64,000 nucleotides of DNA, from positions 155,913 to 219,912 of the forward strand of contig BEXV01000342.1 of the NCBI GenBank assembly GCA_003118195.1, read 5' to 3'. The notes beneath the pieces were generated by a model. It was given only the letters and a program-made list of their open reading frames with translations, ran no database searches and had not been told where the DNA came from. This stretch comes from Hemicentrotus pulcherrimus (taxonomy: Eukaryota > Echinodermata > Echinoidea > Camarodonta > Strongylocentrotidae). Positions 1 through 64,000 of this stretch are shown piece after piece (position 1 is the first letter of the stretch; the number at the start of each line of letters is the position of its first letter). The position numbers and the translations under genes are program-made.

Positions 1-1080
1 AACACATTAAAAATGCAAGATATTCACAATTTTCAGACGATTTTTTTGGTATAATATTCACATTATCAACTCCCATCCCTATTTCACAGTATCTAAAGTT
101 TAAACTCAAAACATTCACACGTATCCCATTCGTCGTTATTTTAGCCACAAAGTCGGTATACATCATGAACCAGATGTTCAATAAGGCTTTGTTCATCCCT
201 CTTTTCTTTTAAAGCATCTCTTTCAAAAACTCTTATATCGAAAGAAATAATATAATCAATTCCAACATGCAATAGGCAATTATTGATACCTCAATTTGTT
301 TGTTTGTTGCTATTTCGTATTCTATTTCGAACTCTTTGATTTCTTTATTGAAAAGGGCTACATTTGTTTCTACTCCACCATACAACACAGAGCTACGTGC
401 ACATCCACCATTCGCTACACACACACACACACACACACACATACACAGCAGACACAGACAGACACAGACAGACATACACACACTACACTTACACAATACA
501 CTCAAAGAGATCGTATGAACAAATTATATGTAAAATTTTACCTCATTTTTTTTAGGCCACCACCCTTGTCTTGCATCGCTTATGATTGCGGTCTCCTGGA
601 CTTTTTTTCCACAGATAGTTCTGATAATACTCTAAATTTATAATATAAATATTAAGTTTGAAATTATGAGTAAATAAAATGCTGACATGAAGTACTTATT
701 GTTTGTATATTTTGAAATATACCTTACGTTTATATGTTCTTTGTTGTTCAGTTATTTAATTGGAAACATGCAGAAATCGAATAAAATTACAAGTCAAATC
801 AGTCTTTGTCTTACTGAAACCACTTAGACGCATCGCTCCATTAATTCAAAGACTAAACGTTGCCCTCCATGTTCATTTCTCTCAGTGGTTTCTTGCCACA
901 TGTTGTCACACATCTCCCCAGAATCCAAATAATATTTTCCAGTTCATGGTCTACACCTCTAACCATTTTGCAATCCCTCTTCTCATGCAAAACGTTCCCA
1001 GGTATTTCACCCTTTGCCAGGTACAGACCTTCGAAATACAATTTGCCCTTTATGTACGACTGCCTTTTGTAACCCTTAGG
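1..1080. other. Left-edge region without a recognisable gene
   Basis: I find no coding region that I can support here. The open frames are short, overlap on both strands, and resemble no family I know. The only clear structure is a CA-type microsatellite near 417-490. The array-type flanking sequence begins at about 1080, so this stretch may lie outside the receptor array or be a spacer within it. Confidence 0.5.
417..490. repeat. (AC)n / (ACAG)n microsatellite
   Basis: An uninterrupted AC dinucleotide run covers about 417-440 and is followed by degenerate ACAG and ACACAT units. The short Thr/His- or Cys/Val-rich reading frames over it are translations of the repeat and not genes. Confidence 0.9.
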
Positions 1081-2443
1081 CTGCCAAAACTTTGCTCACT
1101 CTTTCGAGAGGAAACGCCGTTTAGTTGTACACTCGTCCAGAGTACCGTGAATCAGTAAAGGCGTGTTTAATACTGCGCATGCGTTGCAAAACCAAGTTCC
1201 TATTGGCTGGAAGGCCAGGAAACGGTTACACCCACTCTGTAACTATGGATTCAGTTGGACAGGGACTCAATTGAAGGATATGAAACTAAACAATTCATTT
1301 GTTATTTGTATTATAAGTGGAATAATGAGTTGTCGTGATTAAATGCTCAATCGGTTGTTAAATGTGAATGTAATAAAACCGAAATTTTTTCTTAAAATCT
1401 TACTGATATACATTTTCACTCATGTCTCATATTGTTCTTAGTATCATATTAAAATCTTTGTAGCAGATCGCAATGTTCAGCAACAGAATGGAATTGTAAA
1501 AATAACAGACGGTCTAAATTATGCTATCGTGATTTTATTAAGAATTCGGTTCGTGTGAAAGGTGACAAATAAATTGTGTCGATTATAAAATTCAATTCAA
1601 TTCAATTTATTTCTACTTTAATTTTTTTTACAAATCTATAACACATACATATAAGTAATAGTGGCGGGATCATGAAAAACACTAATTGGCTAGTTGAAAA
1701 TGACCCCTTAACAAGTATACACATAACACATTGTATTTCGTAAGAAAATATCAAAAATCATAAGAGGAAAAACATAAAATCAAATAAAAAAAATGATAAG
1801 GAAGAAAATAAATGAAATATAAACAAAACATTCATCGTTTATGAGTTCAGGAGGTAATCTGTTTAACAGTCTAACCATTCTTGGGATTAGTTGGGATGTC
1901 ATTCTAAATAATTCTGAGTCGTTGATAGTCGATTTAAAATATATCATACAACATGTTAATCGCATTTTCTTATCGAGGAATTTAAATTTGATGTAGGTTG
2001 TTTTATCATTATCATTGTAATAGTGGCCATCTAATATGACATTCTGTATTGTCTGGTATAATTTATGATTGAAAAATAGTACTGCCGACAAACTCTAAAT
2101 TCAAAACAATTCAAAAGAATATTAATATTCTCACTACCTCTTCCAACAGATTAGCCAGTTCTTAAACTGTGAGCAGAGTGGCATTTCGTTCAATTAAGAA
2201 ACAAACATGAATTGATATTATACACAGAATAATGTCAACAAGTACGAAGCTTTTGGTAGGGTACGCCTGAATAATTTACATACATCGCAATATAAGAATA
2301 ATTCAAAGAATAGGAATTGAAAGGTACACGATGTGAATGTTCACATACATTCTCATTACTATGTTTCATCAATGGTGTTTTAATATTGGAATTTACTGAC
2401 ACTTAAGGCGCTGGATGAACATTTTCCTAAGTCTACTAAGTTT
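1080..2443 (-). repeat. Duplicated 3' flank of subfamily 1 receptor gene (unit 1)
   Basis: This segment lies downstream of the receptor gene at 3106-4687. It resembles 7550-8620, 11148-12500, 43610-44460 and 62820-63960: a block with AAGTTCCTATTGG and ACACCCACTCTGTAAC, then a TTGTGTCGATTA block, then a TGGGC(T)TCGCCTGAAT block, then GGCGCTGG near the gene end. It is the part of the duplication unit that travels downstream of each subfamily 1 gene. The bases just left of the assembly gap (about 2395-2443) match the 3' untranslated region of the 8836 gene, which places this gene's stop codon inside the gap. A LINE fragment interrupts it at about 1589-2040. Confidence 0.75.
1589..2040 (-). mobile_element. 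LINE 3' fragment with AATTC-type tail
   Basis: Compared with the homologous flanks at 8120-8300 and 12000-12190, extra sequence starts directly after the TTGTGTCGATTA block with three tandem TTCAA units and ends near the shared TTGTCTGGTAT block. A pentamer tail of this kind is typical of 3' ends of CR1-like non-LTR retrotransposons. A minus-strand frame of 103 codons (1780-2091) overlaps its end and includes RLLNRLPPEL, resembling the 'WNSLPPEL' region near the C-terminus of LINE reverse transcriptases. The fragment is 5'-truncated and not autonomous. The clade is uncertain. Confidence 0.5.
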
Positions 2444-3105
2444 NNNNNNNNNNNNNNNNNNNNNNNNNNNNNNNNNNNNNNNNNNNNNNNNNNNNNNNNN
2501 NNNNNNNNNNNNNNNNNNNNNNNNNNNNNNNNNNNNNNNNNNNNNNNNNNNNNNNNNNNNNNNNNNNNNNNNNNNNNNNNNNNNNNNNNNNNNNNNNNNN
2601 NNNNNNNNNNNNNNNNNNNNNNNNNNNNNNNNNNNNNNNNNNNNNNNNNNNNNNNNNNNNNNNNNNNNNNNNNNNNNNNNNNNNNNNNNNNNNNNNNNNN
2701 NNNNNNNNNNNNNNNNNNNNNNNNNNNNNNNNNNNNNNNNNNNNNNNNNNNNNNNNNNNNNNNNNNNNNNNNNNNNNNNNNNNNNNNNNNNNNNNNNNNN
2801 NNNNNNNNNNNNNNNNNNNNNNNNNNNNNNNNNNNNNNNNNNNNNNNNNNNNNNNNNNNNNNNNNNNNNNNNNNNNNNNNNNNNNNNNNNNNNNNNNNNN
2901 NNNNNNNNNNNNNNNNNNNNNNNNNNNNNNNNNNNNNNNNNNNNNNNNNNNNNNNNNNNNNNNNNNNNNNNNNNNNNNNNNNNNNNNNNNNNNNNNNNNN
3001 NNNNNNNNNNNNNNNNNNNNNNNNNNNNNNNNNNNNNNNNNNNNNNNNNNNNNNNNNNNNNNNNNNNNNNNNNNNNNNNNNNNNNNNNNNNNNNNNNNNN
3101 NNNNN
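2444..3105. other. Assembly gap (662 N)
   Basis: Run of N that removes the distal cytoplasmic tail and stop codon of the subfamily 1 receptor gene at 3106-4687. Known paralogues carry the TYCSL, LYAKP, SDYDDP and LYMN motifs in this part of the protein. Confidence 0.99.
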
Positions 3106-4687
3106 TGTACTGTTCGAAAGAAAGATCTTTTCTCTCATGGCTCTTTGTATTATGAGTAATGCATTTGTTGTCTACTGCCTCAGACTCGCCCTTCAAGGAG
3201 AAGTTTGGAAGTCCTTTCTCAATTTCCTCACAAGAACGCATTATAGCATCACTCGTACAGTGTTGCTCCACGGCTAAGGTGTCGGTCGGTACATCATTCC
3301 TGGGCCGAGGCCGCGGTAAAGAAATGTTGGTCAATAAAAGATTTTCTGTAGCATCATCACCATCTATTGTACTTGAAATAGTTCCAACATTACGTGTTAG
3401 CTTTACACGACGCCGGTAAAAACCTCGAATATTCATGAAACACATACAACTTCCCAACGAAAATGCTATTGTTGATACTACGGTCAACGAAACTATAAGT
3501 GATGTAGACGTATTTTGACTTTTGTTCGTGGTTGAATCTTTTAGCATCACAATACTCGTAGTGACTTGGTTTGGATTTGTCTCTTCTGAAGTCGTTGATT
3601 CGGAACAATTTCTTTTAACATTGACAAGGATACTTCGACATGGTTTGTCATTTGTTGAGTTGCTGAACGAATTTCTGTCTGAAACCGATATGGTATAAAA
3701 ACTACCCATTCCTGAATTCACACTTATGCCATAGAGTAGTATTGAGTTTGATATATTTTCCTCTCCCCCACAGATAAAAAGAAAGTGATCGAGACCAGTT
3801 ATAAATATGTCTTTCGTGAAATTGATGGGCATTAATTCATTATTCACTTTGTACCGCCATGTAAAGAAAATGTTTTTGTTCGCTGTGCAACATTGAAAAG
3901 TGACATTATCAGTTTTGCCATTTTGAATCGTGTATCGTTTTATAGGCGGGAACTTGCAAGTTTTTCCATCATCTCGTTTGTGATTCAAAATAACACATTT
4001 GTCTGGTAATGTTCTTCCATCAAATATGTCGCGGGGATCAATGTAAACACTGAATATGTTGGTGAGATTGAATCGACCGTCAACGTTTATGTTTAGAGTG
4101 TTATGGGCATACATCACATAGTTTCCCCCATCTACAAGTTGTGCTTGCTCCTCTTCTATTACCTGCAGCCATTGACATGTCATCTGAATTTTCCTTTTTT
4201 CCTTGTTGAATATAGTCAAACAAGTAGGTTCTATAAATTCAACAGTCAAATTCAGTATCAAAACTGTACAGAGGATCTGTGCACCATTATACACTGAGAT
4301 TACATGTTTTCCCGTATCATTAATTTCGACGAAAGAAATTAATAAAGTAAGAGTGCCATTAGTATCCTCAATCAAATCATAACGCGTGACATCAAAAGAA
4401 ACGTTTCCTACATTGAACTCCAGAGTGCAATTGTGTCGCTTTTCCCATGTTGACTCTCCCTTGGTCCATAAAAGTGATTGAGTATTTAGAAGTTGAGTCT
4501 GGAGAAGAGGTATCATCAGCGAAACATTTTGTCCATTCACCACATGAATTGATTTACTCAGGTCCTGTAGTTCATGGCCATTGCACCCCAATACATGATC
4601 CTCACAAAATGAAGATTGGTAAAAAGATTGCAAAAGCAGAAAGAAAAATGACGCCTGTCTGAATTCGAGGAAGCCTGTCAGAGACAT
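3106..4687 (-). CDS. Subfamily 1 Ig-like transmembrane receptor (C-terminus in gap)
   Basis: Single-exon receptor. I start it at the ATG at 4687 because the next residues (MSLTGF) match the 10952 paralogue; an in-frame ATG at 4738 gives 17 extra, less plausible residues. Visible in order: a hydrophobic signal peptide; Ig-like module 1 (NGQNVSL ... LLWTKG ... NDTGKHV ... LCTVLILNLTV); Ig-like module 2 with the Cys pair MTCQW ... DKCVIL; module 3 (VTFQCC ... FTWRYK); a Ser/Thr/Asn-rich stalk with many N-x-S/T sequons; a membrane span (TSLIVSLTVVSTIAFSLG); a basic stop-transfer YRRRVK; and the proximal tail up to SFEQ, where the assembly gap begins. The frame is open throughout the visible part. 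The gene heads a pair with the subfamily 2 remnant upstream. Function as a signalling receptor is inferred from the paralogues; its own tail motifs cannot be seen. Confidence 0.8.
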
Positions 4688-4804
4688 TGTACCGGATTTA
4701 ATGGAAACGCTGTTTAATGAAATGCAGCCAGCAGGCATGAAGTCAAAAGAGAGAACAAGTGTAGAAGGAATGACGAAATTCTGATATGAAGCCAGCTAGA
4801 TTTG

Positions 4805-4810
4805 TTTATA
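4805..4810 (-). promoter_or_regulatory. Putative TATA box of subfamily 1 gene (4687)
   Basis: On the minus strand this reads TATAAA followed by CAAA, about 120 bases before the ATG. The same position is occupied in the paralogues at 14966-14971 and 45535-45540 (TATAAA) and 11126-11131 (TATAAG). Just upstream is a conserved GTGACGCCAGTC-like block. It is conserved by descent as well as possibly by function, so this is suggestive only. Confidence 0.5.
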
Positions 4811-5225
4811 TGTAGACTGGCGTCACGTCGATATGCCTCTCAATAGCTTTATCAATTCCATCTAGATCTTCATGAAATATGAGGAAGTGAGAGTGATTAA
4901 TTAGTTTGACTGGCGAGGTCTCATTAATAACGTCCTGTCCTCTAGTTATGAATATTAATTATCTTTAGTCTTTATAACGATTCCTTCTAACTGATACCAT
5001 ACCACTTTTCGAACAAACCCACATAACAAACTAAGGACTCGCTTTCGTCAAGTGTAAAGTGTCAGTCTAAAGTGAATACAGTACGCCCTTCAATCAAAAT
5101 TAAAAAAGACAGATTAATTATCTTGATTGATATGTGACTAGTACTTGTAATAAGAGCCCTCCCATGCTGAAACAAAAACTTCAGGTATCTCGAAGGCTGA
5201 GTATTGTGCAGCCGTGATTCATAAT
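4811..5225 (-). other. Upstream flank of subfamily 1 gene
   Basis: No gene. The stretch matches the upstream regions of the paralogues at 14990-15470 and 45545-45970, including a conserved block reading CTCTAGTTATGA on the plus strand near 4940 and 45660. It ends at 5226-5233, exactly where the subfamily 2 remnant begins, so this is a rearrangement junction. Confidence 0.6.
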
Positions 5226-6194
5226 TTACTGCGTTATTGCTTTAAAGAAAACAAATTTGTCCATGCTATGCACAATCACATTTGAGTTATTATCCTCTTC
5301 TCCGTAAAAGAAAACGATGTGATGAATATTAGACAAAGTAATATTTTGTGTAAATTCGTGAGGTAGCGCTTCTCCATCATCACTGTACCACCACGTAGCA
5401 GAACTATGCTCACTTGGGACGCAACGATTAAATACATACTGATCTGTTTGTTTGTTCCCAATCGTATGTTGCACCACTGATGAAAAATGACACGTCTTGT
5501 TAACATTTTCATGTCTATGAAAGACTAAACACTCGAAGGAAAACTCATCCCCCGTCAGTAAGTTTTCAATTGTCACATAACGCTAAACGTGTTTATTTCC
5601 CTGTAGACACAACCTAAGTTGCTTATTCCAGTCTCCTCCTTGGATAATACCCCTTTTCTGGCTACAATCTCTGTGTAGTCTCCTTTGTCAACCTGCATCC
5701 AGCGACAAGTCATCTCTACCTTACCCATCGATTTGGAAAGAAAAGTAGTGCACACGGGTTGTGTGTTCTAAATTTTTAAAGTCAAACGAAAAGCAAGACA
5801 AACTGATCGAAACTCGTCGTAAATGTCAAAGGTGTGAGTCCCTGAATCATTTTCTTCTTCGATTTCTATAGATTATTTCAAACGTGTTGTTATCGATTCC
5901 TTTAAACAATTTATAACGTCCATTGCTGATATTGCGAATGAAATCATGACTGGAACTTTGATATATCCCGATTAAAACATTCCCATCTTTCACCCACTGA
6001 AGATATTGCGTCTCTTGCAACGTCTGTGTGACGCGAAATGTAAAGGAAACATTTTGGTCATTAATTCCGTTGAAAGTCTTATACTTGTACTCACAAATGT
6101 TTTCCGTAGAAAAAAACTGCTGATAGAAAACTTGGAGAATGAGAAAAAGGAGAAAATAGTTCATGGTGAGGATAAGATCCTTTTTCGACAACAT
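5226..6194 (-). pseudogene. Subfamily 2 receptor pseudogene, ectodomain only
   Basis: Remnant of a paralogue of the 16827-18800 and 47165-49303 genes. From the ATG at 6194 (MLSKKD) it shows the signal peptide and module 1 up to NTFEI. There an extra A shifts the frame and gives a stop at 5847. Further pieces follow in other frames: module 2 (VEMTCRWMQVDKGDY ... INTFSV) at 5755-5573 and modules 2-3 (MTIENLL ... FECLVFH ... ATWWYSDDGE ... VIVHSMD) at 5576-5226. At least three frame disruptions are visible. After HSMD the homology stops abruptly and continues as the upstream flank of the neighbouring subfamily 1 gene, so the stalk, membrane span and tail are deleted. It cannot encode a membrane receptor. 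Confidence 0.85.
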
Positions 6195-6301
6195 TCTCAA
6201 TGTTCAGTTATTTGGCCTGCAAAAAATAGGAACTCAGATGTGCATCTACGCCAACTCACCTCAATCCTGAAAATATAGAGCTGAGATTCTCGCCATATGA
6301 A

Positions 6302-6307
6302 GACGTC
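6302..6307 (-). promoter_or_regulatory. Conserved GACGTC element upstream of subfamily 2 gene
   Basis: Palindromic GACGTC followed on the minus strand by TTC lies about 110 bases before the ATG at 6194. The same hexamer sits at nearly the same distance before the subfamily 2 ATGs at 18800 (18903-18908) and 49303 (49411-49416). It is the core of a CRE/ATF-type site. Factor binding is inference. Confidence 0.45.
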
Positions 6308-6309
6308 CA

Positions 6310-6800
6310 CAATGTACCAATTTTCTTTTGGAAGTTATTTTAAGAGTATGAAGCTGTTTTCAGCAAATTTTAACGTATCACCCAATCCCAGCTCGACAAT
6401 CCAATTACAAGTGACCGTTTTCATTTCGAGTAGTTAATTGTGATTGACAGATCTGTTGGAGGCGTACACAGGAGCAAACAACCACTTAAATAGGTTTTGA
6501 AATTATGCTCAATGTCTTCTAAATGGTGTTTAGATTTAAAATACCTTCGGTTTCAGTTGTAATAGTCTTGTGTGTAAGGTTTAGGTCAGAGACATGGCAT
6601 AAGGTGATTAGGCCTAATGTAGAATATAACTGGTTTCAGATCAACAATAGGCTGTAAGTTTTGTGCCTTTCCTATTTAATAAAAAACTTGGTATCGAGTA
6701 TGTTTGCTTGATTTTCCGACTGATGTCAAGTGAGTTCCAAATTGAGTGGATAGTGGACATCGGATTACCACGTGACCTACTATACACTGATCCAAACAGA
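6310..6800 (-). other. Upstream flank of subfamily 2 pseudogene
   Basis: No gene. The region resembles the upstream flanks of the subfamily 2 genes at 18910-19440 and 49420-49880 (shared blocks near CAATTACAAGTGAC and the TTTTGAAAT...CTCAATGT stretch). It is interrupted on the right by a LINE fragment. Confidence 0.5.
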
Positions 6801-6814
6801 CCTATTATATAGAC

Positions 6815-7330
6815 CATGCTTTAATTTTTCGCATGCAGCAGCCAAATTATGGAATAAGCTTCCCTCATCACTTCGCTGTATTCCAACATACTCTGCTTTT
6901 AAAACTCGTCTAAAGACTTACCTATTTCATCTGTAACCCGGTATTTCCTTAAGTTGTATAATTTTATTTTACTAAATCTATTGATATGTTATTTGTATAT
7001 ACATTTGAAATTAATTAATTATCACATTTTGGGATCATTGGCTGCCTGTGTGGGGCCTGTTGGCCTTAGATGCTAGAGCTTCTGTGAATAATGTGCTGAC
7101 TGGGCTAGTCCCTTAAATCGTCAGTGAATGGAGCAGCTGGAGGGCACCGGGCCCCAACAGGCGGAGCTGAGGATTAAAATGGGTTATAACAAAATATCGC
7201 AAAAAATATTGCAAAATTATTTACTTTACTTGTATCAAAGAGAACCGTTGCTGAGCTAGCGCCATGGGCGTCCATGAACGGTGTGTGCGCTCTATAAGTT
7301 TACACTATTATCATTATTATTATATCATTA
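6815..7330 (+). mobile_element. LINE 3' fragment (RT C-terminus, 3' UTR, ATT tail)
   Basis: Reading the plus strand from about 6838 gives AAAKLWNKLPSSLR ... AFKTRLKTYLFHL and then a stop, a typical C-terminus of L2/CR1-like LINE reverse transcriptase ORFs. A roughly 370-base 3' untranslated region follows and ends in a TATTATTATTATT-type tail near 7310-7330. The 5' part, including all catalytic motifs, is missing, so the copy is dead. It sits within the upstream flank of the subfamily 2 remnant, which resumes near 7380 (TATTAGACACACCC block). Confidence 0.7.
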
Positions 7331-8835
7331 TTACTAGTCATTAAGACGTATTTAGTTCCATCTTGTGTCGGTTTGGTATCGGTATCGTTAGTGTGACTGA
7401 GGTATTAGACACACCCATTATGTATAGTCTCTCAATCATTCAATTAATTCACGTTCCCAGGGGTACTATCCTCCATCAGGTAAAACCATTCGAAATGAAT
7501 TTGTTTCCTTTATTCTCCACTTTGGGTGCGATTACACTTTAACCCTTATACTGCCAAAATGCTGCCCACTCTCTCACGAGGAAATGCCATGTAGATGTAC
7601 TCTCGTCCGCTAGAGAGTCAACCGTGGCGTGTGATTGCGCAGGCGTCGCAAAGCCAAGTTCCTATTGGGTGAAAGGCCTAACAACGGTTACACCCACTCT
7701 GTAACCAGGGAGAGAGTGTGGGATGGACTCAAACGACGGACATAAAACTAGAGATTCAATTTGTTTTTATATTACAAGTGGCTTAAAGAGCTTTCATTTA
7801 ATTGAAATACTTTATTGGTTGCTGGGTGTGAATAAAAAAAAAACAAGATTTTCTTAATCACTTACCACTGTACAATTTGCCTAATGTCTATTTTTGTACT
7901 CTGTGTATTGGTTTACCAAAATTGTAGATATATCGGGAAACTTTAGTTAACATAATCCGTCTTACCCTATTATTCTTTTCTTAAAACTATGATTAATGTC
8001 TTTCATAGCAGGTTATTAAGCAACATAAATAAATGGAAATTATAACACTCGGTGCAAGCTATCGACTGTGATTTTATATAGAATTCAGATTCATGATTGG
8101 TGCCAAATGAATTGTGTCGATTACTTAATATATTATGCATTAAGTTCTTGCCTTCTTATCAAACAATTTCGATTTGACACTACTTCAGTTTTATTTCTTG
8201 TACACCAGCAATAGTTTAGACATGTTACTCAGACCATATCAAGATATTGGTTATACATTCATAAAAGTGGCATAAAATATTTCATTTATATATTGTCTGG
8301 TATACCTTTAGACTGGAACGTAGAAACACCGATACACTATGGATTCAATTAATTTCAAAACAAAATTAATTTTCTCCCTGTCTTTCTCCACATTTTAAAC
8401 AGTATTAAATCGTTTGCGGAATTGAATTGTGTATAATTGAGACACATCAAAATATCAATATCAAACATGGAATAAGGTTAAGAAGTACTGAGCTTTGGTG
8501 GGCTTCGCCTGAAAACTATACAAACACGCACTGTTATCACAATTTAAAGAAAAATAATTGAAAGGTTCAGGAGGTGAATTTCGAAATATATTAATGATAC
8601 TTTAGGCGCTGGTTGAACATTCTCGTAAGTCTAAAAATGAATAAAATATAAATCACTGCAATGTTTCATAATCTTGTGAAAAATACACTTTTATTGATTT
8701 TGCGGAAGGCATTTTCCAAAACTTTTCAGTAGGAAAAAAATAGATAGACAGATAGGAAGAGGCAAAGATATTGACTTATCAGTTTTACTTCGGATCCATT
8801 GATACTTGTATAAAGTTTTAAATATCGGAGTTAAC
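7331..8835 (-). repeat. Upstream-flank remnant and duplicated 3' flank of subfamily 1 gene (unit 2)
   Basis: No gene. About 7380-7460 still matches the distal upstream flank of subfamily 2 genes (19980-20050, 50160-50220). From about 7550 it matches the shared 3' flank of subfamily 1 genes (1080-2395, 11148-12500, 43610-44460, 62820-63960). The sequence runs into the 3' untranslated region of the gene ending at 8836. Confidence 0.75.
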
Positions 8836-10952
8836 TCAGAATGATGAGTGCCCCGATTCATTCATATACAGTATACCATCACAGTTCATTTCATCAGTGG
8901 GGATCGCGACGCTGTTACTATAAATCTGACTGTTATTCATGCCTTGATGCGAAGCGGTCCTATAGAAGTCATCACCAGGAACTCTCGGATCATCATAATC
9001 CGATTCCAAAGCAGCAGTTCTCTTGGTTTTTCGACTCATATCGGGTTTTGCGTAGAGCTCGTCAACATTTTTTGTGGGACCAGACCTGTTTGCCATCGAA
9101 TCGTGCCTTCCATCTTTTCGTTCTACCGCACACGGTCTCTTATCCCTAATGACATTGTACAGATTGGAGCAATCTGTTTGTCCATCACTTGGGTGAGGTG
9201 ACGACCGGAAGGACATCGGGGATACTATCCCGGTGTTGGAAGGATTATCTTTGACATCATCCAAAGAACAGTATGTACTGTCTTGAAACGGTGCGCTTGG
9301 GACGACTACAGTAGGTCTTGCGCCTCCAATCTGAATGCTATCTGCAGTACATGTGGAATCGCACCCGATCTCGCGCAGGGTCTGTTCGAAAGAAAGATCT
9401 TTTCCCTCATATTTGTTTTTAGTATAAGTAATGCATTTGTTGTCCACTGCTTCAGAATCGCCATGGAAGGAAAAGCTTGGAAGTCCACTCTGAATTTCCT
9501 GACAAGAACGCATGATAGCACTGCCCGTAGGATGTTGCTCTCTGACTGAAGTTTCAGTTGGTATATCATTCCTGGGCCGAGCAGAAGAAATATTGGTCAG
9601 TTCAAGAGATTCCGTAGCTTCATCACCAGCCGCAGTGCTTGAAATAATTCCAAAATGTCGCGATGGTTGAACGCGACGCCAGTAAAAACCGCGAATGATA
9701 ACGAAGCACATACATATTGTCAAAGAAAATGCTATTGCTGATACTACGGTTAACGGAACAGTAAGTGATTTAGACGTATTTTGGATTTCTTTTGTGGTTA
9801 AATCTGTAAGCATAAGATCATTCGAAGTGACTTGGGTTGGATTTGTTTTTTCTGAAAGGGTTGATTTGGAAATACTTCTTATAACATTGACATGGAGAGT
9901 CTGACATGATTTGTTATCTGTTGAGTTGGTTAGCGGATTTCTGTCTGAAACCCATGTGGTATAAATGTTGTTTCCGAAGTCCAAACTTCCAACGCCATAG
10001 ATTAGTGACGGGTATGAGTTATTCTTCTCTTCAGCACAAACATATAGGATGCGTTCGGAAGCAAGTATGAAATTTTCTTCCATGAAATGTAGGGATATGA
10101 AATCGCCATCAGCTTTGTACCACCATGTTAAGTAAAAGCTTTTGTTTGCTGTGCAACATTGAGATGTTTCATTCTTGGATTTGAAATCTTGAATCGTGTA
10201 TCGTTCTACAGGTGGAAAATTGCAAGTTTTTTCCTCATATCGTTCGGATGTGAAATGACACATTTGACCGGCAAGGTTCTTCCATCAAATATGTCTCGGG
10301 GATCGATGTAAACACTGAATTTGTTTGTAAGATTGAGTCGACCGTCAAAATTCATGTTAAGAGTCTCTTGGGCATAGAGCACCTGATCTCTCGCATCTTC
10401 AAGATGTACTTGTTCCTCTTCTATCACCTGCAGCCATTGGCAAGTCATCTGTAATTTGTTCCTATCATTGTCAAAAAAAGTCAAACAAGTGGGCTCTAAA
10501 GATTCAACGATCAAATTTAGTATCACTACTGTACAAAGGATCTGTGTACCTTTATGTATTGAGATGACATGTTTCCCCATATCATTACTTTCGACGAAAG
10601 AAATGAATAGAGTGAATGTGCCATTAGTATCCTCAATCAAATCATAACGTGTGACATCAAAAGAAACGTTTCCTCCAGTGAACTCCAGAGTGCAATTGTG
10701 TCGCTTTTCCCATTTTGAATCTTCCTTGGTCCAAACTAGTGATTGAGTACTTTGTATTGGGGCATGGAGAGGAGGTAACATCAGTGAAAAATTCCGTCCG
10801 TTTACTACGTGAATTGATTTACTCAGCTCCGGTAGTCCATACATATTGCATCTTAATCCATGATCCTCACTAAATGAGCCTTGGTAATGAGATTGCAAAA
10901 GCAGAAATAACCATAGCGCCTTTTTAAAATCGGGGAAGCCTGTTAGAGACAT
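8836..10952 (-). pseudogene. Subfamily 1 Ig-like receptor with a single frameshift
   Basis: Near-complete single-exon receptor from the ATG at 10952 (MSLTGF) to the stop at 8836-8838. The first frame covers the signal peptide, module 1 and most of module 2 and ends at 10206. The second frame resumes at about 10263 and carries module 3, stalk, membrane span (SLTVPLTVVSAIAFSLTICMCF) and a full tail. Aligned with the 3106-4687 paralogue, one base is missing between about 10230 and 10262, just after the module 2 Cys (VKCVIS). The tail keeps every family motif: STYCSLDDV, LYNVI, ELYAKPDMSRKTK, SDYDDP, DFYRTA, QIYSNS and ILYMNES. A single lesion in an otherwise clean gene means either a very recent pseudogene, a null allele or an assembly error. 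Confidence 0.8.
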
Positions 10953-11026
10953 CGTACCGAATTTGTTGTAAACGCTTCAATGCAAAACTCTGATGTTTCA
11001 CGAATAGTAGGTAGCAGACATGAAGT

Positions 11027-11029
<3 letters not shown>

Positions 11030-11059
<30 letters not shown>
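11030..11059. repeat. (GA)n microsatellite in the putative 5' UTR
   Basis: An uninterrupted GA run lies between the ATG at 10952 and the TATA-like element at 11126-11131. The paralogues have only GAGAGA here, so the repeat expanded in this copy and lengthens its leader. Confidence 0.9.
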
Positions 11060-11062
<3 letters not shown>

Positions 11063-11125
11063 TGTAGAAGGAATAACGAAATTCTGGTGATATGTGTGTC
11101 AATAAAATGAATCCAGCTAGGTTTG

Positions 11126-11131
11126 CTTATA
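11126..11131 (-). promoter_or_regulatory. TATA-like element of subfamily 1 gene (10952)
   Basis: Minus strand TATAAG at the position where three paralogues have TATAAA. About 20 bases upstream the homology to other subfamily 1 promoters stops near 11148, where the 3' flank of the next gene begins. This gene therefore retains only a minimal proximal promoter. Confidence 0.4.
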
Positions 11132-11147
11132 TGTAGACTGGCGTCAC

Positions 11148-12789
11148 ATGGCGTGTGATTGCACAGGGGTCGCAAAGCCAAGTTCCTATTGGTTGAAAGG
11201 CCTAGAAACGGTAACACCCACTCTGTAACCAGGGAGGCAATTTGGGATGGACTCAAACGATGGACATGAAACTAGAGATTCAATTCGTTTTCACATTTAA
11301 GTGGTTTAAAGGTAAAGACCAGTTATGGTCATGTGATTGCATTGTGAAAGAAACGTTGTGGAATCGATCAGAAAAGGTTGATCATCTAGCATCTAGCATC
11401 TGCAAGGTTCTGGAATCATCAAAATGAAAAGAAATTTGGCCCATTCTTCGTAAAGTTACAAGCAATATACATAGAGAGATGGATATGGGACTACCCTATA
11501 TTTCTCACAGACCATGAGAGAAACAAATTTACCAAATATATGAATTAGTAGGCGATTTCCTGGCAATTTTGTTATCATCATGTATTAGTCAAAACATATT
11601 CTTTCACATGATTGGTAATGAAAGCTTCCATTTCATTTTTTGAAATTGGGGCGTTTCCAATACTGGTCTTTACCTTTTAGAGCTTTCTTTATTGAAATGC
11701 TTCGTTGGATGCCGGGTGTGAATAAAACAAAACCAAGATTTCTTAATCACTAACCACTGTACGATTTGCCCAATGTCTCTTAATGTACTCCGTGTATTGG
11801 TTTAAATAAAGACAATATATCTGAAACTTTTTTTTTTTTACATAATCTGTATTCTTCTCTTAAAACTAAAGCTTAATGTCTTTCATACCAGGTTGCTAAG
11901 GAACATAAATAAAAAGGTAATTATAACAACCAGAGCAAACCATGCAACGATGATTTTACTTAGGATTCAGAAACATGATTGTGACAAATAAATTGTGTCG
12001 ATTACAGACTATATTATACAACAAGTTCCTGAGTTCTTATCAAACAATTTCGATTTGACACTACTTCAGTTTTACTTCTTGTACACCAGCAATGGTTTAG
12101 ACATGTTACCCATGCCATATCAAGATATTGGTTACACAATCATAATAGTGACATCACATATGTCATTTTTTAATTGTCTGGTATACCTTTTGAATGGAAC
12201 ATAGTAACATCGACTCACTACGAATTCAATTAAATTCAAAACAAGATTAAATTTCTCCCTGTCTTTCTTTACATTTTACTGTAATTAATAGGCTGCAGAA
12301 TGGAATTTTGTACAATTGAGAAACATAAACATATAAATATCAAACATGGAATAAGGTTGAGAAGTACTGAGCTATGATGGGCTTCGCCTGAATGCTATAC
12401 ATACACTCAATATTAGCATAATGTAAAGCAAATTAATTGGAAGGTACAGGGGGTGAATGTTTACACACCTGCTCAATACTTAGTTTAATAAATTAATGGT
12501 GTTTTAATGTTGGATTTTACTGATACTTAAGGCGCTGGGTAAACATTCTCGTAAGTCTAAAAAATGAATAAAATTTAAATCACTGCAACATTTTACATTC
12601 TTGTGAAGAATAAGTATACTCTTATCATTTTTGTGAAAGTCATCTTTCAAATCAATAACAAGATAGATATGGACATATCGACTGATCGGTATTACTTCGG
12701 ATTCATTGATACTTTTATAAAGTTTTAAATATCGCAATAATGATTGACCCGATTCATTAATATACAGTATACCATCACAGTTCATTTTA
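11148..12789 (-). repeat. Duplicated 3' flank of subfamily 1 gene (unit 3)
   Basis: No gene. Homologous to 7640-8620 and the other subfamily 1 3' flanks, and running into the 3' end of the gene at 12790-14820. An extra stretch at about 11300-11690, related to 44650-44850 (GTGATTGCATTGTGAAAGAAA), interrupts it. The frame at 12504-12785 is the disconnected ancestral C-terminus of the 12790 gene (ILYINES), put out of frame by an 11-base deletion. Confidence 0.7.
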
Positions 12790-14820
12790 TCAGTGGGGAT
12801 CGCTATAAATCTGACTCATGCTTAGATGCGAGGCGGTCCTGTAGAAGTCGTCACCAGGAACCCTTGGATCGTCATAATCCGATTCCAAAGCAACAGTTCT
12901 CTTGGTTTTTCGACTCAAATCGGGTTTGGCGTAGAGCTCGTCAATATTTCTTGTCGGACCTGACCTGTTTGCCATCGAATCGTGCCCTCGATCCTTTCGT
13001 TCTTCCGATAATGCACACTGTCTCTTATCCCTAATGACATTGTACGGAGCTGAATGATCTCTTTGTCCATCACACGACGATTGAAAGGTCACTGAGGATT
13101 CTATACCGGTGTTGGAAGGAGTGTCTTTGACATCATTCAAAGAACAATATGTACTGTCTTGGAACGGTGCACCTGGGACGACTACAGTAGGTGGTGCGCC
13201 TCCAATTTGAATGCTATCTGCAATACCTGTAGAACAGCGCTCTGTCTTGTGTAGACGCTGGTCTAAATTCCAATTCTTCACCTCATTATGCTCATGATTG
13301 TCTCTAATATGAGCAATGGATCTGTTGTCCATTTGTCCAATTTCTCCTTGAACGTAGCTGTGAGGTCCATGTTGACTTTCCTGACACGCATGTATAATAG
13401 CATTACCCGTTCCATGCTGCTCCTCAACTATGGTGTCACGTGGTACGTCTCTCCTGGGTTGAGACCGTGCAGAGAAAATATTGATCAGTTCAAGAGATTC
13501 CGTAGCGTCATCACCGGCCGCTGGGCTGGAATTGATTTCAACATTGAGTTTTTGCTTCATGCGACGCCGGTAAAAACCTCGAATATTGATGAAGCACATA
13601 CGAATTGTCAACGAAAATGCTATTACTGATACTATGGTCAAAGGAATGATCAGTGAAGTTGACTTATTTGAATCTGTTGGCGTCATATAACTCGTATTGA
13701 CCTGAGTTGGGTGTGTTTCTTCCGAAATCATTAACAAGGAAGTATTTCTTGAAACATTCACACTGATAGTTTGACATTGCTCGCCATCTGTTGAGTTGCT
13801 TGAAGGATTTTTAACTGAAACCGATGCCGTATAAAAACCGCATTTTCCCACATCCAAACTTCCCATGCTATAGAGTAGCATTGAGTTTGATCTCTTGTTC
13901 TCTTCCCCGCAGAGAAAAAGAATGCATTCGGGACCAGTTATCGACATGTCTTCCGTAAAATTGATAGGTATAATATCATCATCAACTTTGTTGCACCATG
14001 TAAAGGAAATGTTTTGTTTTTCTGTGCAACATTTAAAAGTTACATTCTCGGTTTTGTCATTTTGAATCGTGTGATGCTTTAAAGACGGGAACTTGCAATT
14101 TTTTTCCAAATTTCGTTTGTGATTCAAAATAACACATTTATCTGGAAGTTTTCTTTCATCAAATATGTCTTCGGGATCAACATCAACGCTGAATTTGTTG
14201 GTGAGATTGAATCGACCGTCAACGTTTATTTTTAGATTCTCATGGGCAAAAATTATACGATTTCTCGCGTCTACAAGTTGTGCTTGCTCCCCTTCTATCA
14301 CCTGTACCCATTGACAAGTCATTTGTATTTTGTTCCTTTCCTTGTCGAACATAGCCAAACAATTGGGCTCTATAGATTCAACGGTCAAATTCAGTATCAA
14401 AACTGTACATAGGGTCCGTGCACCATCATATACCGAGATGACATGTTTCCCCATATCATTACCCTCGACGTAAGAAATGAATAGAGTGAATGTGCCATTA
14501 GTATCCTCAAACAAATCATAACGTGTGACATCAAAAGAAACATTTCCTCCAGTGAACTCCAAAGTGCAATTGTGTCGCTTTTCCCACCTTGACTCTCCCT
14601 TGATCCACACCAGTGAATGAGTACTTTGTATTGTAGTCTGGAGATAGGGTAACATCAGCGAAAAATTTCGTCCGTTCAACACGTGAAGTGATTTCTCCGG
14701 GCCCAGTTGTCCATTACAACCCCATCTAATAAACTCACAAAATGAGGATTGGTAAAAAGATTGCAGAAGAAGAAAAAACCATAGGGTCTTTCTGAAGTCG
14801 GGGAAGACAGTCCTAGACAT
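12790..14820 (-). CDS. Subfamily 1 Ig-like transmembrane receptor, tail clipped by 11-base deletion
   Basis: Open frame of 676 codons. Residues 1-29 form a signal peptide. Ig-like module 1 covers about 36-148 (NGRNFSL, LVWIKG, NDMGKHV, LCTVLILNLTV); module 2 about 152-240 (MTCQW ... DKCVIL); module 3 about 241-355 (VTFKCC, FTWCNK, FLCGEE). A stalk is followed by the membrane span at about 388-411 and RRR. The span contains Arg407 where paralogues have Cys or Ser. Tail tyrosines: Y558 in STYCSL (ITIM consensus), Y593 in YNVI, Y630 in LYAKP, Y649 in SDYDDP, Y660 in DFYRTA, Y672 in QIYSDPH. Relative to the 8836 paralogue 11 bases are lost just after QIY, so the protein ends at DPH and lacks the terminal YxN motif. 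It may still be functional. It forms a pair with the subfamily 2 gene upstream. Confidence 0.85.
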   Translation of the reverse strand: MSRTVFPDFRKTLWFFLLLQSFYQSSFCEFIRWGCNGQLGPEKSLHVLNGRNFSLMLPYLQTTIQSTHSLVWIKGESRWEKRHNCTLEFTGGNVSFDVTRYDLFEDTNGTFTLFISYVEGNDMGKHVISVYDGARTLCTVLILNLTVESIEPNCLAMFDKERNKIQMTCQWVQVIEGEQAQLVDARNRIIFAHENLKINVDGRFNLTNKFSVDVDPEDIFDERKLPDKCVILNHKRNLEKNCKFPSLKHHTIQNDKTENVTFKCCTEKQNISFTWCNKVDDDIIPINFTEDMSITGPECILFLCGEENKRSNSMLLYSMGSLDVGKCGFYTASVSVKNPSSNSTDGEQCQTISVNVSRNTSLLMISEETHPTQVNTSYMTPTDSNKSTSLIIPLTIVSVIAFSLTIRMCFINIRGFYRRRMKQKLNVEINSSPAAGDDATESLELINIFSARSQPRRDVPRDTIVEEQHGTGNAIIHACQESQHGPHSYVQGEIGQMDNRSIAHIRDNHEHNEVKNWNLDQRLHKTERCSTGIADSIQIGGAPPTVVVPGAPFQDSTYCSLNDVKDTPSNTGIESSVTFQSSCDGQRDHSAPYNVIRDKRQCALSEERKDRGHDSMANRSGPTRNIDELYAKPDLSRKTKRTVALESDYDDPRVPGDDFYRTASHLSMSQIYSDPH

Positions 14821-14965
14821 AACGAAATTATTGTAAACGATGCAATCGCAAAAAAATCTGATGGTTAATGATCAGCAGTTAGCAGGCATTAAAGCAATAG
14901 AGAGAACAAGCTAGTGTAGAAGGAATAATGAAATCCTAGTGCTACGTGCTTTTCAGCTACATTTG

Positions 14966-14971
14966 TTTATA
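14966..14971 (-). promoter_or_regulatory. Putative TATA box of subfamily 1 gene (14820)
   Basis: Minus strand TATAAA followed by CAAAT, about 150 bases before the ATG, with a GACGCCAGTC block just upstream. Same arrangement as at 4805-4810 and 45535-45540. Confidence 0.5.
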
Positions 14972-14989
14972 TTCCGACTGGCGTCATGT

Positions 14990-16640
14990 CGAAATGCCTC
15001 ATAAAAAGCTATTTCCATTCCATCAAAAATCTTTGTGAAATATGAAGAAGCGAGAGTGATTAATTACAGCATTTTGATTGGCTGTACCAACGCAATCACA
15101 AGCGATAAATTATTGTTGCAACCCAGTATATATTGAAACGCATTATGTGAAGGCGGGGTCTCATTAATAATGTATCTTCCTTTAGTTATGATCATTAAAT
15201 GTCTTGAGTTTTTCCTATTATTACATCTCACTGATTTAACCACTTATCCATCATACCCAATTTGAAAGTACGGAATCGGTTTCCTAAAGCGTAAATTGTT
15301 AGTCTAAATTCAGACAGTATCTCTTTCAATGATAATCAACAAAATCGAACAGAAACAAAGATTAATCATTTATCTCGATTGATAATTAATCAGTACTTGT
15401 TATAAGTACCCTCCTATGCTGAAACCAAAACGTCAGATATCTATAATCAACTATCTTTTATCTATGAAAATGAAAATATTTAATCGAATGCAATCTTTTA
15501 TATTCAGCTTGTTTTACATGTTTAACCATCAAACAATTTCTTACCAAATCATTCTGATAATTTTATCATTTCCGTACGGATAAATAGTAAGGCATTTAAG
15601 ACAAAAACAAATCGTATGAAAAATATTTATTTTGCTCGGACATGGAATTCGCTAAAATTAGGATCAATTATATGCCAGGGTATAATTTTCACTACACATG
15701 ATACAGAGACCAAGAAAATTGTATTTGTATTCCCCCTTCATCTTATAAAATGAACATGCATGGAATATATGTCTAGGTATTACTAGTAGATGTAATACAA
15801 AAGTATGAATAAAGGGAATAGATACAGGATACGATATCATAATTTTAATATTACAAAGCATAAACTATGATCATATAAATATCTGACATTGTCAGATGAA
15901 CGAAAGTTTTTAGATTGAATTCGTTAAAGACTTTCGAGTTTTTTTTAAATCACGAACGATTCCCACACTGACCACATTATTACAAAGCGACGTATATATA
16001 TATATATAATATAATTTTTCCCTATCTTTTGAACTCCTGGAGGATTCTCAAGTGGAACCTACTAAGATTCTTGACGGAAGTAACACCCGACAGTTAATGC
16101 ACTATACAGAACTAATAAGAAAGTGTACATTCATTTTCGCCGTCATCCTGATAGAATGAATAAAAACAAAGAAATAGTTAATTAATGTCAAGTTCGCCCC
16201 AAATCCAGGCACCAAGATACAAAAGTATTTGCCCTCATTGTTATCTATACTATTTTCACGAAATAGTTTAAAGGTTTAAAGGCCAAACAATTAATAGTTA
16301 AATTCTAACGGCATTTTAAAGATATTACCAATTTAGAAATTCCCTCAAAACAAAAGGGCTTGAAAACTTTTGAAATTCACAATGGTGGCTTTACACTGTT
16401 GATCTTCTCTTGAATTGTTAAAATGTCTTGTGTCTGCAACACGTACCAACAATATTTAACTTTCGTATTGTGGGTGTTTCCGTAGATCAACAGTTTCAAT
16501 ATTATGGATAATAACCATTGAAGGGTCTTACTCCGCATTGCAGAGGAAGAAGCAGAAGAAAAACATTTATCCACGTAGCCCTTCACTGTCATTGATTATC
16601 TCGGCTACCAGAAAAAAAAATCACATAGTTTACAAAGCGT
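14990..16640 (-). other. Intergenic region between the 12790 and 16827 genes
   Basis: No gene. The right-hand gene's 3' flank and the left-hand gene's upstream flank meet here. It matches 45545-47160, the equivalent interval between the 45056 and 47165 genes, including the CTCCTATGCTGAAAC block (15409 and 45888). This shows that the subfamily 1 and 2 genes were duplicated as a pair. A short TA run lies near 15990-16013. Confidence 0.6.
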
Positions 16641-16826
16641 CTTCTACAGGGAATTCATGATTAAGATTGAGAATACTCGCACTGTTACCGTAGAAAGGAC
16701 CAACGAGGATATTTGAGTCTACATCATTTTCTGCAACACGATTTGTTTGATTCGTTGCTATCCTCAGATTCCCCAGTCGTCATCCACAGGAGCTCTACCA
16801 CCTTGGCCTTGCTGCTTGGTAACACC
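16640..16826 (-). pseudogene. Decayed C-terminal coding remnant of the 16827-18800 gene
   Basis: Directly after the TGA at 16827-16829 the sequence still aligns with the last 60-odd codons of the 47165-49303 paralogue (GVTKQ, then VAENDV, then the IFSNSASILNL equivalent). It has a one-base deletion near 16775 and reads TTG TAA where the paralogue has the VYVN motif. These additional lesions indicate that the sequence after the stop is no longer under selection. Confidence 0.75.
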
Positions 16827-18800
16827 TCAGGATGCTGCAGAGTGATGGATCTTCCTGGTCTTTCGGCTCATGTCAGGTTTGGCGTAAAGAACCTCCACGT
16901 CTACCATCGGTTTGACCGATACATGAGTTAGTGTAACAGGTGATAGAAACCCTTCACTAATACTTGATGGACTCTTAGAATTCTTTTGGCCACTGAATCG
17001 GAGGGTCTGTTGCATGGGTGTCGATGGTGACGGCAGATCTTCCATCTCAGTTTTAGAGGTGGCGCCATCGACATCATCCAGAGAACTATACGTGATTTCC
17101 AGAGATGGCTCACTTCCAACGACTGTACTTGGAGCGTGTGTCTTGAGACTCACTTCGTCATTGTGAGTAGTTCCTCCCAAGTGTTCGTTGATGCGTCCAG
17201 ACGTCCCAAGAAGTTCTGCAGAGGCAGAGTTAACATGGCTACAGTTGTTTGTGAGATGTGAAGTAGAGTTGCCCTCGTTCTTTACCATTGACTGAGAGGC
17301 AGGAAGGCTTGACTCACTGCGCCGACCGGAATGCAAGGAATCAAACTGCGGATCTTCAATAAGTGACCTGCCTACTGGTGGCTGATTTGATACAGCACCA
17401 TGGGGTAGAGAAGCTTCATCGGGTTGAGTTGTAGGGGTAAAAATACTCTCCATTTCCATGGATTCCGTGTTATCGTCACCTACTGCAGTCAATAAACTTC
17501 CTCGAAGACCCAAGGTCCTATATTTTTCTCGAAATATGCCATACAGTTTTGTAAAACAAATACCGATAATAAATCCAAGTGCCGTTGCTACTCCAAGCAC
17601 TGGGACCCAAAGATTTGTTTTACCGTCGAATATATATTTCATTGAATATGTTCCTTGTGTTGTTGACAATTTTGTAAACGAAGTACTGGGCCTACTAGAA
17701 GTAGAAGTAGAAATCGTTGTTAAAGCTGATACGAAGACGGTCAGAGTGAGATTGTTGCATTCCAGATTATCTTGTGAATGTGCTTGCCATAGCTTATTGT
17801 TGCTAGCTGATTCCGCAAGAAACGAAACGTGGCTATACCGGTAGTCCAATAAATTTAATATGTCCATGCTATGTAGGATTACATTTGAGTTATCATCCTT
17901 TTCACCGTAAAGGAAGAATATATGATTAATGTTAGACAATGTATAATTTTGTGTAAATTCTAGAGGTAGCACTTCTCCATCAACACTGTACCACCACGTA
18001 GGGGATATTGTCTCACTTGGGATGCAACGCTCAAATACGAACTGCTCGGTTTGTTTGTTCCGAATAGCGTGTTGCATCATGGATGGAAAATCACATGTCT
18101 TATTCACATTGAAGTGTCCATGAAAAACTAAGCATTTGAAGGGCAATTCATTTCCAGCCAGTAAATTTTCCATTGTCACATAAACGCTGAAGGTATTAGT
18201 TATTTCCTTGTAGATATTACCCAAATAATTCCTTCCAGTCTCCTCCCTTGATACTACACTTTCTCTAGATACAATCTCTGCGTAGTCTCCTTTATCAACC
18301 TGGATCCATCGACAAGACAACTCTACCTTAACCGTTGTATGGTAAAGAAGAGCAATACACTTAGGGTCCGTGTTAAAAATTCTTAAGTTCAAATTGAACG
18401 CTGTACAAACTGATTGAAACCCGTCGTAAATGTTAATGATGTGAGTTCCTGAATCCTTTTCTTGTGCGAATTTTATAGACATTACAAACGTGTTGTCTTC
18501 GAACCCTTCAACCAACGTATGAAGTTCGTTACTCACATTGCTTATGAAGCCATGACTGGAACTGTGGTATATTCCAATTAAAACATTTCGATCGGTTGTC
18601 CACCGAAGATCTTGCGTTTTTAGCAATGACTGTGCGACACGAAATGTAACGGAAACGCTTTGTTCGTTTATTCCGTAGAAATTTTGATATTGGTAATTCA
18701 CACAAACCTCCGTAGAAACAGGCTGCTGGCAGAAATCTTGCAGAATGAAAAGAAGTAGAAATGGTTTCATGGTTAGAATAAAGTCCTTTTTAGACAACAT
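16827..18800 (-). CDS. Subfamily 2 Ig-like transmembrane receptor with premature stop in tail
   Basis: Open frame of 657 codons from MLSKKD at 18800; an internal ATG (residue 11, MKPFLLL) is an alternative start directly before the hydrophobic signal stretch. Module 1 about 33-142 (YGINEQSVSV, LRWTTD, EKDSGTHI, VCTAFNLNL), module 2 about 147-238 (ELSCRW ... FKCLVF), module 3 about 239-350 (FVFERC, TWWYSVDG, LSNINHIFFLYGE). A Ser/Thr-rich stalk covers about 358-390 and the membrane span about 396-418. Tail: GDDNTESMEM near 441-450, Y571 in ITYSSLDDV (ITIM consensus), Y639 in LYAKPDMSRKTR. The paralogue at 47165 has AGA (Arg) where this gene has the TGA stop, so about 64 residues, including the terminal YVN motif, are lost. 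A shortened but membrane-anchored receptor is plausible. Confidence 0.85.
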   Translation of the reverse strand: MLSKKDFILTMKPFLLLFILQDFCQQPVSTEVCVNYQYQNFYGINEQSVSVTFRVAQSLLKTQDLRWTTDRNVLIGIYHSSSHGFISNVSNELHTLVEGFEDNTFVMSIKFAQEKDSGTHIINIYDGFQSVCTAFNLNLRIFNTDPKCIALLYHTTVKVELSCRWIQVDKGDYAEIVSRESVVSREETGRNYLGNIYKEITNTFSVYVTMENLLAGNELPFKCLVFHGHFNVNKTCDFPSMMQHAIRNKQTEQFVFERCIPSETISPTWWYSVDGEVLPLEFTQNYTLSNINHIFFLYGEKDDNSNVILHSMDILNLLDYRYSHVSFLAESASNNKLWQAHSQDNLECNNLTLTVFVSALTTISTSTSSRPSTSFTKLSTTQGTYSMKYIFDGKTNLWVPVLGVATALGFIIGICFTKLYGIFREKYRTLGLRGSLLTAVGDDNTESMEMESIFTPTTQPDEASLPHGAVSNQPPVGRSLIEDPQFDSLHSGRRSESSLPASQSMVKNEGNSTSHLTNNCSHVNSASAELLGTSGRINEHLGGTTHNDEVSLKTHAPSTVVGSEPSLEITYSSLDDVDGATSKTEMEDLPSPSTPMQQTLRFSGQKNSKSPSSISEGFLSPVTLTHVSVKPMVDVEVLYAKPDMSRKTRKIHHSAAS

Positions 18801-18902
18801 GCTTGATGTTTAGGCTTGCAAACTTGCAAAGGCAACTCAGATGTAAAATCACACCAACTCACGACAATCCTGAAAGTGTAGAACAGAGATACTCGACACG
18901 AA

Positions 18903-18908
18903 GACGTC
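18903..18908 (-). promoter_or_regulatory. Conserved GACGTC element upstream of subfamily 2 gene
   Basis: Palindromic GACGTC followed on the minus strand by TTC, 103-108 bases before the ATG at 18800. The same element occurs at 6302-6307 and 49411-49416. A possible TATA-like stretch (ATATATAG) lies directly upstream on the minus strand. Confidence 0.45.
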
Positions 18909-18909
18909 T

Positions 18910-19446
18910 ATATATTATGTGCTGGAAGTTACCTTAAGAGCTTGGAACTGTTTACACCAGCCTACAACACATCGTCCAATCACAGCTTGGCAATTGTCTG
19001 CTCTTATGCTAAGGTCGTGAAGAAAAGCCAATTCAGGTCTTTTCATATCATAAAATCATTTGTCTTACTTTCTTTTTTCATATTATATATAGAAAAAGAA
19101 TAACTATGGTTTCAGTTGTAACGCTGTTGAGGAAATGTGTCAGATTTTGATCTTTAATGGGCAATTAGGCCAAATTATAAGTTAATTAACCAGCCAGTCA
19201 CAAGTTACGAATTTCTTTTATTATATAAATATCATTGAAAGATCATATGCTTGAGGCGTGAAGGCTAACAAACAAATCAATTAGGTTTTGAAATGACCCA
19301 GCGTCTTGATTTCGTTTTTACAAAATGAATTAAATAAGTTTAGCTTCAGTGGCAATACTCTTTACATGTCGGGTTTAGATCTTTCATGGCTATCATTTCG
19401 ATTACAGTTATGTGGCTTTCATATTTCTGTACCTCGTACGGGATAT
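18910..19446 (-). other. Upstream flank of the 18800 gene
   Basis: No gene. Shares blocks with the upstream flanks at 6310-6800 and 49420-49880 (CCAATCACAG, GGTTTTGAAATG). It is interrupted on the right by a palindromic repeat cluster. Confidence 0.5.
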
Positions 19447-19667
19447 GCTCGCTATTCATAAGGACAGGTATTTATAAATGCTATTCATTTAGTCCCGCGT
19501 TATGGATGGCGGTCCTTATGAATGGCGGTCCTTATGAATAGCGAGGTAGATTGTGTCTGGTTTGCTTGTTATTTGTTAGACTCGCTATTCATAAAATAGC
19601 GCTATTTATGTTGCCCCGCGTTATGGATAGCGATCCTAATGAATCATTATCCTTATGAATAGCGAGC
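19447..19667. repeat. Paired palindromic repeat cluster
   Basis: Two successive hairpin-capable units share the same ends. Unit one starts with GCTCGCTATTCATAAGGA at 19447-19464 and ends with its reverse complement at 19529-19545. Unit two starts at 19581-19594 and ends at 19654-19667. Internal copies of TCCTTATGAAT and of CGCGTTATGGAT lie between them. The inverted ends and short length suggest a small non-autonomous inverted-repeat element or a nested pair. Its family is unknown to me. Confidence 0.7.
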
Positions 19668-20404
19668 TTTACCGCTTTCTATCGCGTATTTTCGCTTAAA
19701 TACACTAGTAATCAATTTATTAATTGAGTTCTAGATTGAGTGGATCACTCTTGATATCTCACTTTAGTTTTGTTTTGTTTTTAAATTCGTGTAAAAACCC
19801 TATAAAGATTGTGAAAATCGTTTTATAAGAACACGGCTGGATTGTGCTACTACTTGTAGGGATCAATTTAATCGACCTTTCTTCCTTGATCTCCACCCAA
19901 GCCCGACAATGACCCAAACCGACCGACTCCTGACCATTAGGTGGCGTTTTGTAATTCTCTGTTTCATCTGCTATTGGTGTAGTATCTGTCTTGACAGTGT
20001 GACTGAGATATTAGACACACCCCTTATTCATATTATCTGTCAATCATTTTATACATGTAAAACATAATTTTACAACTTACATGATCGACCTTTCAAATGA
20101 TGTTGAAATGTGATCAATGATCAATTTATTTATCATCATTCATTTTCAGTTTCATTTATTTCCACAGATTCATAAACAGACATTATAAACTACAATTATA
20201 TATTAAAGCATTAAAACGAAAGATGAATCCGCAGAGGGGTGATAAAAAACCACGGAGGTTTATCGGGAATCATCCCATGCTTAAAAGTACAAAATTAAAA
20301 TACAATAATAATATTGAAAAAGGAACACATACAAATTATATAGGTCTATATGTAAATATTATAAGCTAATCTAAATGTGGGGTGCGTAGAAGCGGGGTGG
20401 AGGT
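19668..20404 (-). other. Distal upstream flank plus possible LINE 3' end
   Basis: No gene. About 19980-20110 matches the distal flank at 50160-50280 (TTAGACACACCCCTTATTCATAT; TCAAATGATGTTGAAATG). About 20130-20400 has the look of a minus-strand LINE 3' untranslated region (TTCATTTATTTCCACAGATTC), but I cannot confirm this without a repeat library. Confidence 0.4.
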
Positions 20405-22165
20405 ATAATAATAATAATACATAGAATTTGTATAGCGCACTTTCCATCTTAATTAGATGCTCAAGGCGCTTCAGAGCAAATTAAAAAATTTACAAATTTA
20501 AACTTTACAGGTAAATATGGTTGTCTAACAAAAAGCACCACTTACAGATATACACAATTATATGTTTATCTGTCAAAAAGCATCATTATACAGGTGTGTC
20601 TTCAGGTTGCCCTTGAAAGAGGTTACTGATGTCTGGGTTTTCAAACTCTGTGGAAGAGAATTCCACAGGGTCGGCCCTGCATGAGCAAAGGCCCGTTCCC
20701 CCCATGATTTCCTTGAAACCGGAACTTGCAAAAGACCAGAATTTGAGGATCTTAAGGTTCGTGAGGGTTGGTAGTTGTGAATCAAAGATTTGTTGTAACT
20801 GGGGGAAGTTCCATTGACAATATGAAAGACCAAAAGAAGTATTTTAAAGACAAGGCGTTCTTTCAGGGGCAACCAGTGAAGACTTTTCAAAACAGGGGTG
20901 ATGTGGCTGCGCTTGCCGGATAAAGTTACAATGCGCGCAGCTGCATTTTGTAACTTCTGCAGTTTCCCAATTTGAGAGTCTGCTAAGTTGTATAGGAGAC
21001 CATTACCAAAATCCAGCCGCGAAGAAATAAGTGAATGCACCAGTTTCTCTGTAGCAGAGCGAGTGAGATATTTTCTTATAAATCCTATGTTGCGCAATTG
21101 ATAGCGAACTGAACTGCAAATGCTTGTAATCTGTTTGGACATGGACATATGGGAGTCAAAAATAACACCAAGATTGCGACATGATTTTGACAAGGGAATG
21201 TTATTGCCTGAGATGGAAATAGAATCAATGTCTAATTTGCTAAGTTGAGATTTCGAGCCAAAAAGCAAAAACTCACATTTACTTTGGTTCAAAAGTAATG
21301 AGTTTGACTTCAACCAAGTGTCAATGTCCATTATGCACCTTTCCAGATTACGAATAGCTTGTGTGGCACTAGTTTGATTAGGTGAAAAGGAAACATAAAT
21401 CTGAATATCGTCTGCATATAAATGATAGTGGACGGAGTGACGTTCGAAAATATCTTGGAGCCCTGTTAAATAAATAGAGAACAAAGTTGGCCCTCCAACA
21501 GAGCCCTGCGGGACACCGCAGACCAATGGCCGAGATGAGGAGGTAACTCCATTTAGAATGACTGACTGTGAATGGAAGGAAAGATAAGATTTCAGCCATT
21601 GTAGAGCCTTGCCCTGAACACCTAAACTAGTCAGAGTATTTATGAGTAAAGTGTGGTCTACGGTATCGAATGCGGCCGATAGATCGAGGAGTACCATTGC
21701 TGTGACTAATCCACTGTCCATTTTCTGTAAAATAAAACTAGAAACATTAGTGAGGAGTGTCTCAACACTGTGATGAGGTCGGTAGGCAGACTGAAACCGG
21801 TCAAGTAAATCATGTTCTAACAAATAGTCTGTAAGTCTTGAAAAGACAACCCTCTCTAGAATCTTAAGCAGAAAAGGAAGATTACTAACGGGACGGTAAT
21901 TTTTCAATGATTCACAATCCAGAGATGGTTTTTTCAACAAAGGACGAATAAGAGCCAATTTCAAAGCTGATGGGACAGTGGCTTCATCTATGCTTCTATT
22001 AATTATCTCAGAAATAATTGGAGCAAAAGTAAGCGCACAATCCTTTAAAAGATTTGTAGGAATAGGATCTAAAGGACAAGATTTTGGAGGCAGTTTACGA
22101 AGAAGTTGAAGGATCTCATCCGTAGAGGTAGGCTGAAAAGCATCCAACGTGGAATACAATGCATA
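20405..22165 (-). mobile_element. 5'-truncated L2/CR1-like LINE with open RT frame
   Basis: A 528-codon frame (20573-22159) encodes a reverse transcriptase domain without the upstream endonuclease. Visible motifs in order: the LIRPLLKKP and NYRPVSNLP region, SAYRPHHSVETLL, the first catalytic region LDLSAAFDTVDH, GVPQGSVGGPTLF, the catalytic YADDIQIY, FLLFGSK, and the C-terminal thumb and tail ending FKGNLKTHLYNDAF. Downstream on the minus strand the 3' end contains GCGCCTTGAGCATC and AAGTGCGCTATAC and finishes in an AATAAT-type tail at about 20407-20420. The copy lacks the 5' half, so it is not autonomous. The intact frame suggests fairly recent insertion. It lies in the spacer between the subfamily 2 and 3 genes. 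Confidence 0.85.
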
Positions 22166-22699
22166 AAGGGAATAAATGATATCAAAAGAAAGAGAAAAAT
22201 AGTGAGAAACACCATAGACCTACATACTAAGTTTAAAGTGACTCGGTAACTTGGTGAAAGTTGATGACAAAATTGCTTAATTTTTGTATAAAATGTTACT
22301 TATTATATTGTTTCTACTGTACTAACCCTCTGACATGCAAAACATCCTGAAACACTCTCAAACCACGAAGATATCTATCGTTTTCTTTGAAGGCGACACT
22401 GTGCAACACCCTCTAACAGTGATTGACAGTACATTCTCCAAACCATTTTTGAACTTTCTCAACTGCTTTTCCATGAAAAAAAATACATAAACAGGCTATT
22501 AAGAATCTGTCAACACTTAAATGTCTGAAATGGTTTGTAGAGCAAATTTATTTCTTTGTGACGATTTACATTCACCTAAAATGTAATTAAATTGTACTAA
22601 CATAGTTGGGAGAACTAAGGGATCGATCGGTTTTTTATAACAAATTATCTTTAAATATGGAAAAATAAATTTATATATCGTTCTATGTTACTTGATAAT
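22166..22699. other. Spacer between two LINE fragments
   Basis: No coding region that I can support. Low-complexity AT-rich sequence. Confidence 0.4.
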
Positions 22700-23752
22700 A
22701 CTAAAAGAAATAAAATATAATTATTGGATATAAAAATGAATGATCAAGTTATAAAGCGTGTAAGTCACACAAAATTCTTAGGCGTCTTGATTGATGAAAA
22801 ACTTACATGGAATAACCATATAACAGATGTAACAGACAAAGTATCAAAAAATGTTGTTGTCATCCGCAAACTTAGCAATTTCTTCCCTCAACGTATTCTT
22901 ATTACTTTGTATAATACCTTAGTCTTGCCTTTTTAAAAATCTTATTGTAATGTAGTGTGGGTAAACACATATCCAACAAAATTACAACCATTGATTTGGG
23001 TACAAAAAAGAGCTCTTTGTATATTTTCATTTTCTTGGAGACAAGCCCATACCAAAGTATTATATGTTAAATCTAATGTTCTTACTGTGTTTGAACTTTC
23101 TTACTACTGTGCAATATTACTTTTTAAACATAAGCAGAATATGCTCCATAAATCATTATCATCACTGCTCACTTCTAATGCTGCTGTACACGACCATAAT
23201 ACAAGAAGTAGAAATAAATATCACCTATGTATGTACTGTAATCAAAATTACACACTATTTTCGTTTAGACATCATGCCCCTGTTACCTGGAATAATCTGC
23301 CACTAGAAATAAAATCACTCAACTTAATGTAATGCCTTAAAAAAAACTAAAATCGTGCTTAGTCACAAGTGTCTGAAATGTTGAATTGTTGATTTTACTG
23401 CCTTGTATTGTCCTGTTGTGGGTTTGTGCGGTAATATGTATTTTTAAAAATAAAATATGTCATATTTTCGTAATTTTTTAATCCTTTACAGTACTTTATT
23501 ATCTATTGAATTTTCTATATTATATTGAATGTTCATTGAAACTTATTTTACATTCATCAAGGGTGGTCGTCTCGACAAATCCTCATAGTTTTTTGTGTTC
23601 TCATGTTGTTATCTGATGTATCGCTTTATTGATGTAGCATTTTACCTTATTTTATACTCTTGATCGATTTATACTCTTATTTTGTCATGAACTTATTCTG
23701 TTTTGAATATTTTATCGGAATTGAATAAACCAAATTGAATTGAATTCATCAG
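22700..23752 (+). mobile_element. LINE RT C-terminal fragment with internal stop
   Basis: The plus strand encodes the C-terminal part of a non-LTR reverse transcriptase: SHTKFLGVLIDEKLTWNNHI, then LYNTLVLPF, an in-frame TAA at 22934-22936, then SYCNVVW ... RALCIFSFSW ... NTRSRNKYH ... TWNNLPLEIKSLN to a stop at 23332. The 3' untranslated region ends in TTGAATTGAATTG repeats at about 23730-23750. The YADD catalytic core is missing. It belongs to a different LINE group from the minus-strand copy to its left (CR1/jockey-like, clade not resolved). It is a dead fragment. Confidence 0.75.
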
Positions 23753-26700
23753 ATCAGTTTTCCCGATTTGTATCATAAATAATGGTCCGTTTTCACTCAA
23801 ATTGTCAGATTATCTTTAATTGTACATCTAGCATTGAAGTTAGTACCTTAGCCCCACTATCTCTCATGTGAACAATGTTACCAAGTCCCTTTAAGAGTTG
23901 GATGCGATGATCATTTGCCAAATGTATATACATTCCTGATTTACTATATCAGTTTTAACTTTTAAATGTTCCTGTAGAAATTAAAACTAACACAAATAAA
24001 TCAAACGGTCACTTGCCCTCCCCAGACTGTCCATGTTTTCTCTATTGACCGATACATGCTGCAGCGAAAAATTTCTCTCCTCCTGTTGAACTACTGATCT
24101 ATCTGTGAGCATGGACTGATGAATAAGTTAAATTATCAAATTAAGTATCTTTATATATTTTTTAAAATGAATTAACGTATTAGATGTACATTGTGTTTAC
24201 CTTTTTTGTTAATGTTGTGTAGGTGCTATGTATTTCAGTTTTGATTATTTCTTTAATTTGAGTATATATAAAGACTGAAATATTTCATTGAAATGTTATT
24301 TCTTTTAGAAACACGTCTATAAAATTAATCAACTTTGACCAGTCCCTCCATTAATCGTCATGCGTACTTTATATGAAACCTCTAGGCCCCATCTATGAAA
24401 TTATTTCGCTTTAATTACAGTAATATCATAACACAGTCATGAATGTCGATACAATCTGAAATTTATATTTACCTCTACGCCTCTCACGTCACACCTCGAC
24501 CCTCTCCATTCTCTTTCTTTCAACTTGTTTAAATTGAACACCAGATTGATTTCGTCAGAATTTTCTTTTTTCTTTATTATTATTATTATTTTTTTTTTTT
24601 TTAATTATTATTGATTTCTCCCTATTTTTTGTTCCGAGGATAACTCAAGATCAATTTAGTCATTTCCTTTAATGTTGGCACAGGCATAGGGTATTGTCAT
24701 AAGACGTGACAGAAACATTTTCAAGGTCATCAGGTCATCGTGACGTCATCCAGGCGCCATTTTGTGAAATCATATTATCAATCGTATCTTCATGATGCGT
24801 CATCAAAGGTTTTTTTCATATTCATATTTCATTTACTTCAGGTCAAGGGTCAATAGGTCATGTCATTATAGGTCACATAAAGATCATGACGCATGCCTAC
24901 GAGCGCGTCAAAATTTAAAAATGCTCATAATCACTTAACTGTCAAATGAGAATACGAATTAGGCCATTTTAAGCATCTCGCAAAAAATGCGCACACGCCC
25001 ATACGCGCGCGTTTACGCGTGTCCTGGCATTTTGCAATATAGTATCGCCGAATTTTCTCCGTCATATAATGCGCACTTTTTTCCAATCATTTTAATACCT
25101 TGATCCCCATTTTCTGACCAGTAGTAACCCAATGAGCGTCCGTTTAAGATACATGTCCATGCGCGTGAGCAAAAACATGCCTATACAAGATGCGTAGTAA
25201 ACCCAATTTTTTTCTACATATTTTGATAGAGTATGAGTCGGAAATATGATTTCATGTCTCATTTGACCCTCAATTAACTCATGACGTCATCATAATGGCC
25301 TCCAAACTCAAAAGTTCAATTTGCATATTATGATGTCAGCATATTTTTGGAAAATTGATTGTATCTCTTTAAATATTGATTGATTTTCTTCTAACTGTTG
25401 ATATGTTTTAGCTGAGAAAATTTTCTACAAACATAGTTCCCACGATTTTTCATTTTGACAAAGACATCACGGCGTAGTTTTGATATTAAAGGCGCCATGT
25501 CAATTTTTCACATTTTGCATGTATTCTCTTCTCAAATCTGGATTCTGCATTCCTGTCTTTTTCGAGCAATATCATCATCATGATCATCATTGTTAACATG
25601 TCTATATAACTTCTTCCTTTATCTATATAGTAAATATTCGAATCTATCATAAGAAGTGAAGACAGACCACCTAATTTGTCCCCATCCCGAATTAAATTTC
25701 AAGTTTTTATTTTACTATTTGTCTATTGCTTTTTCATCAACAATGCTCAGTTTAATGTTGCCATTTTCTTCGTTATGTCTCTTTCTCTCCTTTTCTGTTT
25801 GTCCTTACATGTATCTTCCTCCGTATATATCAATCACCCCTGTTTCTGTTAATGCATATAACTGTTTCTGTTTGTAGGGGTTTCAGCTTTCTTATCATTT
25901 TTTTTTTTTAGCTCTTGTTTCAACTTTCTGGCCTGTACTTTTATTTACCCGATTATGAACACTCCGGTAATACCATCACCTTTGCATGGAGACTGACAGT
26001 CTCAAACAGTTCACATCATGACACGCTTGGTGTATTGGAAGGGCCTTCACATTCAAATATATTTTTAGTACGGTGCTATGAAAATGTTATGTAACACCAC
26101 CATAATCATCATCATTATCACATGGTAAACTCACACAAGTCGTTTATTTAAAATTCAATGATTTCACCCATTAAATAGAGAGCAAAGGAATTATACACGA
26201 AATTGATTACAAAAAATAGATAAACCATACAAATATATATAAAAAAAGCAGCACTTTTTGCCACATTAAGAGACAGAAAAGATATCGAACCCGTCAAGTG
26301 ACGTTTTAAACACATTATAACCTAACTCATGTGCTATTTAACAGGGTAGGATGGACGTGAGATGTTTATCCTTTATTGTAATACGGTAGAAGTACACCCT
26401 ATTGTGTTTCATATGTACTCTTTAATAAATGTAATTTGAATTTCTAGTAGTAACTTAGTCATGGAACAGCATATTTGGAGAGATACTAATTTAATTCAAG
26501 ACGCGAACACAGCGGAATATAAAGACGCAGAGATAACAACATATTAATTTGAACATTATCAAATTATAAATTGGCGGTTCATTTTCATTTCGGATGATAT
26601 TTACAAGAGTAATTGTATATAAAGTTATGCGATTTCAGGTTAATATTTACAACTTTATATCCAATTGACTGAGTTTTGAGTAATGAGTGCATCATCAGAT

Positions 26701-27159
26701 TACTCTAAAGACTCTGACTACTGACCTAGCTAGGTCCCAAACTCAGTTTTCACGTTTGCAAGACAATCGTCGATTCACAGGGCTTAGCCATTTATATATA
26801 GATACAAACGTCATGTAATGAAACCAAAAGTTCATTATTTATTCCATGAGTTCTTCCTGAGACTATATACACACCATTATTAATATTATTATTTTGGTAG
26901 AAATTAAGACACATCGTTTTTATTATAACCATGGGAACAATTAATTGACCTTTATCATGACTATAAATGAGGAAGTAATAAAACAAATCTCATTACTAAA
27001 CCAGGAGTTTCGAAAGGTTATTTATCGGTAATTATGTGTATTTTAGCCATTTATCTTTACATGGACACTTTCTTTTTGTCCTTGGTCATATTGATGCCAA
27101 ATACATTGACTCCCTCAATCACCGCATATATAAAAATATATATGCAAATGCCTTCAAAT
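23753..27159. other. Gene-poor spacer
   Basis: I see no gene here. Open frames are short (at most about 73 codons) and simple in composition. There are T-rich and ATT-rich tracts near 24570-24615 and a small group of TGACGTCAT-like words near 24735-25285 without clear organisation. It may contain old transposon sequence that cannot be recognised without a library. Confidence 0.5.
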
Positions 27160-27540
27160 TGCATGGTTATTGCTCTTATTCTTATCTATGAAATTTTAAT
27201 GCCCTGTTAGAACCTAAAATTGCAATGAATGTAATTTTAGACCCAAAATGTGTGAAATTTAGCCAATACGAGCATTCCAATTCAGCTCCACTTAAACAAA
27301 AAATGTTGACCGTTTTTTTTCAAAATACCTAATATTTGTGGTGGTACACATTACTTAGAAATCGTTATATTTCAGCCGTCTCTGAACTGATTTTGACCAA
27401 GCAAAGATGATTTTGTCATTAAATATTACGTTATTTCAAAATTAATACTCAGTATTTCATTATCTCACAAAAATTATTTTGTGTAGCGCCCTCTGCAATA
27501 GAACTCAAATCTCCCTTTAACCTTAGCCTAGTTGTGAACT
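27160..27540. mobile_element. Truncated copy of the 39430-39960 inverted-repeat element
   Basis: Clearly related to 39470-39957: shared blocks AAATGCCTTCAAA, GCATGGTTATTGCT, TAGAACCTAA, ATCGTTATATTTCAGCCGTC and GTAGCGCCCTCTGCAA, and an imperfect right terminal repeat ending CCCTTTAA. The left terminal repeat is missing, so this copy is truncated and cannot be mobilised. Confidence 0.75.
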
Positions 27541-28524
27541 TAACTACCAGCATAGCAAGTTTTTACGATTATAGGTACTCATCAATATCGGATTGTACTA
27601 TGATGGGAGGTAACGCTAAAATTTTGAGAGAATATTGTACAATCTTTATTAAGCAGATGTTTCTGCATTTATTAATGAATCAAATATGAAACATTCAAAT
27701 AACAATAACAGTATATAATATAATTGATTTATATAAAAAGTGGCAACTTAAATACAGACAAATTAAAATGCTTAATTGAAAGCTTGAAAGTATGAAGGTA
27801 AGTACAAATGATTAAGATAAATGCAGAGGCCAACAATGATAAGCAAGAATGATTGAGTCGATAGCAGCCGTTTACTACCACAGTCATTATTCATAACCAT
27901 GATAATGTTTGCAGGTAAAGTATTAGAAATATGACGAAATTGTGCAGATAGGGATAATATTTCAAAGTATTGTTACACACGCTCACACACGCATTTTCAC
28001 ACTCACACAAACACACACAGACGTTCGCACACACACACACACACTCACATTAGGGCCTATTATGTAGGGTGATCTGTCTCAGCACACACTACACCTGAAA
28101 AGCATAATGTAACAATCGAATGAAAGCCTTCACTATGAAGCAATTGATATTTTAATGAAGTAACTACATAGATATAAAGATATATTTCATTTATATTGTG
28201 TTTTCTTATATTACTTGTACAGAGTTTTGTGATTTTGTTCAGCTAAACGTTTGAGAGTAAAAACTATGTTACACAATTTCCCACTAACATTGTAAATACA
28301 ACAAAGGCATAACTATATTTAAATTTCAAACTATTTCGCTATCATTTAGACCGTTTGTCCTTATGTTAATACTCAATATCTAGTTCAAGAAAAGCTGTAC
28401 GAAAAAGCTACTCGAAGTGTCATTTTTTTTCTACAGAGAATTTTGTTATAATTATAAGTAATGTATTTTAGTAGATAGATAAGGTTAAAAATGACACACA
28501 CAATGACAAAGAACAATAATTCCT
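27541..28524. other. 3' flank of the 28525 gene
   Basis: No gene. Contains a CA-type microsatellite at about 27975-28055 (imperfect ACAC and TCACAC units). AT-rich sequence follows into the 3' end of the receptor gene. Confidence 0.5.
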
Positions 28525-30693
28525 TCAGGAGAAAGAATGAGCGGGTGCGTTAATATACAGTTCTTCACGATCCGACAATTCGTCAGTGGGATTAGCAATC
28601 ATGTTACCAAAGAAGTCAGTATGGTTTAGGACCAGGGGTTCTGAGCCATGTTCTGGAACGAAAGTGTCTTGGCCGGAGTTGCGACCGAGGTAGCTACCGG
28701 GGTCGGTACCTGGAGGCCTGGGGTCGTCATAATCTGACTCCAAAGAGGTCATTTTGTTAGTCTTTCGGCTCATGTCCGGTTTGGTGTACAAGGCATCTAC
28801 ATCTGAGTCTACTCCTGAAACTCTCGCCAGCATGCTCGTCAATGCATTTTGTTGCGATCTGCCTGATTTAAATGAAGAAGACGTCGTTGAAACTCCCATA
28901 TCGAAGTGATCCTTGGAGGATGGATGGGGACATGGGAAGGACGATGCATGTAAAGGCTGGCATTTCTTCGAGATATCTTTAGAAGTGCCTTTGAAATCGT
29001 CAACTGAACAATACGCAGTGTCCAGGTAAAGCCCACTAACAAGATCATGTCCTATATGCTTATCAAGGTTTGTGTCAAAGCCAGTGGAGGTGCGTCCGAT
29101 GGCACCCTTAAGATCTTCCCTATTCAAAGTGTAATTAGTAGAGCGAGGAGTAAAACAACTGCTCTCAGGCTCTCTACGTTTGCGCTGTGAATGTAGGCTT
29201 GGGGATCCACTCTGGAGGTTGGACACGGGAGCCTTTCTGACTTGATTTTGTTTGTGCCATCCCTGACTTATTGAACCCTGAAGAACAGTAGCTCCTCGAA
29301 GTTCAGAATCCCGACAACTTTGAAGGTCTTGTAACTGTAAGTTTCCCATGTCTTCAGACTGTGTTCCAGTATCACCAATTGCTGCCGTGGAATCAGGTTG
29401 CATCACATCATTTATCTCTTTTCCAAAGTGGTATCGATATTTTCTTGAAACAATGTAGTAACAGTTGACAGAGCCAGTTGCAAGGCAGAATATTATAGAA
29501 AGCACTAACACTATCCAAACCCAGATCGAGACTTTATTTGCAATGGTATTATTCACGTTGGAAGCTTTTGACGTCACAGTAGTCATCGTGTTCAATTCTC
29601 GATTTTCATCCGGATGTTGTAAATTTTTCGTAACGTTTGTAACCTCAAAAAATATGTTCTCACACTTTAAATAATCATCAGAATTGTTACTTCCTTCTGT
29701 TCGGCCTAATGCTGACAGCGAAATGTTGTACTGTTTACCTTCTGCAAGATTAACATTTCCAATGCTATGCAATAACACTGTGTTGTTTCCACTCTGTACA
29801 CCGCAGAAGAGATAAAAGTGACGTCCCACATGGGTAAGGGATAACTTGTCAGTAAGAATGAGTGGAAGCAAATTGCTACCATTATTGGACCAAAACTTGA
29901 TAACGTCGGCTTCTTCTGTGGTGCAACATTCAAACTCAGAACACAGAGTTTGGTTTCGTATTGGAAGAAATGTGCACGTCTTATTGATAGATATTTTGCT
30001 ATTAGAAATAAGACACATGCTCGGCACAACTCGATTATAATGTACGTTTTCAAGAGGAAGGTAAACGCTGAATTTTTTGGTTGAATTGAAATCGCCATCA
30101 ATATTCATTTCGGTAGTCTCATACTCATATACAACCTGATTTCCTGCCAAAAGTTGTACTTGATCCCCTAAGTTGACCTGCACCCATTCACAAGACATCT
30201 GTACTCTTCAGATTTCTCGGTCAAAGTGGGTTGAACAGATTGGGGCTGTCCCTTAAATGGTTAAATTAAAAATTGCAATGGCGCAAAGCGATTGTTTCCC
30301 AAAATTGATTTTAACGACGTACTTTCCTGAATCACTCAATTCAGTGAATGCAATAAACAAGTCGATAACATCCTTTCCCGACTCTTTTGTCAATTTATAA
30401 CGTTCTCGATTAGCAGATGTGTTGTCAATATTGTCCAATAGCCGATTATCAAGTGTTATCCATTTTGCCCACACCAATGATTGATTCTCAGTTAATGGAT
30501 CATTCAGAGCAAATCTCATAGACAAATTTCGTCCATTGAATGCTTCAAATGCTGCTCTCTGCTTGTCGCCACACCAGAATAAATCACCCTCACAAAATGT
30601 CAATCGGAAGACAGCTTGAAAAATGATAAGAACTAGTGGAGAGATTTTAAATTTCAGCGGGAAACGATTTTGAGGCATGATAGACGATACCAC
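28525..30693 (-). pseudogene. Subfamily 3 Ig-like receptor with two in-frame stops
   Basis: One continuous frame from the ATG at 30678 (MPQNRF; an in-frame ATG at 30693 is also possible) to the stop at 28525-28527, broken only by TAA at 30253-30255 and TGA at 30208-30210. The 32032-34056 paralogue has GAA (Glu, in LTIEGTAP) at the first and a Gly codon region at the second. Before the stops: signal peptide and module 1 (NGRNLSM, LVWAKW, LSDSGKYV, LCAIAIFNLTI). After them 557 open codons: module 2 (MSCEWVQV ... PSMCLIS), module 3, stalk, membrane span (VWIVLVLSIIFCLATGS), and a tail with TAYCSVDDF (ITSM consensus TxYxxV), LYTKPDMSRKT, SDYDDP and ELYINAP. As it stands it could yield only a secreted single-module protein. 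The clean downstream frame points to very recent inactivation or a null allele. Confidence 0.85.
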
Positions 30694-30699
30694 AAATCT

Positions 30700-32031
30700 T
30701 AGCTTAATATAGATACGCTGGCCTTATAGCACCAAGTCTTCAGCACAGTTATCACAAGAGGTTCGCGATTATACCAAATGGAGTTTGGAAGATCGTTATC
30801 CGACGAATAGATTTGGAACTAAAGCGGAGTGTGGAGATCAAGAAAATGAACCGTGTATGCTTATATTTCTGCGTATTTGAACGAATGGAAACGAAGCATA
30901 CAAATAGTTTTTAATATCTATCGATATCATCGATGCTTGATACGCGATATGATCAGAAAAGCAATTGACTGAAGGAAATGGAGGCTCTGCTATGGTTTAT
31001 AATGCCTCTTGTTTATAATAGGGCGGAGCCAGTGAAATTAATGACTATGTTCTTGTGAGAGTGCTTACATCCTTTCAGACAATTATGGTGATCAAATTTC
31101 CTGCCCGTCTTTCCTTTAGATACTTAAAACAAAGGAGGTGGTTTTGTTAATGGCGGAGTTATGAATATATATAAAGGTCATTTGCTGGATTTCTTTAGTT
31201 TTGGCCTCAAAGACAAACTTAGCATCCTTCCCACAATATAAAGTCTTATCTTTGAAATGAATGAAGACATAGGGAATGAAACTAGAAGTTATAATGATTA
31301 ATTTGACAAGTACTAATAAATCATTTCCCGAGTGTTCTCATCTTATGTAAAGGAATTTAACATCGTGAGGAAAATTAATCGTCCTTTCAATGACAGAAGA
31401 GGATCATTTACGATAACGTCCGACATACTTCGAGCTGAGAATGGTCTTTCCAGGAAATTATCTTTTCATCACGACTTGCATTTGATACTTCATATTTAAC
31501 GATTAAGGAGATTGTTAAAGCGTTAAAAATAACCACCATAACTCCTTTCTTTTAAGCCGATATCTCACGGTACGATTTATGTAACGCACATCTGTGGAAT
31601 AATAAACAATTTGATTAAGGCAGCGAGATTGAATATTCTTATCCAGGATTCCTAATTAATTATCATATGCTAAAACAAAAAGTTAAGTTTGCTAATGTGT
31701 TTGCTTGTGTAGTACATTCAATGGTGGAACAGTTGCATGAAGCAGATTACCGCGTCTGTTACCGACAAAGTTTGTTACTGGCTATATCATATGACCTAAT
31801 ATTAAAATCAATATATCCTATGTCTTTATATATCACAGGTTAAAATATTTCATCAGCTTCACACGCCATTGACGCTGAAGACCATAGTGTGCATGTAAAT
31901 GCAGACATTAATTATAAATATTATTTTTTTACATCATATTACTTCTATTGTTATAATTACAACATCTGTATCCATCATCTGTTTGAAATATCTATTTGTG
32001 AAAAAGAGACTACTAAACCAAATATATATGT
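30700..32031 (-). repeat. Upstream flank of the 28525 gene / 3' flank of the 32032 gene
   Basis: No gene. About 30660-31260 is a diverged duplicate of 51936-52545: both begin at the homologous ATG and contain GATAGATACGC, CATCGATGCTTG and GGGCGGAGC. The remainder leads into the 3' end of the 32032 pseudogene. Confidence 0.65.
31021..31030 (-). promoter_or_regulatory. Conserved GC-box-like GGGCGGAGCC
   Basis: Located about 345 bases before the ATG at 30678. The same word occurs upstream of subfamily 3 genes at 37788-37797 and 57212-57221 and, as GGGCGGAGCA, at 52284-52293. It resembles an Sp1/KLF GC box. Shared ancestry could also explain the conservation. Confidence 0.45.
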
Positions 32032-34056
32032 TTACTCAAATAGTAAAAACAGACGTCTTAGAATTTTCTCGATTGATAAAATGAGTGGACAGATGTGTTC
32101 AGGTATAAAATCATCATCATCTTTAGATGAAGCAACGGCATTTGCTGCGCTGTTGCTGTAAATGTGATCACTATTAAGGAGAGATGTGTCATCTATACCT
32201 CCAGCTAGAAACAGAATGTCAGGACAAAGATCCTTTTCAACATGGTCAACACCCAAACAAGGAACCCTTGCACGATCAGTAAGACTCTTGTCTAATTCAG
32301 GGACTGATTCAAAAGACGGATTTTGGATGCCACCTAGCTTCTTGGTCTTCCGGCTCATGACAGGTTTGGCGTACAATGTTTCCACATCTGATGTTGGCCA
32401 TGTTACGTTGTCCATTGATAAGTTATTATTTTTTATCTCCGTCTTCACGCATGAAAAAGGTGATTTATCGGCACTAGTTCTCTCATCAAGAGCAGTGCCC
32501 TTGTTACCAGATGTTTGAATGATCAATGTGGGCTTCTTCCTTATATACACATCCGCGTCGGAGAGGGAGTTCTGGCGGACTGTCCTGTTGTTCGGGATAA
32601 AATATCCGATGCCTACGTGGAGGAGATTTGTGAACTGCGATACTGCCGTGCTCAGGATCTATCAAATTCTCCGAAGTGCGAAACGATAAGGTCGCTGTGT
32701 CATCTGACACTCCATCATCTACCAATTGAATTGCGTTCATGCTATTTCCATGCGATCGCCCTCTTTCGACTCGATATTGATACCTGATTAAAAATCGTTT
32801 GTAACATATGCTGAAGCAGATTCCGAGGCAGATAACTATGCTGAACCGCAACGCAATTGCGATGTTACCCACAGGTAAATTAAGGGTTGTTTTGTTTCCT
32901 CGCCAACGTCCATATCAGTCGTACTCATCACTTTACTCACGATACAATTTGACGAGGAGTCATTATCTTTAGATTTCAGAAATGTAGAAGGAGCTTTTGT
33001 TTCAAAGCCTTTCTCATTTGATGAAGCATTCACTGATACATTTTCACAATATACGATGATGATGGAGCTGTTTTCCCCTTCAGAAAATTTGCATTTAACA
33101 TCTTGTATTTGTTCATTGACACTGTCTTCTCAATGATGTGTTTCGTTCCCACCAAGAAGGACAATTTGCTTGATGTTTACCAAAGAAATTTCGTTAGAAT
33201 AATTGAATGAGAGTAGATTACCACCAGTATCGTACCAACATGATGCTACTTTTAAGTCTTTGACCTTGCAACGGTCAAAAAAAGCACTTTGAGGTTGTTC
33301 TTTTCCAATAAAAATTCGTTGTATTGTAGGGAATGTACATGTTCCGTTGGTGAACCCTTCGTCATTTGATAAAGCACACCTACTCGGCATGATCTCTTCG
33401 TTAAATATGTTTTCTAGAGCAACGTATGCAATAAATGTATTTGATGAATCAAGATCACCCTTGTTGTTCATCCGAAGCGTTTCATATTCATATAGCACCT
33501 GATTTCCTGCCATGAGTTGTGCTCGATCCCCTTTGTTCACCTGCAACCACTGGCATGCCATTTGTAATTTGCCGCTATGTCTATTGAAAAGCGTAGAACA
33601 AATAGGTGCTGTACCTTCAATGGTTAAATTCAGGATAACAATGGTACACAGTGATTGTGAATCCTGGTAAATTTTGACGACGTGCTGTCCCGAATCGTTT
33701 TGCTCAGTAAACGCAATGGTCATCTCGAACAGGGTCCCGTTGATCTGACTCAACGTATAACGACTATTATCAATAGACGCGGAGGTAATGCATTCCAGAG
33801 TACGATTCTGTAGTTTTTCACAAACTAACTTTCCCCTTGTCCACACAATCGACTGAGGTTTACCAATTGTCTGTCTCAGGTTAAACCTGAGAGAAATATT
33901 ATGTCCATTAACCTTATGCCTTGAATATTCCTGTTGCTGGTTACACCATAAAATATCATCTTGAGTAAAAGTCAGTTGGATGAAACATTGAAAAATAAAA
34001 AAGACCACCAATAATGTGTGTTTAACAGCGATGCTTCGTCGAGACATGGCGATCAT
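32032..34056 (-). pseudogene. Subfamily 3 Ig-like receptor pseudogene with several lesions
   Basis: From the ATG at 34056 (or 34047, MSRRS) 308 codons are open: signal peptide, module 1 (NGHNISL, IVWTRG, NDSGQHV, LCTIVILNLTI), module 2 (MACQWLQV ... PSRCALS) and module 3 to LGGNETHH. A TGA follows at 33130-33132. The same frame then continues in a Ser/Asn-rich stalk (SIIIVYCENVSV). A frameshift near 32870 is needed to reach the membrane span (ALRFSIVICLGICFSICY), and another near 32545 to reach the distal tail with TLYAKPVMSRKTKK and HIYSNS. The TYCSL region is replaced by CVYKEEA and the terminal YxN motif is not recognisable. At least three lesions make this a genuine pseudogene. Its module 1-3 sequence is closest to the fragment at 52551-53527. 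Confidence 0.85.
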
Positions 34057-35195
34057 TTTGAAGAATTGTCATGCTGTTTAATAGTAAACGCTGTTAATTG
34101 AAGTTGTTGTTATAGAAGTTGTGGTATAAAGTTCCATTCACACAAAAATAATTCAGAACGACTCAATGATGGAGCTGGTGTTCCACGTTTCAGGTTGTAA
34201 TGTGATAAGAGCGATGTAAAAGCCTATGTTTGATTATCATGGTCGGTTTGGAATGATGAAAGCAGAGACAACATACTCGCGTAAAAGAGGAGGGGCTTCA
34301 CGAAATCTTCTACTATGACCGTCCTCCTAAATCACAATGGCCAAACCTAGAACTGGCGATAGCCAATGGATGAAGGACAAAGACGAACAGTGTCACTCAT
34401 AAGCCAACGAAGGGAATGACCTCCTAAGATGATGAGCCGTTGTTTAGAAAATGAACCCTACACAATATTTCCCTGATCGTGTTGGTGAGTGAAAGTGCTA
34501 ATACTTTTCCCCTTTTTTGTTCATCTTTGAGAGAAGTCACTATGGAGAAACTAAAAACTATTGTCTAAAGTTGCTCTCATTTGACTCACTAGCCTGCCTT
34601 TTTTTCAAACTATGTTTTAATGGAGGTTAATTTTCTGTCTTCTTTACAACCAGATGTGAATTGTTACTTTCTAACCTGAACCTATAAGGCTTGCCATTAA
34701 AGAGTGAGGTTTCGAGAACAATCAAAACAATAGGAGCATCTTTAAAATCGTGCAAATCAGCCTAAATTACTTTCGGTTTACAATTAGCATGAAAATATAC
34801 CCAATTCGCATATGGTACGCATCCTCGTAAGACAACAAATTCTTTCTCTATTCGACTAAATTGTAACTTATACCAATAAAACAAATATCTACTTAAATTT
34901 TCTAGAATTAAACAGGGGCTTAAAAATATTTTATTAGAGTAATTCAGGAAGAAAGTCAACATGCTCGACATAACTACTTTAACCCTTATGATACATATTT
35001 CCAACATTTTAATCATGATGTATAACCTAATTAGATTAGTAAACTAAAAAATTGGTAAAAATAGATGAGTTAAATGTAATTAACAAAAAGAGTATTAATA
35101 CGAGGTAACCCCAATATAACAGGCAAATTTAATGAATGTGAAACTTTCTTTATTAATCTGTGCCATCACTAAATGCCTTAATGGTATGTTCGAAT
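34057..35195 (-). repeat. Intergenic block duplicated at 53560-54670
   Basis: No gene. Shared blocks include TTCAGAACGACT, ACAACATACTCGCGTAAAAGAGGAG, CCTAGAACTGGC, ATAGCCAATGGATGAAG and TAATCTGTGCCATCA. It contains the upstream flank of the 34056 gene and the 3' untranslated region of the next receptor gene, whose stop lies in the adjoining gap. Confidence 0.75.
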
Positions 35196-36115
35196 NNNNN
35201 NNNNNNNNNNNNNNNNNNNNNNNNNNNNNNNNNNNNNNNNNNNNNNNNNNNNNNNNNNNNNNNNNNNNNNNNNNNNNNNNNNNNNNNNNNNNNNNNNNNN
35301 NNNNNNNNNNNNNNNNNNNNNNNNNNNNNNNNNNNNNNNNNNNNNNNNNNNNNNNNNNNNNNNNNNNNNNNNNNNNNNNNNNNNNNNNNNNNNNNNNNNN
35401 NNNNNNNNNNNNNNNNNNNNNNNNNNNNNNNNNNNNNNNNNNNNNNNNNNNNNNNNNNNNNNNNNNNNNNNNNNNNNNNNNNNNNNNNNNNNNNNNNNNN
35501 NNNNNNNNNNNNNNNNNNNNNNNNNNNNNNNNNNNNNNNNNNNNNNNNNNNNNNNNNNNNNNNNNNNNNNNNNNNNNNNNNNNNNNNNNNNNNNNNNNNN
35601 NNNNNNNNNNNNNNNNNNNNNNNNNNNNNNNNNNNNNNNNNNNNNNNNNNNNNNNNNNNNNNNNNNNNNNNNNNNNNNNNNNNNNNNNNNNNNNNNNNNN
35701 NNNNNNNNNNNNNNNNNNNNNNNNNNNNNNNNNNNNNNNNNNNNNNNNNNNNNNNNNNNNNNNNNNNNNNNNNNNNNNNNNNNNNNNNNNNNNNNNNNNN
35801 NNNNNNNNNNNNNNNNNNNNNNNNNNNNNNNNNNNNNNNNNNNNNNNNNNNNNNNNNNNNNNNNNNNNNNNNNNNNNNNNNNNNNNNNNNNNNNNNNNNN
35901 NNNNNNNNNNNNNNNNNNNNNNNNNNNNNNNNNNNNNNNNNNNNNNNNNNNNNNNNNNNNNNNNNNNNNNNNNNNNNNNNNNNNNNNNNNNNNNNNNNNN
36001 NNNNNNNNNNNNNNNNNNNNNNNNNNNNNNNNNNNNNNNNNNNNNNNNNNNNNNNNNNNNNNNNNNNNNNNNNNNNNNNNNNNNNNNNNNNNNNNNNNNN
36101 NNNNNNNNNNNNNNN
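35196..36115. other. Assembly gap (920 N)
   Basis: Run of N that removes the cytoplasmic tail and stop codon of the receptor gene at 36116-37447. The corresponding part of the 54796-56874 paralogue encodes the whole tyrosine-motif tail. Confidence 0.99.
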
Positions 36116-37447
36116 CCTGGAATAACATTTCGTAATGCAAGAACCTGCGACGCACCCAAACGCAAGCGCTGCTATTGTAGCCACTGGTAATATATAGATA
36201 GATAGGTATTTTTCCATTATACCGCATTCTTTACTTTGAGAAGTTATGCTTGGTACCGCCCTAGTCGTCTGAGTGTGGTCAAATATTTGGTCGATCACAC
36301 TTTTTGTAGAGATTCCCTTCTGATTGTTTAACGTCGAATCAAGTCTTGTAAAATTCACCGTGATGACTTCACATTGCTCATCTTCTCTTGAATTGTTATG
36401 GAGAAGTTGTGGGTCTGCAATATGTAGCAATAACGTTGAACGTTCGTGTTTGGTGTGTTTTCTAACATTCAAACTTGTCATGTTAATGATAGTAATCTCT
36501 GACGGTGCTTCGTTTGAACCGCAGAGGAAAACGAGGATACAATCAGCGTCTCCTACATTGAAATTTTGGTTAGAATCGACAGATAATTCATTGCCATCGC
36601 CGTCGTATACTAGTAGGATGGGTCTGCTTGGCTTGGCGACGCAACATTCAAATTCCACATTTTCACCAAGGGTATTCTCAATAGGGTGAGGTGTGACCAC
36701 AGGGAATTCACACACTTCTTTCGCTCTTCCTTTCCTGAGAGAAACAATACACTTCTTAGATACCGTAACTTCCCCAAGTATCTTATCAAGACCAACGTAT
36801 ACGCTGAATTAATGCGTCAAATTAAAGGAACCGTTGAAATTCAGTTCAGGAATCTCATGTTCATACAAGATTTCGTTGTCTACTTCAAAGTGTACTCGAT
36901 CCCCTTCGTTTATTTGCAGCCATTCACAAGACATCTGTAATTTTCTGCTTTCATTGTTGAGTTGTGTTAAACATATCGGTTCTGGAGTTTTGACGGTTAA
37001 ATTGAGCACGAGAGCTAGGCAGAGTGGCTGGCTACCTTGATTAACTGTGACAACATGATGTCCTGAATCATTCTGCTCCGTGTATCCAATAAACAAATCA
37101 AAAGTAATGTTGCTGATTTCAGTCAATCTGTAAAGGCCATCTTCAGAATCTCCGTAACCGTCGTATTCTAAAGGTTGATCGAGTGGTTTTACCCAAGCCG
37201 TTCTCCACATCAACGTTTGAACGTGTAGCAATGGATTTTCCAAATAAAATATTATGGAAATATTCTGTCCGCTCCAAACGTCCATCACTTCTTCTTGCAC
37301 GTTGCCACACCAAAATATTTTGTCATCAGACAAGGTGACGTGGAAAATAATAGGCAAAATAAGAAACGACAAAAACATTCTCCAGGCAAAATATAAATGT
37401 TGAGTATACATTTTGAAAGAGTCCACAGTCAATAATGTCGATATCAA
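36116..37447 (-). pseudogene. Subfamily 3 Ig-like receptor with one in-frame stop, tail in gap
   Basis: Close paralogue of the 54796-56874 gene. In-frame ATGs are at 37447 and 37411 (MYTQHL); the latter fits a signal peptide better. Module 1 (SGQNISI, LMWRT, NDSGHHV, LCLALVLNLTV) lacks the KGES stretch of the paralogue. Module 2 (MSCEWLQI ... KKCIVS) is interrupted at NLTH by TAA at 36809-36811, where the paralogue has CAA (Gln). The frame then continues open through module 3 (VEFECC, VYDGDGNELSVDS, LVFLCGSNE), a stalk and a membrane span (LPVATIAALAFGCVAGSCIT) into the gap. This one C-to-T-type change is the only lesion visible. If translated as is, it would give a secreted fragment of about one and a half modules. 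Confidence 0.85.
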
Positions 37448-37787
37448 ACTCTTTATTGTAATAAATGTTAATCCGGGTTCATAAGCCTTCTAGGTATTGG
37501 TCTACGCATAAGAAGTACGAGTTGTGTAAATCACCGCAATAACAACATAGGAGAGGATCGAGGTTCAATGATATATGCAAGTCCTATCATTTAAGTAGAG
37601 AGTAGCGTAGAAAATTCTTGTCGCACTTACCCATGTTAAAATTTTAGGAAAAAACGGAATATAGAAACAATGAGGTACACACCTGTTAATTAATTGATTG
37701 ATTGAAGTTATTGATGGGAACGAGGCACCGTACTATCAAGACGACAGGTAGATGGAAAACTAGCGAATCGAATGATAAGGTTTCTTA

Positions 37788-37797
37788 GGGCGGAGCC
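37788..37797 (-). promoter_or_regulatory. Conserved GC-box-like GGGCGGAGCC
   Basis: About 345-380 bases before the candidate ATGs of the 36116-37447 gene, the same spacing as at 31021-31030 and 57212-57221. The neighbouring sequence GATAAGGTTTCTTA is also identical to the 57195-57210 copy. Confidence 0.45.
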
Positions 37798-39429
37798 TCG
37801 TGAAAGTCATAAGTGGTTTTGTTCTCTACGACCGCCTTCCCAACTCTCACAGGGTATCCCATTTTATCATTGGTCAATGAAACCAGAACTATCCGGATAT
37901 CATTTAAGGGATAGATGAAGTCACGCCTAAAGAATTACAGAAAATGCGTTTCCTTGAATGTGTATTATTTACTTGTGACACCGCATTCAAGTTATCTGAT
38001 GACCGTCTATAAATTTTATTACTGTGAGAACGGAGGTGATATCAGATCCAGCTTCCCCCTATTAGTATATTTCTATACATTACAGAATCTCGTTATTTAT
38101 TTGCATTTTCAGAAAAAATATTTCGAACGAGTAAGCTCGTTATCATGGTATCTGACAAAATTAATGGGGGATTTGATTTAAAAAAGGAGAGTGGTATTTT
38201 GTGTGTGTGTCCAGTCAAAGACAATTGAGCATCGTCCACAATTGGAAGACTAGTGATTACACGACTTCTATAGAATCTAATCCAATAATCATGCCCGAAG
38301 AGTTATACTTCCTAACGATTTAAAGTAATTTCTTTCCTCATTATCATCACAAAATATCAAGATCTCATAATGCATTTTGTTTTTCCAACAGTTTCGTTAA
38401 ATTTATCTCAAATTTACTGTTGCAGACGAATGTAATTTGTTGGAATGATATTCAGTATTTATTCTTCAAATTATTCTTCAAAATACTGCCTACATTCTAT
38501 TCGGTAAAAAATATCTGCTGCACAAGTGTATAATGCATTACTTAGACCCCGTGCAAACATGCAATAGACGAGAAATAATATCTTGAGTTTCTAGGTGCTT
38601 GTATCATGTAGTTGTCTTCCTGCTTGGAACTCTGTCCACAGCTGATTCAGATGTTCGCCATCTGCGGCGAGATTTAAAGAGACCGTTTTTATTTGTTCGC
38701 ACATCAGGGTTACAAATCTTCCACACTGATTGGTCACAAATTTCCATGCACCAATCATCTTTCTCGTAAATTCCATCACAAAACCAAAACTTTTCAAATA
38801 TATTTCATTATTTTGAACTGTCACTCTTCAGCTGGTTTTCTTTAAGTTCTTTTTCTTTCCCTTTAGCTGCGATCGAATGATAAGTAAAACGAGTTTTGAG
38901 CTTTCTCTGTTCAAATTGTAAGAAAATGATTTATATATTCTTTTGTACATTCTGCAGACGGATAATTAATAAAGACATGAAAGGATGCTCTTCCACTAAG
39001 AAAAAAATGCTTTAATTCTAATTCCGAAAAAGATTTCACCTATATAAAGTAATTGTATAATCGTGAACATATTGAGAAGCAGCACATAAAAATTAACGTT
39101 GCTTTGGTAATATATAAGAGATCAATGGGAATAAAACTCATCAACAAGGTGATGAAACCACGGAAATATATGTACTATACATATACATGAATATCGTTTC
39201 CATGTGCTTCCTCATTATCAGTTACATAACTTAATTTTTATGATGGTGACCTGGCATTCGGTATAAACACAGATCAGAAGTGTATTAAAATATACAATTT
39301 TTTGTAACCCTCAAATCTCAGAAATATTGATATAGGAGGCATCCTTTAAACCTGTTTCATTTGTTTATATGTGTGAACAGGACAATCGAATGAGTACCAA
39401 ACGACCTTTACATCTTAGGCAGCACATCA

Positions 39430-39960
39430 TTTAAAGGGATAGTTGAGTTCTGTTTTCAGATCGCAAATGCCTTCAAAGTGCATGGTTATTGCTTTCATTC
39501 TTATCTATGACATTTAGAGTGCTCTTTTAGAACCTAACATTGCTATGAAAGTAATTTTAGACCCCAAAGTGTGTGAAATTAAGAGTCTTTTAAAAAAAAC
39601 ACGGTGAACGTTAATTAATTATTTCATTAAAAATAACAATACATGAGCCGGCTAATTTTGGGTAATATAAGCAACACAAAAATGCCAACATATGCATAGG
39701 CTGTAATACGACGTAAAAGGAGATATTTTGTTTTTTTCAACGCTTTTTTCCATTTTGTCAAAATATCTAATATTGTTGTGGTATACAAGTATTAGAAATC
39801 GTTATATTTCAGCCGTCTCTGAAACGATTTTTATCAAACAAAGATGATTTTGTCATTTAAATATCATGTTCTTTCAAATTTGACACTCAGTTTTTCATTA
39901 ACTCACAAAAATATATTTTGTGTAGCGCCCTCTGCAACAGAACTCAACTATCCCTTTAAA
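39430..39960. mobile_element. MITE-like element with 23-base perfect terminal inverted repeats
   Basis: The first 23 bases (39430-39452, beginning TTTAAAGGGATAGTTGAG) are the exact reverse complement of the last 23 (39938-39960). Total length is 531 bases with no coding capacity. The right duplicated block has no insertion at the same place (58801-58860 runs AGCACATCAAGTC directly on), so this copy inserted, or was lost from the other block, after the block duplication. A clear target-site duplication is not visible to me. A truncated relative lies at 27160-27540. Confidence 0.85.
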
Positions 39961-40499
39961 GCACACTTTTTGAAACTTATACTGTAACACGGGATATGTT
40001 CGAATTATATTTTTGATATACGTTATTCGGGATAAGGGATCCTTTAATTACTATTAAAAGACACGAAGAAAAAGGAATGACACATATCATTTGGAAACGA
40101 TTTTATCGATTTATTAATCGTAGCTACGCTCGGTACAACCGAAAACAGAAATCTTCTTCAAATGATTTTTAATTTAGATTTGATCATACATGCCAGATTC
40201 ATTTTTAAACATCCATCTTCAAACACTGTTTTTCTCATCCAGTAAGTTTGTATCACTTTCACTAACAAAATAATATTGATACAGCAATCTCAATAACGTA
40301 TGAAACATTATTTTCTTTGCTACGAAATTCTTCCTTAATCCTCCACTATCAAATTGTTTGACACAACCTAATGATGCAACCATGTTATATTAAAATACAG
40401 CTCGATTCACCCAAAAACTATAATAATGTTTACATCGTTAAACATAGTAAAAGAATAAGCATAGAAACTGAAACAAACTTTACACACACAAAAAAAATC

Positions 40500-41170
40500 C
40501 TATTAAATGAAAAAATATCATAATCCTACTAATGATAACGTTTTTAATGTTTCCATTTGTTCGCATTATTGATGTGTCAATTGTGATTGATAAGACAATG
40601 AATTGAAATATCACATCGTTTATTGGCTATTGTACAATTTCGAAATGGATAAATATGCTTCATTATCAAAATAGACTTACGCATTTGTTGTAATAAAATA
40701 TACGACTTCATCTACTATCCTATCAAGTGCAGCCATATATCAATGTATCGTTGTATAGTTTTTTTAGGTTTCGCTTGCTATTTTTGCAAGGTAAACATTA
40801 TGTTCAGTGATTTAACATCATTGAACATTTATACNCTATTAAATGAAAAAATATCATAATCCTACTAATGATAACGTTTTTAATGTTTCCATTTGTTCGC
40901 ATTATTGATGTGTCAATTGTGATTGATAAGACAATGAATTGAAATATCACATCGTTTATTGGCTATTGTACAATTTCGAAATGGATAAATATGCTTCATT
41001 ATCAAAATAGACTTACGCATTTGTTGTAATAAAATATACGACTTCATCTACTATCCTATCAAGTGCAGCCATATATCAATGTATCGTTGTATAGTTTTTT
41101 TAGGTTTCGCTTGCTATTTTTGCAAGGTAAACATTATGTTCAGTGATTTAACATCATTGAACATTTATAC
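40500..41170. repeat. Direct repeat of 335 bases around a single N (probable assembly artefact)
   Basis: Sequence 40500-40834 reappears at 40836-41170, apparently without differences, separated by one N. The paralogous interval at about 59400-59740 holds only one copy. This is what results when two overlapping contig ends are joined without merging. Confidence 0.9.
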
Positions 41171-41449
41171 TGTGGTTAAATTATGTAATATTTCAAAATC
41201 GAAAAATAGCACAGTGCACTACAGAAAATATGAACATGAAGTATACGCCCCAATCGATCTACCAATCTATACAACCATCTTATTCGTTTAGTAATCTTAG
41301 CTATAGGGATTTAGCCGTCTCTTGGCTATTTCATTCAAAGACTGATCTAAAAGTGGCCGACCTCGTAATCAGGTGGTTTAAGTTAAACTTTAAACAATGA
41401 TAATACAAATAATGATAGTTGTTATAATCAAAACTATACTACCACTATT

Positions 41450-41580
41450 ACTACAACAATAACTTCTACTACTACTACTACTACTACACCTACTTCTAAT
41501 TCTCCCACTACTACTATTACTGCAGCAACAACAAAAACTACCACTACTACCACTACTACTACTACTACTAGTGCTATTAA
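41450..41580. repeat. (ACT)n trinucleotide microsatellite
   Basis: Imperfect ACT repeat; the counterpart in the duplicated block is at 59985-60175 and is longer. The Ser-rich frame on the minus strand is a translation of the repeat and not a gene. Confidence 0.9.
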
Positions 41581-43019
41581 TTATATTCCTACTACAGCTA
41601 CGCTTTGAAAGGATACACATCTTCTTAGATACGACATACATTGTGTTTAGAATGAAAGAATGTAACAGTACCTTCCATTGGATGTACCTTTGCCTACTCC
41701 ATATCTTGGTCTTTCACATATAACTTTCGCCTGAACAAATGTCTGGTCTCAATCAAATTACCGTCGAATATATATGGATGGAGAGTATTGCAAACTCTGT
41801 CAAACTCTAGATACATAGATGATAATGGAATATAAAAGCTTGTGAAGGTTAACACATTAGGGATGTTTGATTAAAACCAATTCACAGTACACTGGAATAG
41901 TACAACAGATGAGCACGATATCGATGCAAACGAACGTGGAATGCAAACAAAAAGGCGTCTGGTAGAAATCGCCTCGTGTTGAGCAAGCAACCCACCCATT
42001 TTGTGTCTTTCATTCATAACGAATAATAATTTTCAAACTAGGCGATTCACAATGTGAGAAACAATCACTTTCCTTTTATTTGATTGAATTTATTATTGTA
42101 TGTCACACTCAACACAAAATGGATGATGAAAGATGGCATGAAAGATGGCATGAAAGATGCCCACGCAACATATCTGACCATGAAACCAAAAGGTTTATTT
42201 CACATTCATCGTTTTTGTTCTGGCACAAGCATAATAATTTTACTTCACGATCTCCTTATCTAAATACAGATGATTTATTGATTTAAACAAAAATCGTGTT
42301 CATTAATTGTTCATGTACACGATGAAGCATTGTAATGTTCTTTAAACATCTATCAATTCCCTATCCCGTCAGAAAATCCCAAGGTAAGAGTTTTTAAACA
42401 ATCGCCATTGGTCATTAAGTTTTCTTTGAGTATAGAAAGTAATCAATTGCTTTATGTTTTATGGTAGATCTATCGAGCCTTAGTGTAGGTTCAAAGGAAT
42501 CAAATCAAAGCTATTATACCAGGAAATGAGCATTTAAATGAGTCAGTAAGAAAGACGATGGGTCGTGGATGTCACGAATATATCGTTTAAAAACTGATCA
42601 CGTGATTCCCCCACACATCCTTATTTACCCTATATGTTTATTTGAAGGGTCTTGGATGTCATTTCTCTCCAGAATTCTGATAATGCATAATGCATACATA
42701 ATGAATCAGGTATAATCTGTAATTTGTATTTACGTATGTGTTTATTTATATACATACATTTATCAACATTTCCAAGGTTACCCCCCCCCCAAAAAAAGCA
42801 TGGCAATTCATTTATTTGAATAAGCACGGGGGCCTGCCTCAGTCTGAGGACTGTTCGTGCATAGAGCCGTGCATACAGTTTTGTTGCATTTCATTTCATG
42901 CACACGAATCTCAATTTTTTTCCTTTTTATTAAAGATAACATCCCATGACATCCATTATCATATATTATAGACACTGCACATATGATACTACATTTAATT
43001 TATTCCATATTGCCTCTTT

Positions 43020-43262
43020 CTAGCCCTCTTTCTTTAGCATTGACCAAGAGATAGGAGAGCTTGAGTGACTGCGTCGAGCGGAATGCAGGAAATTCAACTG
43101 GGATCATCGATTGGTGACCTGTCTACTAGTCTCTGATTTTGGATGGGGTATAGAAGCTTCACCGGGTTGAGATGTTTGGTTCAAAACAGTCGTCATTTCA
43201 GGGGATTCCGTGTTATCTACACATACTGCAGTCTTTAAACTCCTTTGAAGAATCAACGTCTT
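43020..43262 (-). pseudogene. Subfamily 2 receptor tail relic
   Basis: The minus strand encodes fragments of the proximal tail of subfamily 2 receptors: DNTESPEMTT, TQTSQPGEAS-type sequence and, out of frame, the SRSMV-like stretch. It aligns with residues about 433-490 of the 47165 gene. Immediately upstream, the sequence changes to the 5' flank of a subfamily 2 gene (43275 onwards matches 49490-49640). The promoter-proximal part, ectodomain and membrane span are thus deleted. A matching relic lies at 61600-61855, so the deletion predates the block duplication. Confidence 0.8.
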
Positions 43263-45055
43263 AAAATTTTTATATTTTATATTACAGCTTGACAATCAAA
43301 TTTCAAGTGATTACTTTCATTGTTGTGAATAATTATGTTGAAGCATTATCTGCTTGAGGTGTGAAGAGCTGCAATAAACGAACCACTTTAGTATATTTTG
43401 AAATAAAACCCAATGTATTAGCTTATTTTTACATTGAGTATATATACTGAATAGTCATGGTTTCAGTTTTTAAGCTCTTGAGGAATTAATTTGTCACATT
43501 TCTGTTTTCCTTTATCGGCAGCCAGCCAGTCACTAGTGAACACTTTCCTTTTAATAGTATAATTTACATTAAAAGACATCTTTTTGAGGCGTCAAAACTA
43601 CGAGGAAAGGACGCGATTTTTATATTTCAAGTGGCTTACAGAGCTTACAAGATTATCTTAATCACTTACCACTGTACAAATTGTCTAATGTCTCTTATTG
43701 TACCCCGTGTATTGGTTTAAATATATATGTATATCGGGAAAATTTATTTAACATAATTTGTCTTAGCCTATTATTCGTTTCTTAAAACTACGCTTAATAT
43801 ATATCATAGCTGATTGTTAAAGCAACATGAAGAAATGATAGTTATAACAACCGGTGCAAACCATGCGATTGTGATTTCATTTAGAGTTCAGGTACATGAA
43901 TGGCGACAAATAAATGGTGTCGATTACAGAATATATTATACATCAAGTTCCTGAGTTCTTATCAAACGAGTTTTATTTGAAACTATTTCAGTTTTACTTC
44001 TTGTACACCAGCAATGGTTTATTTATGTTACCCACGCAATCTCAAGATATTGCTTAATACAATCATAATAGTGGCATAACATTTGTCATTTTTTATTGTC
44101 TGGTTTACCTTTTGACTAGAACATAGTAACACCGACACACTATGAACTGAATTAATTTCAAAACAAGATTAATTTTCCTCTTGTCTTTCTCCACATTTTA
44201 CACAGTATTGAACAGTTTGCAGAATTGAATTTCGACAATTGAGACACATCAAAATATCAATATCAAACATGGAATAAGGTTAAGAAGTACTGAGCTTTGG
44301 TGGGCTTGGCCTGAATGCTATACATACACGCAAATTATGCATAATGGAAATAAAATTAATTGAAAGGTGCAGGAGGTGATTTTTTTACATATGCTCAATA
44401 TTTAGTTCAATTAATTAATGGTGATGTTAGAGTTTAATGACACTTTTGGGCGCTGGGTGATCATTCTCGTTAGTCTAAAAATAAATAAAATACAAATCAC
44501 TGCAATATTTAATAATCTTGTGAAAAAATATACATATTTTCAATAGGAAAAAGAAAGATAGATAGATAGATAGGGAGAGGGAAAGATTAACTTATCACTA
44601 TTACTTCAGATCTGATTGTATTTTATAAATATTTAAATATCGTGGTTTAAGATAAACTTGAGTTCTGGTAATGCGATTGCATTGTGAAAGAAAAGGTGTG
44701 GAATGGATCAGAAAAGTTGATCATATAGCATGTAAGTAATGGTGTGTAATGCAAGGTTATGGAGTCATCAATCATCAATATCACCATAGATTTGGCAGAG
44801 TCTTGGTAAAGTAACAATCACTTACACAGAAAGATGTATATGGGACAACACACATGGTGTCGGGGCTAATACTATCCTGATTTCCTAATCTTTCTATGCT
44901 CATTACTCAGCCAGTATACATTTTCTTTCAAAATTGTTTGGCACATGACATTAATTTGTAATCTTGAACATTCAGTGTAAGTTTCGTTAGATTCTGTGAG
45001 AATTATTTTTTTTTTATTTTTTATTTTTCAACGAGAACTCAAGTTTATCTTTGAC
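43263..45055 (-). repeat. Subfamily 2 upstream flank joined to subfamily 1 3' flank
   Basis: No gene. 43275-43610 matches the subfamily 2 upstream flank (49490-49640 and 61870-62230). At ACGAGGAAAGGACGCGA (43600-43617) it switches to the subfamily 1 3' flank, matching 63060-63910 and 8050-8620. About 44640-45050 contains the extra segment also seen at 11300-11690. Confidence 0.7.
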
Positions 45056-45400
45056 TCAGAATGATGAATGATCCGATTCATTCATATACAGTATATCATC
45101 ACAGTTCATTTCATCAGTGGGGTTCGCGACGCTGTTACTATAAATCTGACTGTTATTCATGCCTGGATGCGAAGCGTTTCGATAAAAGTCAACACCAGGA
45201 ACCGTCGGATCATCATAATCCGATTCCAAAGCAGCTATTCTCTTAGGTTTCCTACTCATATCGGGTTTAACATAGAGCTCGTCAAAATTTCTTTTCAGGC
45301 CTTACCTGTTTGCCGCGGAATCTTGCCTTTCACCCTTTCGTTCTCCTGATAATGCACACGGTCTCTTATCCCTAAGCTTGTCAGAAACATCGTACCGAAT
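45056..45400 (-). pseudogene. Subfamily 1 receptor remnant: tail fused to start region
   Basis: The last 67 codons of the tail are intact and carry SDYDDP, DFYRNA, QIYSNS and ILYMNES before the stop at 45056-45058. Upstream, the tail aligns with paralogues to about 45375 (the DKR region). There it jumps directly to the start-codon region of a subfamily 1 gene (GTCAGAAACATCGTACC on the plus strand, compare 10940-10965). Some 1.7 kb covering the signal peptide, all Ig-like modules and the membrane span are deleted. It keeps a subfamily 1 promoter region and a TATAAA at 45535-45540, so a transcript with a tail fragment is conceivable, but no receptor. Confidence 0.85.
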
Positions 45401-45534
45401 TTATTGTAAACGCTTTGATGGCAAAACTCTGATGTTTAATAAAAAGCAGGTAGCAGGCATGAACCCAAGTGCAGAAGGAATAACGAAATTATGATGATAT
45501 GTGCTTCAATAAAAGCTAGATTTGTTTATATGTA

Positions 45535-45540
45535 GACTTG
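45535..45540 (-). promoter_or_regulatory. Putative TATA box of the subfamily 1 remnant
   Basis: Minus strand TATAAA followed by CAAA, identical in context to the element at 4805-4810. It belongs to the deletion remnant at 45056-45400. Confidence 0.45.
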
Positions 45541-45544
45541 TGTC

Positions 45545-47164
45545 ACGTAGATATGCCTCTAAATAGCATTTTCAATTTCATCTAAGATCTTCATGTAATA
45601 TGAAAAAGTGAGAGTGATTAATTAGTTTGACTGGCGAGGTCTCATTAATAACGTCTTGTCCTCTAGTTATGAATATTAATTATCTTTAGTCTTTCTTACG
45701 ATTGCATCTAAATGATACCATTACCACTTATCGAACAAACCCAAATAAAACAAAAAAACTATGGACTCGATTTCGTCAAGTGTAAAGTGTCAGTCTGAAT
45801 TGAATACAGTACGTCCTACAAGCAACATTTATAAAAACACATTAACTATTTTGTTTGATATTTGACTAGTACTTGTAATAAGAGCCCTCCCATGCTGAAA
45901 CTAAAACTGCAGATATCTCCAAGGTTGAGTATTGTGCAGCCGTCATTCATAGTTTACTGCGTTATTGCTTTATCTTTTATCTTTCAAGGTAACTTTTTTA
46001 ATCATGTTTTTATTCTGTGCCTTCGCACAATTATGTTAAAACATATTCAAAATAGAATGCAATCTTTCATATTCAGCTTGTTTAACATTGTTATAATGCC
46101 ATATATCCTATTTTAAATTAGCTTATGTATGGAGACACCTTCATCCTGCAACATTGAAATATACTTGGATGTCTCACGATTGTAAAAGTGGAAATCGTTG
46201 TAAAATTATTGTGGAATTAGTAAAAAATGAAATTAAATAGTTTTCACTCAAAATGCGGGTTCAAGCTAGGGTCAAATAAGGGAACTTTTGAAATTTAGAG
46301 TTCATTATAAGTTTATTGATTTTTCCGGAAAGAAGAAAACGAAACGCATTTTTTCTAATTTTGTCCGAACAAATATTATGACAATTAAGACAAGAAAATA
46401 CTTTTAAAAATAAATTGAATAGATATGTGATACAACGTATTACTGTACGTTAGATAGTAAAAAGGAAACAGTCATTTCACAATTTCACACGTTTTTTGTC
46501 TTAAACATTTAACAGGTTTTAAGCAGGATTCGAAAAAGATCCTCAAGTTTTCGTTAAAGCAACGATTATTCCGGCACTTACAATTTTTCCAAGATTGCAC
46601 CCCATAATTTCTATTATCCATTGTGATATATTTAATATACACTGCACATTATGATGCTATATTTACAATCTTTCACATTATCACCTCTCATGCCTGGTGT
46701 CTGCCGAACCCGTAAACGTAAGCCCTACTGTAAGAAAACACGAATGCTATGATGCTTACACCATGGGCTATGGTCGATACTACCAGTACTGATATGAACC
46801 ACGTTTCCAAGGCTACCGTTTTCTTGAAGATCCCTTCAAATTTTGATAAGGTATTAAGAGCAGTCATGAGTAGAGATACAGTTTTGGTAGATCACACTTT
46901 CTTTTTGGATGCCTTCCTGATTTTTAAGACGTCAGATAAAGACTTGTAGAATTCAATTCACCATGATGACTTTACACTGTTGATCTTCTTTTGAATTGTA
47001 TAAACTGTCTGCAACACGTAACAACAATATCATACTGTCGTGTTGTGAATGTTCGCGTAGATCAACATTTCCAATATTATGGAAAATGATCTGTACTGCG
47101 CACTGCAGAGGAAGAATCAGATGAAAAACATTTATTCATGGATTCATGTAGACATGGACTGTCT
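45545..47164 (-). other. Intergenic region between subfamily 1 remnant and subfamily 2 gene
   Basis: No gene. Colinear in parts with 14990-16640, the equivalent interval of the 12790/16827 pair, and its left part matches 4811-5225. 46960-47160 is the 3' untranslated region of the 47165 gene. Confidence 0.55.
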
Positions 47165-49303
47165 TTAATTATATTGGTCACCAGACGAATTTACATACAC
47201 AGCGTCTTCTCCAGCGGATTCATATTCAAGATTAAGAATGCTCGCACTGTTACTAAAGATAGGACCAACGAGGATATCTGAGCCTACATCATTTTCTGCA
47301 ACACGATTTGTCTGATTCATTGCTATCCTCAGATTTCCAAAGTCGTCACCAACAGGAGCATTGTCTCCTTGGTCGTGCTGCTTGGTAACACCTCTGGACG
47401 CTGTAGAGCGGTGGATCTCCCTGGTCTTTCGGCTCAGGTCAGGTTTGGCGTAAAGAGCCTCCACGTCTATAATCGGTTTGACCGCTACATCTTCCTGCGC
47501 ATAAGTTGGTGTAACAGGGGTCTCTTCATTGATACTGTATGGACCCTTACAATCCTTTTGGCCATTGAATCGGAGGGTCTGATGCATGGGTGTCGATGAC
47601 GACGCCTTCTCATTTATCGAGGTGGAGCCATCAATATCATCCAGAGAACAATAAGTGGTTTCCAGAGATGGCCCACTCCCAACGACTGTACTTGGAGCGT
47701 GTGTCTTGCGGCTCCCTTCACCATTGTGAGGAGTTCCTCCCGATTTTTCGTATATTCGTCCAGACTTACCGAGAACTCCTGAAGAGGCAAAGTTAGAACC
47801 GCTGCAGATGTTTGTGGGATGTGAAGTAGAGTTGCCCTCTTTCTTTACCATTGACCGAGAGGCGGGAAAGCTTGAATGACTGCGCCGATCGGAATGCAGT
47901 AAATCACACCGCGGATAATCAACTAATGGCTGATTTGAGACAGCCCGATCGGGTTGAGATGTTTGAGTCAAAGTAGTCGTCATGTCCAGGGTTTCCGTGT
48001 TATCTTCACCTACTACAGACGTTGAACTCCTTCGAAAACCCGAGGTCTCACATTTTAATCGACACATGCCATACAGTTTTGTAAAACAAATACCAATGAT
48101 GAATCCAAGTGCCGAGGCTACTCCGGTTATGGAGACCCAAGTTGTTGTCATGATGGTAAATATAGTTCTAGGTCTAGTGTAAGTGAAAGTGGAAGAAGTA
48201 GTAGAAGTAGAAGTAAAAGTAGAAAGTGTAAGAGCTGATACCTTGACGGTCACACTGAGATTGTTGCATTTCAGGTTTTCTGGTGAATGTGATTGCCGTT
48301 GCTGATCCTTGCTGTATTCCGCCTGAAACGAAACCTTGCTAAACCGGTAGTCCCATACATTTAGTATATCAATGTTATGCAGGATCGCATTTGAGTGATC
48401 ATTCTCCTCTCCGTAAAAGAAAACGATATTATAAATGTTAGACAATGTATAATTGTTTGTAAATTCGAGAGGTATCAAATTTTCATCAACACTGTACCAC
48501 CACGTAGAAATATGTTCACTTGGGATGCAAAGCTCAAATACGAACAGCTCGGTTTGTTTACTCCGAATCGTGCGTTGCATCACGGATGGAAAATCACATG
48601 TCTTATTTACATTCAACTGTTTGTGAAAAACTAAACATTTGAAAGAAAATTTATTTCCAGCCAGTAATTTTTTAATTGTCACATAAACGCTGAAAGTGTT
48701 TTTTATTTCTCTGTAATTAAGGCCCCAATCGTTCATTGCAGTCTCATCTTTGGATACTGCACGTTCTCCAGCTACAATCTCTGCGTAGTCTCCTTTATCA
48801 AACTGAACCCAGCGACAAGACATCTCTATCTTACCCCCTGTGTGGTAAAGAAGAGCATTACAAGTAGGGTCCGTGTTATGAATTCTCAAGTTCAAATCAA
48901 ACGCTGTACAAACTGATCGAAACCCGTCGTCAATGTAAATGGTGTGAAGCCCCGAATCATTTTCTTGTGCAAATTCTATAGATATTTCAAAAGTGATGTC
49001 ATCGAATGCTTTAACCAATGTATAACGTTCATCGCTGATACTGCTAATAAAATAATGACTGGAACTTTGGTATGTTCCAATCGAAGTACTCCCATCTTTT
49101 ATCCACCGAAGATTTTGAGTATTTTGCAATGACTGTGCGACACTAAATTGAATAGAAACACTTTGGTTGTTTACTCCGTTGAAAGCAATATATTGGTAAT
49201 TCACACAAACTTCCGCCGAAAAAGACTGCAGATAAAAAAAATGCAGAACGAAAAGGAGTAGAGATGGTTTCATGGTGAGAATAAAATCCTTATTCGACAA
49301 CAT
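47165..49303 (-). CDS. Subfamily 2 Ig-like transmembrane receptor, intact
   Basis: Open frame of 712 codons and the reference member of subfamily 2. M1 (MLSNKD) and M11 (MKPSLLL) are both possible starts. Signal peptide to about residue 30. Module 1 about 33-142 (NGVNNQSVSI, LRWIKDG, NDSGLHT, VCTAFDLNL), module 2 about 147-238 (EMSCRW ... FKCLVF), module 3 about 239-350 (LFVFELC, STWWYSVD, NIVFFYGEE). A Ser/Thr-rich, probably O-glycosylated stalk covers about 356-386 and the membrane span about 388-409. Tail: GEDNTETLDM (432-441), Y551 in TTYCSLDDI (T at -2, L at +3; ITIM/ITSM-like), Y618 in LYAKPDLSRKT (YxxP, Crk-type), IFSNSAS near 683 with Phe in place of the YSN tyrosine, Y703 in VYVNSS (YxN, Grb2-type). 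It lacks the SDYDDP motif of subfamilies 1 and 3. Likely a plasma-membrane signalling receptor; the ligand is unknown. Confidence 0.88.
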   Translation of the reverse strand: MLSNKDFILTMKPSLLLFVLHFFYLQSFSAEVCVNYQYIAFNGVNNQSVSIQFSVAQSLQNTQNLRWIKDGSTSIGTYQSSSHYFISSISDERYTLVKAFDDITFEISIEFAQENDSGLHTIYIDDGFRSVCTAFDLNLRIHNTDPTCNALLYHTGGKIEMSCRWVQFDKGDYAEIVAGERAVSKDETAMNDWGLNYREIKNTFSVYVTIKKLLAGNKFSFKCLVFHKQLNVNKTCDFPSVMQRTIRSKQTELFVFELCIPSEHISTWWYSVDENLIPLEFTNNYTLSNIYNIVFFYGEENDHSNAILHNIDILNVWDYRFSKVSFQAEYSKDQQRQSHSPENLKCNNLSVTVKVSALTLSTFTSTSTTSSTFTYTRPRTIFTIMTTTWVSITGVASALGFIIGICFTKLYGMCRLKCETSGFRRSSTSVVGEDNTETLDMTTTLTQTSQPDRAVSNQPLVDYPRCDLLHSDRRSHSSFPASRSMVKKEGNSTSHPTNICSGSNFASSGVLGKSGRIYEKSGGTPHNGEGSRKTHAPSTVVGSGPSLETTYCSLDDIDGSTSINEKASSSTPMHQTLRFNGQKDCKGPYSINEETPVTPTYAQEDVAVKPIIDVEALYAKPDLSRKTREIHRSTASRGVTKQHDQGDNAPVGDDFGNLRIAMNQTNRVAENDVGSDILVGPIFSNSASILNLEYESAGEDAVYVNSSGDQYN

Positions 49304-49410
49304 TCTAAATGTTCAGTTTTTGAACTAGACTAGGAGCTCAGATGTGCATCTACGCAAACTCTCGACAATCCTGAAAATATAGAGCTGAGATTCTCGTCAT
49401 GCTATATGAA

Positions 49411-49416
49411 GACGTC
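49411..49416 (-). promoter_or_regulatory. Conserved GACGTC element upstream of subfamily 2 gene
   Basis: 108-113 bases before the ATG at 49303, followed on the minus strand by TTCATAT, as at 6302-6307. Possible CRE/ATF core. Confidence 0.45.
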
Positions 49417-49419
49417 CAA

Positions 49420-50300
49420 TTCAAAGAAATATATATTCTGGAAGAGGCTGTTAGAGCCTGGCGCTGTTTTCCACCAACCTATAAGAAATCGTCCAATCAC
49501 AGTTTGACAAGCCAATTACGCGTGACAACTTTTATTTTAGTGATTAATTGTCATTGAAACATTATCTGTGACGGGCGTACAAACTAGCAAACAAACCACT
49601 TAAATAAGTTTTGAAATGAATCTCAATGTATTAATTTCTTTATTAATGATGTATAAATTTAAAATATCCTTTGCTTTCAATTGTAATACTCATGAGTGAC
49701 AGGTTAAAATCAGAGACATGCCATGAGGTCATAAGGTCTAATGTAGAATGTATCTGGTATCAGATCAACGATGCCATTACAGTTTTGTGCCTAACATATT
49801 TGTGTTACTTGGTATCGTGTATTTTCCAGGGATTTTCCGTTTAATTTTAAGTAGGTTCCAATCAGTGGATAGTGCACATCGGATGTCTTTATTTAGTTGA
49901 TTGCCACTGTTTTTCTTACCTTATCTATGTTACTTATGTATTTTTGCTTTTTCTTCTAATTTAATTCAACGGGTTATAGTCTTCTCTTAATCAGAACACT
50001 GTGCGCTTAGAAACATCAGTATTAAGCGCCTAATTATGTATTATTATTATTATCACTCGTGATATCTCGGTCACACGCCCAGCATGAATACAATCTGAAC
50101 CAAACCAACCTATTCCTGTAATGATTTTTTCCCTTTTGTTTTGGCTTTGGTATCGGTCTCGTCTGTGTGACTGAGGTATCTGAAACACCCCTTATTCATA
50201 TCATCTCTCAATCATTCAATACAATCCAAAACGAGTACTACAACTGACATTATTACCCTATCAAATGATGTTGAAATGGTTATCTCACCAAATAAGCTCT
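49420..50300 (-). other. Upstream flank of the 49303 gene with a LINE tail
   Basis: No gene. Matches the flanks of the other subfamily 2 genes, including the distal block ACACCCCTTATTCATAT (50185) also present at 20015. Between about 49890 and 50057 a plus-strand LINE 3' end appears inserted: AAGCGCCTAATTATG followed by a TATTATTATTATT tail. Confidence 0.5.
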
Positions 50301-51935
50301 CAATTAACATAAGAAAAAGGGGACCATGGGTGACCAACGGGTACCGCTTAGACATTGTTGGCAATATAGAGGGCGCAAGTAGCTACAAGTAGTGCAGTCC
50401 CGATTTAATGCGGCGTTACAAGTAGGTTGATCACACTACCTGTGCACACAGTCTGCCAAATGCACACACACACAACAGCAGTCAGTTGGTAGAAATAGCA
50501 ATTTTCCTAAATTTATTAAAAAAAAACTGAACAATATTTTCAAATTTTTATCTCACATATATTTCAAGCATATCTTTAACTACAGTTCTGTGTAGTTTCA
50601 TTGTTATAGGCATGTGGGAAATATGTTAAATTATTAATTAGAATATTGTCTTTTCAGCTATGTGTGACATGGCCTTTTGATCGCCCATTGACTGTTATTC
50701 TGCGTGGTGAAAATGCGTCTCAATGTATAAAACTCCCCTACAAAAATGCAATATCCTCATGTGTTTCACTCATTAAATCAATTTGTTGTTTACACTCAAG
50801 TTAGCCACAGCTGTACTGGGGTCACCAAACTTGTTTTTAACTCTGAAATTCAGTCCATGTGGAATGTTATGGCCGTTGAATGGTTTCTCAGAAAATTGTA
50901 ACAATTCTGACATCTTTTAAAAATAAAAATAAACTGTGATGTAGCTAAAAGTCTGCAGATTTTCTTATCATACAATCCGTTTTTCTGAATAATTTGTGAA
51001 ACACATGAGGAAATAGCTGTGACGGTGATCCAAGTAATTTCCATTGCAAAGGTTAATATTTGGTGCAAATATGATCTATAAATATATGATTTTAAAAATG
51101 CCCCAAAATAAACAGTTTGACTTTCATAATCTGCATAATGAGTGCGCGAATATATAATTAGCTGAAATGACCTAATTTGCATATTTGATGAATATTCAGG
51201 ATTTTTTTCCTTCTTTCAAATAGAGTATATTTCCAAAACTGTCTGATATACATGGGTTTCACGGATGTATCATGTTCGGTTTTGATTTCATTACATATGC
51301 GCATATTAATTAGGCGGACGTAGTTATTTTCACAACTTTTTCATATCTGCAGATTCGCAAAAATTCAATCCATGATTTTTGTTGTTGTTTTTTTTACCAT
51401 AAAGATGATATTTTAGTGTCTGATGAATAATTGTATTATTTGTGTACAAGAAAGTGATGAATTAAGTTCTCAAATTTGTCGAATTTTGCCATTTTTGCCA
51501 ATTTGACCATTTCTGGCAGGTTTTTTGGTAATTTGCGATATAAAAAAAATGGTATGAAATCACAACACATTGACCGATTTCAATTTTGTTTTTTGTTTTT
51601 TGTTTTTTGAAGTTTTCATGAAGCTTGATCATTTGCAATCATCAAATAACATATGTTTGTTGTACTTATTTTTGGTGTGCTATACCTATTACAAGCTTAA
51701 CCTCCCCCACCGATGGCGTCATTTTTAATATTCATGTAATACGAGTTAAGAGATCATATCCACTTGTTCGGGATGATTTATCAGACTTGTCCGATGCATG
51801 CTCCGCTCCCGACAAAACCGTCCCTGTCATTCCAGCCCTAGATCTTGAATATACTGTGAATTAATCAGAATGTACATTACTTCAACGATATATCTTTCTT
51901 TATGAATGGCATTTATCTATTTTGACCAATCCCAC
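50301..51935. other. Spacer without a recognisable gene
   Basis: I see no gene that I can support. Open frames are short (up to 110 codons at 50850-51182, minus strand) and resemble nothing known to me. There is a TTTTTTG-rich tract near 51580-51610. The spacer ends where the duplicated block begins at about 51936. Confidence 0.45.
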
Positions 51936-52545
51936 GCGAAACGATTTTAAGGCATGATAGAAGATTCCACAATGTCTTAGCTTGATATAGATACGCCGGC
52001 CTTAGCACCACGTCTTCAGCACAGGTACCAAAAGAGGTTCATGATGATACTAAAAAGAGTTTGGAAGAGCATTCTCCGACGAATAGACTTGGAACTAAAG
52101 TTAAGAAAATGAACGGTGTATGCTTATTTTCTAAAGTATTTGAACGAGTGGAAACGGAGGATATAAAAAGTTTTAAATATCTATCAATATCATCGATGCT
52201 TGGTACGTGATATAATCAAAAAGGCATTAGGCTGAAGGGAGTGTAGGCTCTGCTATAGTTTAGAATGACTCTCGTTTATAATAGGGCGGAGCAAGTGAAA
52301 TTAATGACTATCATTCTGCTTGTGAGAGTGCTTCTATCCTTTCAGGCAATTATGGTGATTCCATTACCTACCTATCTTTCGTTTGGAAACTAACTCATAC
52401 CAACAATTTTTTAAAACAAAGGAGATGGTTTTGCTTTGGGCGGAGTTTATAAATCTACATAATGGTCATCTGCTGGTTTTCTTTCGTTGTGACAATCGAC
52501 GAAGACAAACTTGGCATCCCCGTCTAAATCATTTCGTCTTATCTT
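51936..52545 (-). pseudogene. 5' stub of a subfamily 3 gene (start codon and upstream flank only)
   Basis: Homologous to 30660-31260, the start and upstream region of the 28525 gene. The ATG equivalent is at 51955, followed by Pro and then TAA where the 30678 copy has CAA (MPQNRF). Homology ends a few codons into the gene, at about 51936. The rest of the gene is deleted. The upstream GC-box-like word survives as GGGCGGAGCA at 52284-52293. Confidence 0.75.
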
Positions 52546-52550
52546 TGAAA

Positions 52551-53527
52551 GTAGATTAGGGTTGGTTTGTTTCCTCGTCAACATCCATATCAGTCGTACT
52601 CATCACTTCACTCACGACACAATTTGACGAGGAGTCTTTATCTTAAGATTTCAGAGATGAAGCATTCACTGATACATTTTCACAATATACGATGATGATG
52701 GAGATGTTTTCCCCTTTAGAAGATTTGCATTTAACATCTTTTTGTATTTGCTCATTGACACTGTCTTGATAACGTTTGTTCTCATTCCCACCGACAAGAA
52801 CGATCTGCTTGATGTTTACCAAAGAAATCTCGTTAGAATAATTGAATGGGAGTAGATTACCAACAGCACCGTACCAACATGATGCGACTTTTGAGTCTTT
52901 GACCTTGCAACGATCAAACAAAGCACTTTGATTTTGTACTTTTCTTGATTGTATTGTAGGAAATGTACATGCTCCATTGGTGATCCCTTTGTCATTTGAT
53001 ATAGCACACCTACTCGGCATGATCTCTTCGTTAAAAAAGTTTTCTAGAGTAACGTATGCAATTAATATATTTGATAAATCAAAATCACCTTTGTAGTTCA
53101 TCCGAGGCGTTTCATATTCATATAGAACATGATTTCCTGACAAAAGTTATGCTCGATCCCCTTTGATCACCTGCAACCACTGGCATGACATTTGTAATTT
53201 ACCGCTATGTCTATCGAAGAGCGTAGAACAGATAGGTGCTGTACTGTCAATGGTTAAATCCAGGATAACAATAGTACATATTGATTGTGAATCCTGGAAA
53301 ATTTTGACAACGTGCTGTCCCGAATCGTTTAGCTCAGTAAATGCAATGGTCATCTCGAACTGGGTCGCGTTGATCTGACTCAACGTATAACGACTATTAT
53401 CAATGCATTCCAAAGTATGATTTTGTAATTTTTCACATACTAACCCTCTCCTTGTCCACACAAGTGACTGATGAATACCAGTTGTCTTTTTTAGGTTAAA
53501 CCTAAGAGAAATATTCTGTCCATTCAT
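52551..53527 (-). pseudogene. Subfamily 3 receptor fragment without signal peptide, membrane span or tail
   Basis: Closely related to 32880-33915 of the 32032 pseudogene. It begins inside module 1 at NGQNISLRFN, runs through NDSGQHV and LCTIVIL-type sequence into module 2 (MSCQWLQV), and meets a TAA at 53147-53149 where the paralogue has CAA (Gln). The same frame continues through PSRCAIS and module 3 to a second TAA at 52643-52645. Homology ends at about 52551, before the membrane span. The break joins directly to sequence homologous to 31255, so roughly 1.6 kb containing the span and tail are deleted. The 5' end is cut at 53525, removing the signal peptide. Non-functional as a receptor. Confidence 0.85.
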
Positions 53528-54795
53528 TTATTTATTAATTTATTATCATTTATTAATTGATGATTTGTTTGAAAAGTAATGGTATAAAGGTTATTTCACA
53601 CAAAAAAATGTTCAGAACGACTGAATAGTAGAGTTCTTGTTTCATGATTCAGGCTGTAAAGTGATAAAAGCGATATAAATCATGGTCAGTTTGGAATAAT
53701 GAAAGTAGAGACAACATACTCGCGTAAAAGAGGAGGGGCTTCACAAAGTCTTCTACTATATGACCATCCTCCAAAACCACAATGGCCAAACCTAGAACTG
53801 GCAATAGCCAATGGATGAAGGGCAAAGATAGACATCGTCACTCATGAGGCAACGAAGGGAGTGACCTCTTAAGAGGATGAGCCGTTGTTTAGAAAATGAA
53901 CCCTACACAATATTTCATTGGTCGAGTTGGTGGGTGAAGTGCTAATTCATTGTCCCCTCTTGTGTTCATCTTTGAGAGAAAAGGCGATTCACAAGAAGGC
54001 ACTTTGGAGAAACTAAATACTATTGTCCAAAGCTGCTCTCATTTGTCTCACTACCCTGACTTTTTTCTTCAAATTAATGGTTGTAAATTTCCTGTCATCC
54101 TTACAAACAAACGTGATTTGTTACTTTCCAACCTAAACCTACAAAAGGCTTACCATTAAATAGTCAGGTTTCAAGAACCATTACAACAATAGGTACATGG
54201 TTAAAATCGTCCATATCACCCTAAATTACTTTCGGTTTTATAATAAGCATTAAGATATATAACATTTGTATATGGTGCTCATCTTCATTAGACAGCATAT
54301 TGGTCTCTTTTCGCTTAAATTGCATTTTAAAACTAACAAAATTAATTTTGTAGAATAAATCGCGGGCTTACAAAACATTTTAGTAGAGTAATTCATAAAG
54401 ACAGTCGGCAAGGTAAGCATATACGTTGACTATAATGACAGACATTGCCAACTTTTACATAGGTGGACTTTCCTTTCACGATTTTTAACCTGATTAGATT
54501 AGTAAAATAAAAGTTTAGTATAAAAGAGATTAGTAAAGTGTAAATGACAAATAGATTATTATTTCGAGGCGAGGCCAATTTTACAGGCAAGTTATATGAA
54601 TGTCATCTTTGATGTATTAATCTGTGCCATCATTTTTTGTCTGGATGGTATGTTCGAATGTCCTTGAATACCCCAAAAAGCAATAGCATGATCAAGCTTC
54701 CTCCTTGTGTTTAAAATCCCTGCCGGAGTATTTTGTCTCTGAATTATTTTTCAAGGAAAATATGACATCATTTGCAACGGTACTTCTTGTTCAAT
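53528..54795 (-). repeat. Intergenic block, right copy
   Basis: No gene. Colinear with 34057-35195. It includes the upstream flank of the 53527 fragment and the 3' untranslated region of the 54796 gene. Confidence 0.7.
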
Positions 54796-56874
54796 TCAAA
54801 ACGTATTCATATACAAATCACCGCCATTTGTCGATTCATCGGTAGGACATGCGAGGCTGTTGTCGTAGGCATGGTAATTTTGGTCGGTGCTTAGGGCTCG
54901 TAGATGTAGGCCCTCCTCCGGAACGAGAATGCTTTGAAAGTAGTCATCTAAAGGAACCCTTGGGTCATCATAATCTGATTCCACAGATGCCAAGTTTTTG
55001 GTTTTTCGGCTCTTGTCGGGCTTCGCGTACAGTGCATCCAAGTTTGGAATTAGTGATTTTGTAGCCTTCAAGTCGTCTCTCGATGTCTTCTCTTGATCCG
55101 ACGACAGACGTGACCAGTTAATGCTGTGTGATTCATGGTTATGTGCACTCGAATGAATGCCTTCGATATCATCCATTGAACAATAAGTACTGTCTGGACA
55201 TGGTGTCTTGGCACTGGCCGTGCACGCATTTCGCTCACTTAGGACGACAGTGTCATGTTTCACCATTTTCCCTTGCAAAGGCATGTTTAGTGGTCCACCT
55301 AGCGGTCCAGAAATTGGCTGCATGGCACCTTGTCTAAGAAAAGGCTCTTCTTCGCCTGTCGGACGCCGGTTAAGTCCACCTCTCGGGGACCCGGGATCTG
55401 CAATTTGAGCTGGGAAGGTCATTGCTACAGCTCCTGCATTAGCGTCATCCGCTGCCGTTGAACCTCTCTGAGGACCATTCCCCATATCCCTTCTGACACG
55501 ATACTGGTCTTTGTGGGGGATATTGTACCTGTAATAACATTTCGTAATGCAAGCACCAACAACGCACCCAAGCACAATAGCTGCTATTGTAGCCACTGCA
55601 ATCACGATAGCTTGGTTTTCTGCCGTTATACCGCCTTGTTCTACTTGAGAACATGGAGAACTGCTTGGTACCGGTACCTGACTGTTGTCACATGTTTGGT
55701 CGATCACACTCTCTGGAGAGATTCCCTCCTGATTGTTTAACGTCGAATCAAGTCTTGTAAAATTCACCGTGATGACTTCACACTGCTCATCCTCTCTTGA
55801 ATTGTTATGGATAAGTTTTGGGTCTGCAACACGTAGGGATAACGTTAATCTTTCGTGTTCGGCGTATTCTCTAACATAAAAACTTGTCATGTTAAGAATA
55901 GTAATCTCTGACAGTGTTTCATTTAAACCACAGAGGAAAAGAAGAATAAAATTAGCGTCTCTTGCATTGCTTGTATAGTAATTCCTTTTAGAATCGACAG
56001 ATAATTCATTGCCATCACCGTCGAATACTAGTATGATCGGTTCGCTTGTCTTGGTGACGCAACATTGAATGTCCACTTTTTCATCGGGAATATATTCAAT
56101 ATGATGAAGTGTGATGACGGTGAATTCACACATTTCTCTCCCTCGTCTTTTCCTGTGAGAAACAATACACTTCTTAGGTACCGTGATTTTATTAAATATC
56201 TCATCAAGACCAAGGTATACGCTGAATTGATGCGTCATATCAAATGAACCGTTAAAATTCAGTTCTGGAATGTGATGTTCATACAGGATTTCGTTGTCTA
56301 TTTCAAAGTGGGCTCGATCCCCTTCGTTCATTTGCAGCCATTCACAAGACATCTGTAATTTTGTTCTTTCATTGTTGAGTTGTGTTAAACATATCGGTTC
56401 TGGAGTTACGACGGTTAAATTTAGCAGGAGAGCTAGGCAGAGTGGCTGGCTACCTTGATTAACTGTGACAACATGATGTCCTGAATCATTCTGCTGAGTG
56501 TATTCAATAAACAAATCAAAGGTATCGTTGCTGACTTCAGTCACTCTATAGTGATCAACTTCAGAATCTCCATAACCGTTGTAGTCTAAAGGTTGGTCGT
56601 GTGTTTTCACCCATATTGATTCACCCTTTCTCCACATCAACGTTTGAGCATGTAGCAATGGGTCTTTCAAATAAAATCTAATGGAAATATCCTGTCCACT
56701 CCAAACGTCCATCACTTCTTCTTGCACGTTGCCACACCAATATATCTTGTCATCAGACAAGGTGACGTGGAAAATAATAGGCAAAATAAGAAACGACAAA
56801 ATCATTCTCCAGGCAAAATTTAAATGTTGTGTAGACATTTTGAAAGAGTCCACAGTCAATAATGTCGATATCAA
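54796..56874 (-). CDS. Subfamily 3 Ig-like transmembrane receptor, intact
   Basis: Open frame of 692 codons and the only complete subfamily 3 member. In-frame ATGs at 56874 and 56838 (MSTQHL); the second places the signal peptide (WRMILSFLILPIIFHVTLS) nearest the N-terminus. Module 1 about 41-155 (YWCGN, SGQDISI, LMWRKG, NDSGHHV, LCLALLLNLTV), module 2 about 158-245 (MSCEWLQM ... KKCIVS), module 3 about 249-372 (VDIQCC, VFDGDGNELSVDS, LLFLCGLNE). Stalk with Ser/Pro/Cys, membrane span about 421-444. Tail: STAADDANAGAV near 472, Y564 in STYCSMDDI (Met at +3, so a weak ITIM), Y616 in LYAKPDKSRKTK, Y635 in SDYDDPRVP (canonical Crk-type YDxP), Y670 in AYDNS and Y688 in LYMNTF (both YxN). Probable cell-surface receptor recruiting SH2 adaptors. 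It is the best candidate for functional work together with the 47165 gene. Confidence 0.9.
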   Translation of the reverse strand: MISTLLTVDSFKMSTQHLNFAWRMILSFLILPIIFHVTLSDDKIYWCGNVQEEVMDVWSGQDISIRFYLKDPLLHAQTLMWRKGESIWVKTHDQPLDYNGYGDSEVDHYRVTEVSNDTFDLFIEYTQQNDSGHHVVTVNQGSQPLCLALLLNLTVVTPEPICLTQLNNERTKLQMSCEWLQMNEGDRAHFEIDNEILYEHHIPELNFNGSFDMTHQFSVYLGLDEIFNKITVPKKCIVSHRKRRGREMCEFTVITLHHIEYIPDEKVDIQCCVTKTSEPIILVFDGDGNELSVDSKRNYYTSNARDANFILLFLCGLNETLSEITILNMTSFYVREYAEHERLTLSLRVADPKLIHNNSREDEQCEVITVNFTRLDSTLNNQEGISPESVIDQTCDNSQVPVPSSSPCSQVEQGGITAENQAIVIAVATIAAIVLGCVVGACITKCYYRYNIPHKDQYRVRRDMGNGPQRGSTAADDANAGAVAMTFPAQIADPGSPRGGLNRRPTGEEEPFLRQGAMQPISGPLGGPLNMPLQGKMVKHDTVVLSERNACTASAKTPCPDSTYCSMDDIEGIHSSAHNHESHSINWSRLSSDQEKTSRDDLKATKSLIPNLDALYAKPDKSRKTKNLASVESDYDDPRVPLDDYFQSILVPEEGLHLRALSTDQNYHAYDNSLACPTDESTNGGDLYMNTF

Positions 56875-57211
56875 ACTCTTTATTGCAATAAATGTTTAGC
56901 CGGGTTCATAAGCCTTCTAGGTATTGGTCTACGCATATGAAGTACGAGTTGTGTATTAAAGTCATGTCAACATAGGAAAGGAGGTTCAATGATATCTGCA
57001 AGTACTAGCATTTCAGTAGAGAGTAGCGTAGAAAATTCCTGTTGCACTTACCCATGATAAATTTGAAGAAAAAAAAAAACGGAATAAAGAGACAATGAGG
57101 TACACACCTGTTAATAATTGATGGAATAAGGTTATTGATGGGAACGAGGCACCGTACTACCAAGACGAATGGCAGATGGAAAACTAGCAAATCAAATGAT
57201 AAGGTTTCTTA

Positions 57212-57221
57212 GGGCGGAGCC
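57212..57221 (-). promoter_or_regulatory. Conserved GC-box-like GGGCGGAGCC
   Basis: About 340-380 bases before the candidate ATGs of the 54796-56874 gene; same word and spacing as at 31021-31030 and 37788-37797. Confidence 0.45.
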
Positions 57222-57752
57222 TCGCCAAAGTCATTAGTCGTTTTGTTCACTACGACCGCCTTTCCAACTCTCACAGTGTATCTCATTTCATCATTGGTTC
57301 AAGGAAACCAAAACTATCCGGATATCATTTCAGGCATAGATGAAGTCACGTGTTAAGAATTACAGAAAATGCGTTTCCTTGAATGTGTATTATTTACTTG
57401 TGACACCGCGTTCAAGTAATCTGATGACTATACATTTTATTACTGTGAACACGAAGGGGATTTTAAATCCTGCTTCCCCCTATTAGTAAAGTCTATACAT
57501 AAGAGAATCTCGTTATTTGTTTGCATTTTCAGAAAAAATATTTCGAACGAGTTAGCTAGTTATCATGGTATCTGACAAAATTAATGGGGGATTCGATTTA
57601 GAACCGGCGAGTGGTATTTTGCGTGCGTGCCGTCAACGACAGTTGAGTATCATGCACAATTGGAAATCTAGTGATTACACGACTGCTCTAGAATCTAATC
57701 CAAGAACCTACAAGAAACATACAAAAAGGGTTATACATCCTAACGATTTAAA

Positions 57753-57793
57753 TTTCGTGGATTTTCACGTCAAAGACGTGAAAATCCACGAAA
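57753..57793. repeat. Perfect inverted repeat (19-base arms, AAA loop)
   Basis: Arms 57753-57771 and 57775-57793 are exact reverse complements around AAA. The left duplicated block lacks it: there CTAACGATTTAAA (about 38313) continues into about 200 bases that are absent here, and homology resumes at ATAATGCA. The hairpin thus sits exactly at the deletion junction. Confidence 0.9.
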
Positions 57794-59984
57794 AATAATG
57801 CAATACTAAGATCCCGTGCAAACATGCAATGGGTTAGAAATAATATCTTGAGTTTGGAGGTGCTGGTATCATTTGTATTTATCTTCCTGCTTGGACCTCC
57901 GTCCGCAGCTGATTCAGATGTTCGCCATCTGCGGTGAGATATATAAAAACCGTTTTTATCAGGGTTACAAATCTTCCACAATGAATGGTCACAGATTTCC
58001 ATGCATCAATCATCTCCCTCGTGAATTCCATCACAAAACCAAAACTGTTCAAATGTATTTGATTATTTTGATCCGTCACTCTTCAGCTGGTTTCCTTTAA
58101 GTTCTTTTTCTTTCTCTTTTGCTGCAATCGGAGTTTTGAGCGTTCTCTGTTCAAATTTTTAGCATCGAGAAAATGATTGATATATTCTTTAGTGAATTCT
58201 GCAGATAAATAATTAGTGGAGACATGAAAGGAGGCTCTTCCACTGATAAAAATGCTGTAATCCAAATTCCGAAAATGATTTCAAATATATAAAGTTATTG
58301 TATAATCGTATCTTAATTATTTTGTTTATTCCCATTTTATGTCGATATAAAGAAGCAGCACATAGAACGTTGCTTTGGTAATATAACGGAAATCAATGGT
58401 AAAAAAGCTCATTAACGAGGTGATGAAACGACGGAAATATTTATAAATATATTTTCTAAATATATGTATATGAATATTGTTTCCATGTTCTTCCTCATTA
58501 TAAGTTACATACTTTCATTTTTGTGGTGGTGACCTGGCATTCGGAATGAACACAGATCAGAAGGGTATTGAAATATACAGTTTTTTGTAACCCTCAAATT
58601 TAATTGCCTTTCTATAATTGAACCCTATTATGGGTTAATTCATTTATATAAACAGACTGCACGGTGAATTCTTCAAATGTTCCTACATAGGAAAATTGAA
58701 ATATCAGAAATAATGATATTAGAGGCATCCTTTAAACCTGTTTCATTTGTTTATATTTGTGAACAGGACAATCGAATGAGTACCAAACGACCTTTACATC
58801 TTAGGCAGCACATCAAGTCTTAAAGCTGACAGTCTGAAACTCATCCAGATACTGTAACACCGAACATGTTTGAATTATATTTTTGATATACGTTATCCGG
58901 GATATGGGATCCTTAAATTATAATTAAAAGACACGAAGAAAAAGGAATGACACATATCATTTGGATACGATTTTATCGATTTATTAATCATAGCAACGCT
59001 GGGTACAACCAAAAACATATATCATCTTTAATTGTTATTTAATCTAAATTTGATCATACATGCCACTTTCAATATCATCAAACACTGGTTTTCCCATCCA
59101 GTAGATTTGTATCACTTTCATGAAAAAAATTAATATTGATACAGCAATCTTAATGACATATAAAACTTTATTTTCTTTGCTACGAAATCCTACCTTAATC
59201 CACCACCATCAAATCGTTTGACACAACCTTATGCTTGAATCAGCCTCACATTAAAAATTACTTAAACCAACATGTTATTACAAAATCGAGCTCAATTTAC
59301 CCAACAACGATAATAATGTTTTGATCGTAAAACATAGTAGAACATAAGCATAGAAACTGAAACATACTTTACACACAAAGACAAACTTCTCATACATGTA
59401 AAATTATCCTAATCATACCAATGAAATTGATAACGTCTCAATTATCTTAATGTTTCTATTTGTTCGCATTATCGCTGATGTGTCAATTGATGATAAAACC
59501 ATGAATTGAAATATCACATCGTATATTGGCTACTGTACAATTTTAAAATAGATAATAAGAGTCTATTTCAAAATAGACTTACGCATTTGTTATAATAAAA
59601 TATACGACTTTATCTACTATCCTATCAAGCGCAGCCATAAATCAGTGTATCATATATTTTTTTCAAATTTCGCTTGCTATTTTTGCAAGGTAGACATTAT
59701 TAACAGTGATTTAAAATGATTGGAAATATATACTGTGGTTAAATTATGTAATTTTAAAAGTCGAGAAATAGCACAGTGCAATACAGAAAATACGCCACAA
59801 TCGATCTAATCCAACTAAATAACCATGTTCATTCATTTAACCTTAGCTATTGAGATTTAGTCGTCTCTTGACTATTTGATTCAAAGACTGATATAAAAGT
59901 GGCCGACCTCGTAATCAGGTGGTTGGAGTTAAACTTTAAACAATAATAATAAAAATAGTGATAATTGTTATAATCAAAACGATA

Positions 59985-60007
59985 CTACTACTATTACTAC
60001 AACAATA

Positions 60008-60039
<32 letters not shown>

Positions 60040-60175
60040 TACTACTACTACTACTATTACTACTACTACTACTACTACTATTACTCCTACTACTACTACT
60101 CCCACTACTACTATTACTACAACGACAACTACTACTACTACTACTACTATTACTACTACTTCTACTAGTACTATT
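59985..60175. repeat. (ACT)n trinucleotide microsatellite
   Basis: Long, slightly interrupted ACT repeat. It is the counterpart of 41450-41580 but longer. Frames of poly-Ser or poly-Val across it are artefacts of the repeat. Confidence 0.95.
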
Positions 60176-61599
60176 AATTCTATTTCTACCACAGCTACGC
60201 TTATGAAAGGATACACATTTCCTTAGATACGACATACATTGTGTTAAGAATGAAAGAAAGTAAAAATACCTTCCATTGGAGGTACCTTTGCCTACTCCAT
60301 AACTTGGTCTTTCACCTATAACTTTCGCCTGAACAAATATCTGGTTTCAATCAAATTACTGTCAAATATCCAAGGATGGAGAGTATAACATGCAAACTCT
60401 GTTAAACTCTAGAGAAATAGATGATAATGGAAGAGTAAACCTTGTAAACATTAACACGTAAGGGACGTTTTATTGAAAACAAAAACAAAGTAAACTGGAA
60501 AAGTATGACAGATGAGCCCGATATTGATGCAAATGAACGTGGAATGCAAACAAAAAGGCGTCTGGTAGAAATCGCCTCGTGTTGAGCAAGCAACCCACCC
60601 ATTTTGTGACTACCATACGTAACTAATAATTAATTTTCAAACTAGGCGGGATTTGATTCATAATGTGAGAAACAATCACTTTCCTTTTATTTGATTGAAT
60701 TTCTTATTGTATGTCACACGCAACATAAAATGGATGATGAAAGAAGGCATGAAAGATGGCACACGCAACATATCTGACCATGAAACCAAAAGGTTTATTT
60801 CACATTCATCGTTTTTGTTCTGTTACACGCATAATAATTTTACTTCATGACCTCCTTATCTTAATACAGATGATTTATTGATTAAAAAACAATCGTGTAC
60901 ATTATTTGTTCATGTACACGATGAAACATTATGATGTTCTTTAAACATCTATCAATTCTCCATCCCGTCAGAAAATCCCAAAAGTAAGAGTCTTTAAACA
61001 ATTGCTATTGGTCTTTAAGTTTTCTTTGAGTATAGAAAGTCATCAATTACTTTATGATTTATGGTATAGATCTGTCGAGCCTCAGTGCAGTTTTTCAAAG
61101 GAATCAAATCAAAACTATGATACCAGGAAATGAGTATTTAAATGAGTCAGTGAGAAAAACGATGGGTCCTCGATGTCACGAATATATCGTTTAAAGCTGA
61201 TTATTGGATTCCCTCAAAATTTACTTATTTACGCTGTATGTGTGCTTCAAGAGGCTTGGATGTCATTTCTCTCCATAATTTTGATAATGCATACATAATG
61301 AATCAGGCATAATCTGTAATTTGTATTTACGTATGTATTCATTTATATACACACATTTATCAACATCTCCAAGGTTACCTAAAATAACGGCATGGCAATC
61401 ATTCATTTTGATAAGCATGGGGCCTACCTCAGTCCGAGGACTGTTTTTCCATAGAGCCGTGCATACAGTTTTTGTTGCGTTTCATTTCATGCACATGAAT
61501 CTCAAATTTCTTTTCTTTCTAAGATAACATCCCATGACATCCATTATCATATATTATAAACACTGCACATATGATACTACATTTAATTTATTCCATATT

Positions 61600-61855
61600 G
61601 CCTCTTTCTTGCCCTCTTTCTTCACCATTGACCTAGAGACAGGAGAGCTTGAGTGACTGCGTCGAGAGGAATGCAAGCAATTCAACTGCGGATCAGCGAT
61701 TGGTGACCTGTCTACTAGTCGCTGATTTAAGACAGCCCCATAGGCTATAGAAGCCTCACAGGGTTGAGATGTTTGGGTCAAAACAGTCGTCATTTCAGGG
61801 GATTCTGTGTTATCTACACCTACTGCAGTCTTTAAACTCCTTCGAAGAACCTACG
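61600..61855 (-). pseudogene. Subfamily 2 receptor tail relic
   Basis: The minus strand reads TESPEMTTVLTQTSQP ... LVDRSPIADPQ ... RRSHSSSPVSRSMVKKEG, aligned with residues about 437-490 of the 47165 gene and better preserved than its twin at 43020-43262. It then loses homology downstream. Upstream it is fused to the 5' flank of a subfamily 2 gene at about 61870, the same junction as at 43265. This is a deletion remnant without ectodomain or membrane span. Confidence 0.8.
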
Positions 61856-62232
61856 TATTATATTTTTAGATTTTATATTACAGCTTGACAATCGAATTTC
61901 AAATGATTACTTTCAATATTGTGAATAATGATGTCGAAGCATTTTCTGCTTGAGGTGTGAAGAGCTGCAATAAACAAACCACTTTAGTATGTTTTGAAAT
62001 AAAACCCATGGTATGAGCTTATTTTTACATTGTGTATATATACTGAAAAATCATGGTTTCAGTTTTCAGGCTCTTGAGGAAATAATTTGTCAGATTTCTT
62101 TTTTCCTTTATCGGCAACTAGGCCAACTTGCCATATGACAGCCTAACCAGCCAGTCAATAGTGAACACTTTCCTTTTAATTGTATAATTTTCATTGAAAG
62201 ACATCTTTTTGAGGCGTAAAGACTACGAGGAA
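61856..62232 (-). repeat. Subfamily 2 upstream flank (right copy)
   Basis: No gene. Colinear with 43263-43617 and related to 49490-49640. It ends at the block GAGGAAAGGACGCGA, after which the two duplicated blocks differ. Confidence 0.7.
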
Positions 62233-62819
62233 AGGACGCGACCCTACTCGCTTTACATTGAATATTACCCCGACCATTGGATCCAATTGCTAATCTGAAT
62301 ATGATAGAGCACACGCTCTGCTCCCAGGGGAGTATCCCGGCCAGGCGCCATTTTACAAGCGCACTCATGTCAATATTTTATATACGAGCTTCTTTTCTTG
62401 TAATGAAAATAATAGAAATGCACAATGCAAGCATTCTGTGTAATTATCCATCGCTCTGCGGCTGTCCCTCTCTAATTACTTTGTTTCTATTTTACTTCTT
62501 GTCTTCAAGACCGAATCAGTCTTTCTTCAATCTTTTCTACATATACATTCTTTTACATGCTTATTTATCATGCTTGCTGTTCTCACACATCATTCTGACG
62601 ATCAATCTACAGGTCTTTGTAAATATTAAAACAATTCTCCTCCTACATGTCCACTACGTTCCCAAGGGACTATATATACGAGCTTCTTTTCTTGTAATGA
62701 AAACAATAAAATTGCACAATGCAACCTCGTAGATAATGTAAACACAAACATCGTAGCCAGTAGCCTCCTACGATGTCTACGAAAAATCGTAGACTAATTT
62801 ATCATACGGCGCCCGGGGC
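62233..62819. other. Segment absent from the left block, with a direct repeat
   Basis: No gene. A direct repeat of about 50 bases (TATACGAGCTTCTTTTCTTG ...) occurs at about 62376-62425 and 62673-62722 with a few differences, enclosing about 250 bases. The left block lacks this whole segment: there ACGCGA at 43617 continues directly into the subfamily 1 3' flank. This could be the older arrangement or an insertion. Confidence 0.55.
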
Positions 62820-63976
62820 AAATGTAATCCAGGCATTATACTGACAAAATGTTACCCACTCTCTCTCACGAAGAAATGCCATGTAGATGTACTCTCGTCC
62901 GCTAGAGGGTCAACCGTGGCGTGTGATTGAATTAAGCATTGAAAAGCCAAGTTCCTATTTGTTGAAAGGCCTAGAAACGGTAACACCCACTCTGTAACCA
63001 GGGGGACAGTTTGGGATGGACTCAAACGACGGACATAAAACTAGAGATTCGATTTTTTGTTTGTATTACAAGTGGCTTCAAGAGCTTCCGTTATTGAAAT
63101 GCTTTATTCGATGCCGGGTGTGAATAAAACAAAACCAAGATTTTCTTAATCACTAACCACTGTACAATTTGTCTATGCCGGGTGTGAATAAAACAAAACC
63201 AAGATTTTCTTAATCACTTACCACTGTACAATTTGTCTGATGTCTCTTATTGCACTCCGTGCATATATCGGGAAACTTTATTTAATATATTCAGTCTTAG
63301 CCTATTATTTCTTTGTTAAACGATACTTAATGTCTTTCATAGCAGGTTGTTAAGCAACTTAAATAAATGGAAATTATAACACCCGGTGCAAGCCACTCGA
63401 CTATGATTTTATTTAGAATTCAGATACATGATTGGTGCCAAATAAATTGTGTCGATTACAGAATATATTATACATCAAGTTCTTGCCTTCTTATCAAACA
63501 ATTTCGATTTGACACTACTTCAGTTTTATTTCTTGTACATCAGCAATGGTTTAGACATGTTAACTGGGCCATATCAAGATATTGGCTATATAATGGTAAT
63601 AGTGGCATAACATTTGTCATTTGTTATTGTCTGGTAAACCTGTTGACTGGTATATAGTAGCACCGACACACTATGAATTCAATTAAATTCAAAACAAGAT
63701 TATTTTTCTCCCTGTATTTCTTCACACTTTATACAGATCAAATAGTTTGCAGAATTGAATTTTGTCAACCGAGAAACATAAACAAATTAATGTGAAACAT
63801 GAAATAAGGTTAAGAAGAACTGGACTTTTTTGGGCTTTGCCTGAATGCTATACATACACGCAAATTATGCATAATGGAAATAAAATTACAGGAGGTGATT
63901 TTTTACATATATGCTGAATACTTAATTGTATCCCCCGAACAGTGGTTCGGAGGATACTATGGATTTGGCCTCGTCG
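62820..63976 (-). repeat. 3' flank of a subfamily 1 gene beyond the right edge
   Basis: Matches 7550-8620, 11148-12500, 1080-2395 and 43610-44460 in order, up to the block before the gene's 3' end (GCTTTGCCTGAATGC near 63835; GGAGGTGATTTTTT near 63892). By analogy a minus-strand subfamily 1 receptor should lie just right of this window. Confidence 0.7.
63111..63238. repeat. 64-base tandem duplication
   Basis: Copies 63111-63174 and 63175-63238 begin ATGCCGGGTGTGAATAAAAC and differ at one base (CTAAC versus CTTAC). The other subfamily 1 3' flanks (for example 11708-11770) have one copy, so this is a recent local duplication. Confidence 0.9.
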
Positions 63977-64000
63977 CGCCGCCGCCGCCGCCGCCGCCGC
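63977..64000. repeat. (CCG)n microsatellite at the window edge
   Basis: Uninterrupted GCC/CCG repeat following TCGTCGC and running off the right end. The preceding bases (CCGAACAGTGGTTCGGAGGATAC at 63934 onward) contain a short inverted repeat and do not match the other subfamily 1 flanks, so a separate repeat element seems to begin near 63925. Confidence 0.85.

Follow-up and report, generated by a model that had tools for sequence, protein, structure and literature searches.

Related single-exon receptor genes arrayed on one strand in the sea urchin Hemicentrotus pulcherrimus, with a candidate role in immunity or allorecognition

A stretch of 64,000 nucleotides of the Hemicentrotus pulcherrimus genome (contig BEXV01000342.1; the whole stretch is referred to below as the window, and positions are counted within it) carries many related reading frames. 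The question raised by this locus is whether they form a working repertoire of recognition receptors, an adhesion family that happened to be duplicated in tandem, or mainly the remains of dead copies. The comparisons described below support well the reading of the array as a cluster evolving by birth and death, whose genes encode germline type I membrane receptors.

Extent and composition of the array

When six ORFs of the window were used as tblastn queries against the window itself (E up to 1e-4), 16 related stretches were matched, every one in minus-strand frames, from approximately 2.4 to approximately 61.9 kb, the between-class E-values reaching 7e-69 (Table 1). The GC content was 29-39% per 4 kb across the 64 kb, and the window contains two N gaps, at 2444-3105 and 35196-36115. 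No Rfam family matched at gathering scores. The initial annotation had described related single-exon receptor genes and gene remnants lying on one strand, and this description holds; the limits given to it, 3106 to 56874, were too short, as the array continues to approximately 61865, and in place of the three ectodomain subfamilies proposed there are five classes (A-E).

Each gene had also been said to encode the full layout in a single exon. One frame indeed holds signal peptide, ectodomain, membrane span and tail in 47165-49303, 54796-56838 and 12790-14820, but the other copies are damaged or partial: two of the 16 stretches are complete, one is nearly so, and seven are partial. At least one lesion is present in each of the long copies 16827-18800 (class A), 8836-10952 (class C), 28525-30.7k (class E), 32107-34056 (class D) and 35.2-37.4k (class B). 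In several copies the lesion is a single one, and assembly errors could account for those, given the two N gaps.

Table 1. Members and remnants of the array, and the duplicated block, with their positions in the window
Feature	Position	Strand	Remarks
Class-C gene, open from signal peptide through TM to N gap 2444-3105	2393..4738	-	probable start ATG ~4687
Class-A ectodomain pseudogene with frameshifts	5253..6194	-	
Class-C gene, frameshift near 10230, full tail	8836..10952	-	
Class-C receptor, 676 aa, nearly complete	12790..14820	-	last ~20 codons, including LYxN-type motif, in another frame
Class-B domain-3 fragment	16351..16545	-	immediately downstream of class-A gene, as at 46.7-47.1k
Class-A receptor, early stop at 16827	16633..18800	-	part of remaining tail in different frame
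Class-E gene, two in-frame stops (domain 1-2 region), full tail	28525..30699	-	
Multigene block copy (class-A fragment, B and D genes)	30658..44407	.	second copy 51935-63927; collinear direct matches, 76-85%
Class-D pseudogene, stop in ectodomain	32107..34056	-	other frames for TM and tail
Class-B gene, one in-frame stop	35153..37411	-	tail within or behind N gap 35196-36115
Class-A tail fragment	43023..43270	-	tblastn and self-BLASTN
Class-C remnant, tail end fused straight onto class-C 5' flank	45051..45376	-	tblastn and self-BLASTN
Class-B remnant, P0001-type short-tail membrane span	46721..47093	-	
Class-A receptor, complete, 712 aa	47165..49303	-	TM ~390-410, tail ~302 aa
Class-D ectodomain pseudogene	52559..53527	-	
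Class-B receptor, complete, 680 aa	54796..56838	-	signal peptide, three beta-domains, TM ~411-431, tail ~249 aa
Class-A tail fragment, beyond 3106..56874	61609..61867	-	tblastn and self-BLASTN

Reading frame, duplication and substitution

In segments hand-picked from the self-BLASTN matches, 29 of 31 gaps between coding paralogues were multiples of three (five comparisons), versus 5 of 86 gaps in non-coding DNA (seven comparisons; Fisher P 5e-20), and both non-triplet coding gaps fall in the pair C12790/C8836, the carrier of the known frame changes. As one frame is kept across the compared domains by indels in threes, introns inside it are very unlikely, and the variant with introns between the domains was rejected for the same reason. 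The coding region therefore appears to be a single exon, possibly with a 5' untranslated leader exon, and the intronless layout of the initial annotation stands. Upstream DNA, judged by eye, is similar within classes.

Self-BLASTN of the window gave 52 matches off the diagonal (120 bp or longer, E up to 1e-8), a few of them simple or tandem repeats. All are direct, in support of the tandem paralogues of the initial annotation, and both intergenic DNA and genes are covered. Apart from the block listed in Table 1, the stretch 16.4-19.0 kb, made up of the class-A gene and the class-B fragment downstream of it, corresponds to 47.0-49.5 kb at 77%, 36116-38324 matches 55528-57752 at 85%, and 45374-45972 matches 4671-5244 at 82%. 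Judged from these matches, the join at 45374, where a class-C tail end meets a class-C 5' flank, is an internal deletion. We read the growth of the array as unequal exchange of multigene blocks.

Between the copies 30658-44407 and 51935-63927 the non-coding identity is approximately 81-83% close to the D genes and reaches 87-90% in the DNA upstream of the B genes; gene conversion or several exchanges may have produced this unevenness. In the intergenic part of one block, two tandem copies of a 336-bp unit are 99-100% identical (40499-41170); they would stem either from very recent duplication or from a join made during assembly. Trinucleotide TAC/ACT arrays occupy roughly equivalent places in both block copies (59983-60173 and 41433-41570); the duplications of the SpTransformer family are described as edged by GAT repeats (PMC5103432).

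A LINE-type remnant also lies inside the array, on the minus strand (20576-22219): it is a 548-residue open frame with a reverse transcriptase (RVT_1, E 6.5e-27 for its 382-aa ATG part), and no relative of its protein was confirmed in viral contigs, scanned by few short patterns. This remnant bears on origin rather than function, as a spliced ancestor could have been retroposed to give a single-exon retrogene that was later amplified as DNA. All frames are intronless, the reverse-transcriptase ORF is situated within the array, and the Strongylocentrotus purpuratus tail relative (see below) is annotated together with an integrase. On the other hand, the visible duplications are not retroposition, as they are direct and include intergenic DNA, and we regard a retrogene origin as possible, though doubtful.

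Over aligned codons, dN/dS was 0.73 (0.57-0.92) for the class-A pair (47165-49303 and 16827-18800), 0.70 (0.52-0.97) for the class-B pair, 0.57 (0.45-0.74) for C12790/C3122 and 0.52 (0.32-0.90) for the class-D comparison; for C3122 and the 3' part of C8836 it was 0.77 (0.56-1.07), hence not below 1. Within class C the value was 0.48-0.55 for the tail and 0.85-1.04 for domain 3, whereas in the A pair the order was reversed, with 1.22 (0.76-2.05) for the tail and 0.60 for the ectodomain. Thus, the tail is conserved in class C, but not in the A pair. The stalk and membrane span of the B pair gave 1.27 (0.81-2.39), and neither these nor the A-pair tail appear to be under strong constraint. Faster divergence of coding than of linked non-coding DNA is not claimed, since coding identity (77.5-88.7%, five pairs) overlaps with non-coding identity (80.3-89.5%, seven pairs).

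Ectodomains, tails and relatives

In the structure model of the class-C ectodomain (12790-14820), domains 1 and 2 form an Ig V-C pair. The fold matches among those listed cover these two domains only, with rmsd of 9.8-14.4 A across both, and are filled by antibodies, being generic for Ig V-C pairs; domain 3 (247-358) is all-beta in the model and is left uncovered by them. The model supports assignment of domains 1 and 2 to the Ig fold, so that of the three Ig-like modules proposed earlier two are Ig beta-sandwiches and the third is all-beta. Domain 1 is V-like; it lacks cysteines at the customary B and F positions and has only two conserved cysteines, near its ends. In domain 2, Cys169 and Cys229, in model strands 164-172 and 228-233, may be bonded. 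A class-I cytokine receptor, prompted by the CxW of domain 2, was rejected, as the model shows an Ig V-C pair.

No Pfam Ig model reached its gathering score (best V-set, 16.7 versus 26 bits; best Ig E-value across 12 members, 0.0071), Receptor_2B4 remained below its cut-off (17 versus 21 bits), and, at E up to 1, the 11 families listed for those 12 members did not include a sushi model. The PDB sequence searches yielded nothing significant, the PDB profile match to 2B4 having E 1.2.

The tails, measured by hydropathy, comprise 249 (54796), 302 (47165), 265 (12790) and 240 residues (16827, early-stopped); the range initially suggested was 240-270 residues. In an alignment of six sequences (one tail per class and S. 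purpuratus) 30 of 283 columns were identical in at least five of the six, and 20 of these 30 fell within eight residues of three tyrosines. As the windows were chosen after the columns had been seen, the corresponding P of 3e-10 is only descriptive; tyrosine enrichment among the conserved columns was not significant (P 0.077). The single tail design envisaged earlier is accordingly reduced to short tyrosine islands held in common by tails that are otherwise dissimilar.

The first island is YCS[L/V/M], followed by DD in most tails, with YSSL in 16827 and YWSL in P0007; it has the form YxxL or YxxV in nine of ten aligned tails, the remaining one being YCSM in 54796. LYAKPDxSRKT is found in ten of ten tails with single changes, and SDYDDPR in tails other than those of class A and P0008. 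The [Y/F]xN island has phenylalanine instead of tyrosine in classes A and E, and [L/V]YxN is situated near the C-terminus of the tails long enough to reach there. The YCS site would be ITIM-like, and YxxP and YxN may be Crk/Nck-type and Grb2-type SH2 sites, respectively.

A second type of membrane span, almost tail-less, is found behind class-B ectodomains. P0001, a relative from outside the window, has a class-B ectodomain and ends just after this different span, a relic of which is also present at 46721-46810; in P0001, the one protein examined, the span includes a His but none of Lys, Arg, Asp and Glu.

Protein searches gave eight relatives, P0001-P0006, P0008 and the S. purpuratus protein P0007 (XP_011672742.1). 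For the former seven the best window stretch was 68-81% identical, and hence they are other paralogues or come from near species; P0003 and P0004 have full tails. The one S. purpuratus relative is related in its tail: the C-terminal part of P0007 matches the tail with 31% identity (82 of 263 columns) at a pairwise E of 8e-20. In P0007 the receptor-type tail is annotated after a retroelement-type integrase region (Pfam PF00665, PF17921, PF09337), a join that may be a gene-model fusion artefact or real. A viral or prokaryotic origin of the family was rejected, no relative having been confirmed in viral contigs (class-B protein, profile) or prokaryotic contigs (profile) in scans based on few short patterns.

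P0008 was compared with the class-D pseudogene in steps of 30 residues, starting no earlier than the last part of domain 2. Identity per step was 17-40% from there through domain 3, 57-87% from the stalk through the membrane span to the proximal tail, and 50-83% over the more distal tail, the identity step being situated in the stalk. Either the ectodomain of P0008 was exchanged, or class-D ectodomains diverge much faster than the tails, rapid change of the ectodomain in another species being able to produce such a step as well; the position of P0008 in the ectodomain tree was a flagged long-branch join and was left unused. As P0008 carries a very different ectodomain on a class-D stalk, membrane span and tail, the recognition part can evolve independently of the signalling part, and, the gene having one exon, any ectodomain exchange needs recombination within coding DNA. 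Divergent ectodomains over conserved tails, as initially claimed, are therefore seen in this one relative, and tail conservation additionally in class C; in the A pair the tail (64%) shows no more conservation than the ectodomain (66%).

Proposed function and comparison with known systems

That the genes encode receptors with tyrosine-based tails is highly probable, and an immune or allorecognition role, for which they are candidates, is somewhat favoured. The most likely function would be recognition by a germline-encoded repertoire that signals through phosphotyrosines. A complete gene consists of one coding exon for a signal peptide, three cysteine-rich beta-domains, a stalk, a membrane span and a long tail. 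Direct duplication of multigene blocks enlarged the family, which contains many pseudogenes, and the ectodomain classes are distinct, with the tyrosine islands kept in the tails. Upon ligand binding, a Src-type kinase would phosphorylate the tail, YCS[L/V/M] would then act as an ITIM/ITSM-like site, SH2 adaptors of the Crk/Nck type would dock at the YxxP sites LYAKPD and, where present, YDDP, and the YxN sites towards the end would be of the Grb2 type. Such a multi-adaptor scaffold might operate on blood cells, recognising microbes or self/non-self, with the short-tailed class-B forms serving as non-signalling partners or decoys.

A non-immune adhesion or cell-recognition family (e.g. gamete, neural or epithelial) would also produce a tandem array. 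Ig ectodomains with phosphotyrosine tails occur in adhesion molecules too, and neither YxxP nor YxN sites are confined to immunity; however, the turnover with many pseudogenes and block duplication, and the retention of stalk, membrane span and tail beneath a different ectodomain in P0008, argue against this alternative, which we consider unlikely. Least probable is a decaying graveyard with one or two working receptors and no repertoire function: stops, frameshifts and deletions are common and few stretches are complete, but indels preserve the frame, four dN/dS comparisons (A, B, C12790/C3122 and D) give values below 1, several single lesions could be assembly errors, and the full-tailed P0003 and P0004 exist elsewhere.

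Returning to the recognition repertoire, a bolder version of it is offered tentatively, as a speculation we would not favour at present: echinoids may possess a large undescribed family of single-exon Ig receptors, whose ectodomains are exchanged by within-exon recombination over a common stalk, membrane span and multi-adaptor phosphotyrosine tail, combining NK-receptor-like ectodomains and a LAT-like scaffold (YxxL, YxxP, YxxP, YxN, YxN) in one polypeptide. In the titles and abstract openings covered, no single-exon three-Ig echinoderm receptor family was found described; it may already be part of the 2006 sea urchin immune papers.

In the CD2 family the first domain is V-like and has no B-F cysteine pair. 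The array proteins resemble CD2/SLAM (2B4) in this respect, with weak matches (Pfam E 0.0071, PDB profile E 1.2), but these are below cut-offs, and the array genes have three domains, one exon and YxxP and YxN islands. The features tested do not support membership in the CD2/SLAM, FcoR or charged-TM paired-receptor families. To our knowledge, SpTransformer (Sp185/333) proteins lack Ig domains.

The fester co-receptors (FcoR) of the Botryllus fuhc locus are described as having a sushi domain, alternative splicing and ITIM, hemITAM or Y-x-x-I/L/V tail motifs (PMC12065747). As in that description, the array comprises clustered type I Ig-superfamily receptors with long tyrosine-motif tails, and the FcoR-type core motif (ITIM or Y-x-x-I/L/V) is present in the long tails as the first island (9/10); unlike FcoR, the array genes have no sushi match and are single-exon. 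The Hydractinia Alr allorecognition complex of cnidarians, for which ITAM/ITIM motifs are reported (PMC12065747, PMC11999971), is similar by description, the array tails adding YxxP and YxN islands.

Among echinoids, V-type Ig transmembrane receptors with IgV-IgC1 ectodomains were reported in S. purpuratus in 2006 (Hibino, Rast; cited in PMC3308324). By description, the array proteins are likewise transmembrane and V-type, but with three beta-domains instead of IgV-IgC1, and the two families may overlap. SpTransformer is described as an immune family with same-orientation segmental duplications, two exons and almost no pseudogenes (PMC5103432); the array shares with it the mode of growth, whereas its genes are single-exon and its pseudogenes many. 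Grafts provoke reactions in sea urchins and sea stars (PMC2248247), and the array family is a candidate for the receptors involved. Should the immune role be true, invertebrates would have one more Ig-receptor repertoire that employs phosphotyrosine motifs, beside those of Hydractinia and Botryllus, and it would add to the named echinoid immune expansions of TLR, NLR and SRCR genes (PMC3308324) and of SpTransformer.
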